Shown here piece after piece: positions 1 to 64,000 of a stretch of DNA of 64,000 bases (its first letter is position 1; each line of letters starts with the position of its first letter). The DNA comes from Chromera velia (taxonomy: Eukaryota > Sar > Chromeraceae). The notes under the pieces were generated by a model. The model ran no database searches. It saw only the letters and a list, made by a program, of their open reading frames with translations, and was not told the DNA's origin. The stretch lies in contig JAHBMJ010003566.1 in NCBI GenBank assembly GCA_018398765.1, forward strand, positions 25,824-89,823, written 5' to 3'. Made by a program: the position numbers and the translations under genes.

Positions 1-1180
1 TCTATCCACGCAGTTCCCGACTAAGTAATTTTTAGATAGACAACCGATCGCACCAGCGTCTGGCCATGTTGCTTTTAGGGGGAAGGGTTAGAAGCGGGTG
101 GGGTTAGACAGTTCAAATGCGTACTCTGCCTCGCTCTCTTTTGTCTGGTAGTTCTCTTTTCACCTCTCTCCTTCGGGTATATGCTGGTGGGGGAAAGAGA
201 CACGGTGGATCCTGTGAAGAATAGTGTGTTCACTGTCCTACAGTCGAAGGTAAAAAGGTGATCGATGATGCGGTGCATCGATTGTCTGCATGCGTGCGAA
301 CAGAGCAGCTTAGATCTAAACTTCACTTTCTGGCAGAGAGAATGAAAGAGAGAACGGGAATCAGTGAAAAGGTCTATAGAGCAAGATGGACTGTTGCAGC
401 TGGGGGAACAGATATTGGAAAAGAAGAGACATACGGAAAGCTACAGAGATTCGCGCCAGAGATAACGGCAGTGATGGATAATGGATCCATAGTGCTCCGA
501 CGACAGCTGCTTTTCCAGGCCGCGTGAACTTTGATTTTCTGGGGCCGTATATTGCACAACAGCCTTTGAGATCGAAGCGCGGTCTCAAATTGTCAATTAA
601 TTGTACGCATGCATTCGTGTGGATCTGATCATGCTTCCCCTTTCTGATTGAAAGCTTACATCATGGTTCAATGAGTGACCTTCTGGTTTCTCATTCACTT
701 CTTTTGACACTCGACCTTGATGTATACATTCCTTCAAACGTCTCACCTCAGATCAGTCTAGGTGTTACGATGATTTCTTTATGTAGATAGATGAGCTAGT
801 GAGTGAATCTCCCTTTTATCAGAATCTCTTGATGTGATTGACTAAGGTGATACGAGTCTAGCCTAAGGCCTTTTCGGTTGCTAGTCTCCCGACCAGCGCT
901 ACCTATCATATCATAACATATGTAAGAGAGCTTGTTTCATTCATTGTGGACTGGGAGCCAAAGAAGGCAAGTGCACTGATCGAAGCTTGTCTAAAATGAG
1001 TATACGCGCGTCTTGTGTAGTTGTTCAGCCTTTAGCTTCAGCCTAGCCTGCGGAGGGTCATGGTTGTTCATATTCATGTAGAAGCAGGCCAAGCGGCAGT
1101 GGCTTGCTCCTTATATTTATAACTGTATGCATAGGTTGCCATTTGTCTCTGGTTTCGGAGACCCTAGGGTTAACCACAAT
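1..1180. other. Left flank, no supported gene
   Basis: I find no coding feature here that I can defend. A plus-strand open frame at 258-527 (89 codons, starts ATG) is possible, but it has no recognisable motif, no convincing splice context and overlaps open frames on the other strand. GC content falls steadily to the right. The stretch may be the edge of a gene lying mostly outside the window or simple intergenic DNA. Confidence 0.4.
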
Positions 1181-1181
1181 T

Positions 1182-1950
1182 GAGTAAGTAAGTAAGTAAG
1201 TAAGTAAGTAATAATTATATATATTTATACTCTAATTCATACTAGTAGTACACTTGAACTATAGTATGTCACAATGAGAATTTCTAGAACCTTTTGTATC
1301 ACAATGATTTGTGATACAATAATTATGATTTTAAAAACTTTTGACTGCTTCAATTAAATCACAATTATGTGTGAAAAAAATAGTTATAGATCGCATGTTT
1401 TCGGTGTTTGACGCGACTTGACACGCGTCGGGAGGCCGCAGCGTCATAACCGAACGTTACGAGCCACGAAGATCAACTCCAAATATGTATACATGAGTGA
1501 GTGAGTGAGCGAGTAAGTAAGTAAGTAAGTGAGCTAGTGAGTGAGTGATCGAGTGAGTGAGTGAGTATAAGTGGGTGAGTGAACTGACTAGTACTAGCAC
1601 TAGTGAGTGAGTAAGTGAGTTATTATGAGTGAGTGAGTGAGTTACTGAGTGAGTGGGTAAGTGAGTGAGTGAGTGAGTAAGTCGAGTGAGTGAGTGAGTG
1701 AGTGAGGTAACAGTGAGTAAATATCAAGGTGAATATATAACTGAGTGGGATGAGTGAAAAACTAGGTGAGTGAATGAGTGGGTGAGTCAGGTGATTGCTA
1801 GAGGTGAGTCAGTAAGTGAGGTGAGTGCTAGGGTGAGTGGGTGAGTGAAATGAGTGAGTGAATTCTAGCAGTGAATGAGATAAGTAGGTGAACTTTGAAT
1901 GATCAAGTAACTGAGTGAGTGAGTGAATGTAGAAGAATAGTCTGATCTTG
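1182..1950. repeat. Degenerate GTAA/GTGA tetranucleotide tracts
   Basis: A clean (AGTA)n run sits at about 1182-1211. A longer tract from about 1493 to 1925 is built of GTGA units with interspersed GTAA, GTGG and GCGA variants. The four-base register is broken by small insertions, as expected of an old microsatellite. Between the two lie short palindromes around a TGTATCACAATG word (about 1295-1320). No gene is supported. Confidence 0.8.
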
Positions 1951-1999
1951 AAGGACTCTGAAGACTTCAAGCTAGACTTCAAGTCACTTTGAAAGTCTA

Positions 2000-4850
2000 G
2001 GATCACTTCAATTTTTGCCTGACTGTTGGCCCTGACAATTTTATCACACCTAACTAACTCTAACTATTTCATCACACCTATTGTGACACAATTATTTGTG
2101 TTACTGGTACTAATGTATAGGGTATTGTATCACAATTTGAATTGTGTCACACAATAGTTGGCATACGGGGTTATGTGGTAGAGTTATACAGGGGTATACC
2201 TGGTTAGGAAATTATCTTTCCTCCCCTCCTACCACATACACAGAGTTAATAGGAATGTTGGTGGGAGACAAGGAGTGATGATAGAGTTGTGAGTGACGGA
2301 ATTATAATCCAGATATAAGGTGTTCATAGAGTGTGTGTGGGATTTACAGCTACAAGTTCACAATCCTATTCCACTAAGTATCTATTGTTGCAAACCTACC
2401 TTTTTTTAAATCACAATTCTACTCCACCGTCTCTACACATAATTATCCCTGATCAATCCCAACGCCTGCTACCTTGCCTTCCTGTTTAACTCCTCACCGC
2501 CTCCTACCACACACACAGAGTATACCTGGTAGACCTTGAACCCAACTCTACTGTCACTCCCACAGGCATGTGGGCATAGATTGTTGAACTGTAATGGGTA
2601 TTCATAATCGACAGTTGACATCTGTACTGCCCAAACAGACCTATTAATATTATCCGTGTTTATGTTTACTGGGAAGTTAGCATCTTATCTTGCTCACAGA
2701 GTGAGCTGTTAACCTTGGGCAGAGACTGTATGGGTAGATAGTGGTTAACCTTTCATTTTACTTACGTATGCCTGCAAGAGTCTCTTCCCAACCAACCCAC
2801 ACACACAGAGTACACAGAGTGAATATTATGTGGAAGGCGTAGAGGTATTGGGTGTAGGGAAGGTAGAATACTATGTGGAGTATGAATAATCTTAACCCAA
2901 CTCTATTATATATCTCTGTGCACACTCTGTGTTATCTGTGTGTGTGGGCCAGGATGCGTGAGGTAGATATTATGAGGAGTATGTGTGGGGGTGTGAGCTG
3001 AAGAGGCTCACCCCTCTTAATAGTCTCTGTAAATTATTAATCAATTTTTAATATTGATTTTCTTTCCTTCCACATCTTCCCGTTACACCTCATTCACCCA
3101 ACGTATGCTGTCCATTCAGTCCCAAATAAATACCAAACACCAAGTATACTCACCCATCAATCCCACCTACAATATTATAATCCCAATATTATCTGTTCAC
3201 TAGGTGTGGTCTGTTTCACGAGACCCCTTATACACATACAACACCCAGTATTATTCCTGTTCAACTACCAAACCTACCATCAATCTTTACTTTACATCTG
3301 TGTGTTAGATACAAGAGTCTCTTCCCAACCAACCCACACACACAGATAATATTGTTATCTTAATGGTAGGTGTGGTAGCAGGATTAGGAATCAAACTTGC
3401 TCACTCACAGAGTCTGTGTTAACACAGATCTCTACCTCACACCGTCCATTACCATCTCACTCACTCTGTGTTATCTGTGTGTGTGGGATTATTGGTAGTA
3501 GGGTGTGTTCATCACACCTAATTCAGAGTTAATAATATTAAATATCGAGCCACTAACTCTTCTATGCCTCCCTCACAGTGTTAGATACAAGAGTCTCTTC
3601 TCAACCAACCCACACACACAGAGTTAAGTTAGCAGTATACTATGATGAGTTGTGTTAATAGGTTATTCATGGGTGGACACCATACGCTGTCTATTTATAA
3701 TCCCAAGTTATCAAGTCAATAATCTTTGGAATGATAGATAATTTCTGGCTGAGTGACCTGGTATATAACAGTGATGAGTCTCTTGCATTCCTCTGTACAC
3801 CCCACTCACCCCGTATTATCTATCCAACATTCCTATTAACTCTGTGTGTGTTCATAGATAAGATACTGAGTTACTCTGAAGTCTGTATGGAGTTGGAATA
3901 GATGAGTTGAGATTGGTTAATAATACCTCTTCACTATCTACCCTTCCTCTATAGCTATATGTACTGTGTGTGTGGTAGGAGGGTTAGAAGGGAACCATGG
4001 GTTCCAACTTAAACAGGAATAATAATGGGTGTGTTGGACTGAGCTCAGACCGTATGCCGCCTCCTACCACACACACAGTACATATAGCTATAGAGGGCAT
4101 AGGGCTAGCAGGGTAGGCAGTAGTAATGGGAGTGGGGTAGGCAGGTATAATTGGGAGTTGGTGTGGGCAAAGATGAAATCTTTGTTATAATTGATCATAC
4201 TGAATAATCATGGATATTTATTAGAAGAGTTGTGTGTGAAGGAGTTAATTTTCCATCGTTAAATCCCAAACATACCTGCCTACGCCCATCACACCTACTA
4301 ATAATACTGCAAAGTGTCTAGGAGAGATAGCAAGGGTAGGGGTGATGAGGGTTTAGTGGGTATACCTGGTTGGATAGCAGAGATGTTAGAGGAGTTGATG
4401 GAAGGTTTGGGGCTCACGGGTATAAATTAACCATCAGTTCTTATCCAACCTCCATATAATCTCTACGCCCAATTCCCATTAAATATCGATTGAACCTACA
4501 GTTCCATTCATAGATGTAAGTTAGTGGGATGATAAGAAAGATTACCGCTATCCCACACACACAGATACAAGAGACACACAGATAGATGTGATGAGTAGGA
4601 GGGACGGTAGGGCGGCAGCAGTGGGCGTTGGCAAAGATAATGAATAATTATAACAATGAATCACCTATTTCATATCGATAATGAATATCCATGATTAATC
4701 TGTGCCGCCCACAGCTACCGGTCTACAGACACACCCCTGTATAATATTAACTCTGTGTTATCTGTGTATGTGGGCATACGGGGTAAGCATGTGTGTTTGT
4801 GTGAGTGTGTGTGGGGTAAATATCGGTGGCCAGTGTAAGTAGTAGTAAGT
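2000..4850. repeat. Mosaic of short recurrent words in both orientations
   Basis: This AT-rich stretch is assembled from words that recur at irregular spacing. One is ACAAGAGTCTCTTCCCAACC or a close variant, at about 2773, 3311 and 3588. CACACACACAGAG or CACACACACAGAT follows it and also occurs near 2508, 2807 and 4556. Its reverse complement, in the form CTCTGTGTTATCTGTGTGTG, is near 2926, 3470 and 4744. TATACCTGGT is near 2195, 2523 and 4363. A word near 4203 (containing ATCATGGATATT) returns inverted near 4684. No open frame of interest is present. It may be decayed non-autonomous elements or a satellite-like region. Confidence 0.6.
3946..4096. repeat. Perfect 37-bp inverted repeat with 77-bp loop
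   Basis: The left arm at 3946-3982 (starting CCTCTATAGCTATATG) is the exact reverse complement of the right arm at 4060-4096 (ending CATATAGCTATAGAGG). Both arms carry the CACACACACAG/CTGTGTGTGTG word of the surrounding mosaic. The 77-base spacer contains smaller dyads, such as GGAACCATGGGTTCC. Perfect arms in an otherwise decayed region suggest a recent origin or maintenance. It could be a foldback element, or a cruciform or hairpin-forming site. Confidence 0.75.
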
Positions 4851-6445
4851 TAATTAAGAATCATAACAGTTAATTGATTATTGTACATCGATACATATAT
4901 AGTAGGAAACATGTGCATCGTGTAAAAAGACTTCAATGCCGACGTTGAAGATTTGTAATACAGCAAAAATATATTGGTACAAGTCGAGGCGTGACAGTGG
5001 TCCGCGGAGCAACCCGGAAAACCACACAAATTCTGACCGTGACGCAATCCTATTAAATCACCGCCAAAGTTACCCTGGGCGGAACCAAGGGCGGAACTTA
5101 CCTAAAGTCATATTTAGAACTTTTATTTAAGCTTTACTAAATAATAATAAATGAATCTTTTATGAATGAATGAATGAAGTTGGCTTTACTAGAGTGGAGC
5201 CGTGCTCCCAGCAGCCCATGTTCATGCAAGAGATCGTCAATTAGTCGATATAGGCCGATATATAGGCCCCCAGATTCTCAATATATAAAAATTATATATA
5301 TACAAAAAAATTAGACAATCCAAAAGAATATATAAATTTTAAACGCAAGAAATTCCCCAACAGTGGGCCCAACTAAAAGTTCTAGACTAAAAGTCTATAT
5401 AAGTCGCTCTCAGAACAACACTAAATCACTCACCCACACTCACACTCACAAGGAACAACCCTATAGGGACAAGTTCCCGGACAACCCGCAGTTGATTGAT
5501 CATGAAACCAATCTAGAAACCAATTTGTGCATACATCATATGGTTAAAGATTGACTCGTCATGTCTGACTCACAGTCCGAGGCTGAGTCAGATCAAGTCA
5601 GTCGATCGATGCATCTACTGCCCGGCAACTGCAGCTGCCACTGTGTCGATCTACATTGAAACAATCTGGTTGTCCGACTGCATGACTAACAGACACGCAG
5701 ACCGACAGACAAGAAAAATGATTCGATATATGGCTGGGGAAACCCAAGGCGGGTCTTTGTCTCAGCAAGTCTACTGCATGCATGCGCACTGATCCATTCA
5801 TTCATCCATCCATTCATTGACTCATTCAGCAAATCAACTTCCATTCATTCCATCGCATTCACTCACTCACTCACTCACTCATTCATCTCCGTCTTCTGAC
5901 GTCTAAAGCCTGTAAGTTGTGATCAAAAATTACGCTTTACTCAATCAACCGACAAAGAAAGGGAGGGAGGGACTGGCTGGGGCGGAGAGGAGGAGATGGA
6001 CTGTCTGTCTCAACCGTGTGCAGGCTGGAGTGCGTGTACGTCTCTTTTCTTTCTTCCTGCTTGCACATCCATCCGGTCGGACTGCCGCCACAAAGATGCA
6101 TGCAACCAGCTGGCTGAAGAGACGACAAACAAAAGCTTTCTGCACGAGGGAGGCCTGACCGACATACACAAAGAGAGGAGAAGAGAACAGGCGGAAAGTG
6201 ATCGGGGAATCAACAACCAAGGGGACTGAAAAAAGTTAGTTTTCTTCGCAGACCGGGGCACTAAGGGGTTACAGAGCAGGAAAGGCATCGCACAACCGCC
6301 CCCCCAACCCCCCCCTTCTTTCTCGCATGATTTGCAAGCGCGCTTCTCTTCAGCCTGCATACAAACCTTGTGTCAATCACTCAAGCGTTAGAGAGGAGGA
6401 ATGAAATAAGCACTTTATTCCTTCCCTCTCTCACTCCCTCGGGGG
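4851..6445. other. Intergenic DNA and 3' flank of the giant gene
   Basis: I see no supported gene. The sequence holds AT-rich runs, a TGAATGAATGAA run near 5160, and a (TCAC)n run near 5856-5884. It then rises in GC towards the gene on the right. On the minus strand an AATAAA hexamer lies at 6419-6414, 27 nt beyond the stop codon at 6446. It is the likely polyadenylation signal of the giant gene, so the 3' UTR probably ends near 6390-6410. Confidence 0.5.
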
Positions 6446-9400
6446 TCATAATATTCCCTGATTCGAGGCCCCTTTTCTGCCGGCCATTTTGATGATGTTG
6501 GCCTGCTGAAGCACTTCCCTCTTCCGTCTCTCCACGTCTTTCGGGGGCTGTCCGGCCTTTCCCTTCTTCAGATTTCTCGGGAAGTCCGGTTGTTCTGGTG
6601 AGCCTGGCTCGACATGCATCACGGGAACGGGGATGGTATTGCCCTTCCATCCGGCGTTGACCTCCAGCAGCATGCGGAGATTTGCCTTCTCCTTCTCGTC
6701 TTGCATTTCTTCATGGTTCTCCATGAAACACCACTCCACATACCTCTCCTTCCCGGCAGCCGAACGCATCCACCTGCACAGGCAGCAAAAAGACAAGAAG
6801 CACCGGAAAGAAAGAAAATCAACATCGGCCACTTTAAACAAATGTGGGAGAAGAAATGTGCATGATGAATGTTGAGCCGAAGTCACGCACATGTCAAAAG
6901 ATATCTGGAGAAGAGTCGAAAAGAAGTCAACTTGCACCTCTGCTCTATATGCAAGAGGTGCAAAGAAGAAAGAGGGGGCGCCCCAAAAAACAGGCGGAAG
7001 CAGACGGAAGAAAAGAAGCAGAGGCACACTAACGAGACATTTCTCACAGGGACCCGTTTTTCCTTCCATCTCTCCTCTTCGAAGGCACATAAAAGCGGAG
7101 AGAAACAACTGAAGTCGTCTTTCAACCTTTCTACGTTGTTCTCTCCATTCTAAGAAGCCTTGTTAGCTTGGACTGAAGTTTGACTGACTGACCCTCCAAC
7201 TGCGTTCTTCAACACTTCGACCTCTTTCATACAGAACTTGTCCTCTGCAGGCAGGCAGGCAAAACGCAGGGGTCCAAACACAGAATCATATGTGCGCATA
7301 TACACACGGAGAGGGGGAGAGCGAGAGAGAGAAAGAGAGGCACGGAAAGGCGATGGGCGGGTGGGAAAGCGGGAAGGAAACTCAGGCATATCAATCAAGA
7401 AAGATACATGAACACTCCCACGCAATCCAAAAGATGCATGATCAATTCTTTGTTTGTTTTCGGGCAGTCACAAGGCTAGCTACCTCCTTTCCCCTCCCTC
7501 CACCACATTGCAGGCAAGCAGGCAGGCAGGCCGACCGACGGACCGTCAGAGAGCTCCTTCACAGGCCTTTCCAACGCAAGATTCGCAATCAGAGCCGTGG
7601 ATCTCTTCAGCGGGTCGAATTCGACCATGTTCGTCGGCTCTCCGATAGAGGTCAAGTAGTCGGTACGCAAAGTTCGTCGCAGTTCAACCAGGTCTCGGAC
7701 CTGCATGCATGGATGCATTCAGTGGGCAGAGAAGTGAGGTCAGGTGAGGTGGAGATAATCCATCACTTGTTCATTTTCATGAAGGGATTGCCTCGCAGTA
7801 AGGAAACTCAGACTTTGGCAGACTCAGGCAGAAATTGAAGACAGAAGAGATGAGCGCACGCGGGGCGGTAACAAAGACAGTTGATTAATTTCCTCAAGAT
7901 CCCAACAACCAACTGACCTCAGGGACTGCGTCAATATCCTCCGCTATTGTGTCTTGTCTCTCGTCTGTGTCCGTGATGCCCTTGAAGTAGTAGTTGATCT
8001 GGTCTTCGTGCGTCACTCCAGGCTCTTCCTTTCCCTCGTCCTCCGCTGACACGGAAGCCTTCTGAGCCTCCATCGCAGCTCGGCGGGCCTCCGTGTACTT
8101 CTCGTGGCGCTTGTCCCAGTAGTCTTGGTACCTGCACGCACCCACGCACATTCATTCGCGTTGAGCTGTCTTCTCCAAAAGGGTTTCTTCATTCGTTTGT
8201 TTGTTTGGCAAGAAATTCGATTCATTGCTTGCATACCCATCTTCAGTCGAGAGGAGGCAGGGTCTTCCCGAAAGGCGCTGAGCTGAATAGAGAAAACTCC
8301 ACTTTGTCGAAAGAAAAAGCAAACGAGGCTAGGATGAAATTGACGTACGAGAGAAAGAGAGAGGGGGAGAAGGGAAGGAGAGTGGGTACATGCAGACATG
8401 CGCACAGACACCGGCACAAAGACAGGCTTTCTGTTCCTCTCTCTCCCCTCTCTTCTTTCAGACACACACAGAAAGAAAGATAAACATGCAAGCAGACACA
8501 CAGACAAGGCGATGCTCGTGTGTGTCGTCCTTCCTTCCAGACCTACCAGATGTCCTTATGGGCCGTCGTGTTGTCGGGGAACTTCCACCAGTGGTCGAGG
8601 GTGACCTGGTCGCCCTTCTGGTGGTAGGGCATCAGCTTGGGCAGCGTCAACAGAGGGGTTCCGTTTTCGTCCACAGAGAAGATCTCGGCAGCAGACAGCG
8701 CATAGCCATGATCTCCAATGTGCCTTCCTTCGAAATCGTAGTTCATCCTGTCCTCGTCCTCCTCCGTCCACTTATACGCGTTCGCGGGGGCGTTGTACTT
8801 TTTGTCGACAATCTCCGGCACGTCCTTCCAGAGGGCCTTGAGGGCCTCTACCTGATTCGGATGGAAGATACCTTCGCCGTCGGGGTTCACTTCCTTTCTG
8901 TACTCTTCTGCGATGTCCTTTTCGGGATCCTCGTCAGTATCAGGAGGGGCCTCTCCGAGGACCTGTGCCTCAGTCTCTCTGTCGGCCTTCTGAATCTGCT
9001 CTTCCTTCCAGGCACGCAGCTCCAGTTTCTCGACAGCAGACATCTCCTTCTCACGCTCCTGGGGGTTCGACTTCCAACCCTGCATGCTCTCCATCACGAC
9101 TTGTCTGGCCTTCGCAATCTTCTTCTGCATATTCGTGTTGTGGTTCCAAAAAGTGCCGGCAGACTCGGACATCGCCCACCAATCCCTCACGTTCGCCATG
9201 TCCCTCGCGTTCTGGTCCCAGACCTTCTCCAAAACTGCCTCATGGAGACGGGGACGGCTGTTGTCCACAGGCGCAGTCTCGCCTTTGTAGATCGCGTCCG
9301 CTGTCCTCAGAAGATCTCGGACCTGCACGCAGGCAGACAGGCAGGCGGGGAGGCAGGCACGCAGACCAGAGGCGTGAAAAGAGGGGAAGATTCAGAAATT

Positions 9401-11205
9401 GCTAACGTAAGTCAAGCGTTCAGGAAGGAAAATACAGCAGCGCCGAGCCAACAGGTGTCGCGTTGAATCATGCCTTGCATCAACCAATGCATCGATGAGA
9501 GTGGACGACCGGGCGAATGCGGGCGCACACGCATGGCAGAGAAAGCGAGAGCGAGAAAAGGACGGAGATGAGGCACAACTTCAGAAATTGAGACGTGACC
9601 AAAGCCAAACTGTTCATGCCATACTTGAATTCCTTCCACCTCCATGACCATCCAGCACACACTCACGAGCCGACTGACTGACTGACCTCAGAGCGCCCTT
9701 CCGCTGTGTCCATCCCTCCGAACTTGGTCAAGAGCTCAACGGAGGCTCCGATCTCCGCCAGAGCGTTGACTCTGTCGAGATCTCCGTCCTCTGCGACCTC
9801 CTCGCGCATATGGTTCTCGAACACAATGTCCAGCTTCTTCCTTCCCGAAACGCCCGTGAACGATTCACCCCCGATACCGGAGTAGAAGCGCAACTTGCTC
9901 AACAGCTCGCGCGGTCTGCGGATTCTGCGCTCCCCTCTCAGCTTTCTCATCGCTTCGTGGACCTTCCCCATGAACTCCTCTCCGTCCATTACGGTGGGGT
10001 CCTGGGGGTCCTTGGCAACGTCGGCCTCCAACTCTTCCATCTCCCTGATGCGCCATTTGATCTTTCGACCTCCAGGCAGGTCGATGTCCTCAAACTCCCA
10101 GTCCTCGTCTGTCTCCTTGGCGTAGGGATTCGTCTCCAACTTGTTCTTCTTCTCCCAGTATCGCTTCTTCAGCATCGACTCGACAGTCGCTATCTCATCC
10201 TCTGTCGCCCCGGACTTCTTCAGGTCCTCCAGGAGCTTCTCGTGACCGAAGAGCTCTGTGAATCGGTCGGGCAACTTTCCAATGGTGTCAACGTAGTCGA
10301 GGGCCTCCTTCTGCTGCTTCAACGTGTACGCACCGAAGTCAAACACAGGGTGGTTGTCAACATGCTCGGCGTCGAAACCCTCAGGTGAGTAGTTGAGGAG
10401 CGGCTGCAACTGGGCGGCCAGGGGGAGGTGGAGGTAACCCGTGAAATTCTCATCGGCAAGCTGCTGGGCAACCTCTTTCTGAGCAGCTGCCAGCAACTCC
10501 TTTCTCTTTGTCTCGCACATGTCCGCCACCACCCCTGTGAGCTTGCCCTTCGAGAGTGGGAACATGGTCTCGAGCTGGGCCTCGATGAGGCTCTCCTTGG
10601 ACTTCAACAGAGCTGCAGCCTTCTCTGCACGCTTCCGCAACTCCATATGAGCGCCCTCTCGAGTGAGCATCTTGGCCTGCTTCTCCATCGATTTTCGCAC
10701 ATCCGGCTGGACCTCCGTCTTTGCCTTCATCTCGACCTCCTCCATCACCTTCTCAACGTTGGACAGAGAAGCGAAAGACTCGAGACCCAGCTGGTGCTTC
10801 ATCGAGTCCACGATCTGCAGCTGCCTGGAGATTTCACCGGTCACCTGAAAAGGAAAACAGGGAGACGGAAAGTGAGAAACACATGAGAGGCATAAAAAAA
10901 CCCTGAGGGAATTCGAACATCTCCGGTTCACAGTCTGTTTAGCCAACTGTCCTGCAAAAGCCAAAGAGCCGCGCGAAGTGATGGAGAGGAGACAGAGAGA
11001 CGGGACAGGAGAGCGCTGACAGACAGGGATATGTCCTTCGTCTTTCCCTCAAATGGGACTGACCCCGCAAAAACAAAAAAGGATAGAAGACAGAATAAAT
11101 CGCTTGCGTTCTTTCTTCTCCTTCCAATTCACAGTCAGACAGACAGTCGGGCAGACCGACACCCTTGCAGGTGCACAGACACACACACACACACACACAC
11201 AGAGC

Positions 11206-11243
<38 letters not shown>

Positions 11244-14200
11244 AAGACGGAGAAGTGACTGACTGACTGACCAGAGCGTCCAGTTCCTTCTTCCCGGCCG
11301 CGCCGCTCTTCACGAGTTGGATGAACTCGGCCTCCACCTCCTTCGAGATGCCGCTGCCGTTCAGGTTTTGGAGGAATTTCTCCACCTGCAAGACCGCATA
11401 GAGGCAGAAGGGACGGTAGATATAGAGATGTATGCATGCACACCCCATCACAAACTCATGAAATATCGATATATATTTGAGGACGAGACAAAGAGCAAGA
11501 CAGAGGGGAAAATGCATTGCAATACATCTATTTCCAGTCGGCAAGCATTCAAGTCCACCCGTCTGCTGATGGATGCGAAGGGCAAAAAAAAAGAAGACTG
11601 CAGGGCGCAGAGCAAAACAAAAGACGTGGACTTTCTTGCTTTCTCCATCCATCCAGCCAGACAGACTAACCATGACTTCCTGCTCGGCTTCCTTCACAAG
11701 CGACGATGCCTCCTTGCCAGACCCTCCAGGGAGCGACAGGCGGTAAGCGACGCCTCTGAGGGCGCGTGCCTTCAGCACCGTCAGCTCCTTCGCCTCCTTC
11801 TCGGTCGTACTCAGGGCCTGAGTCTGGAGGTCGTTGGTCAGATCGTCCAACACCCTCTGTGAGGCGCTGTGGTCAAGGAAGTTGACCAATCTCTCGTTAT
11901 GGACCATCTTCCCTGCCTGCACCCGTGCCTCCGACATTGCCTCTGCAAGTCGGTTGCGCTTGAAGGCGACAACGTCCTTGACCATCTTCCGACCGGCATC
12001 GACAACCGTCCTCACGGTCTGGTCGTCGAAAGCCTCCAGGTCCATGTTTGTATCACCGATCAGGGAGGCAATCAAGCTGTGCTCCTGCCCAGAGGCGTCT
12101 GCGGCCGCCTCGGAGACCTTGCTGAGATACTCAGCAGCCTTGAGTGCAGAAGTGCAATCTGCATACTTTTTCTGATCGGTGTGGCCGTAGAGGGCGTTCG
12201 AAATCAGAGTCAAGTACCGGAATGCCCTCTTTTCTGCAGGCAAGGCCTCAAACTCCTTTTGGAGCTCGTCAGCCTTCGCCTCCAGCTCCTTCCCGATGGA
12301 ACCAAGGAAGCCGAAGGTTGGATGGACCAACTCTTCCTGAGGGGCCATATCGAGATCGGACTCATCGTTCTGCTCGACGGCCACGACGTCATCTGCATCT
12401 TCGTCCACCTCGGGATCATCTGGGAGGGCATCCATTTGAGCATTCATCTCTGCCAGGTTCTCTCTGCCAATCTGTGTCTCCTCTTCCTCAATGGTCGAAG
12501 AGAGCTTCAAGGCATCGTCCAGGTAACGGGCAAAGGACTTCTTGTCCGGCTGGGAGTAGAGCTCGGTTCGCTGTTCAGGTGTGAGGTCAGAGATGACCTT
12601 CTGACCCAGAACCAATTTGGTAGCCTCGATAGCCAGACCCTTCTCAAACAGCTCTTCGACGATGGGCTCCCTTCCTCCCCTGCGCAAAAGGTCGAGAGTC
12701 TGCTTGGGGCTCTTCAGCATCGGAACGAGGGCCTTCTCCGTCTCTCTCAGGAGTTTCACACGCTCATCCTGAGGAAGTCTGCCCTGCCCGATTTTCTTCT
12801 CATGACCGGCCACCATCGTCTCTGCCATCTTCGCGCGCTTCGACCGAGAGGCCCCTGCAGGTGATACACAGGAAGGCAGGCAGGCAAAGAGGAAATGAAA
12901 GCTTACTGTCTAGTCGGGCAAAACGAAGTGGCGACCCTCCGGGTGAGAATAAAAAGAAAGGGAAAAACGAAGGAAAAACAAACGAGGCAGACATGAGCAA
13001 ACCTTGCTGGCACAGACAAGGCGCAGAAAACGCTTTCTTATCAGAGGAGACCCAGAAAGTCCTCGTGCTAAGGTCAATTTGTTGTCCAATTTCAACAGAA
13101 GCTTCTTCAAGGAAATGCGAAAGGACAGACAAGCCACCCTCACCCCACCCACCCAGTTGCAGACTGAGTGACTGACCTTGAGTAGCTTTTTCATTGAAGA
13201 GGTAAAGCGCCTTGTCGAGATCCACACCCAGAGACTCCAGGAACATCATCGACCGCAGCTGCTGTCGGGCTCCGTCGTCCATTACTGTGGCAAGCCAACG
13301 GTTGTTGATGTCGGCGACAATCATCTTGCCAGCGTCGGCCACTCTATTGGCAATGGAGGACGAGGGCATCGCGGAGGTCAACAGATCGACCATCTGTATG
13401 ATGCCCTTCTTGGAGGAGAGGGATGCCATATCGGCCTTGAAGTCCTTTAGAGCATCCTCAATCTCCTGATCAGACTTCCCTGCTTCTCTGAGCTCTGCCT
13501 CAAAGGATTCGAGCTCTTCCTGATTCTCCTCCGCCTGCTTCTGCAGTGCCCGGTCTGCCTTCTTCTTTGCATCCTGTTTTGACACAGGGATGCGGCTGGG
13601 GTCGTTGACGATGCCTCTGAGGAGGTCTTTCTCGTAGGTGCCGATGGGGAGGGCCTCAATGTCAGCCTCCACCATTGCATGGACAGGCTGGCCGTATCTG
13701 TGCACTTGCAGAGACGCCAATCCGTGGATCTCGGCACGCGCCCTCTTCTCCAGCTCGACATCCAGCGGGGTGATAGGGGAAGAAGGGTCGAGGGCTTGCT
13801 TCTCGAGTTCCTTGATGTAATCGTCCTCTGAGAGGGATTTGACAGCGCGGAGAGCCATCTCATAGCGCTTTCGACTCAAATCTGCCACCCTCTGATCGTG
13901 TTCGAGAATAGACGCGACCGTGGCTGGTTTTTCGTCCTTGCCCTCAAGAATCTGCTCGATCTTCCATCTCTCCTCCAACAACTCCTCCACAGTCTTCCGG
14001 TCTAGGCCGTGAAGCTCTCGGTCGCGCTTGTAGTGCTCGTGGAAGAATTCGGCCTTCTCCTTCTCCTCGCCTTCCAGCTTCTTCCGCAGCTCCATCGACT
14101 CAATCGAGGCCAGAGAGCCGGGGAGAGACCTGCATGCACAGACAGGAAGGAAGGTGGTTCATATTTGTTTGTTTATCTCTGGCTAGAGCTCTCCCTTCCT

Positions 14201-15729
14201 CTTTTCCGGAGCAACAGACACAGAAAGTAAGAACGAAAGGAAGAAAGAACGGCCAGCCTGTCGACAGAGAGGAAAAGAGCGCGTGAAGAAAGAAACACGA
14301 TAGGCAAACAGGCACACCGACAGAGAGATCAGCGTCGAGAAGAAAGAGCAAAAGCTGAATATGCAGAGGAAAGGTGGACACGTAGAGAGCTAGACGATCT
14401 GCTTTTCAAGACCGAAAGAAAGAAAATCAATTTATAAAGTAAGTGAGGCAGACAGCTAACAAAGTAAGTCTGAGAGAGGTCGGATACTAAAAAAAACCAA
14501 GTAGTGAACCCATACACACTTCTCTTAGCCCTCCAAGAGGAATCGCAGCCGCAACACAGCTCGCATCACCATTGTCTGCCTGCCTATTTGTTTTCCTGAC
14601 TGACTGACCATACAGAGGCGCTATCTCCCTTGAATGAAGAAGCGACGAAATTCTGGAACCTCTCGTCTCGAGCCCGAGCCTCAGCCTCGCGGTGAAGCTG
14701 CTCCTTCGTCTTCCCAGTTTTCTCAATCTGCTCAGGCGTCAGCGCATCGACAGCAGCATGGAGGGACTTGGCTGCGACGTCGAAGGCCTCACCGACAAGG
14801 GCCGCGAGATCCATCGCCTTCTCGATTCGGGCTGAGAGGATTTGCTTCTGATCGTCCTCGCTCATCCTTGCGATCGCACACTTGTGGCTCGTGTCCGAGA
14901 GGACCCCATCCATCAATTCAGAAGCCGACTGGACTGTGAGCTCGGTCCAGAGTACCTTCGTGGACTCTTTGTCGCCCTCGGCAATCGAGGCGTCGGCCTT
15001 GACCTTGGCATCCACAATCTGCTCGATCTGAGGACGGATAGAGTCGAGAAGAGCACTGCGAAGCTTCGCCTTGATCTGAGATGCCAAGCGGCTTCTGCCC
15101 TCAACCTTCCCGCAAAGTGCCGCGCGATCTTCATCGGAGGCGTTCTCGAAATCGTAGGGCAGCGCTGTGACCAGAACAGTTTCCTCGTACACCTCTCTGT
15201 CGGCCTCGCTGTAGTTTTGGGGATCCTCATCGTAGTCGAAGACGAAATTCGCCGAGTACTCACCCTGGCGTCTCGCTGTCTCTCTCTCCACATAGTCGCC
15301 CTCGGGCAGCTTTCCTTGCAACTCTGCGTAGAGCGCATCCTCCACTTCAGCCAGACCCCTCTGCTCCTTCTTACCAGCGACTTCTCTTCTGATTCGGAGC
15401 TCCGTCTCCCAATCTCCGAGATGCTCTGCTTGGACGGTGCCCTTGAGAACCTTGTCCTCGAGCTTGGCACGGAGGAACTTGTTGAACTTCTTCAGCTCAG
15501 CAGCCATCGCTTCAGCCCAGTTGAACTGAGCGACCTCATACTCCAACTTGGAGAGCCTCGAGGACGCATCGGGATATCCGTCGGGGAACTTGAGCTTGAA
15601 CATCGTGGAGGCAAAGGCAAAGCGGTAGAGATCCGCTTCCTCCTCGGTCATCCTGGCTTCGTCGGCAAGGGAGAGGTCTTCGTAGACTTCACTGAACACG
15701 CCCGTCCCTCCGGCCTTCTCGTGCTCGTT
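6446..15729 (-). other. Giant gene exons 29-38: C-terminal third
   Basis: These exons encode about residues 4610-6628. Exons 29-31 and 33 are about 1 kb each and show loosely similar helical blocks, for example DAGKMIVADINNRWLATVMDD in exon 30 (shortened here to its core DAGKMIVADINNRW) and DAGRKMVKDVVAFKRNRLAE in exon 31. Exons 34 and 36 both start with VRDL after a Glu-ending phase-0 exon. Exons 34-35 carry the aromatic cluster LDHWWKFPD followed by YQDYWDKRHEKY. The last exon ends GRKGASNQGIL and a TGA at 6448-6446. AATAAA follows 27 nt beyond the stop. Confidence 0.8.
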
Positions 15730-18700
15730 CTGAAGGCAAAAGAAAAAGATGGAAGGAAGGGACAGAGCACACACATGGGGGTGGGGGGGAATTCTGATGA
15801 AGAGGCAAAGCGAAAGAGAAGGTTCCCGAAATACTACGCAGAGAGAGCATGTGATGGAGAGTGGATCGATCATCCTACAGTTGCGGCTTTCTGTAAAAAC
15901 CTTCAGCCAAACAGATTCTTTGGTGTCTTCCTCGGGTCTCTTCCTCATTTTTTCTGCTCACCAAGATGAGAGATTTGGTCGTACCTCCCCTTGACCGCTG
16001 ACCTTGAAACTCTTCCTTTTTCTGAAAGAAACCCAAATGGACATGACCAAAAGGCGGAAGGAAAGTCACAAAAACAGAGAAACGAAAGGTCCCCGACAAC
16101 CAGCACAAAGAAAGAAAGAACACAAAAGCCCATTCAATCAACCGAATGAAGAAATCCCCCTCACCCCACCCGACCCACCTGGAATTGCTGGTGAATCCAT
16201 TCCACAATCTCCGCATCGTCCTTGCCCATCACGCGCATCTGCTCGATCACCCTCTCGTTCTTTCGAAGGAACAAACGGGTATGCTTCTGAGCCGCGCTCC
16301 TGGTTGAGTACCTGCATGCATGCTTGCACGGAGGGAGGGATGGATGGAAGACGACGCTTAGGTTCTTTCAGTCATTTAATGATCTTTCCGTTTGTTTCTA
16401 TTTTCGCTCGATGAGCGGTTTGTTTCGTTCTCAATCATCAATAAAGCGCCATCCATCATCCACTAATCAATCAATCGACTTTGAGGAGATGTGGTGTGAC
16501 TCTGCAGAAGCCTGGCTGGATTTGCAAAAAAAAAAAAACAGGAAGGGTCTGGAGTGAAGGGAATGCTCAGAAGTTCCAAAAGCTGGAGGGAACAAAAGGA
16601 CGCAGAGCCAAAGCAGCCTTCTCAAACTTGAAAACTCTTCCCCAAAAGGAAGCACAGAGGAAAGCAATGGCTTCCAGAGAGATTTCAACACAGTAAAAAG
16701 AAAAACCTCACACCCCCCCACCCACCCACCCCTGCACGTAGGGCGTGAAGCCGATCTGCTTCTCGGGGTCTTCCTCTTCATTGGGTGCAACGAAGGCGTC
16801 CTTGTTCACTCCTATGACCTTACGGAGAATGCCCTTCCTGTCCTCTCCTCCCTGGATGATGTCCGCTGCCTCCTCGTCAGAGTCAGTGTGCGCCCGCACG
16901 ACTCTGAACATCTCCTCCCACGCCTCTTGGCCCTGAAGGAAGGAAGGAAGAAGGAAAAAAGAATTGATAGAGGAACAAAACGAGGCACAAAGTGGAGGGA
17001 CAGTCAGTTGGCGAAACCGCGTTACTTCGGAGAGACTTTTTTGCTCTCCTTTCTTTGCCTTCTCCGAAGCGTTGCTGGCCACCCGGGGGGGACAAAAGCA
17101 GAAGGCAGAAAGAGCAGAAGACTGAACGACTGCAAGCACAAAAAAGCCAGAGCGCACAACACGAGGAGACAGGAAGGAAAGCGACGGAAGGAAGAGCCAA
17201 GCAGGTGCATGGGGAAGAGAGAACAGAGAGAACAGACAAACAGACAGACCGCCTTGTCTCGGGGGTCACCGAGTTTGAGGTCCTTGAACATGAACCTGCC
17301 CCTCTCGGAGTCCATCAGGTCGATTTTCGCTGAGTCGGCCTCTCCGATTTCTTGCTCCGTCTGCATCAATCAAGGGAATGGGGAGAAGAAAAGAAAAGAG
17401 CCCAAAAAAGAGCGAGAAAGAGATCTGAAGATGACCAGGAAAGCGTACAGACAGTTCTTCTTTGGCGTTGAACACTTGGTCTAGTCTTTGGACTCACATT
17501 GGCAGAAAGGAACGAGGGAAAAAACATCGATGCCGAGAGAGAAACAGAACGTTTGGCTTAAACCCGGACGGAAAGGACGCCTTTACCTTTCTGATCTGAC
17601 TGACTGACTGACTGACGGACAATCTTCTTCATCAAATTCGCCTGGAGATTCTCTTCGGGCCCCTTGAAGACCTTCAGGTCCTCTTCCAGTTCCTTCTCAG
17701 CAGCAACCTGGCGCTCGATGTACGTGATGATCTGCAAACACAAACACAATGATAAAGTTTACAAGAGACGAAGAGTGAGGCATGGCGCAAACAAAAATTC
17801 AATAGAGCCCTTCTTTAGTGCCTCTTTCTGGCTTCTTCTTTGCTGCAGTCACCCCCCCACCCTCGAAGGAAGCCAAAGGCAGAAAGGGGCTGAGCGCACT
17901 CTCCACCTGTCTGTCTGCTCACTCCTCCACACAGACGAAGGAAGACTTTGCTGCCACATGGAGACGATCGAGGGAAAGGAGAGAAAGACAGAGCCGCCCA
18001 ACTGACTGACTGACCCCATACATCTCGTTGACCGTGACGTTCATCTTGGGAGCAGCAAATTCGGCAAACTCTTCCTTCGACCCGCATCCCCCGTGCTCCC
18101 TCTCGAACTGGAAGATCAACTTCTCGACTTCATTGATCAACTCAAAGTTCTTTGCACGGAGGTCAATCTCCTCGTCTGTGGACTCAGTCTTCGTTCTGAG
18201 TGCCTGGTCGCGAGCTCTGCAGACAGTGAGGAGGAGAGAGACCAACAAAGACAGTAGTCAGTCAGGCAGTGCGTCAACCAAGCAACGGTCTGCATGTCTC
18301 CACATACACAAGCACTCCGATGTGCAGAGAAAAAGGGGAAGCAGCGAGAACGAGACCAGCGCAGGCGCAGACAGAGAAGTGGAGGCAGGCAAGAACGGGG
18401 AATTTGTTGGAGACACAGAGGCAAGCAGGCAGGCAGGCAGGAAGTCCGGATGCCACAGCTCTTTCTTTGTCTGCAGTGCTGAGGTAAAAAAACTCGGAAC
18501 AAGGAGGAGAAAGACGGGGCGGGGGGGCGGACTGACTCGACAATCGCTCGTTTCTCGCTGGACAGTGCGAAGATCTGATCCATCAACTGCTCCAGCTTGT
18601 CGCCGTCCATGTTCAAAGCACCCGAAGCCCAGTTCTCGAAGACGACATCATTCACGTTACCGGGACCATAGGCACGCGCCTTCTGTCTGTAGTCGATCAC

Positions 18701-21700
18701 ACGCTGGCGCACCTCTGCGTGCTGTTTCTTCAGGACACCAAGGAGAGTGAAGAACTCCTTTTTGTCGTCCTTCTTGGTCTCCTTGTCGTAGTTGACTGCG
18801 TAAATCCTCCGCAGAGTCTCGTCACACGTTTTGATGGCCTCGGTGATCTCCTCCCTCTCCCGCTCGAGATCCAGGACTCCAGAGACGTCCGTCTGCAACG
18901 ACTTGACCTCACGCCAAAGAGGAGACTCGAGGAAGGCGGAAAGCCCGCCAGTGCCCTCCACCCACTTCTCTGTGCCCTCAATCAACTGGTCGCCCTCGTT
19001 TCGCAGGACTTCAAACATCGCGGTTTGACTGCACGCACACACACACACACACACATACATACATATATGCATATTCACGCACACACATGCAGGGCAACAG
19101 GAGGAAGGAAACACCCATGCAGCTACAGACACATAAATTCTAACGAGCCTTCAAACAAAAAAGTCTTCATTGCTTCGACCTCACACGGCTGGAGAAAAAA
19201 AGGACAACGAGCAGAGTGGAGCTGCAGATCTGATCAACTCTCCTGATCTCCCTCTCAGACAGACAAGGCACACCCTGCTTCAATTTAAACTGCAGGCAGC
19301 TGTAAGAAGTAACGGACACATTTCCCTCATATTATCTGACACCAGAGTCAACCCAGCACATACACACACGCTCATGCATGTAGCCAGCCAAGCAGGCAGG
19401 CATTGACGGACGGACCTCTGATAGGGCGTGTCGTCTGCCTCGACCTGCGCGTTCTTGAGGAGAAGCTGCATTTTCTCGGGAGACCCTCTGACATCCTCCA
19501 ACGCACTGGAAGAGGAAACGGTGGGGGCATCAATGACCTTCTCCCTCACAAGCTTCACCCAGGAATCGTCAAGGGACGCTGCGTCGGGTTTCTTGCACTC
19601 ACTCACCACAAAGTTGGTTACCTCCTGAGGAGTCTGGTCGGTCAGGGCGGAAACGAACTCGGCGCACTCGTTCCATCTGCACAAACAGAAGGAGAGAAGA
19701 AAAAGAGACCAACAGACAATTGATTGCATCAATTGGGCGCACCTGTACTAACAGAAGGATCGAGACAAGAAGAGATACGCGAGAGGACTGAAAGAGAAAC
19801 AGTGATGACGTAAAAGAGAGGGAAATAGAAGGCACCACGACACCGTCTCAAAAGAGCATTCTGCACTCTCAACTTCACTTCATCAAAAACGAAAGAAGGC
19901 GGTCTGAGTGAAGAAAGAAGCAAGCCTATGGACAAAAAAGTCCTTCTACCTTTCCTTCTTCCATTGCCAACCTGCCCGCCTGCCTTTCGGACTGACTCTG
20001 ACAGCTTCTCAGACACGGCTGCTGCAAAAACATCGGAGGAAGTGCCGACTCGGGTCCCGATCGAGGCCGCCCTCTCCAACTCCTTCTTGAATCCTTCAGG
20101 GTCAGCTTCCAGCTTCTCCAGGATGCCGTCCTTCTGCATACCCTCATGGACCACGCGCATCCTCGCCAGACGCTTCTTCACGAGCTTCCGTGCAGTCGCA
20201 GAAAGAGTCTGCAGCTTCTCCTGCATGAACAGTTTCTTCACGTCGATCTCACGATTACCCAGGGCATCAGCAACGAACTTGCGCAGTCTGATTTCCGTCA
20301 GGAGTTCATGTGCGAGTCTGCTGGTCTTGTCCTTCAACTCAACGAGATCCTCAACGTCGTCCTCGGTGGCGTCCATCAACTGACGGAGGAAGTCGGAGCC
20401 GATCAAAGAAGGGCACTGGGCTTTCGCGTATTCAACAGGGTCGTTGACGGCGGTGGCAAGGATATGGGAGATCTTCCTCTTCTCCTGCTCTTCCCATTTC
20501 ATCGATTCCTCCTTCTGGCCCTTGTCGGGAGTTCGCAGTCCCGCGGTGACGTCGGAGGAATAGTCCTTAGTGGCCTCGGCCTCGGAGTCAAATTGCGCCA
20601 GTCTCTTGTCCAACATGGCAATCCTGTGGATGTACGGACTGATGGCGTGGATCTGAGCCTCGTCCAAATCCCCTCCCCCTGCCCAGAGGGTCTCCAGATC
20701 AACCTGCTTCATCGCATCCACGTTCGCTTTCACATCGTCCTTCCGCATACGTCCGATCTGCTCACTCACCCAGGCCTGGGCGCCGTGCACAGTGCGGATC
20801 TTCTCGTTCACCTCAGCGTACCAAGCCTCGTCATCCTTCACCTCCTGCGTGAAGGTCTCGTTGAACTGAGACCACTCGGTCTTGAAGAAGTCGGTAATCC
20901 GGTCGTATCGAGACGCGGGGAAGATGAGGTTGTTCAGCCTCGCCTGCTGGGAAGCGGTGATCATCCTGCCTGACTCTCTCAGTCTGGCCAATTGATCGGC
21001 AATATCCTGAACCTCTTGGACGAAAGTGGGGTTCGAGGAGGCAGGAGGAATCGGGGCGATGGTCTTCGGGTCGGATGGAAGACCCATTTGCTCCAGTTTC
21101 TCTTTGACGAACTCTTGATTTTCCTCAAACTCAGCCAACCACTGCAGAACAGCGAGGCGATTTCGATAGAAACGGTCCCGAACGGCAGTTTTCATCACCT
21201 TCTCCAGTCGCTCCTCGATCATTCCGAAAGGCGAGAGATCTTGATCGGAATTCTCTCGGAGGAACTCTTTGAAGACAGCGGCGAAGCGAAGGAAGTCTCG
21301 GAGTTGGGTGGCGGGCCCCGTGAGGGCTTCGGATGCCGCCTCCGTCAGCTCCGTGAGAGTCGACTCAGTGAGTGACTCTTTCATCTTTCTGAGATTCGGA
21401 ATTGCGGTCTTCAGGTCAGAAATCAGATTCAGAGGGCTTTCCTGAACAGGAAGACTCTCCGCAATCTCGAACCATCGGGTGAGTGCCTCATTCTCCAGTC
21501 CGTCTTCCTGGATATACACACGGAGAGTTTTCAGCAAATCACGAGCGTTGAAGGAATGCGCGATGGGAGTCACCGTGGTGAATTTCCGGTTGACCTGATC
21601 GACCACGTAGCCCTTGGAGATGACAGCCAAATCGTCAATATCCTCCTCCAGCTGCGGCAGAATCCTCCAGTACTCCTTCTTCTTTGCGGGGTTCTTACAC

Positions 21701-24700
21701 CGGCCTGCCGCGTCTGCACCGAGCAGACGAAGAAGAAGAGCCATCTGTTTCCAGACCTGATCCTGGACCCTCAGAATGTCTGTGGCCAGGTTCAGAGCCT
21801 CCATCAAGGCCAGAGCCTTGCGAGCACGGATGTACTTGCTGAGCTCCTGCTGCTCGAGGAAAGTCAATTCATGCTGCTGCTTGCGGGCGAGACGTTCCAT
21901 CTCTTCATCGAGCGGTCCGTAGTCACTGCCGGTGTTAGCAGCCTCAACGGCGTCCAGTTCATCTTCGAATTCAGTCACCCCCTCGGGAAGGGAACTTTCG
22001 GCAGTTCCCGAAACGCGAGGCATGGCATCGTAGAAAGAGTCCAGAGTCTCGTTGGCAGGGAAAAGGCCCTCTTTTTTCATGTGCTCGAAGTTCTCGTCAG
22101 CCTGCGCCTCCAACTGAGAACGAAGCTTGCGCATCTCAGCCACCCCTGACTCGATCTCCTTCAGGTTCTCTGCGTACTCACGAACCTGTACAGATGCGTG
22201 AACACAAATACACGTGGGAAGGGGACAGATTCGCACAAACACAACTACAGGCACACAGATGGACAGAGAGAGAAAACGTGCTTTTGCCGAAGTCAAAGTG
22301 ATACAGAGAGACAGATGTTTAGGCAGCGAGACAAAAGTCAACTGTCCTGAGTGAGAATGCTGTTGATGTTGAGCGTCACCGCATGTGAGTGTGAAAGCAA
22401 AAGCGGATGACGCCACAACAAAAGATGAAGTTTCAACGCAAACACCTTGCCTGCCCACCCTGTAGCGAGAGAAAGTGTCGACACAACATACAGAGAGAAA
22501 AACCGAAACCAGCCCCTGCAACTCAAGCTCCCCCTCCATAGGAGGAAGGCACAGATGAATACAAGACACCGGCCGCATAATTGCCTGACCGACTGACGTC
22601 TTTGGGGAGTCTCTCGGGCTTTCTTCCCCTGAGTCTGCGGAGGTCTGAGGGTTCCCATGCGCCCTGCAGGACTTTGCCTGTCTTTGCAGACTTCCACTTG
22701 ACGTCAATCTGTTGACTCTCCAGGGGAGGGGCTTTCCACTTCTCGGCCTCCTCGATCTCCTTCGCGCCAGCGCTCTCTTCCTGCACGCACAAAAATCGGG
22801 AGGGACAAAACGAAAGCAGACAGGGCAATCAAGGGAAATGAAAGGCAATCAGTTCACGGGAAGGAAGGAAAACTTCCGGCATGCAGGAAGGGAAGAGAAG
22901 AGCTCGTTACAGCAAGAAGACAGGGCGGGAGAGAGGCCAGATAGATCACTCAGCTGAAGGAGAGGGGCAACAACATAGAATAGAAGTGGAGGAGAGAATC
23001 AGCAGCCAGATTATGAAATCCATCAAGCAAAATGGTAGGGAAGAGACAAAGGGCCAACACAGCGTGACCCCTCCCCCCTTCCCGATCATTCACTTGTTTG
23101 TTCATTCTTTTCCATTTCTTCCTTCTTCACTCGGTGCACAGACGGACGGACCTGAGAGGTTCTCTCCTCGATTTCGCCCTTCACTCTCTTGAACGCCCTC
23201 AGCATCGCCTCCCTGCGCGCCTTTCTCAAGGCCCTCTCTCGCGCTCTCGCATCCGTTACTTCCGCAAGCTCGTCAGCAAAGGCGAAAGGGTCCTCAATGA
23301 TAATGCGAGCGCGACGGAGCTGCTCTCTGATATCGGGCATCCAGCCAGAGAAAGCGGCGAGTTCCTGTTGGATCTTCTCACTCTGCATCAACACGAATTC
23401 CAGATTACCCTCAATGGAGGAACGTTCCTCTGCATCCAACCCAGGCTCCTGCAGCTGTTTCTCCAAAACGCCAGCCGCTTCCTTCAGCTCCTTCTGCCAC
23501 GCCGCAGTCTCCTCCTCCTTGTTGTTGAACCCGGTGTCTACCAAATCACCCAAACCCTCAACGGCCGCAGCCAGCCCGACGTCGTGAGTCTTTCGACGAC
23601 GGCGCTCCTTCAGCCGGCGGGCCTCTTTGATCAGGTTCATGTCCACCTCTCTCTCCTGCACACACACGCACACACACACAGGTGTACACATGCGCATGCA
23701 TCAAGTCATGTTCCATAAGAGCGCAACTAACTCCAACACCCTCTGCGCATCCAAGGAAACGCTAGCAGAACGCAACAGGACGACAATCAGGATGCCAATT
23801 TTCAGGGGAGAGACAAACACAGGCAATAGAGAAAAAGCCACACAGAAATCGGCAGCCACACCACCCCTCCCGCATGCGCACAGTCCCAACACGCCATCCC
23901 GCCAGGGGCATCACCCAACTCAACGAACCAAAAACTTCGATTTGATTCTTCGAGTCTCACAACAACACAAAAAGTGGTATTTCCAATCAACGAAACCCAC
24001 GGACGAATACGAGACAGAGAGAGGGAGGGAAGGATAGAGGGAAGGAAAGAGGGAGGGAGGGAGGGAGGGAGGGAGTGAGGAGCCTCTTTGACTGACTGAC
24101 TCACTAATTGATTGACTGACTGACTGACTGACTGACCTCGAAGAATGGATCTGCAATCTCGGGTTCCCAGTTCTTCGTGTCAAAGAATTCCTCCTGCTCC
24201 TGAATTTTCGCTGCAGCGATCTGGTCCTCCTCCGTAGGGGAGAGCTCATGGACCTTTTTGATCATGTCATTGAACTCCCCTCCGCTCTCCATGACCTGCT
24301 GGAGGAAGTGGTCTCGTACTTGGAAGTCACGCTGCGTCCTTGGAAGGAGAGGAATGGGGTCAGCGTCCGTGATGGGCTCCAGGTCGTCTCCTTCATCAAC
24401 AGTAACCTCTTCCTCCTCGATCTCTGGAAGCTTTTCGTACGTGACTCTGATGGGGAAATTCATCTTCTGGTCCTTATCTTCCCCCTCCTCTCCGTCGGAT
24501 GGTGCTGAAGCTGCCTGCAGTGCAAGCTCGGTGTAGTTGCGCGGCTTTCGGCCAAAGATCTCGTCCACCGGGGTCTTCCAGAGGTCCATAGGGAATTTAG
24601 TCTCGAGGTCCTCTGCAGCCTCCGAGGCGGCATACTCGTTCTCGGCTACTCTTCTCTGGATGTATTCATCCCAACTCTCGTAGTGGAGATCCGGCCTCTC

Positions 24701-27151
24701 CGGGCTCTCCCAGAAACCGGCAGCACCCAAGTCCCTTCCGGTCTTCATCCTGAAAGCAAAACCCAAATCAAAGGGAGGTACGATGATTGGTTGAGCCAGC
24801 CAGTCATGACGGGGTATCGGGGCAAACCAATTAAGTGAACACACAAAAAAGGGAAGAGAGACGTCAGCAGAGTGCGGACGTTCTGCAACGGCGACTAGAT
24901 GGTGGACGAAGGAAAACACTCCTGCTCTTCTCTTTCTTGCAGCTGCCCAAAGAACGCGGGCGACCGGAAAGTGGTGATCAATCACAAAAGAGAAAGTTTC
25001 GCAAAGGCTCCAACGGAAATCGGAGAGGAAAAGGGAAGAAGATTTGCCAGACGCGATGCACAGAAAGTGTAAAGCACGCAGACAGCAGAAAGAGACAGTG
25101 CACAAAAAAAACATTCACTCCGAAAACCCCACGCAAGATGGAACGTATCGCTCCCTCTTATTTCATCTCTCCGTCCCACCCCTTTTGAAAACAAACACCC
25201 CTCACCCACACACTGACTCACCCATACTCCTGGATCTGTTGCAGAGACCAAGGGAGTGTCGGGGTGATCAGCTCGTACTGGTCCCTGCCGAATGTCGCCA
25301 AGTCGTATGGGTGGAAGGGGACCAGCCTCTCGACCTCATCCACGTACTGACAGACCACGTCAAGACGGTCTACAACGGCCTCGACCTCACGAATCAGAGC
25401 TGCAATGCAAGCAATGCCGCCAATCCATACATGCAACACAGTCAGCCAGCCAGTCAGGACACAGCAACGCAGGCAGGCAGGCAGGGAGGCTTTCATGAGA
25501 AGGAATAGGTCTTAGTGCAGCTCTTCTTTGAAAAAAATGGACAGAAAACCCACGCTGGAACTCACGCGCTTCGACACTTAGACAGGCAGAGAGGCAAGCA
25601 CGCAGGCAGGCAGGTACGCACACATAGAAAGAGCGATAGAAAAAGCGGTGAGCTTCCTGACTGACCGAACACTTTCGGGTGTCCCTTTGCGGCCTTTCCG
25701 TAGTGTCTGACGAGGGCGTTCCTGTAGAAGATCAGGTCCCTTCTGACGGCAGCGGGGTCGGAGTTGTCCATCAATTCGTACTGCTGCTCCTTCGACAACT
25801 CTGCAGTCATTTGGTTTGCATATGTGTCCATTGATTCATTCAATGCAGCAGCTTTTCGTAGAAGAGAAACAGCACCTGAATGGAAGAAAGGCGAACGAGA
25901 AACGCGTATTCTGCGAGTACCTCCCTCTCCCCGTTTGAACCCATCCCATTCCATCCCTTGTTTATTTGCGCCAACTGACTCTGGAAGTTCAAGTCGTAGG
26001 CGTAGAGGGGAACCAACTGCAAGGAGACGGAAAAGAAGAAAAGGAACGTGTGGATAGCAAAGGTCGGTGGATAGAAACGAGAAACGAGAGGATCTCTAAG
26101 GGGAGGGAGGTGGAAGGGAGGAAGAGAGAGGCACAGAAGACTGAGTTAAGAATGTGCCGTGCACGAAAAAAGAAATCACAGAAATCACGGGCACCGAAAG
26201 GACCCTAACGCTTTCGAAACTCTCCATCCGTCTCTCTTCTATTTTTATCTCTCCTGTTTCTGCAGCGTTGCCTATCAGTATTACTCTGTATTACAGGAGT
26301 GTTTACTGGGTACATACAAAATCAAGGAATCAATTACAAGGAATCAATCTGATGTGTTGTTTTGTACGGTTGTTTGCTTTTGCCCTTGCTTTGTCTTGTT
26401 TCTCTCCGTCCTCTAAAAAACGAGAGGGACAAAGTAAGGCAACGCAGGCAGGAGAGGAGCGGCATTCTTTCTTTCTTTCTGATCCTTTTCTCAATCGGCC
26501 TTCCCTGTTGGCATTCCGCCCCCCCCAGCAGGCAGTCAGGCAGTCAGGTCGCTTCCGCTGAACCATCACCTTCTTTCTACCAATGGGATTGAATTGAAGG
26601 GGTCGGTCAAAGAAAGTTGAATCCGCGCAGTCGCCTAGGCGACTTACCTGGCCGTATCTTCGATCGAACAGCTTCTTGAGCCTTTGGAACTTTTCCTTCC
26701 CCAAGCGAAGCTGTTGCTGGTAGTCGTTCGAAGCGTAGACGCTGCAGCAGCGAAGCCAAAGCAGAAGCAGCAGAGCACAGGAAAGGACGGAAGGTGAAGA
26801 AAGAAAAAAAAAAAAACAGAGAGAGAGGGAGGACCTTGCGTCCTTCATCATCCAAAGAAAAGGACCTCGAAGACGAAAGACGAAAACATTCGTTCACATT
26901 GTGTCAGGCCAGACCGACTGACAGGCCCACAAGAGAAAAGGCCCGTGTGAAATCGTCAACTCGAAAAGCAACATGTGCACTAAGGTAGAAACTGTGAGAC
27001 AGGGGGCGGGCTCGGACACAGAAAAGAGAGCGAGACTGCACTGTACGGGCGGGAAAGGGAAAGAAAACGAAGGATGAAAAGGAAACAGACAGACAGACAA
27101 ATTTGACGCACGCAAAGGGGATGTGTGTGTGTGTGTGTGTGTCTGTGAAAG

Positions 27152-27185
<34 letters not shown>

Positions 27186-30100
27186 CAAGAAAGAAAGAAA
27201 CAAAAAACAAAGAAAGAGAGCACTGACAGGTCGATGTCGGTCAGATGGCGTCCATATTTGTACTCGAGTTCTGCCTCTGCTTGCTCGACAGGCCCCGCCC
27301 CTCCAGGCAGCTCCTCACCGATTCCGATCTCATCCTCAAAATCCCCCCACCCTATGTCCCAATCGGGTCTCCATGAGCTACCCCTGCCAATACTTCCCGG
27401 ATCGTCGAAGGGAGTCTCCCACTCCTTGTCCTTGTCCTGCCGCCATATGGAGAGACACGCAAGACAATTCAGACAGAGAAGAGAGAAAATTCAGGGACGC
27501 AAAAAATCGGGCAGGAGGAAGGATTGCGGAGAAAGAGAGAACGAGAGGAGCGAAAGTGGCTTCATAGACACAAACAGAAAAAAACGAAACAAAACTCCGA
27601 GACCCTTATCGGCAGACTTGTGAGATGCATGCAAGACAGACGGAGAGCCTCTTCAGTCACAGACAAAAGCAGAAAGAAACCAAAAACTCGAGTACGTACA
27701 GCTTAGCGGGAGGCAATGAAGATTCTTTCGACATCCCCAAAGAGATGAAAAAAAAAAACCCGAAACAAACGCCTGCAGGTCGAGTGAAAGCAGTTCCCCG
27801 TCCATGCCCCCTCCAACTGAAAGAGAGACGCGCAGAGAGAGAGAGAGAGACAGACAAAGAGAGAGAGAGAGAGAGAGACGAGCAGCAACAAAAAGAAAAT
27901 GAACAACCTGCCAAAGAGGCAAATCAATCACAAAAGAACGGACTCACGTCTTGGCCCCTCCTGTTGAAGATGCGCGTGTCTCCAGTCATGCCCACCCACT
28001 TCGTCACGTCTGCGTCTCCGATCTGCTGGTTGATCAGATCGTTCTCTGCCTTCAAGTGCTCCTCGTCATCGAAGCCCTCGCCCCACTGGGCCCTTTCTGC
28101 ATGCAGAAAGAAACAATCCCCCCATGCACCCTCTCGCATCAGATCAGATCACATCAAATTCTATCGAAGCATGATTGGCAGATTTTCTTTCTGCCCTTGC
28201 ATCTCACTCAAGCAAAGTCGTGATAGATGAGGCATGCTGCATGGCCGACCCTCGTGCCATCGTTGCAGAGAGGACAGAAAAAAAACAGAAAGAAAGAAAG
28301 AAAGAAAGAGGCCAGGAAAGCTTTCGTGGCGGTAAAGGGAATACAGCAGGAGAGGCATTGGATTCGAAGCAGAAGGAAAGGCAACAAGAGGCGACGAAGG
28401 GAGCTTTTCACAAAAACGAAATACAGAGGTATACACATAGGCGATGGGGAAAAGAAAAAGAGAGAAAAAAAAAAGACTGACGATCGAATCTCCACCGATT
28501 GATGGGGTCCATCTTGAACTTCTCGAAACGAGAGAGCTTCACCGGGGGGGCTGCCCCTTCCTCTCCCTCCGCATCTTCGCCCTTCTCTTCCTCCTCCGAC
28601 GCTTCCTCCCCTCCCTCTGCAGCGGCTGCCTCCGCTGCCTCTGCAGCCGCCTGCTTCTCTGCCGCAAGCGCAGCATCCAGATCTGCAATGGACTTGGAAG
28701 CCACAGAGAGCATCTTATCGACTTCTTCCTTGCTGGGGGGTTCTGTCGGGATGGCGTCATTCTCGGGATCAAATGACCAGGAGGCCTCGAGGATCTTCGC
28801 ATCGACCTCCCTCTCCTTCTTCACAGCCTGAAGGACCAACTCACGGTGATCATCGGTTTGGCAATCCTTCAACAGGGCGTTGAAGATATCGACCCCACAC
28901 TTTCGGAGATACGGAATGTCCTCATACCTGAATTGGGATAGAGAACCTCCAGAGCCCTTGGGGATCTTCCCTGTCTCCTCCTTCTTCTGCTCCGAGAGCA
29001 GATAACGAACCAAACGGTTGGCAGTGATCACATACCCTGTCTGTCTGACAATATCCTCAGGCTTGACCATGGGAGTCTGGGGGTCTTTCTGCTTCTTCTT
29101 CGGGTGTGAGTGGACTCGGATGCTCTTGATCGTTGTGGCGAGTCCCTTCATACCGATATCCTCCAGGGCCTTGATCTGATCGTCCGCCACCTGTTTGGCA
29201 GAGTAGCCTTTGAACAGCTCGTCATGCTCTCTGGCGATCTCCTGGGTAATCTTCAGGATGTGATCTGCTCGCACGGCAGCGGCCTCGTCCTTCGTGAAAG
29301 TCCGGCCAGCTGCCTTCGCGGCTTTCGCGGCCTCACGCACGGCCTTGAGGGCCGCACGCTCTCGCTTGACCTGGACGCACGCAGAACAGAGAGGGCCATC
29401 GAAACAATCAATCATGAGAAGATAGATGCATGCCGGGAGTTAGTGTCCAACATCTGACAAGGGACAGGTCGGATGATAGCCGCTCCACCCGTACGCATCT
29501 GCTTCCTCGAACGAACGAAGAGACGGGGAAACAAAACAAGGGAGCGGGAGGTTCCCTCACATGAGGTCGTCAATTTGACGTTCCAGAAGAAGCGACGAAA
29601 CGTTTGGGTAAAAAATCTGTCTGTCTGTTGTGTTCATGAAGAAGAGGAGCGAAAGAAACCATATAGTCTGTCTGTCTGTGTCTCTGTCTCTGTCTGTCTC
29701 TCTGTCTGTCTGTCTGTGTCTCTGTCTTGTGTGCCACTCTCTGTCTGACCTTCAGGACCCCCTCTCTGAGAGCGAAGGCCACGCTGTCCCTGTTCTTCCC
29801 TGCAGCTGCCTCTCGCTTGAGCTTCAGCCAGTCTCCCTGAGTCTCTGCCACCGCGAGCTCATCGGGGTTCTCGTGGACCTCTCCCATGGCGAACCTGTGC
29901 GTGGTTGGCATCAGAGATTCATTCATTCATTCATTCATTCATTCATTCATTCATTCATTCAGCGGTGATTCATTCATTGATCCATTCATGCATCCAATGA
30001 CATCAGTGGATGAGATCGAGCCATGAAGAATGGTAGTGACAATCGAACTGTCCCATGGCGATGCTGTGGGCGGGCAAGTGTGTGAGAGAAAATTCCGCGC

Positions 30101-30272
30101 TGGAAAAGCATATCAGAGAAGAGATACATATGCGCAGAGAGAAGGGAGGAAGGGGGCCAGACTTCCTTTTTTCTTAAAAAAGAAGACCGAGTCATTGGAG
30201 ACGAGGACGGAAGCAAAAACATACCGACATGCACACGGACAGGAACAGAGACCATCCACAAACGTACGAACA

Positions 30273-30318
<46 letters not shown>

Positions 30319-33300
30319 GAAAGAGAGAACGGAGAGAGAGAAAGACAAAAAGGGAGGAAAGAGAAACTCTGTGACCGACCTGATCTGGTACACCAGAGCG
30401 GCCTCTTCCTCTTCCGAGAGAGCATCGATCTTCGGCCTCAGTCTCTTCTTAGACACCCCCGTGACAAGCGAGAGGTAGTCCATATAATTTCCCCTCAGCT
30501 TCAGCCCTCCCCTGTTTCGCTTTTTCTCCAGTGCCTCCTCTTCCTCCGGGGTCCTTTGGGGCTTGTTGAAGTCGTCAGGGGTGACCATGGGTCCTCTCTC
30601 TCGAATCTGCTTTCAAGAACATTCAAGCAAACGAGGGAGGGAGGAGAAGGAAGGAGGGAAGCAGAAAAGTGAGCAGGAGCAACGAGAGCAGACCAGGAAC
30701 AGAGGCAAGAAAAGTACGAATTTTCGAATGCCCAATCAAACTCTGTGGCGAGTCGCATATTGGTTTATTTTTCTTTCATGCTATTCTGTCCAGGAGAGAG
30801 CTCGGATCTATGACGGAAGGAAATTGTGGAAAATGCCCTTGAACAGAAGGAAGAAAAGAAAGAAAAGTATGCGCCGGAAGCAAGAGAGGATGGTTTGGTG
30901 GACGGGCAGGGGGGGATATGCACAGGGACCGACTGATCTGTCTCAATCTGGTTCAAGAGACCACATGTGTCACTGTGTCAGTACAACACATCCCGATTGC
31001 ACAACTATGCTGTACTAGACTGGACTGAACTACACTGACTTACGTCCTGGGGGTCCTCCTCGGGTGCAGGTTCAAAGGCGTTGACCCCCTCGGGAACGAA
31101 ATTCCACACGTTCGCTTTGTCAAGCACCGCGCTCAGCTGCCCATGAAGCACAGGCTCCCACCTGCATGAGTTTTTTTTTTTGGAAGAGAGAGAGAGGGAG
31201 AGAGAGAGAGAGAGAGAGAGAGAACATCCATCCATGCATCCATCATTTATTCTCTCTTTCATCATCGGCACCGTTGATTTCTTTTCAGCTAGCCCACAAG
31301 GTGGAGGCCCCCATGCGTGCCTGGCAGGGAGGGGTCAGAGGCGAAGGGAGCAAGAGTGATCTTGAATGAGGGAAGGAAGAGAAAGGGCCTTGGAAGAGAG
31401 ACGGGAAGGAGACGGCTGGATAGATTTCCTTGCCCGCAGTGGTCTCAGAGACTTTTTCTTTTCTTTCGGATTTAACGTCTGTCAGAACGGGAAAGAAACG
31501 CAAAGTGAAAGAAAGCGGACAAGAGCGAAACACATGCGTTCTTTCCAGCCATAGCTGACTGACTGACCAGTCTTCAGGGTTGTCCTCGAGGACTCTCTGG
31601 TTCGTAAACTGATCGTCCAATTCCCGCTCCCTCTCCCGGATTCGGATGGCGAGCTCCTTCATGAGCCCGGACTTCTCCTCAGTGCCCATCTCCGGGTGGT
31701 CCATCACCCATTCCTGCATACCCCTCAGCTCAGAGAGTTGGAGACGGTCAAGCTGACGCCCTGCAACTTCCACACGCCTCTGTGACTCTTTCAGGTTTGT
31801 TGCCTGCGTGATGCGGAAATTGTGGAGGCGTAACAGCTGATTGGTTGTCATCTTCGACCGGTCCATTTTCATCAACTCCTCAATCGGAGTGGTGTCAGGC
31901 TCCCCTGTCTGCTCCTCTTTGCCCAACCCGGGAGCAAGATCCCACTTGAGCTGCCTCTCCATCTCCCCTTTGCCGAAACGAACCTCACCGGCTCTGAACG
32001 AGGGGGAATTTCGGAGATCCTCACGAATCTGCTCACGCTTCTCGTCGGACAAATCTGCACCGAGGGTCTGGACGACATCCTCGAGAATTTCCTCAGCCGA
32101 CGCCTTCTTCTTCCCTGGGGTCCAGTCCGGGAAAACTTTGGGGGCCTCGGCGTCAAACGGGAGGGTCCCTCCGGGAGCTTCAGAGCTACCGTGCAGAGTG
32201 GGGCGGGAAGCTGGGAGCATGTTCTCCACTAAATCCTCTTTCAGTCCTTCTGCTACTTCCTCTTCCTCATCTTCTTTCATCTCGACATTGTCCCCAAGCA
32301 TCCCCCCCGACCTCTCCCTGTCTTGCTTCTCCAACAACCCACTTCTCTCGTACTCGGTAGGCACCCCGTAATTCTGAATGTTAACGAATCCTCCCAGGTC
32401 TTCGCTCGGATGATCTCCCGCCGCCTCCTCGTCGTCTTCCTGTTCACTCTCATACTCCTCCTCGTTCTCTTCTACCTCTGACCCGTCTTCGTCTGCCTCC
32501 CTCTCAATCTCCTCAATCGAATCTACCATCTCCCCTAACATCTTGTCCCTCTTCTTCACAAACCCTGGAATGTCTGGAGACCCGCGATTTTTCCATTCTC
32601 GGACGAAGTCGTCATATGATTCTTCCTCATCCTCAGTGTCTGGAGATTCTCCCTCCTCCTCGTCCTCATTCCAATTCCGCAAGACACTGTTTTGATTCAT
32701 CGCCTCCGTCTGCTCCCAAGTATCTCTTCCTATCGAAGCTTCCTTGGACTCCATGTAATCTTCGTAGGCCTCGCCCTTGAGGAGTTTCTCGTATTTCTTT
32801 TTGGGCGGAACCCAGATTGTGTCGGGGTACTGCTTGTGTGCCTTCTTCATAATCTTCTGATACTCTCGTAAGTCCGGGTCCCCAAATTCCATGATGTCCT
32901 CGTTGAACCAACTCGGCTGAGACTTCTCTCCTGGCAAGTTCGTTGGAACACTTGGTTTCCTCTGATCATCCCTCGTTTCTTGCTCCTCCTCATCAGGATC
33001 CGTCGGATACTCTCTCTCGGCATTCGGGTGAGGAACCAGTTCCCCAGAGGGAAGGTGATAGAGCTTACCATCCTTCGACCAGGGCATCTCACGATAATGT
33101 TGGGGGTTCTCGTCTGGCCTACCCTCATACACGTCCATCATCGTGTCAACATCCACATCATCTTCCACTTCATCTTCATCTCCCGAAACCGCCCTGCTCT
33201 TATCACGCTTCTCCTCTATCGCGTCTGAGATCGAACTCATACCACCACCACCACCACGCTTCTCCTTTCCAGCTTCCCGACCCTTCTCGTAGAAAACCCT

Positions 33301-36299
33301 GCCTGCAGAATCCCGAATGATGTCTCCATCATTGTGAACCAGGGGCTTCGGCGGCCTCTCGCCCAACTTTTCGAGGAAAGCCCTCTCGTCCATGCTGTCA
33401 CTGCCGCCCTTCTCTTTGAGGTACCGCGCGTACCCCTGCTGGAAGTTGACGTTCGCAGCATAGCCCTCAGGTCCCGTGGGGGGCCTAAGCGTGTTGTCAT
33501 CCCCCCTGACTTCGTTGAATCCGGGGAGCTCGCGCTTCGCAACGGTGTAGTCGAGGTCACCTATTTTGGGGGACTTGCGCTTCGCAACGGGTAAACTAGG
33601 GTCTATCAAAAGGAGAATTCGTGCAATTTGACTCTGAGTCACCCCAGGCGGAAGATCTTCAAGCCGCATCTGCTGGAGATAGGTCGGGTTGGTCATCATC
33701 TTCTGAGCTTGATCCCAAGAGAAACCCATGCCCATGATACTCTCACGGACCTCTCCTGTCGTTGGCAAGCCGTCGACGTCGTTCTGAGGCTCAGAGAGAC
33801 CCGTCAAACGACCCAACCGTTCCCTCTCCTCCTCGAAATCCTCCTCGTCATCCTCATCACCCTCCCCCTCCTCCTCCGCTGAGTCCGACTCAGCCTCCAC
33901 CTCCAAATCCTCCCCGTCCTTCTTCTCCTCTTTTTCCCCCCCCGTATCCGAATCTTCCCCCTCTCCACCTGAATCCTTGTCCTCTCCAACTGCACGAAAA
34001 TCCTCCCTCCTGTCCATATCATCGGACTTCCTCAATTCCATCTCTTCCTCAAACCCCAAAATCTCATCAAGATCCCTCCAAACAGGTCCCGGCTCCTCAT
34101 CCGCCTCCTCTTCCTTCTCTTCCTCCTTTGGCTTGGGAACATCTGGAAACAACCAGCCCTGAGGGTCCATCCGACGCTTGTCACCATCGGTCATCTTGTT
34201 CGGGTCAAACCCACCCAAAATCTTCCCGCGTCGAATCGCATCCAAATAGAGCTGCGCAAGGAGCTCAGGACGGTCGCGAACTGCCTCGAAGAGATCGTAC
34301 CGATGCTCACGGAACGGGTTCATGTGCAGCTCCTTCTCGGCTTGATGGAACTTCTTCTTCAAATCCTCCAACGATGAGATGGTCTCCCGATCATCCGAGT
34401 CCTCCGCGAATTCGATCATCTCACGAAGAGCCTCGGGATCTCCCTTCATTCCCCTCTTGATCCTGTCCTTGATTCGGTCGATCTCTGGACGCATGGACTC
34501 GAGGCGGTTCTCGTGGTCCTTAACGAACTTCTCCGTCTCGGGCTTGTAGTCGGGGGCAGTTTTCTTCGCGGTGGGGTCCTTCAAGGAGTCGTAGGGGGAC
34601 CACGGCTTGTTGGTGTGGGCGGCAAGAGTGTCCTCGGCGTCCGCTGCCAACTCGTCTGCCCTGTCAATCTGTGTGCCATCATAGGGACCTGTGAGGAGGA
34701 GATGGTCGTGCCCTGTCTCCTTCGCTGCCCTTCGGAAGGCCTCGTACTTCTCCAGATCTTCTCTGGACAACTCCATCGCCTTCAGGGCCCTCTCCCTCCC
34801 AAACATCTCAATCAACTCAGTGGAAGTCAACCCTCCACTCACTGCCAGACGCTTGATCTCATGCGCATCGAATTGCGTCTTCAGTTGATCAGACTGCATC
34901 CGCATCTCCAAATCAGCCTTCCCGTGCTCCTTCGAGAACTTGTCGGGTCGGTAGATGAACCTGCGGATCATATCGGCGTCCTGCTGGATTTTCATCTTCT
35001 CCTCGTCACTCAGAGTCGCTTCATAGGCCTCTGAGTATTGGGCATCGGTCAGTGGCAACATGCCGGGAATCGACTGCCCGATGTCCTTCGCTCTCATCCG
35101 TCTCTGACTGGCATCGTGAATGAATGAATCGAGACTGCGGTGTGGTAGCAGGCCCGCGTTCATTTTCTCACGAATCTCCTCCCAGTTCATGTCGGCGAGG
35201 TTTTTCTTCAAACCCCCCTCCATCGTCAACTCGAGCATGAGGAGGTCGTTGTACATATCCTTCAGCTCCTGCTCTCTTCCGATAGCAAGATCGTGTTTGA
35301 GACTCTCCCACTCAGTTCTCAACCAATTCATCTGCCACGCCTTCTCTCCCAACTCCTTCCGGTTCCCTGCACCTCCCTGCTCATCCGCCTCATCCCATTC
35401 CTCATCGGAGGTCTTCTTCTTGAGTGCCTCCTTCTCATCCTCATCCTCTTCCTCCCCCGGTTCCTTCAACTCGTATTTTCCTGCCGCAACCTCCTCATTA
35501 TCCCTTCCACCTTCGGGATAATCCTCCTCGTCTTTCTCATCCTCATCATCTGCGTCCTTCTCCTCCTCGGCGTCTTCACTGTCCTTCTCACCTCCATCTT
35601 CATCCCCCTCTCCCTCCCCTTCTCCCTCTCCCTGAGCCTTCGGCTTCTTCGGCTTGTCCTCCTTGTCACCCTTTACTTTCGACCTCTCGATCCGAACATA
35701 ATCACGAGGCTTCTCCTTGACCGGGTCTGACTGGTACACACGGAGGTGTTCCATTTCCTCCTGGGTCGCTTTCAGCGTGCCCATACGGGAGTAGTAGGCA
35801 TCAAAAACGTCCGATGTCGTGGCGTCATCGGCGACTGTGGACCCCTGCAGGCGCTCAATCTCGGCAAGATCACCGCCGAGCAGCCGCTTGGTCTCCGCGA
35901 TGTCGTAGGCTTCGAACACGTCCACCTTCCTGTCGTCGCCCGTCGTCAGGGCCTCAGCCAGCATGGCACGACCAGCCACCTCGTGCTCATCCTCAGCCTG
36001 GCGGCGGTCGAATTCCTTGATCTTTTCCTTCTCCTTCTTGAAGTCGTCGATGGCTCTCTGCTGCAAGTCATCGGTCTGCAACCAAAGAGAGAAAGAGAGA
36101 GAGAAAGGAACAGAAGGGAGGGGAAGGAAAGTGGATGGACTACTCACTCCTGGAGTATCCCCCCACCATTTGCTACTGCTTCCCCAATGTAGGTTGATTG
36201 CATACTGCCCTCTCCTTTCCGATTCAGACAGGATTGATCAAAGAAGGTCGGCCAGAGGGGAGGCACAGAGACAGAATTCCCAAATCCGAAACGCGCGCG

Positions 36300-36336
<37 letters not shown>

Positions 36337-39300
36337 CCAAAGTTTCATCGAGGACAGTGATACCCGCAGAGAGCGCAGCAGCATCGATCGGTTGGTTGCA
36401 TGGGTGGAAGTGAGAGGAGAGGGGGGCACTTTTGAAGGGATGTTTCAGTTTCTCATCTGCTTCTTGGATTACTCGCCTCTTTTTTTCTCCCCCCCCATAT
36501 TCTTCCCATCGCTCTCTCTTTCCTTCTCCAGGCAGGGCCGTCTTTCTGCCTCTTCCCCCTCCCCCCCGTCTTTCTCTCTGACCTTCATCAGATGATGCTT
36601 CCGTCCGTTCTTCATGGCTGTCTGCCTGCCTGCCTCCCTGCCTGCCTGAAATAAAAAAATAAAGAAAAAGAAAAATGCGCGGACTGCTGGACTGACTGAC
36701 TGACTGACTGACCACTTCGAGTTCATCCAGAGTTTCGTAGAGGCCGAAATCGAGTCTCTTTCCAAACCGCCCAGGTTTAGCGTCGGAGTCTGTCACGGTG
36801 GTCTGATTGGCGAAATCGGACATGTCAATGATCTGTCCTCCACCGGCCTCCTGGGCCTCCAGAAGGGCCTTCTCCTCCCTCAGCTTATTCGCGACTGCTT
36901 GCTTGTACGAATCGGAGTCCATAATCTTGTGGTCAGACATGTGGGTCTTCCACAACTCCTCGTCCGGAATCTTGTCGGAGGTCTCGGGGTCATAACCCAA
37001 GTCGGTGGTCAATTCCTCGTCGTCTGTGAAACCCAAATCGTCATCCGTCATCCCTGTGGCCGTCGCGAGTTTTCGGGTGAAGTCCGTGTGCTTCATCGTC
37101 TTTCCCTCCCACGCGAGCTCTGTGCGGTATTCGGGACTGGAGAACATACCGTACACCTGCACGCATGCACGCACAAGTAGAGCCACATATTCATAAAATT
37201 CCAGGGAATTGCCACACACAAAGCTTTCTGAGCACACTCCTTGATCACTCTAACACCCAGATCGATCGATCGATGCGCAGCGGCAGTGAGGACACGAGAC
37301 GACTGAAGAAACCAACAGATCCACAAGAAGACAGACCCGCGTTCTCGAACGTGAAAGAAAGAGAAACAGACAGATAGACAGACAGGCAGGCAGGCAACAT
37401 CGTTCTTTCCTCCCGCAGCCAGACAGCCAGAGAGGAGCGAGAGAGCCAGCCGAAGGCGGAGAGAGGGAGAGAGGGGGGGGGAGGGGGGAGAGGGGGGGAG
37501 GTAGGGAGGGAGGGAGGGGGGGGGGGAGCGGAAGGAAGCGTGAGAGGAAAACAGCTACTGGGCACATCTACACGTCAGAAAAAAAAAACACACACCCGCA
37601 CCCACCCACAAGAGACCCAGAGACAGTCTGACCCACCTTGTGCCACTCGACCGTGTGGTCCATCGTTTCGAAGACGTCGTTCAGACTCAGACGGGCAGGA
37701 TTCCACGACTCCCAGTAGTCCTGGTCGTTTTCGGGTTTGGCCATCTCCGCATACACGGCTTCATCGTTCTCGATGATTCCGTTCTTCAACACGAGGAACC
37801 CGAACCTTTGTGCGAGGGGGTGACTCTTCGGGTCGAAGTTGCTGGGCAACTGAGCCATCTGATAAATGTTGACTCGCTCCTGCAGGCAGACAGGCAGGCA
37901 GGAAAGGACGAAGAGATGTGGGGAAAGGTAAGGGAAGCCGCCAATCCATGTAGCCACACTTCCTTTCTTCCAGTCACCCGACCCAGATGATAAGAAAGAA
38001 AGACGTCGGTCGAGTAAAGGCACAAACAAACAAACAATAACGGACAAACTGAGGGCAGGCTGACGGACTGAGTGCCTTTTTGCTTCACTGATTCATTCAA
38101 TCACTTTCTCACTAAGCGACACGCTGACTGGAGAGACACCAGGAGTCACTGTGTGCTTCTCTTTCTCTTGACAACACAGAAAGAAAAAACAAAAAGCACC
38201 AGAAAACACTGCAAGTGCCGTCACCTGTTTGTTTTACTTCTCTCTCAGAGAGAGAGAGAGGGGGGGGGGGGGGGGGGGAAGAAAAGTCACACACACACAC
38301 ACACACACACAACCAAGCCGACGGACGGACGGACATTCGGAGACAACTGTGGGAACCCGTCGTTCTCTTCCTCGTAAGCGGTCTTGATCAGGTGCTCTCT
38401 TCTTCTGGTCAATTCAGAGGCAATGATCTGCCTCTTCTCCTCCTCATCCGAAGCTTCGGCAAGGGTCTCCTGGAACTCCGCCGACTTGAGCAACGGAATG
38501 TTTCCCTTCTCCCCCCACTCCTTTTTGATATACGCGTCGGCAGCCTGCTGGACCTGCTCCATCGTCACTCTCTCCTTTTTCAGACGCGGCTCTGGTCTGT
38601 TGGGGTCCAGTCCTGCGTTCAGCAACCCTCTCTTCCTCTCCCACTCGGCCCGTTCCATCTCGAGAGCAATCTCCTCTGCGGCCTCTTCGGCGGCATATTC
38701 TTGATCGGCATCCGTCGGGGACAAGCCGGCCTTCCGATCGATCTGCTCGAGTTGATGGGGCTCTACGCGCTTTTTCTTGTGCCATCTCTCCGGATAGGGA
38801 CCGATACCCCCAAACTCCTCATCCGGCTTCTGTGTCTCCTCGAGGCGAGCCTTGGCAGTGGCTGCAACGTCAGGGAGGGTGGCAGAGGACAGGGCCTCAG
38901 ATACCCAATTGCGCGCAAATCGAGCGTCAGCCTCAGACCCCTCAGCTCGGAAGCGCCCCTCTTGCAGGGCGGTGCCTACGTCAGGGGTGAACTTGGCCTT
39001 CCCTGTCAATATGTCTGCGTCTACGTCTGTGGAAGGTGGAAGTGCGCGTTCTCTGATCCATTCGGCCTGTTTCTCTGGGGGGAGGGTCTTGTAGAATGGG
39101 TCGTTCTCCATCTGTGCAGGGAGATCAGCAACGACTCCTCGCGCACTCTTTGGATATTTCTCTTCCAACTCTCGCAACGTCTTCAGGTCACCCTCAGCAC
39201 CCTTCCCCCCTGAAGTGTTCGGGATGGCGCGGTTGAGGGCCACACCCACCAACAAGTCGGCCCTCTCGGCCTGGGCCGGGGTCCACTGGGCCTCGGGGGT

Positions 39301-41663
39301 TTGTGCGAGCGTGTCTAAAAATGCACGCGCCTCCTCTCCTTCAATCCCGCCCGCATCAAGGACAGCGTGCAGAACCGCAGCCTTTCCCCCCTCACCCTCC
39401 CACTGGGCCTTCAAGCCATCATCGAGAACAGACTGCAGACAGGCACAGAGGCAGGGAAAGAAGTGAATGAGTAAGTCAAGCTCCGTCTTCCTTTCTGTGC
39501 GCTTTACAAGGACTTCACGAATTCGGAAAATCCAAATTCAACATTCGACCAAACGAACTGATCAGATCTACCAGCGAGCACATCAGCAGTTGCAGTGAAG
39601 AGGACAGACGGAGGGCCAAATTTCAAAAAGGCACACACCCTCCTCTCCTCACAGCTCTCTCTCTCTCCCCCTCTCTTTTTCGCTCTCAACGGGGGGAGTC
39701 GGGAAGGCGATCGAAAACAAACGAAAAGAACATACGCCCTCCCCCTCATCGAACAGCTTCCCTTTTTCTGAAAAAGAGAGAGAGAGAGAGAGTATGTGTG
39801 TGTGTGTGTGTGTTCGCAATTGTTAACTTTCTCCATCCATCCGACACCCTCCCTCCCTCCCTCCCTCCCTCCCTCCTGAATGTGCAAAGGGAGGCAAACA
39901 GGTTGGCTCACAGACTTACCCCCTTCAACAGAGAAGACGCCCGTCGGTCTCGATGAGAAGAAAAAATACTAACCCCAGTTGCCCCCTCTGACGTTACAGT
40001 CTGCAGACAACCAGTTAGAAAGAGAGGCAGGCACAAGACACAAATTCGTCTTTCTTGATGCTCACAAAAAAGGGAGAGAGCAGGGCAGGAGAGGATCCCA
40101 TAAAGAGAAACAATTTCAACGGGGGGCGGTCAGAGAGAACGGTGGACAGAGACCAATGCATTGATTGTAGTTGGTGTCCGTCTGTCTGTCTGTCTGTCTG
40201 TCTGTTCACCTGAAAACGCAAAAAAGAAAAGAGGCACGCATCCTTACCAGTCTACTTCTCCCGTATGAGGATATCCTCTCTTCTCCGGACGATGCCGCCC
40301 TGCTGTCCCCCTTTTCCCTCCGTGCCCCTCCTCGTAATGACGGAAAATTCCCAATAAATCCTGAGAGGAGAGGAGGGAAGTGGCGCACAACAACACACAA
40401 GCGTTTCCGTGGAGAACAAAGACACCGAAATCCGAAATTCATCCCGCACCCATGGCAGATGACCAGCCAGCCCTTCGGAGACTTCACAGGAAGGGAAGAA
40501 AAGCCAATCAATGGAGGGTGCTTGCATCGCACGGTAGGTACATGAAGGAAGATCATGAAATGAGGCAGGCAAGACGAGGCAGGACCCAAAGAGACGCGCG
40601 CCTTCCGTAATGGCTGAAACAAACAAAGAAGAAAGAAAAAGCATGACCGTTGGAGGAGGGGGATATGGTGGAAGAGGGAGAAGCAAGGGATCAAAAGCTG
40701 CCAAACAGGAAAGCAGACACGCACGAACGAAGACAGGCAGAAAGACAGGAAGGCAGACAGGCAGGCAGACAGGCTGCATATTTCTTCTTGCAGACAGGCA
40801 GGCAGGCGGACAGACAGGCAAGAAAAGGGAGTGCGGCGAGGGGACAAACACAAAAGATAGAGGACACGAGAAGGAGGGGGGTGGAGAGGTGCGCAAAGAG
40901 AAACTGGACAGCGAAGAAAGAGACCAGACCAGGAAGGAGAGGCCGTTGAAAGAGAAGCTACGGAGAAGGCGAACGCGGTCGGTGGAGCAAGGAGACGGAG
41001 GCAGACAGAAAGTCGAACAGCAGACTGGGGGACAGACACAGAAACGTGTGCGCAACGAAAAAGGAGACGGTAGCACTTAGAGGACAACGAACAGAGGAGG
41101 GCACGCACAGAAAGGGCCGGAAGGCATGGCAGGGGAGCACGAGAAGACAAACAGATGAAGCGGAAGCACCCAAACGAAAGAAGGGGTACCCGTCATTCGT
41201 TTCCAAAGTTCGTTTATTTTCTGTCTCTTCCAATCGTGTGTCTGGCTGTCTCTCTTTCCTTTCGGATTCTATCACATCACGATCAGATCAACAACCACAA
41301 CAATGGTCCCCTTTCTTTTTCGGGCTGCACTTCCTCTCCCATTTCCCCGCTTGCTGTGTCACACAAAGCAGGGCTGTGTCTCCCCCGCATTCTGTCACCG
41401 AAGGGAACGGAGTTCAGTCGGGAGGAGACGGGAAAACGTGAAGAAAAGAAACAGCGGGCGTTTTGCTCTTGAAAAGAGGAGACAGTTCATTGCAACAGCT
41501 CTGCTGGGTAGTGGTAGACCCCAAGTATCAAGCACAACACATTTGGATGGAACACAGATGGACATACAAGAAGCTGACCTGCAAGACCATCGCCAACAAC
41601 ACCTTGCCAAGAAAGGCAGGCTGAGACTACCACGGTGCACCAAAGAGTTGACCTTCCTCCCAT
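6446..41663 (-). CDS. Giant 38-exon gene, about 6,628-residue acidic helical protein of unknown function
   Basis: I joined 38 exons whose donor and acceptor phases agree at all 37 junctions, giving 19,887 nt (6,629 codons with stop) and no internal stop. Exons, 5' to 3': 41663-41579, 40360-40248, 40000-39920, 39432-38335, 37879-37637, 37156-36713, 36075-31568, 31161-31044, 30606-30380, 29894-29750, 29370-28482, 28096-27948, 27436-27228, 26741-26648, 26017-25981, 25875-25666, 25399-25222, 24749-24137, 23655-23152, 22780-22598, 22185-19997, 19676-19416, 19028-18537, 18216-18015, 17731-17621, 17360-17250, 16932-16730, 16311-16179, 15729-14609, 14129-13177, 12854-11671, 11385-11272, 10844-9687, 9322-8547, 8131-7918, 7700-7544, 7244-7193, 6773-6446. 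The protein is rich in Glu, Asp, Lys and Arg and predicted largely helical. Apart from the N-terminal signal I see no membrane segment, and I recognise no enzyme motif. The first two exons are less certain than the rest. One gene is preferred over several because the frame never closes and no internal promoter or terminal exon is apparent. Confidence 0.75.
16179..23655 (-). other. Giant gene exons 19-28: coiled-coil-rich middle
   Basis: These exons encode about residues 3148-4610. Exon 21 (22185-19997, 2.2 kb) is the most ordered part of the protein, with amphipathic helices, conserved-looking aromatic residues and little simple sequence. Exons 19, 20 and 22-28 are shorter. Exons 25 and 26 are each exactly 111 nt with phase-0 borders. 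Exon 28 (133 nt) is open in only one frame, around KDDAEIVEWIHQQFQ, and that is the frame its neighbours require. No family is recognised; the content suggests a scaffold or assembly role, which is inference. Confidence 0.75.
24137..31161 (-). other. Giant gene exons 8-18: cluster of short exons including a 37-nt microexon
   Basis: Eleven exons encode about residues 2191-3147. Exon 11 (889 nt) ends in a Glu/Ala-rich tract and then SRFEKFKMDPINRWRFD. Exon 13 holds an aromatic-acidic stretch PDWDIGWGDFEDEIGIG. Exon 15 is only 37 nt (26017-25981, LVPLYAYDLNFQ) but fits both neighbours in phase. Exon 18 carries HYESWDEYIQRRVAENEY and the acidic segment before PFFE. Junction phases are mixed (0, 1 and 2), and matching them by eye strongly constrains the model. 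No catalytic motif is visible. Confidence 0.75.
31568..36075 (-). other. Giant gene exon 7: single 4.5-kb exon, acidic and disordered
   Basis: This one exon encodes about 1,500 residues (roughly 689-2190). It begins with a predicted coiled coil (DFKKEKEKIKEFDRRQAEDE). It then alternates helical charged blocks with nearly pure Glu/Asp/Gly tracts, near 35.4-35.7 kb, 33.8-34.0 kb and 32.2-32.7 kb. Near 33.69-33.76 kb a segment with MGMGFSWDQAQKMM resembles a ubiquitin-associated (UBA) helix-loop pattern, where a Met-Gly-Phe turn is typical. It is short and unsupported by anything else. A short Gly run lies near 33.24 kb. The exon leaves in phase 2 through a GTCAGTCAGTCAG donor. Confidence 0.75.
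36713..39432 (-). other. Giant gene exons 4-6: charged N-terminal region
   Basis: These exons cover about residues 94-688. Exon 4 (366 codons) is Glu/Ala/Lys-rich, with long predicted helices around EYAAEEAAEEIALEMERAEW. Exon 5 carries an aromatic cluster DQDYWESWNPARLSL, a type that returns in distant exons. Exon 6 contains an acidic patch around DDDLGFTDDEE and ends with YETLDELEV. All junctions are phase 0. The donors are GTCCGTCCGTCC (exon 4), GTGGGTCAG (exon 5) and a six-unit GTCAGTCA array (exon 6). I recognise no domain family. Confidence 0.75.
40248..41663 (-). other. Giant gene exons 1-2: putative bipartite plastid-targeting leader
   Basis: Exon 1 (41663-41579) starts at an ATG in an ACCATGG context. 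It encodes a short basic start (GGR) and a hydrophobic core around LWCTVVVSACLSW, a good signal peptide, ending GDGLA in phase 1. Exon 2 (40360-40248) has a strong pyrimidine tract and CAG acceptor. It restores the frame and opens with GFIGNFPSLRGGARR, then continues Ser/Arg-rich. A signal peptide followed by an early Phe and a basic stretch is the known layout of complex-plastid presequences. The 1,217-bp first intron is long for this gene, and the link is inferred from phase and signal quality alone. The alternative is an unrecognised upstream start nearer exon 3. Confidence 0.55.
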
Positions 41664-42636
41664 GGTCACTCACACAAGCACGGGAGGAAAATACGAAGAA
41701 AAATTTCCTGTCCACGCAGTAGGAAAAAAAGGATCAAAAATGACAGGACCCAACTTCACCAGGCTTTCCAAACGCCTGCAAAGACCCAGTTCCCTCTTCG
41801 CTCCGCGAGTCCTCCACGGAGACAAGAAAAACTCGCCCCTTCAGTAAGTCTTCTATACGCAGAAAGAAAGAGTGGAGGATGTCTCCGACTTTCAAATGGC
41901 GAACACCCTCCGCAGGTATACACGTAATTGTCTGCGAAGGGTCCTGTCTGTTCCAGCAGAACACAACCGCTGGACGATCCTAATTTGGTGTCTCTTTGTG
42001 CCAGCTGGGGAAGGATTAGGCTAGGACGTGTTGTGTTGGTTGGCGCGAGACACACACCCTGTCGCGAGGAGAGCCGGCTGGCACATCCGAAATGAGAAGA
42101 TCGCATGTAGTGAGTTCCCAGTCCGCCCTCACTCCACATCTGGGAAAATTTGCCGTATACTCAGGTTTTGAGCGCTTATGCACCTTTTTGCTCAGCAAAA
42201 TATTGCATGGGCCTCTTTTCCTTTGCGGAGCTGCCATCGTCCGTCTCGAATTCAGCCGTTGCGAGGCGAGGCGCACGCGCGGCTCCTCGGCGTCGGATAA
42301 AAAAAAAAAAATGCGAGACGCTCATACGGATCACGCAATTGAAGAGCATCCTGCAGTCTAGATTCTGTGTTTCCTAGAGGGCTCCCATAGGGCTCCCCAA
42401 TATCCCCCAGTGTCACATACCAGCAGGAGCGTTAGTGCTTGAATGACTGAGCATCATGCGGCACTTCAATAGATTGCAGTGAATTTGTTCGGTCGGTTTT
42501 GAGACGGTTGCATGCCGAGAGCTCGGTCTGCATGTCTCGGAGACGCGTTGCTCTGTCTCCTTCTTAGCCTCACACCAAACAAAGGGAAGGTAGGATCGCT
42601 TTGCTGCTCTCTCTTCGATCTGCTTCACAACATACA
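41664..42636. promoter_or_regulatory. Divergent (head-to-head) promoter region
   Basis: The 973 bp between the two start codons must hold both promoters and 5' UTRs if the models are right. No clear TATA box is placed with confidence. An A-run at about 42299-42310 and several short dyads occur. Small open frames on both strands here have no coding character that I trust. A shared region suggests co-expression of the two putative plastid proteins. Confidence 0.5.
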
Positions 42637-43767
42637 ATGGCTTCCATGTTTTTTGTTTTTGTTGCCGCGCTCAGCATCTTTCATCTGCTCGTGGGGGCTT
42701 TCGTTGTCCCTTTGCCAAGTGACTCAGCCGCCGGGCCGTCAGAATTTCTTTTTCGCCCATCGAAGGAGACGGGAAAGGGAAGCTCGACTGTGTTGCACGC
42801 GGGTTATTCAAGGGGCAGAAAGAGGCTCCAGAATGAATACCGAGAAGCTGCCGGGGGTGAGGACGGCTTCAATGCTCTGTTGGAGAGCATTAAGACGGTG
42901 AAGGTGCAGGGGGGTGGAGCTGCTTCCTCCATGTCAGGAGGGGATGTCTACTCAAAACGCCGAGAAGAAAGGGCTTGGGGCGTGAAGTCCGCGAAGAGGA
43001 TAGGGAAGGCTGCGGGGCGCGGGAGCTCAGGGAAAGTTCGGAATCATTCGATCTTCACGAACGCGAAGGACCCCTTCGCACTGGACGACCCGGTCCTGGA
43101 TGCAGAGAGGGGGGATGGCTTTGGAGGAAACTATGGAGACGGTGGTTTGTATGGGGACGGGAGGAAATCAAGAGGCTCCCGAGAGTCCGATTCTGCTTTC
43201 TTCGACAACCCCGACGACGCCTGGCGACAGGACAGGGAGAAAAGGGGGGGGAGGGACGACGGACGAGAAGGGTGGGGGGAGAGAGAGACTGGCGGGAGGT
43301 TTAGTAGAACGGGAGATAGAGAGTCACGGGGTGCCAACAAACGGAGTGAGAGAGACAGACGAGATGGGGCATCATTTGGCAGAGATAGAGAAAGGGAAAG
43401 AAGGCAGTGGGATGAGAGAGAGAGCTTCGACAGAGAGGAGGAGTCGGGTCCCCTCTTTCCTTCCTCTTCACGTCAACGGAAACCGATCCCCTCTCTTCGC
43501 TCACCCAGAGACAGAAGCGGAAGGGGAGATGCAGATTTTGAGGAGAAGGGAAGAGACAGGATGGGTTCACCGCAGAGGCAAAGAGAGAGAAGTTTTTCGG
43601 GGGATTTCGATTGGCTTGAGGGAGATGGGGGGGACAGAAAATCCTCTCGGAGGGGAGAAGGGGGGGTATCCTATTGGAAAGGAGAGAGAGCAGGATACGA
43701 TGACTTTGTGCCGGCACAATTGAATACCATGCTCTCGCATGCAGCCTCACATGAAGAGTTGATGACG
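42637..43767 (+). other. Exon 1: signal peptide, Phe-containing transit start and RG/RD-rich linker
   Basis: The ATG lies in an ACAATGG context. The product begins with a hydrophobic core (MFFVFVAALSIFHLLVG) and then AFVVPLPS, close to the A-F-x-P signature of red-lineage complex plastid presequences. Next come basic Ser-rich residues, then a long stretch of Arg, Asp, Gly and Ser (RDD, RERE, GGR repeats), likely disordered and RNA-binding. The donor is GTCGGTCGG in phase 0, followed by an intron full of CT and CCTT microsatellite. Confidence 0.75.
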
Positions 43768-46700
43768 GTCGGTCGGTCTCTCTCTCTCTCTCTCTCTCAC
43801 TCTGGGGCCTGTATTCCATGTTTCTGATGGCCTCTTCCATGTCCCTGTTGCCTTTTACTTTTTCGAATTTGTGTGGCCTGCTTGGCTTTAAATGATGTCA
43901 GCTTTGTCTTTCTTTTCCTTCTTTCTGCTTTTTTTTTTCTCTCTTCCTTCCTCCTTTCCTTCCTTTTTTCCTTCCTTCCTTGCTTCCTCCCTTCCTTCCT
44001 TCTTTCCTTCCTATCATCCATCCATACAAATATCCTTCTTCTGCTTCAAGCCAACTGTGTGAAGCTCTGTACACGAGTGTGTTGCATGAAGATGAAGAGC
44101 TCAGCTGAATGCTCACTCACAATTCTGTATGCAGCTTTTGGATCGGCACATGGAGAAATTCGACTACAAGAACTACTTCACAGCTCTCCAGAGACTCGGG
44201 AAGGTGGGGGGGAAGAAACTGAATGGACGGGAGTCGAGTTCAAATGTCACCGTCTCCCGTCTCCTCGAGAAAGTGGAAGCAGCGGTGGACTCGAAGCCCA
44301 TCCTCGCACCCTTCCATGCCGCCTCGGCCTGCTGGGCACTCGGCAAGCTTCGGATCTTTCGGGCCTCTCTTCTGCTGAAGGTGAGGGGGCCGGGAGGAGC
44401 AGGGGGGGGAAGAAGGAGCAGAGTGAATTGAACGTTTCATTTCCCTCCTTGATTGTTGCGTTCGCGGCTCACTGTCCAGTCATTGATCCGTGAGTTCTTT
44501 CGCTTTGTCTCGTTCTGTTTACCTTCTCACTTCTTTCCCCTTTTTCTCTTTCTTTCACTCTTTGATTCATTCATTCATTTATTCATTCATTCTCTTTCTC
44601 TCTGCCCACTTCCGCCTTCTACCAGATCTCAAGAAATCTGCTTTTGCCCACTGATTGCATCACTTTTTGTCCGTCCACTGTGCGCATGTGCAGATTTCGG
44701 AAAAGATGAGCGGCCCCACGGCAAAGGATCAGATGAAGGCCACGGACGTCGCGCAGATCGCTCACGGAATTGCCAGAATGTCCGAGGCTGCAGGGGGTGA
44801 ACAGTGGGCCTCTTTTCTCTCTACGGGGGGCGCCTCTTCTCTCGAGACTCTCTTCGCAACGCTCCAAGAAAGGTTCCTGCAGACGCTCAAGCAGCAAGGC
44901 TCTGCCGCACCCCCCTCTCAGAAAGATCTCTCGCTTTTCCTCTGGTCGCTGGCGAAACTTGGGGGGGGGATCGCAAAGAACCAACAAGAGATGATGGAGG
45001 CAGCAGCGCAGGTGAGTGTGTGGGGAGTTCAGGAGACTTCTCCGCAAAGATGTCCATGCACGCACCCGTACCATCCAGAAGGAAAGTCTCGATCGAATCT
45101 GTTGTCGACGGAGGGGGGCAGGCAGACTTGGGGGAGTGAAGGTCATGCAGGCAGGCTTCAGGAAGAATAAATGGACTGATGGTGACAGCAAACGACGCAG
45201 AACAAATCGGCGAGTCTGCTGGGTGTCTCAAAATCTCTGCTGACTGCCGTGCCAGTCTTTCTCATTCTGCATTCGAATTAATTCTGTTTTTGCAGGTTTG
45301 GAGTTCCGGAATTCCTTTGGGCAAGGAGAAGGAGGGAAAGTCAATTGATGTTGACATGTCCACCGTCATGTGGGCTTTCGCAAAGGTTCGTCTTTCTACT
45401 GGCCTCCCTTTTGTTTTCTGCCAGGCAAAAGCATCGTCTCCCATCGGCTGTGTCCTTCCCCCGACTTCCATGTCTCTCTCTTGTTGCTTGTTTTCTTGGC
45501 ATCCAAGCAAAAATCCACAAATCCGCAAAGAGGGTCGAATCTTTTTCCGATGAGCAAATCATACGGGCCCCGCAGGTCCTTCTCTGAACAAGTCAATGCA
45601 TCCATGCGTTGTACTTCCCGGATAGTACTTTGGGACCTCTTCGTATCTTCTCCCGTCCCTCCAAGGCACCACACCTCATCGACGCATTCAATCTGTCTGT
45701 CTGTCTGTGAATTTTTGCAGTCTGGGGCTCTTACTGAGGGGCGCGCGTCTCCCGCTCTTCTTTCATGCGTGCGTCAGATCGCCAACCAGGCTCAGGAAGT
45801 CTGGGGGCAGGGGAAGCTGCCTCTGCGTGCGCTGTCGAACCTCCTTTGGTCTTTCGCTCAGGCCCCCGAGGGGACGCTCTCGATGGAATTCTGGGGGAGC
45901 GCCCGGGGAGCTCTTCTTGATATCCTGGAGTCTTCTGACCCTTCAGACATCCAGCCTCTGTCCCTGGCTACTTGTTTCCTTGCCATCCCAAACCCCAACA
46001 CACACACAGCCACCCAATCCCCAAAGAGTAAGCAGCCGCAGAGTGAGAAGGGCGATGAAGAGAATGAGGAAGCAGCAGCGCGAGAGAGGCAGAGTCAGAA
46101 GGCTGCCCGTGTCCGCATTTCGATTCTTCACGAAGAGGTGGTCCAGAAAGGTCTGGAGGTGGCTATCGAAATTCTCACTGGAAGAAAACCAGAGAGAGAG
46201 GGGGAATACGGCGAAGGAATGGAGGAGAACTCAAGGGGTCGAGGCATGCGACAGCGACACAAAAAGATCACCGCGCGCCCGCTACACAGATTGGAACCTT
46301 CTCTGATTGCTGAGATGCTCAGAGCATTTGCATCCGCCGCAGGTGGGTGCCTTCTTTTTTCAGTGTTTGGCGTCTACACTTGGGTGCGTTGTTTTTTTTT
46401 ACTGCGAACAGTCCATGCCTCCTTTACGGTTGTTGTTGTTGTTTTCCTTCCTTAAGGAAGCGTTCAATCTGAGCGAGTCAGTCCCTTGTTCCTTCATGTG
46501 TTCAAGAGACTGACTTGTTCATTGTCAGTACCCTCTGCGAGGGAGTGACTGCCTCCTCGCTTTTTTTTTTCCGTTCCGCTGGAATGTATGTATGGGTGCA
46601 TCACTCGTGTGCGTGGGTGTGCCTGCAGGTGGTGACGCTGCGTCGTCAGGCAGCCGTCCTACTGTTCCGTTTCTGAAACAGTTCTTTCGGGCTGGTGCTG

Positions 46701-47649
46701 ATGAGGCAGCGCGTCTCCTTCCTGCAATGACCACAGCCCAGATGGTTTCATGCTGCCATTCTGTTGCTAGGGCGCTTGGGACTGAGGGGGGAGAGGGGGT
46801 GTTCGTTAGTTTTTGGAGTGCCGTTCTGAGAGAGATTCAAAAGTAAGTGTGTCAACCCCGTGTGCCCCTTCTGCAATCTTGTTTCTTTCTCCAACTTTAC
46901 TGTGTCAATTGAATGAATGGAAGTTTCGGCGCTCTGTCACTTGTTGCATTCTTCTGCATCGCAAGGTGTTTTCTCCCGACTTCCGGTCTCTCAGCTTTCC
47001 CTCTGCCTCTCCTTTATTGTGTCCTTCTCTTTCTCGGTTTATAGGCGTGTGAGAGAGTGTGTGTAATCTGATTGTCACAAGGGAGGCGTAGAGTCTTCGC
47101 GATCTCGTGCAGAACTTCGAAACCCCCTGCAGAACAGAATTCGGGTCGATTTGTTCTTTTTTTTTCCGATGTATGATTTTGTTCTCTCTCGCTCAATTGA
47201 TCCTTCCTTTTTCCTCCCTCCCTCCCTCCCTTCCCCCCTTCCTTCCTTCCTTCCTTACTTCATTCCTGCAGGAGAGGAGCAGACTCCCTCGGAGCGGACG
47301 ACCTTGCCATCTTCGTCTGGGCTCTCTCTGACGCCCAGCCTCAGGCAGCTCTCTCCCAATTTGGAGGACCCGGCCGGTCTCCTCTCGTGCCCATCGGGGA
47401 CGCCGTCAGAGGGGCGGAGAGAGAGAGAAAGGACCCGTGGAAGAAGGAGACCGGAAGTCCGGAGGAACTTGACGAGGAGACCGACGCAGAAGAGGAAATG
47501 GACTTCCTTTCTACGCTTTGTAGACACGCTACTGTCAGGGCGTCAAGCAGAGAGCTGAGCCCCAAGCACACGGCAATGCTGATTCGTGCCTTCGCTGTTC
47601 TCCGCAAATCACGCGGAAACACCGCCTCCCTCGTATCGGTAGGTCTGCT

Positions 47650-47688
<39 letters not shown>

Positions 47689-50600
47689 GTTTTTTTCGGT
47701 TTTATTTGTCTTGTGCATGTATTCCGCATCATGAGGGGAAAAGGTACCAAGTCAAGGCATTCATTGTGTGGAAAAGTTTGACAGACAGCGCTGCTTTTCC
47801 TCTGTCCTCCCTCCAGTGGGTGAATGAGCCTTTTTACTTGCTTCTTTGGGTCTCTGCCAAGCTCCTCGTTCTCTCTCCCTTCTCTTTCTCCTCTCTCAAA
47901 GGATCTGTTCGTCGTCCCCTTGATTCCTTGGGAGGGGGGGAGGAAAGAGAAGAGAAGAGAAGAGGGCACAATGCGACTCAAAAAGAATCTGGGAAATTGA
48001 TCATGTTCTCATTCTTCTGCCTGTCTATCTGACTGTCTGCATGGATGGATGGACGGATGCAGAGGGCTCTGACTGCCTCAATCGAGAGACTGGAAGAATT
48101 TGACCCTCACGCCCTTGCCTCTCTGCTCTGGGCCCTCGCCAAGTTTCCCTTCGCACGCTCCCTGTGGTATTCGAAGATCTTCCCCTTCTTCAAGGGAGTC
48201 GCGGGCCTCATTGTCTCCAGGTACGAGGCAGCCAAGGGGGGGGACAAACCGGCAAGAAAATGGCTGAGATCCTTCTCCCCCCAGGCAACTGCGAATGTGA
48301 TCTGGGCCTTCGGGGCTAATTTGGTCACAGGCAGCGACGTTGTCGTGAAGCTGCTCACAAAGGAACTCGTAATTCCGCAACTGGACAGATTCTCCTACCA
48401 GGTCCGCAATGCTACTCGTGTATTGGCTTGGTGGCAGGTTGGCTTCTCAGAAGTGATTTTGAACTGCGGAAGGGAGTAGTTGTACTTTGATTGGTGGCCG
48501 TTCTTTTGTGTTCCCAAACGGGTTCAAAATTGTTCGACCGTGAATGGAAGGAGAAGAAAAGAGCGTGGCATTCTCGTCTCATCTTTCTCTCCTTCCCTCT
48601 CTTCCTCTTTCTTTCCGTGCGTGTGCGTGTTTCTGTGTCTGTGTGTGTATACCCTGCTGGCTTATATCTCTCTCGGGAAACTGTTTGCAGGCGCTGTGCG
48701 CGATTACCTGGGCCCTCGCGGCGGTGAAGCACGCTCCAGAGGCAGAGATGGCCGCCGTAGGGCAGTCACAGGGTCTGCTCCCTTCTGAGATTGCTCAGGG
48801 GGAGAAGAGAGCAGAGAAGCACAGGGAGAATCTGGCAGTGCTCGCGGGGAAAATAGGGGATCATGTGTGTGCCCGTCTGACTACGACGCTGTCCCTAGTT
48901 GAGGAGGGAAGAAAGGCAGGCAAGCGAATGGCTGCCTCCAGGCCTTTACAGGAGGTGGAGGTTGAGGACGTGATGCGTCTTGCGTCGTCACTCTCTCACG
49001 TAGGCGCATTGAAGGAAGACTTTTTTGAGAAGGCTGCAGCTGTCGTGAAGGCCAAGGCAAAGCAGGGTATCCGGATTAGAGCTCCTTTGGAAGAGGAATC
49101 CCTCGGACACGATCAAACGGATATCTGCATGGAGGTGAGTGCACACGACCGCTCTGGCTTTACTGTACCTTCTGCCGCAAGAGTGGAAAGGGAGAAGGGC
49201 AGAGGACGACGGAAACGGGAGACCAGAGGCAGAGGCAGAGGTATGATGGGTGAGGAGCCGAGGGTGCTTCGGCACCTCCGAGGAGGTCTGAGTGTGATCT
49301 ACAAGCCTCCAGGATGGACAGTGGAGACGTCTAGCGAGAGTTTCTTGAAACAGTTGTCGAAAGAGAGAGAGGAGGAGGGGTGGAGATTCTCTTCCCTAGG
49401 GGAGTGGCTTCAGAGAGGGGGGCTTGGGAAGGAATCCTCCATCGTGTCCCAACCGACGGTTTCTCACGGTGCCACTCATCGACTTGATTTGATGACCTCC
49501 GGTCAGTTCGTCAGTTTGGCAGTAAGTCAGTCAGGTTGATCTAAAGCGTGTCTGTCTTTCACTTCGTGCACGCCTCAGTCCACTTGGTTGCTTGTGTTTT
49601 GCGGCTTTCAACTCCTTTTTCTGCCCTTCTGCCTCTGTGCGGGCAATTCCTTGTTTGAATGACTGGCTCTGTGCATAGCGAGCTCGTGGTGTGAATAACT
49701 GAAGAAAAGAAATGCACTGGAGAACTTTTCTTTGCTTGGCAAGGCCTCTCTTGGCTTCTTGCTGACTTCGGTGATATGCCGAGACACTTGCACTGAACTC
49801 TTGGTGTGTTCTGTCGTGATTTGCAGGGCCTCTTTTGGTTGCGCGCTCGATGCCGGCCTGGCTCCATGGGCGGCTGCTCCACGATTCCCGGAGGGTCTGT
49901 CCTGTGTGTGCGTCAAGTGATAGTCTGCATGTTCTTTTGCCAGAAAGAGTGTTGGCACAGTGTGAAGTAGGGAAGGGCCGTGGAGAGTCTAGCAGGGAAA
50001 TAGTCTGCCCAGACTTCCTTACCCCTCGATCAGTCTTCCTTTGATTTGAGGGTCTGCGTGCGAGTTGATGCTGGGGTGTGTGGGGAGGCTGGTTACAGGA
50101 TCGGGGAGCCTGACTGTATGCTGTCAGCCTCTCAACGTACTTTCTCTTGCTTTTTATGTCCAGTCCTCTTTCAATTTGCAACAGTGTAGGTGTGAAAGGC
50201 TGCGGCGGCTTCTGGCTTGGCACGGGTGTAGGAGAATGGGCCGATGATACATAGGGCGTATTTATTTGAACGAAGAAATGGAAACAAAAGGCCGGTCTCT
50301 TTCTTTCTGGATATCCATGTGCATGTATGGATCCATTCATTCATTCTGCAGATTTCGAAGGAGTACGTCTGTCTGGTCAGGGGTGCCGTCCCTCAGGGAC
50401 CCCACGTGGAGACCTCCAGACTCTCCACAGAGAGAGACGCCAACAGCACCAGCCCACACGCGAGAGTGACGACTGTCGGGAGCCCCAAGGGAGTGGTCGG
50501 TCCCCTCTTTGTTTGTCTCAGAGGGGGGGGGAATTGGGAACACGAGTGTGTGGAAAGAGAAGAAGGCACATTCATTCATATCATTCCTTCAACTAGCAGC

Positions 50601-51149
50601 GGATCTGTTCGAGTGTGGTCTTCTTTTCTTCTTTGATTTTTTCACGTCTTTGACGTTTTGCAGCTTTTCTCACACCTTCTGACCGTTTGCGGGTGTTTTC
50701 AAGACCTCTGCAGGGAGGGTCGAAGGACGATCCCCCCCGTCTCTCTTCGTTCCTCTGTCTGCTTTTTTTTTATGTTTCTGTCGCTCGTGCAGTACGCTGA
50801 GACTGTGTATACTCCTGTGGCCTACCTGACTCGACGAGAGTCGAAGGGCGAGAAGGACGTGAAGAAGACCAAGGAGAAGGAGACGAGGGGAGGGGGGCTG
50901 CAGAGAGAAATCTTCTCGCTTGTGCGAGTGAAGATCAACACAGGCCGGACCCATCAGATCAGGTCGGCAGGCAGAGAGAGAGAGAGATTTTGTCAAGGGG
51001 AGACATTGGATTGGCAGGAACGAATTGGGCCTTTGCGTGGGGGGGCATTCATAGACACCGGCCGCCAATCTCAAATTTGCTCTTTCACTTGCTAGGCACG
51101 TGTGTGCATTGATGTGTAGACCTTTTTTATTAGCGATTAGCGGCTTCAG

Positions 51150-51210
<61 letters not shown>

Positions 51211-51348
51211 AGACTGTGTTCACGCTTTCTCGTGTCCATGGCTGGCTGGCTGGCTGGCTGGCTGGATTTGGTGTGACAATAGCAAGCCTTCCTATACATT
51301 TCTGATTCCGTTCCTCTCGTGCGTGCCCTGTTCTTCCTTCTGCAATGT

Positions 51349-51383
<35 letters not shown>

Positions 51384-53333
51384 GTGCAATCCGACAGAGA
51401 TTAGTTGCATGGGTTTTTGGCTCACTTGGTTAACTTATATTACGCCAAGTTTCTTTCCTTTTTGTCGTGCCGTCTGATAGAGTCTGTTTGTGTGTTTCTT
51501 TGTTGTGCCAAGCGATGTATGTGCACATAAGTTTCCTCCCTGCCTGTTTTTTTCTTTTCTTTTTTCGTTTCGAGCAGAGCGCACATGTCGCATCTCGGGT
51601 TTCCCCTTCTGGGAGATCGGAAGTACCTCTTCTCTCTGGAGGATGCGGAGGATGAGAAGGCGAGACATGCAGGTTTGGGGGATGAGTCGAGGCTGTTCCT
51701 CCACTGTCGGGAGTTGACGGTCATGAGAGGAAGTCTGACGGAGACAGAGAAGGGGGGGGGGGAAGAGGGAAAGTCGGTTGTGAGGGTAGAGTCAGCTTTG
51801 CCTGATGACCTTCGGAAAGTGTTGAAGGAATTTAAGGTAGCCAGACGAGACGACAAACAGTCCAGGTCGGGTCTCGAAGAAGTATTGGGGTTCGGTGTTG
51901 GCAGCAGTACGGTAGAGTATGATGAAGAGGAGGAAGAAGAAGAGGAAGAGACGGGAGAGAACAGAGTTCAAGTTGAAGAAATTGGCAGTGAGGATGTGAG
52001 GAAAGAGGAGGAGGTTGGGGGTTTGAAGAAGAGTGAGGAGGAGGATGGGGAGGAATCGGCTGAAAAGGGAGAGGGGGATGAGACGCATGAGGTTGTCCGA
52101 GAGGATCCAACTAAGCGAGAGAAGGGAGGGACCTCGATAGAAAAGGGTTTGAGTGCCGAGGAAGAAGGAGAAGAGGACGCATTTGAGTACATTCGGTCTC
52201 TTAGTCTCCCTTCATTGGAGGACGAAGTCAACTCAGCCGCTGTCCGTTGGCCCCTCCGTCAAAAGTTGAGAGAACGTGCGGATAGAAGACGGGCAGTCAA
52301 ACGCGAGCAGAGAGAAAAACAGAAGAAGGAAATGACGTTACGGCAGACATTTGAGGAGCGCGAGGCTCTTCTCCTCCCGGCTTCACTCCGAGCTCGCACA
52401 CAGCTCGGGGAGGCGGCCGACGGAGTGGAGAGTCAAAGTCTTCCTTCCTCTTCCTCTTCCAAGTCAACCGAGCTCCTTGTGCCAGGAATTTTCGCAGCGT
52501 CTCCTGTGGGATCCTCTGCTGAAGGTAGTCAAGGGCAGGAAGATAGTGCACGGGCCCGAAAGACAGAATCTGCGTTTGAGGCATTGCAGACTTTCCTCGG
52601 TGTAGAGAACGGAGATGAGGCAGAAGAGGAAGAGGGAGAGGAAGGGGAGTTGGAGTCATTAGAGAAGGGTGGAGAGGAGATAGAGAAGTGGGAGTTTGGA
52701 GGAGATGAGGAAGACGGGATGACTGTAGAGGATGAGGATGAAAGGGAAGGGGTAGAAGGAGGTGAAGGTGGAGAGGAAGAGAAAGAGGAAGAGGAAGAGG
52801 AAGAAATTGTCTCTCTGGACCCCCAAAAGGTTCTTGGAGGTCTGAAGCGTCTCGCAGCAATAGCCGATTCTTCTTCTCTTTCTCCTTCTTCTTCTTCCCC
52901 CCCTCTACTGTCGGTCACTCTTCCCAGTCAGGAAATAGATGACAGTGCTGATTCATTGTCTCAGACGCAACAAGAAGAAGAGGAAGCAGAAGAGAATCAA
53001 AACAGCAGTGAGCATCCCTTAGATGATTCTGTTCCTGTCCCCCCTCGGCGGAGGAAAGAAGAAGAAGATGAAGCCATAGCGAGAGAAGAGATCGATAGGA
53101 GAGCGTCTCTCCTTTCCGTCGAAGAAGAGCCCCTCCAGACAGTAGGGGGCATGGAGGCAGAAGAAGGGGGCGGTACGCCCGAGGCAGAGGGGGCCTTGTC
53201 AACCAAGCGAATCCCGTCTCCTTCTCTTCTCCGCTTTCGTCGGTCAGCTGTGGCCTCTCGAAGCCTTCAAAGAGGGAAAGGGAAAGGGAGGAAGAAAGCA
53301 AGCATTTTGAAGGAAGTCGAGACCTCACGATAG
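42637..53333 (+). CDS. Targeted OPR/FASTK-like repeat protein fused to an RluA-type pseudouridine synthase
   Basis: I join 13 exons: 42637-43767, 44135-44380, 44694-45011, 45296-45385, 45721-46342, 46629-46842, 47272-47638, 48063-48437, 48691-49501, 49827-49894, 50352-50492, 50793-50962 and 51578-53333. They total 6,309 nt (2,103 codons with TAG stop), and all phases match. Order in the protein: signal peptide and Phe motif (1-30), basic RG/RD-rich linker (about 190-350), helical repeats (about 378-1240), pseudouridine synthase (about 1320-1535), acidic tail (about 1550-2102). The enzyme converts uridine to pseudouridine in RNA; the repeats would select the RNA. The targeting region suggests the plastid. 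Length is far above the usual 220-350 residues of an RluA enzyme. An internal GTGAGT at 49135 could start an extra intron; I read through because the frame stays open. Confidence 0.85.
44135..49134 (+). other. Exons 2-9: about a dozen OPR/FASTK/RAP-type helical repeats
   Basis: Repeats share a core of the form LLWALAKL. Visible copies include HAASACWALGKL, DLSLFLWSLAKL, DMSTVMWAFAK, ALSNLLWSFAQ, LIAEMLRAFASA, DLAIFVWALSDA, HTAMLIRAFAVL, ALASLLWALAKF, ATANVIWAFGAN and ALCAITWALAAV. Such repeats form paired helices that bind RNA in organelle gene expression factors of algae, apicomplexans and animals (OPR, RAP and FASTK families). Single repeats are sometimes cut by introns. Exon 5 carries a low-complexity insert of Gln, Glu and Lys after the FLAIPNPN segment. 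No C-terminal RAP domain is evident; the synthase takes its place. Confidence 0.8.
49258..51640 (+). other. Exons 9-13: RluA-type pseudouridine synthase domain
   Basis: The domain starts with VLRHLRGGLSVIYKPPGWTVE, the usual entry strand of RluA enzymes. Motif I is GATHRLDLMTSG (about residue 1381-1392), with the catalytic Asp in HRLD near residue 1387. It continues across the intron as PLLVARSM. The conserved Tyr appears in KEYVCLVRG. The last motif, VKINTGRTHQIR, is followed across the intron by AHMSHLGFPLLGDRKY. All catalytic landmarks are present, so activity is likely. A loop of about 45 residues between the Tyr motif and VYTPVAYL is longer than usual. Confidence 0.9.
51641..53333 (+). 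other. Exon 13: long acidic C-terminal tail
   Basis: After the catalytic domain about 550 residues follow, dominated by Glu with short Ser and Lys blocks (for example YDEEEEEEEEETGE near 51918). The tail is predicted to be disordered. The reading frame is long and uninterrupted and ends at TAG 53331-53333. Acidic tails contrast with the basic linker of exon 1 and could contact it or a partner. An AATAAA at 53608-53613 is a candidate polyadenylation signal. Confidence 0.7.
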
Positions 53334-53893
53334 CACTGGCGTTGTCAGGCATTGGGAGGAACAGCGTATTGCTTTTTGGTCTTGAGTCTCTCCCAGCCTG
53401 GGTTCAACTCTCTTCATGCAAGTGAAGGTTTGGTGAGAAAGCTTTGAGTGCATGCGCATTCGAATTCATGAGATGAAAGGAAGACGCTTCATACTGTTTC
53501 GTTATACAGACGGACATACAGCGTTGTTGCTAACGTACTTCTTACGATAGACACCTTTGCGGAGGCGACCTCTTCAAGACAAAACGGCGACAGTGCTTAG
53601 GGGCACCAATAAATCACTTAATCACTTAATACAGACAGCTCTAGAGACAGCTTCAGGGCAGTTAATACGGTGTACTGAGAATGTACTGAACAAAATTGTA
53701 GTTGTACTTCAAGTTGTTTATTTTCAGTTTGAATAATGTTTTAATAATTCATTTGAAATTATATTTATTGTCAGTTAAATATTTTAAATTATATTTGGTT
53801 AAATATTTTTCAAAGTTAGTTTGACAACTGGTACAAAGTGTATTTTTAAATTTTTCTAACTAAAACCTTATGAAATTCCTTAAAATCTTAGCA
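53334..53893. other. 3' flank and AT-rich intergenic DNA
   Basis: A 3' UTR with AATAAA at 53608-53613 is followed by an AT-rich stretch with repeated words such as AAATTATATTT and TTAAATATTTT (about 53750-53815). I see no gene. Confidence 0.5.
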
Positions 53894-54030
53894 TATCACA
53901 GCAAAAAAAAAAAAGAATTAATTGGCTTTAATTATTTTTTTCTTGCAATAGCTAACTAACAGTTGTGCAACATCCAAACAACAGTTACCCAACACGTGAA
54001 CAACAGTTGTTTGTCACTTAACATCATTGG

Positions 54031-54280
54031 TGTAAGGGCTGAATATGGAGGTGCCCGCCGCCAGACCCGCCGCCGCATCTTATTGAGATATGTGGGGCGG
54101 GCGCGCCGCATAGATTTATGAAATAGTAATCGCATGTTGATTGAAGCATAATTGAATACGAATCAAACAGACTGATTGATAAGAAGGAAGACATTCTCCT
54201 TCTTATTACTCCTCTCCGTATGAATGATTTGCATCCTCTTATACTAAGTTCTCTTCTACGCTAGAGCCTAGTACCTTACA
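54031..54280 (+). repeat. 5' LTR
   Basis: The LTR is 250 bp, bounded by the short inverted repeat TGTAAGG...CCTTACA. It contains a GC-rich core (GGGGCGGGCGCGCCGC) and a short dyad, AGAAGGAAGACATTCTCCTTCT, trimmed here to its arms AGAAGGA and TCCTTCT. Transcription would start within it. Confidence 0.93.
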
Positions 54281-54326
54281 GTCCAGTGTGTCACGATCTG
54301 ATTGAGTCAAACCAGTATTTTCAAAG

Positions 54327-55535
54327 ATGGTGCGGACTCGTGCAGAGAAGAGAAGACTCCAGAAAGAGCAGCAGGCAACTGAGGCTGCAGCGGCCGCAGC
54401 CGGTGTACTAACGGGTTCAGGAGAGATGATTGTTCTCTCCAAAAGCGATTTGCAGGCCTTGATTGATTCCTCAGTGCAGAGAGGAATTAAAGAAGAGATG
54501 GCTGCTCTCGCCCCGTCACTCTCACAAGCCCCGTCTCCTGTTGATTCTCCTCTAGAGGATGAGGAGCAGGCCCCTTCTATGTCCACTTCTTCTTCCTACT
54601 GCTACGTGAAAGTTGACTTCGGTGCTGTGCCTCAGATGCAGAACAAACAGCACATTAAGGAGTGGAAGCAGATTCTGAAGTAGCAGAACTTTTGCAACGA
54701 CCAGCTACCCAGAGAACGCTTTGTTTCGGACGAGAGTTGGAGAAATAAAATGAAGGTCTGCTTTGACAAGCTCGAGAACTCGAAGGTGAACCGTGACATC
54801 CAGAGATTGCTGGATCGGGGTGTGCTTGCCGAGAACATTCCCCGCGCACTCCGAAAGGAGTACGGTCTTCTCACCTTCAAGGTCGAAAGCAAGATCGCCC
54901 TTCGCATTCAGTTTTTCCCGTATCATTATAACAAGGTAGACAAGGACGGCCTCCCCGTTTTTCGCTCTAGTCTCGTTTTCTCCTACTACACCATTCACAA
55001 GAGGCTGGATGAGCTTCTTTGTGACACATCCAAAGAGAAGTACCACATCGATGAAGACGGTCTCGTCCCCAACGTCCTGAATTCGTTCACTCGAGTCCAG
55101 CACAAGGAGGTCTTTCGTGCTCTTCCCGACGAAGTGTTTGAGGAGTCGGACAACGTTGCCAAACTCAATGACCTCTCTCTTTCCCGCATCAAATTTTCGA
55201 TGCTGCGAAAGATCCTCAAGAAATTCGCTCTAACGGACAGCTGCCCCCAGACAGAGCTGCAGGAGCAGGAGAGGGAGAGGGGTTTACAGGGTGTGGAGAG
55301 GGCAAACAGGGCGGCCGAGGGGGTGAATGGGGGGGGGCAGAGCTCCTCCAGCTCACAAGACTCCCCTCCTGTCTGTCAGACGTGTGGAAATAGACACGTC
55401 AGCACCTGCAGAGCCACCCTCGACGGTGCTTTCCCCTGCAGGGCATGTGGGGAGAAGGGGCATTGGGACAAGGCCCCTGTCTGCAAGAAGAATGGGGGGC
55501 AGGGGACCGGGGGGGGTGGGCGCAGCAGCGCTTGA
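54327..55535 (+). pseudogene. gag region of copia element with one internal stop
   Basis: Translation from ATG 54327 gives a nucleocapsid-type protein. An in-frame TAG at 54681-54683 breaks it, the same frame continues, and a TGA at 55533-55535 follows. Near 55374-55485 are two zinc-knuckle-like clusters, CQTCGNRHVSTC and CRACGEKGHWDKAPVC. Their Cys/His spacings deviate from the canonical CX2CX4HX4C. The region should package RNA and drive particle assembly in an intact copy; here it is interrupted. Confidence 0.85.
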
Positions 55536-58500
55536 CCACGCTTGGGCTTTGAGAAGGGTATGCAAGTTGGGGGGGGGATCCGCCTCGAAAATTCTTTCGC
55601 CCCCCTCAGCGATGACGATAACACAGGCAGAGAGGAGGAAAGGAAGGAGCGTGTAGGGGCAGCGAAGAGCAGAGGGGAGTCGAGATGGGTGTGGAGAAAG
55701 AAGTCCCCTGTTGCCGATACGGGTTGCAGTCGGCATTTGATTGGGGAGGATCTCGAGGACTCGATTGTTTCCCGCAGGCCCTGTGAGTTCAGATATGAGG
55801 AGGCCTCGGGGGAAGAGATGGTGTGTGCTGAGGAGGTAGAGGCATCACCTCTGCTTGAGGGGGTGGACGGAGAGCCCGTTTATCCTCTTCTGAGAGGGGC
55901 CTTCAAATCGTCAGTCCCTGTGTCTCTCCTCGTAGTGAGGGGTTGCAGGATACAGAAAGTGGACCCTCCCTTTTGGGTTAAATTTCCTGGCAAGGGGGGT
56001 GGTGCAGTGAGAGCTCGTTTGTATGAGAGAGATGGGGTGCATGTAGTGCGTGTTCTCTCTCCGTCGTCTTTTTCTCCTCCCTCTGAATCTTATTTGAGTG
56101 CAGACAGAGAGGACTGTGTGTACCTGACCATTGTTTCAGATTTTTCTTCTTTTGTTTCTTCAGGCACCGATGAGGCTGCCAGGGAGCGGATGCCCGATAA
56201 GGCGAAGCTTTCTGTCTCGTAGGCATAACAATGCACAGAGCACATGTCCCCTGCAGAGTTGAATTTGTGGCATGGTAGGTTTGGGCATGCGACAGGGAGA
56301 CGGCTCTATGCATGCTTTAGAGAGAAAGGCATGGCACACCGAGTGATGGTAGAAGAGTGCAGAAAAGGAATTGACTGCAGGGAGTGCAGAGAGGTCAATG
56401 TAGAGATGAGACGGATACCAGCAAGGCAGGGAGGGGGGGTGCCAGAGAGATTAGGATCTCATTAGACACAAGATCTTCTCTTTTTATCTGGGGGGGTGCC
56501 GGCAAGTCTTCTACCTGAAAGAAAAGGAAGACTGATGGATGGGCAGATTCTTGGATGCAAAGCACAGACAGTCAGACATCTCTGTTTGGTCGTGCGTCGC
56601 TTTGAGCCTCGCTGTGGAAAGATGGAGGTTGTACAGACAGACAATGGAAAAGAGTTCTCAGGGGACAAGAAAGGGCAGTATGATCACTTTTGTCAAGAAG
56701 AGAGAATTTTTCACTGAAGGGAGGCGGACTATACCCCTCAACATCAGGGCCAAGGGGAAAGAGCAAATCGGACAGTGAAGTGTCTCCTTTGGAAGGTGAG
56801 GAGACAAACCGGTCTTCCCCCTTACACCGAAAAGTGGCTGTTCCAGGAGGTGGTTCAAGAATTGAACAATTGCGTCTCGACTGTCACCGGTAAGTCCCCT
56901 GTTTGTGCTTTCTTTGGAAAAGAACGTGCAGCAGAGATTCTCTCCATCACTGTTGGTGATCGTGTGTATGTATACGATGCCCGTCCGAGAAAGAAAGACG
57001 AAGAGCCTGACAGTGTGCATGGTGTCGAGGGCTTCTTTGGAGGAATCGAAAATTCAAATGTGGTGAAGGTAATAATTAGAAAGAACAATGGTTGGAAACC
57101 CATTCATGTTTCTCCCTCTTCTGTCTCACTTGATGCGTGGAGAGGCATGGATCGCAAACTGTTTGACTCTTCTCTCTCTTCTCCTAGGGAATCAAAAGGG
57201 GAGGGGGGGCAGGGTGGGAATATGAATGATTCTTTTTCTTCTTACTTGTCTTCTCCTTCTCTTTCTGGGGTGTCTCCGGGATTGGGGGGTGAGGGGAGGG
57301 GGTCAGATGAGGTGGATGATAGGGCCTTCTCGGATATTGATGTGGAGGAGGTGCCTTGCGATGCGGGAGATCGTCCTCCTGCAAAGTTCTCTTCTTCTTT
57401 CGCATCTGCTCGTTTCTTTCCTTCTGTCTCTCACACGGCTGCTCGACTGTGTGAGCGATATGTTGCAACTTCTGTGTTGTCGGACATAGGAGGTGCACAG
57501 CCTTTCTCTTTTCCCCTTCAGAGCCCTGTAGGCATACAAATTCAGACAGGTCAGTTTAAGATGCATGCACAGCAGGAGGGGGGAGAGGAAGGGGAGAGAG
57601 AAGAAAGAGAGGAAGCAGAGAGGGACTCAGAGCCCAGAAGGGGGGCCAGACGGCTGCCAAAGAGAGAGGAAAGAGAAGACGGAGGAGGTGTGCCTCCGTC
57701 CCTTGTCGCTGAAGACGTTGAGGTGGATTGGGGGGTAGACAGCGATGGGAATACGCTTCGTGCACAGGAAGGTAGAGAGGAAGTGCAGGCTGCACAAGAT
57801 GATAAAGAGAGGGAAGAAGCACTAAGAGAGCGTCTAGAGAAATTAAAAGAAGAGCTCGCTCGCATGATTGTGGAAAAGGAGAAGAAGAGACGTCCCCTCC
57901 CTCGAATCGTTCCTGTTGATCCGACTGTAGTCAAAAAAATGATGAGTCACATGAATCCTCGAAAAAGACACATTGATGCAACCAATGAAGAGGTCGAGAG
58001 TGGCAGTCATGAGAAAGGAATGCTTGATGAGCTGCAGCGTTTCCTGGATGAAACGGTCTTCCGTCGGGGAGTGCGTGTCCCAAAAGGCAGGAAAGTCATG
58101 AGGTGTCGATGGGTCCTGACTTGGAAACTAAAAGGGGGAAAGAGAGTCGCGAAAGCGCGTCTGGTTGTGAAGGGATTCCAAGACGATAGGAAGGACCTGC
58201 AGACATACTCGGGAATGGCCGATTGGTGGTCTGTCTTGCTTGTACTTTCATTTGCGGCAATAAAGGGATGGGGGTGCGCAAAGTCGGATGTTCGAACTGT
58301 ATTTCTGACTGCTGAAATGAAGGATGAAGTGTATGTTTGGTTGCCCGACAAACTTCCCGTAGGTCTGCCTGAGTGGATGAAAGCAGGGTCGGTCTTTCGT
58401 TTGAATAAAACGATGTATGGACTCAAGGATGCCCCTCGTCTATACACTCAGAGCTTCAGGAAGATGGCAAAGGAGAAAGGGTGGGAAGAGCTGAGAGAGA

Positions 58501-59582
58501 GTGTGTTTGTCAAGAAGGATGAGAAAGGAGAGATCATCGCAATCATGCTGATGCATGTGGATGATTTGCTTATCTTTGCTGCCAATCCACTCATTCACTT
58601 TGCTCCCATTCAGAAGAGGCTCAAGATGGACGAGCCTGAGTTATTGGAAGAAGGAGAGAGTTTCGAATATGTAGGAATGACTCTCATTCGCACGCGTGAG
58701 GGGTACGAAATCGGACAGAAAGCCTACCTTGACTCAATTGAAATAGATGAGAAGAAGTTGCTCGGGGGGAGATTGAATACATCTCTTCTTGAGCCTCCTG
58801 AAGAGGGAGAAGTGTTGGAGGATCTCATTCCGTTAATGCAGAAATGCACAGGGGTTACGGGGTGGGTTGTTTGCACTCTTCCTTCCATCTCTTTTCTCTT
58901 CAGCGAGCTGTCCCAATGGTCCACTCGGCCTTCTACAGAGAAGGTTGAGGGGGTGTTACATCTCCTTTTGCATGCTCAAGAAACGGAATGGCCTCTTGTC
59001 TTCACTCCCTGCCATAATCCCAAGATCGTTGACTTTCATGACGGTTCTTTTTCTCTTTCTCGGGGAGAAGGGAGGGCAGGGTACGAGACGTTCCTTGTAG
59101 ATCAGAGCGAGTCAATTGGATCCATGCGAGAGAACAATCTCTTTGCATAGAAGTCTAAACGGATTAAGAGAGTCTTGAATTCCAATATGTCTAAGACTTC
59201 TGAACTGTGCGCGCAGCATGAGACAGTGAAGAAAGCATATGCGTGGAAGTCGTTTGCTGAGGCTCTGTGGTAGAAGAAGGTCCCGATCGAATTTGTGACT
59301 GACTCTGCTCCTTTGATGGAACAGTTGGAGACAGGAGAGGTAAGATCTGAGCCTCGTCTTCAAGGCATGCTTCGGTTTGTTCGGCAGGAACTTAGGGCAA
59401 TGAGAGTAAAAACATTGTGGTGCCCGACCGACGTTATGCGTGCGGACAGACAGACAAAACTCAAGCTCTCAAAAGACAGGGGAACTCAGTACGTCCCTCG
59501 TGATCGATCGACTGCTGTCAAATCAGGTGCAAGACGGAAAGTCATTGATTTTGCAAAGAAGGTGTACTTTCTCCGCCATTGA
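55536..59582 (+). pseudogene. pol region of copia element: protease, integrase, reverse transcriptase, RNase H, with in-frame stops
   Basis: The frame is the same as gag. Protease shows ADTGCSRHLIGE near 55720. The integrase zinc region has LWHGRFGHATG and CRECR (56268-56395). The integrase core has QTDNGKEFSG near 56635 and DYTPQHQGQGERANRTV near 56730. Reverse transcriptase has WGCAKSDVRTVFL (near 58275), MYGLKDAPRLY and the HVDD active-site box (near 58556). RNase H traces run from about 58990 to 59500 (HDGSF, then SELCAQHETVKKAYAWK and VTDSAPLME). In-frame stops lie at 56220, 56226, 56463, 56715, 59148 and 59271; the natural end is TGA 59580-59582. No frameshift was found. This copy cannot make an intact polyprotein without readthrough. 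Confidence 0.88.
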
Positions 59583-59617
59583 GTGATCGTTCTCTGTTTT
59601 TACGATCAGGGGGTGAC

Positions 59618-59867
59618 TGTAAGGGCTCAATATAGAGGTGTCCACCGCCAGACCCGCCGCCACATCTTATTGAGATACGTGGGGCGGGCGCGCCGCATAG
59701 ATTTATGAAATAGTGATCGCATGTTAATTGAAGCATAATTGAATACGAATCAAACAGACTGATTGATAAGAAGGAAGACATTCTCCTTCTTATCACTCCT
59801 CTCCGTATGAATGATTTGCATCCTCCTATAGTAAGTTCTCTTCTGCGCTAGAGCCTAGTTCCTTATA
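59618..59867 (+). repeat. 3' LTR
   Basis: The LTR is 250 bp and colinear with the 5' copy without gaps. Eleven of the 14 differences are transitions. The purine run AGGGGG just upstream (about 59608-59613) may be the remnant of the polypurine tract. Confidence 0.93.
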
Positions 59868-59927
59868 ATTGGCAAAAAAAAAAAGTAAGCCAGAATTGGC
59901 TTTAATTTTTTTTTTTTTGCTGTGATA

Positions 59928-60332
59928 CCCCTATAGTTAAAATCGGTCAATTTTTAATGGGAATACTAAAAAGTTAATCATAATCCTAAAAAATCTTATA
60001 AAATCTTTAGTAGTAAAATCTTTTTTCGTTTTTGAGTGGGAATCTTATATAATCTTAAAAATTACTCCCTTAAAATTCTATAGTCACCAGGGCCTGCACC
60101 TAGGCCTGCATTAGGGCCTGCAGGGTAGTCTATCATATTCTAACAATCTAGACAACTATCAATCAATCAATCAATCAACTAAGACAGAAATTCATTAAAT
60201 ACACGCAATGACATTTATATTCAGCAAAAAATCACGACATATATATATTTCATGCGACTGCAGTTTTCGAAATCCTTGCAGCTGTATTCGATTGAGAGTT
60301 CGAATGGATCTGCATGGGTCGTTTAGAACTCC
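59928..60332. other. AT-rich spacer
   Basis: Short words such as AATCTTATAAAATCTT and a run of AATCAATCAATCAATC (near 60160) are present, with a small GGGCCTGCA triplication near 60088-60121. No gene is supported. The left part of the 3' UTR of the kinase gene probably ends here. Confidence 0.5.
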
Positions 60333-61037
60333 TTAAGCCGAGCTAGAAGCCGAGTTGACCCTTTCTTCTGGAGTCTGTACACTCGCAAGCCCTACCGCGA
60401 AGAATGGTTTCTGCTCAAATGCTCTCGACTGGTCCATGAGACATGAAATAAGTCTCTCCTTCGTGGCCGTTCCTTTCAAGACAAGGAGACTCTCTTTGAG
60501 AGGCTGGCTTCCCATGACCCGCCGTCTATATTCCACATGCTGAGGCCACAGTTTTGAGTGGAAGTAGTCCTCAGGCACCGACTTGGTGGCCATTCGACGC
60601 TGATAGCACAAGTCCTTGTCGATTTCCAGCCATACTCTCAAATGCATCAGTCGCACAAGGCGCTCGTCGTGAAAAAGTAGGAAGCCCTCGAGAATCACAT
60701 AGAAAGGACTCGGAGGTTGGCATCCTTTCCCTTTCACGCTTAAAGTTTCGTGGCCTGCCCGTATCGCCGCGATGACCTGTTCATGAAAACGGTCATGATC
60801 CAGAGCTTCCGGTGCTTCCCAATTTCCGCCGAGCTGTTCGTAAATTTTGTGAACATCGAAGGCAGTGTCTTGACACAGAAGTGCACATCGAGTCTTGCCC
60901 CCAAGTTCGGAGTGCAACTCGTGGCTCACCGTGCTTTTGCCACTACAAGAGGCACCAGAGATGCCTATGACTATGACATCTTGCTGCATGTCGACTTCCT
61001 GAAGCTTCATCTTCCCATTGCCTTCTGTTTCTGACAT
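60333..61037 (-). CDS. NRK1: Nicotinamide riboside kinase-like P-loop kinase
   Basis: This single-exon frame of 234 residues starts at ATG 61037. Residues 25-36 are GISGASCSGKST, a Walker A loop. QD at 56-57 occupies the position of the catalytic Asp in NRK enzymes. NWEAPEALDHDRF matches the substrate-side segment of fungal NRK1, and VILEGFLLF, RRMATKSVPEDYF and LWPQHVEYRRRVM follow in family order. Length suits the family (about 200-240). The enzyme would phosphorylate nicotinamide riboside to nicotinamide mononucleotide in NAD salvage, in the cytosol because no targeting peptide is seen. A uridine kinase-like relative is the alternative, but the WP and EALD motifs favour NRK. Unlike its neighbours the gene has no intron. 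Confidence 0.85.
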   Translation of the reverse strand: MSETEGNGKMKLQEVDMQQDVIVIGISGASCSGKSTVSHELHSELGGKTRCALLCQDTAFDVHKIYEQLGGNWEAPEALDHDRFHEQVIAAIRAGHETLSVKGKGCQPPSPFYVILEGFLLFHDERLVRLMHLRVWLEIDKDLCYQRRMATKSVPEDYFHSKLWPQHVEYRRRVMGSQPLKESLLVLKGTATKERLISCLMDQSRAFEQKPFFAVGLASVQTPEERVNSASSSA

Positions 61038-61358
61038 CTTTCTCCTTCTTTCTCCTCGAACCGAGACTCAGTCTGTTCCCAACCGTAGAGACTGCTTCCA
61101 ATTCAGCCTCGTCTGACTGTCATGTGCTCCAAGCTGGTTTCAAATAGGGCTGTAGGCACATATATAACTGTACACACTGCCGTGGGCGCGCATGCTCAGC
61201 GAAGAAAGGGGGAAAGAGTCATGTCGAAAGATTACTAGAGACGGGGGAGACGGGATGAACGCGGGTCACCTCGGCAGGGCGCAAGATCCGACTCCTGCTG
61301 AACGAACAGTGACCATCCGCTCACTCTCTTTGCCTCCTAGAAAGCAGGAACTGCCTCA
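61038..61358. promoter_or_regulatory. Upstream region of the kinase gene, possibly divergent
   Basis: The region contains TATATAACTG near 61160 and a GC-rich stretch on its right. If the small frame on the plus strand is real, the region is a bidirectional promoter. Confidence 0.35.
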
Positions 61359-61733
61359 ATGGCAGGAGAGAGGATTTCTCCTGCAGTACCAAACGTTAAC
61401 CCTGTTCTTCTGTCTGGGGTCAGCGCTTCTGGGCTCTTCATGTTCATGGCTCTTCGCTTTCCGGGGCCAAACTTAGTGCCCCTCAAAAAAGATATTACGC
61501 GTTCTTTCCGGGGCCTGCGGATGTCTCGGATTGTCTCGGAGGGCAGTTTGCCGGCAACAAAAATGGGGGCTTGGATGACCCCGGAAAGCGTAGCGGGGGG
61601 TACTTACAAAACAGCTCAAGACCGGCCAGTGCTACGCACAAGGGAGCAAAGTTTCATGATACACTCAACTTTATTTATATATACTAAAAACAGGATGCGG
61701 TGGCACTGGTTGGGAACAGGGGGTTGGAAGTGA
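61359..61733 (+). CDS. Doubtful small ORF with one hydrophobic segment
   Basis: ATG 61359 opens 124 codons with a hydrophobic stretch around PVLLSGVSASGLFMFMAL, then a basic region (KKDITRSFRGLRMSR). A second frame (61192-61476) overlaps it, is also open and also carries a hydrophobic stretch, so coding is uncertain. If real, it would be a small single-span membrane protein, perhaps mitochondrial in style. I recognise no family. Confidence 0.25.
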   Translation: MAGERISPAVPNVNPVLLSGVSASGLFMFMALRFPGPNLVPLKKDITRSFRGLRMSRIVSEGSLPATKMGAWMTPESVAGGTYKTAQDRPVLRTREQSFMIHSTLFIYTKNRMRWHWLGTGGWK

Positions 61734-62433
61734 TTGTGCAAGTCTCGTTTGCATACAGGTGTTAGCAGGTACATATCAGAGAGATTAGAAATCATATGAC
61801 ATATTAGAATGACATATCATGACAGACATAGAAATCATTCACAGTAAGGTGGTTACTCAAAGTGGAACCGCATTAGGAGTTTGTTGTAGTTATGAACAAG
61901 ACTTAGAATAGTGATTTAAAATATGTAAGACTTCGCTATTCTTTTTTGTAAATACTGAATAGTCTAATATGCATTTGGTTTATGAAGTTTAGAACTTTAA
62001 TATCAAAACTTAAGCACTCAACTTAAGCTTTTTAATGGTTTATTCATGCCTATCAATGGCGCAGCAATATAATTATACCATAGTAATCGTTCTATGACAA
62101 TAACTTTGAATACAGTTTATTTATTTTTAAGTTTTTAATTGTCTGACTTACATCAAAAGTGATGATTAATATCTAAAAGTTATAATGTTCCAGTATTTTG
62201 AACATGATGTAACATGATTCGGTTATATGAAGTTTTAACGAAAATTGCGGTCAAAAGTCTCAGTGAAATTTAGTGAAAATCGAGTTACTGTGGTCTTTCT
62301 TCAATATTTGGCATGTTACAGTATTTTTTAGCATAACAGCAAGGCGCAGAGGTTGACAGACGAAATTCTATAGCTGCATCGAGAGGCAATTGAAGAGCCA
62401 AGCATGCATGCGACCAAGAACCGGAGCGTAAGA
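61734..62433. other. AT-rich spacer without recognisable gene
   Basis: AT-rich sequence without long open frames. The boundary to the repeat array on the right is abrupt near 62420. Confidence 0.5.
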
Positions 62434-63742
62434 TGTGAGCAGGCAGGCAGGCAGGCAGGGATGCCGGCAATTTACCAACGGGCAGGTTGGCAATGGGCAG
62501 ACAGCCAGACAGACAGGCAGAGAAAGGCAGGCAAGTTGCCAGGCATCGGGCAGGCAGGCAGGCAATGAGCGGGCAGGCGGACAAACGAGCACACAGCCAG
62601 TGTACACAAACAGACTGTGAACGGGCAAACAGATAGCGAACGGGCAGGCAGGCAATGAACAGTCAGCCAGACAGGCAGGCAAGCAGCGAACGGGCAGAGA
62701 GGCAATACGAAGGCAGACAGATTGGCAGGCAGTCAACGGGTAGGCCGGCAATGAGCAGAGATCCAGACAGATACGTGGCTTGAGCAGGCATACAATGAGC
62801 AGACAGCTACACAAACAGACTGCGAACGGGCAGGCAGACAGCGAACGGGCAGGCAAGCAATGAGTAGTTAGCCAGACAGGAAGCGGGGGGGCAGGCCGGC
62901 AATGAGCAGACAGCAAAAAAACAGACTGCGAACAAGCAGGCAGCCGCGTACAGACAAACAGACAATGAGCAGACAGCCAGAAAGGCACGCAGCAAAAGGA
63001 CAGGCAGGCAATGAGCAGTTAGCCAGAAAAACAGACTGCGAGCGGGCAGGCAATCCAACGGGCAGGCTAACGGCGAACGGGCAGGCAATAAATGAGCAGG
63101 CAGGCGGATAAACGAGCACACAGCCACACAAACAGACAGCGAACGGGCAGGTAGGCAATGAACAGTCAGCTAGACAGGCACGCAGCAAATGGGCAGGCAG
63201 GCAATGAGGAGACAGCCAAACAAAAAGACTACGATGGACTCAGTCTGTGAACGGGCATGCAGGCAATGAGCGGGCAGGCGTGAACTGGCGAACAGCGAAC
63301 GGGCATATAGGCAATGAGCGGGCAGGCGGACAAACGAGCAGACAGCCACACAAACAGACAGCGAACGGGCAGGCAGATAGCGAACAGGCAGGCACGCAAT
63401 GAACAGTCAGCCAGACAGGCACGCAGCAAACGGGCAGGCAGGCAACGAGCAGGCAAGCGGACAAACAAGCAGACAGCTACACACTCAGACTGTGAAGGGG
63501 CAGGCAGACAGCGAACAGACAAAAAGGCGATGAGCAAACAGCCAAATAGACATGCAGGCTGCGAACGAGCAGGCAGCTAATAAGCAAATCGCCAGCAAGA
63601 CAAGAATTGAATGGGCAGGCAGCGAACGGACAAACCGGCAAACGTTGCTAGACAGACAGGCAAGCAAGTAGTGAACGGCCAAGCAGGCCGGACTTTATCG
63701 AACAGACCGGCAGACAGGCAGGCAGGCAGGCGGGCAAGGGGA
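62434..63742. repeat. GGCAGGCA-based minisatellite with higher-order structure
   Basis: Units are built from GGCAGGCAATGAGCAG, ACAGCCAGACAGGCAC, GCGAACGGGCAGGCAG and CACACAAACAGACTGC words. A longer block containing GGCGGACAAACGAGCA recurs near 62576, 63105 (as GGCGGATAAACGAGCA) and 63326. The last two copies are about 225 bp apart, which points to a higher-order period. The Cys/Leu/Pro-rich open frames on the minus strand are by-products of the repeat, which lacks stop codons in some frames. Confidence 0.85.
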
Positions 63743-64000
63743 TCGGCAAGAAACCAATCGGTGAACGCGCGGACAAGCAGGTGAATGTCAGAGGGAGCAT
63801 AAGCTAAAAACTCCTATCTGGTGTAAGGACCAACCTCCGTAGTTGGATGCAGTTGGCAACTTGTTGACGATTGGCCCTGATCGCACCAGTCACTCAAAGA
63901 GGAGATCGTAAGCCTACCTGCCGTACCTTCTCAACTGGAGAGACTAGCTGATATACGAAGAAACAGCCGGACTGGGATATATAGCACTGCACGGCACTCA
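63743..64000. other. Right edge, no supported gene
   Basis: Nonrepetitive sequence resumes after the minisatellite; no gene can be supported in so short a stretch. Confidence 0.4.

Follow-up and report, generated by a model that had tools for sequence, protein, structure and literature searches.

In Chromera velia we identified a giant, intron-rich gene on the minus strand of a 64,000-nucleotide stretch of DNA (bases 25,824-89,823 of an 89,823-base contig; hereafter the window), which contains no ambiguous bases, and this gene is very probably real. Our preferred reading, to which we give an even chance as a whole, is that it is one nuclear chromerid gene with at least 36 coding exons, and that its product, a giant protein of about 6,550-6,600 residues, would serve as a non-enzymatic structural scaffold or tether. 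The frame, the splice grammar and the preference for a single gene can be read directly from the DNA; the scaffold role is our best guess from the size of the predicted protein, its composition and its lack of recognised domains.

Gene models were produced with a finder that combines a 3-periodic third-order Markov coding model and Viterbi decoding with splice-site matrices, a check for stop codons across junctions, and start and stop penalties; it was seeded with the cores of ten long minus-strand open reading frames and then self-trained. The first pass returned a single minus-strand gene of 42 exons (19,752 nt). A model rebuilt from the finder's internal exons and the start and stop of a preliminary description of this DNA had 38 exons with a total of 19,785 nt, coding for 6,594 residues; no stop interrupts the frame and all 37 junctions are in phase. 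The preliminary description had proposed a 38-exon frame of 19,887 nt encoding about 6,600 residues; the exon number, the phasing and the size of the product were reproduced, although the two frames are 102 nt apart in length. After retraining, the finder ended the gene at 6446, the stop already proposed, but started it at 42,086 and divided it into 40 exons. The well-supported part of the gene is exons 3-38 (39,432-6,446, 19,587 nt). The exons are as follows, where "all three" stands for the first finder pass, the rebuild and cross-validation (i.e. training on one half of the gene and prediction of the other).

41579..41663, minus: candidate exon 1 (start of the preliminary description), MGGRSTLWCTVVVSACLSWQGVVGDGLA(G), signal-peptide-like; uncertain; donor GTCAGCTT scores only 2.0
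40248..40360, minus: candidate exon 2, (G)FIGNFPSLRGGARREKGDSRAASSGEERISSYGRSRL, transit-peptide-like; uncertain; donor GTAAGGAT scores -3.9 against an internal minimum of 4.1
39920..40000, minus: TVTSEGATGVSIFSSHRDRRASSLLKG, a further or alternative leader exon that joins exon 3 in phase; acceptor 7.7, donor 7.8; uncertain
38335..39432, minus: exon 3 (366 aa), first secure coding exon; coding score +193; first pass and cross-validation agree
37637..37879, minus: exon 4; all three
36713..37156, minus: exon 5; all three
36583..36645, minus: exon 6 (21 aa, 63 nt), weak, can be skipped without a change of frame; +12.8 against +4.4 in another frame
31564..36075, minus: exon 7 (1,504 codons, cysteine-free, with acidic tracts); score +851; inexact in one cross-validation
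31044..31136, minus: exon 8; rebuild; inexact in one cross-validation
30380..30606, minus: exon 9; all three
29750..29894, minus: exon 10; all three
28482..29370, minus: exon 11, with the sole exonic tandem-repeat array of the gene body; all three
27948..28096, minus: exon 12; all three
27228..27436, minus: exon 13, Trp-rich (SSWRPDWDIGW); all three
26648..26741, minus: exon 14; all three
25980..26016, minus: exon 15 (37 nt); all three
25666..25800, minus: exon 16; rebuild; inexact in one cross-validation
25222..25399, minus: exon 17; all three
24137..24749, minus: exon 18; all three
23152..23655, minus: exon 19; all three
22598..22780, minus: exon 20; all three
19997..22185, minus: exon 21 (729 whole codons); score +388; cross-validation; low-confidence all-helix single-sequence model
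19416..19676, minus: exon 22; all three
18537..19028, minus: exon 23; all three
18015..18216, minus: exon 24; all three
17609..17731, minus: exon 25; all three
17250..17360, minus: exon 26; all three
16730..16932, minus: exon 27; all three
16179..16311, minus: exon 28; all three
14609..15729, minus: exon 29; all three
13177..14129, minus: exon 30; all three
11671..12854, minus: exon 31; all three
11272..11385, minus: exon 32; all three
9687..10844, minus: exon 33; all three
8547..9322, minus: exon 34, Trp-rich (RDWWAMSE, HWWKFPDNTTAHKDIW); all three
7918..8131, minus: exon 35; all three
7544..7700, minus: exon 36; all three
7193..7244, minus: exon 37; all three
6446..6773, minus: exon 38 and stop codon; rebuild and retrained finder; a different end in the first pass and one cross-validation

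Under a coding model trained on the same gene, 36 of the 38 exons scored above zero in the chosen frame (7.3 to 850.6), and higher there than in any other; exon 6 was also positive in a second frame, and both leader exons scored negatively. An in-frame stop is present in 33 of the 37 introns and absent from the remaining 4. The median intron length is 415 nt, internal introns range from 67 to 631 nt, and only the two leader introns are longer than this.

We cross-validated the model by training on each half of the gene and predicting the other half. Trained on exons 3-20, the finder recovered 17 of the 18 exons from 21 to 38 exactly (21 exons predicted, 4 outside the reference), and trained on exons 21-38 it recovered 15 of the 18 exons from 3 to 20 (21 predicted, 6 outside the reference), so that 32 of 36 exons were exact when the two half-trained models were combined, each run yielding one gene. 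The reference here was the model trained on the full data, and these figures therefore measure consistency and agreement. The two runs scored 1852 and 1608, as against 69.1 and 51.9 for the best dinucleotide-shuffled sequence (15 shuffles for each) and 115.7 and 76.7 for the opposite strand. Chance reading frames were rejected on the shuffles and the opposite strand, the scores of 1608-1852 standing against at most 69 in shuffled DNA.

The splice sites follow a strict rule. Among the 35 internal donors, position +5 is G in every case, +6 is T in 33 and +7 is C in 30, and all 35 internal acceptors have C at -3; the splice matrices were trained on these same sites, so the strictness of the rule is partly self-reinforcing. 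An outside check came from PsbO (PF01716), which a profile search found in the host genome at two match places in one contig (C2535): the finder, trained on the giant gene alone, predicted exons at both. In that prediction, the 5' part of which is probably wrong, GTCAGT begins 3 of 5 donors and TGCAG ends 4 of 5 acceptors. A genome-wide count of a short-intron pattern (85 occurrences as against 35 of the reversed pattern) was set aside, being contaminated by GTCA repeats. The gene is a long example of a strict GTCAGTC...TGCAG splice rule, which is useful for annotating the Chromera genome. Tandem repeats gave a second check which, like the splice rule, depends less on codon statistics: 11 of the 12 arrays in the gene body lie entirely within introns, which make up 40.6% of the body (P = 0.0004), although the coding model may itself expel simple repeats from exons. 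For this count overlapping rows were merged by hand and three arrays in the leader region were left out.

The 5' end is less secure than the body of the gene. Exon 3 has no upstream in-frame Met and so one or more leader exons are required. The start at 41,663 reads MGGRSTLWCTVVVSACLSWQGVVGDGLAG and then FIGNFPSLRGGARREKGDSRAASSGEERISSYGRSRL, which resembles first a signal peptide and then a transit peptide, and hydropathy over 19 residues peaks in this candidate leader (1.38, as against at most 1.22 elsewhere, at residue 2844); the protein has no clear membrane-spanning segment by this measure. The exact 5' end given in the preliminary description was not upheld; its splice sites are weak. 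A strict enumeration of leaders gave 19, none of them from 41,663. The leader from 41,663 scored -36.0, or -45.4 with the exon at 40,000-39,920 added; the first HMM leader scored -7.5. That leader (MCQPALLATG...) was itself rejected, since a GGGA tandem repeat makes up its exon 4. When the criteria were relaxed, 17 of 40 ATGs yielded 5,618 leaders that are possible on formal grounds; the donor threshold of this enumeration excluded the donor at 40,248, and leaders of the 41,663 type therefore lie outside this set.

Judging by the candidate leader, a plastid address for the giant protein is possible. If the start at 41,663 is right, the signal peptide and the Ser/Arg/Gly-rich stretch might route the protein through the endomembrane system, and perhaps on to the complex plastid. 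In the fuller version of this reading the signal and transit peptides deliver a giant protein into the complex plastid, where it would scaffold a plastid-specific assembly; we consider this unlikely. It is favoured by the sequence MGGRSTLWCTVVVSACLSWQGVVGDGLA-GF and the Arg/Ser/Gly-rich stretch that follows it, at the hydrophobic peak of the protein, and by the divergent neighbouring gene, which by eye likewise starts with a signal-peptide-like segment and then Phe (MASMFFVFVAALSIFHLLVGAFVVPL). However, the exon 2 donor falls far below the internal donors, the strict set lacks 41,663, the leader score is much lower than that of the first HMM leader, and among the many relaxed leaders several have more hydrophobic starts. 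A bolder proposal, that a chromerid-specific, near-cysteine-free protein of ~750 kDa is imported by means of a bipartite leader and forms a megadalton-scale helical plastid scaffold unlike that of any other plastid, seems to us highly unlikely.

The well-supported exons could instead belong to two or more adjacent genes of more ordinary size on the same strand, which the models would have merged through their shared splice grammar. The finder does over-join: run on the whole window it extended the gene to 61,010 (55 exons, 21,258 nt) and also predicted, falsely, a plus-strand gene of 74 exons. We therefore forced a gene break at each of the 35 internal introns and compared the cost with that at true boundaries, of which six artificial ones were made by concatenating the giant gene, the PsbO locus and the divergent neighbour in six orders. 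Breaks at the internal introns cost 22.0-83.7 score units, as against 6.4-20.8 at the six control boundaries; the default settings merged 4 of the 6 constructs. Once the start and stop penalties were removed, the corresponding costs were 10.0-71.7 and 3.2-8.8; none of the six constructs was then returned as a single gene, yet some gene spanned each junction. All 35 internal introns were thus dearer to break than every true boundary under both settings, and on this basis a single gene is preferred, narrowly at exon 6: the cheapest breaks followed exon 6 (22.0) and exon 17 (24.0), and after exon 6 the margin was small (22.0 against 20.8, and 10.0 against 8.8). Besides these two cheap breaks and the over-joining, several genes would fit the distribution of cysteine, which is missing as far as residue 2498 but occurs beyond it; however, internal introns of the lengths given above leave scant space for a promoter and a 3' end. 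We regard a cluster of separate genes as distinctly unlikely, and the description of the locus as one gene stands on the common splice grammar, the in-phase frame and the break costs.

Searches with parts of the protein returned no accepted relative. There was no match above the curated cut-off in Pfam for 16 pieces (which together span exons 3-38, leaving out exon 32 and some codons where exons begin or end; exons 29 to 34 were queried unjoined) or in NCBIfam for 10 exons, and 5 exons gave no PHROGs match at E 0.01; among 7 pieces searched against the PDB the best E was only 0.23. The sub-threshold Pfam matches, among them those to V-SNARE (E 0.0012), ALF (0.0036) and BLTP3A_B (0.016), were set aside, as they lie below the curated cut-offs and are mutually discordant, and so was the PDB match, to Ino80, which is also sub-threshold and disagrees with them. 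No catalytic domain was found in the libraries and pieces searched. Scans of prokaryote genomes with exon 7 and of viral contigs with exon 21, both of which require short exact peptide patterns, found no relative, and close prokaryotic or viral relatives are rejected to that extent. Within the host genome (a set of 177.8 Mb in 4,040 contigs), the exon 7 open reading frame and exons 21, 29 and 33 matched only the gene itself, i.e. there is no second copy and a paralogous family is rejected as far as these four pieces show; a DNA query of 6446-8000 gave two further 43-base matches (88%) elsewhere in the genome. No protein recognisable as this one appeared in the titles and abstract openings of open-licence papers. 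The absence of a recognisable family, as first described, was supported in these libraries. An orphan or, as the preliminary description put it, lineage-specific status would be provisional on the Pfam, NCBIfam, PHROGs, PDB, prokaryote, viral and own-genome searches, and other eukaryotes may have relatives.

The predicted product is acidic and helical in its periodicity, as the preliminary description had held, and these features, together with a near-absence of cysteine, belong to the translated sequence itself. In a 6,583-residue version it has a pI of 4.8, a mass of ~748 kDa, 13.0% Glu, 8.3% Asp and 1.4% Trp, an ordinary share of tryptophan in our view. Only 17 of the 6,594 residues in the rebuilt version are cysteine, including two in the candidate leader; residues 17-2498 contain none. 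The hydrophobicity has helical periodicity in 22.6% of windows, as against a mean of 14.1% and a maximum of 16.7% in 10 shuffles. Structure prediction for exon 21, which had been suggested earlier, gave a single-sequence model that is entirely helical, though its confidence is low (pLDDT 41.2, pTM 0.25). The composition shifts along the protein, and low-complexity 40-residue windows begin at 811-861, 1381-1401, 1861-1871, 2321 and 2551-2581. Of the "recurring aromatic clusters" reported previously we found 6 in 6,594 residues by our own criterion; the clusters exist, but the recurrence is weak and has no counterpart in an internal BLASTP match, as a BLASTP comparison of the protein with itself gave only the self match. 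A phmmer comparison of 66 pieces of at most 200 residues gave weak off-diagonal matches, with a best E of 0.0012 in a one-sequence database.

If the product is a scaffold or tether, it would consist of many amphipathic helices in series, with acidic flexible tracts interspersed in the first third. A long helical chain of this kind would hold several partners at set distances, and the tryptophan-rich spots would serve as docking points. Giants of the spectrin and plakin type offer an analogy only, being likewise very long, acidic, helical in periodicity and without a catalytic domain. The protein could be a member, strongly diverged, of one of the known families of giants, such as a cytoskeletal protein resembling spectrin, plectin or a solenoid, or a large protein of the apical complex, for which its size, acidity and helix content would be typical. 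In contrast to spectrins and plakins, however, it has neither a family Pfam domain above the cut-off nor an internal BLASTP repeat, and the NCBIfam and PDB searches likewise speak against such membership, although searches with a single sequence have little power to find remote relatives. We think a hidden member of such a family improbable. Light-harvesting polyproteins exist in some algae, and a polyprotein precursor cleaved into several mature proteins would fit the shifting composition and the lack of any single recognised domain, but with no repeated unit in the self-comparison and no piece above a family cut-off it is scarcely probable.

For the preferred single scaffold-like protein, the claim of a place among the largest algal proteins must be qualified, because the PKZILLA synthases, which are reportedly much longer than ~6,600 residues, are larger. 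These gigasynthases of the haptophyte Prymnesium parvum are described in PMC12300183 as multimodular polyketide synthases; what is shared is a giant protein in a unicellular alga, whereas no polyketide synthase module was found in the Chromera protein. Giant genes that lack relatives are already known as a class. Another comparison is with Un1-Un3, which PMC5643376 presents as orphan, homologue-free photosystem I subunits of Chromera with signal peptides and transmembrane domains. The likeness is one of description only, i.e. Chromera proteins reported to have signal peptides and no homologues, and Un1-Un3 differ in being photosystem I subunits with transmembrane domains. If transcripts confirm the gene, it would give a giant protein lacking recognised kin in an alga that is photosynthetic and related to the malaria and Toxoplasma parasites. 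A relative in apicomplexans or Vitrella would place it in an unexplored structure common to these groups (plastid, pellicle or pseudoconoid); the lack of one would suggest a Chromera-only origin.

Searches around the locus and in the host genome gave some further observations. Rfam and tRNA searches of the window returned no matches. Cytochrome c1 (PF02167) had no match in a six-frame search of the host genome, in which the control gave a match only in Caulobacter vibrioides; PMC7877769 states that complex III is absent from Chromera velia and retained in Vitrella. Together with PsbO, this result is consistent with Chromera velia. The alveolin profile PF12314 had 11 matches listed in the host genome and also matched Caulobacter, and is hence not specific. 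The published Chromera assembly comprises 193.6 Mb in 5,953 scaffolds and its annotation 30,478 predicted genes, according to PMC4501334, and the giant gene may well already be included in that annotation.

Beside the 5′ end of the giant gene, a predicted minus-strand gene for a protein of ~6,600 residues, lies a plus-strand gene in the opposite orientation (the divergent neighbour), and further features were placed around the two.

1,183-1,861 and 2,222-4,774: AT-richer flank with repeats (degenerate TGAG/AGTA arrays, dispersed motif copies)
42,637-53,100, plus strand: divergent neighbour, multi-exon gene (pseudouridine synthase domain match and N-terminal reading)
56,718-59,150, plus strand: ORF with Ty1/copia-type reverse transcriptase (RVT_2, E 3.4e-29)
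60,333-61,067, minus strand: ORF with a phosphoribulokinase/uridine kinase match (PF00485, E 9.1e-10)
62,607-63,575: tandem arrays (periods 19, 20, 46, 109 and 131 bases)

A spliced piece of the divergent neighbour matched the Pfam pseudouridine synthase family (PF00849, E 1.8e-8). Its N-terminus, starting at 42,637, reads MASMFFVFVAALSIFHLLVGAFVVPL and by eye was judged signal-peptide-like followed by Phe. Helices of the 'LLWALAKF' type recur in this gene; these repeated helices had no Pfam match, and look similar to organellar RNA-binding proteins. The reverse transcriptase ORF downstream of this gene marks a retrotransposon. The units of the tandem arrays are CAGACAGCGAACGGGCAGG-like.

In the low-coordinate flank a CCACACACACAG-like motif is scattered, with copies often inverted, and among these lies a perfect inverted repeat of 37 nt (3,946-3,982/4,060-4,096).

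Across the giant-gene introns (6,446-39,432) GTCAGTC is a very strict donor rule, at times extending into GTCA tetranucleotide repeats. Similar sites occur at PsbO introns on another contig of the same genome (C2535), as predicted by a gene finder trained on the giant gene alone.
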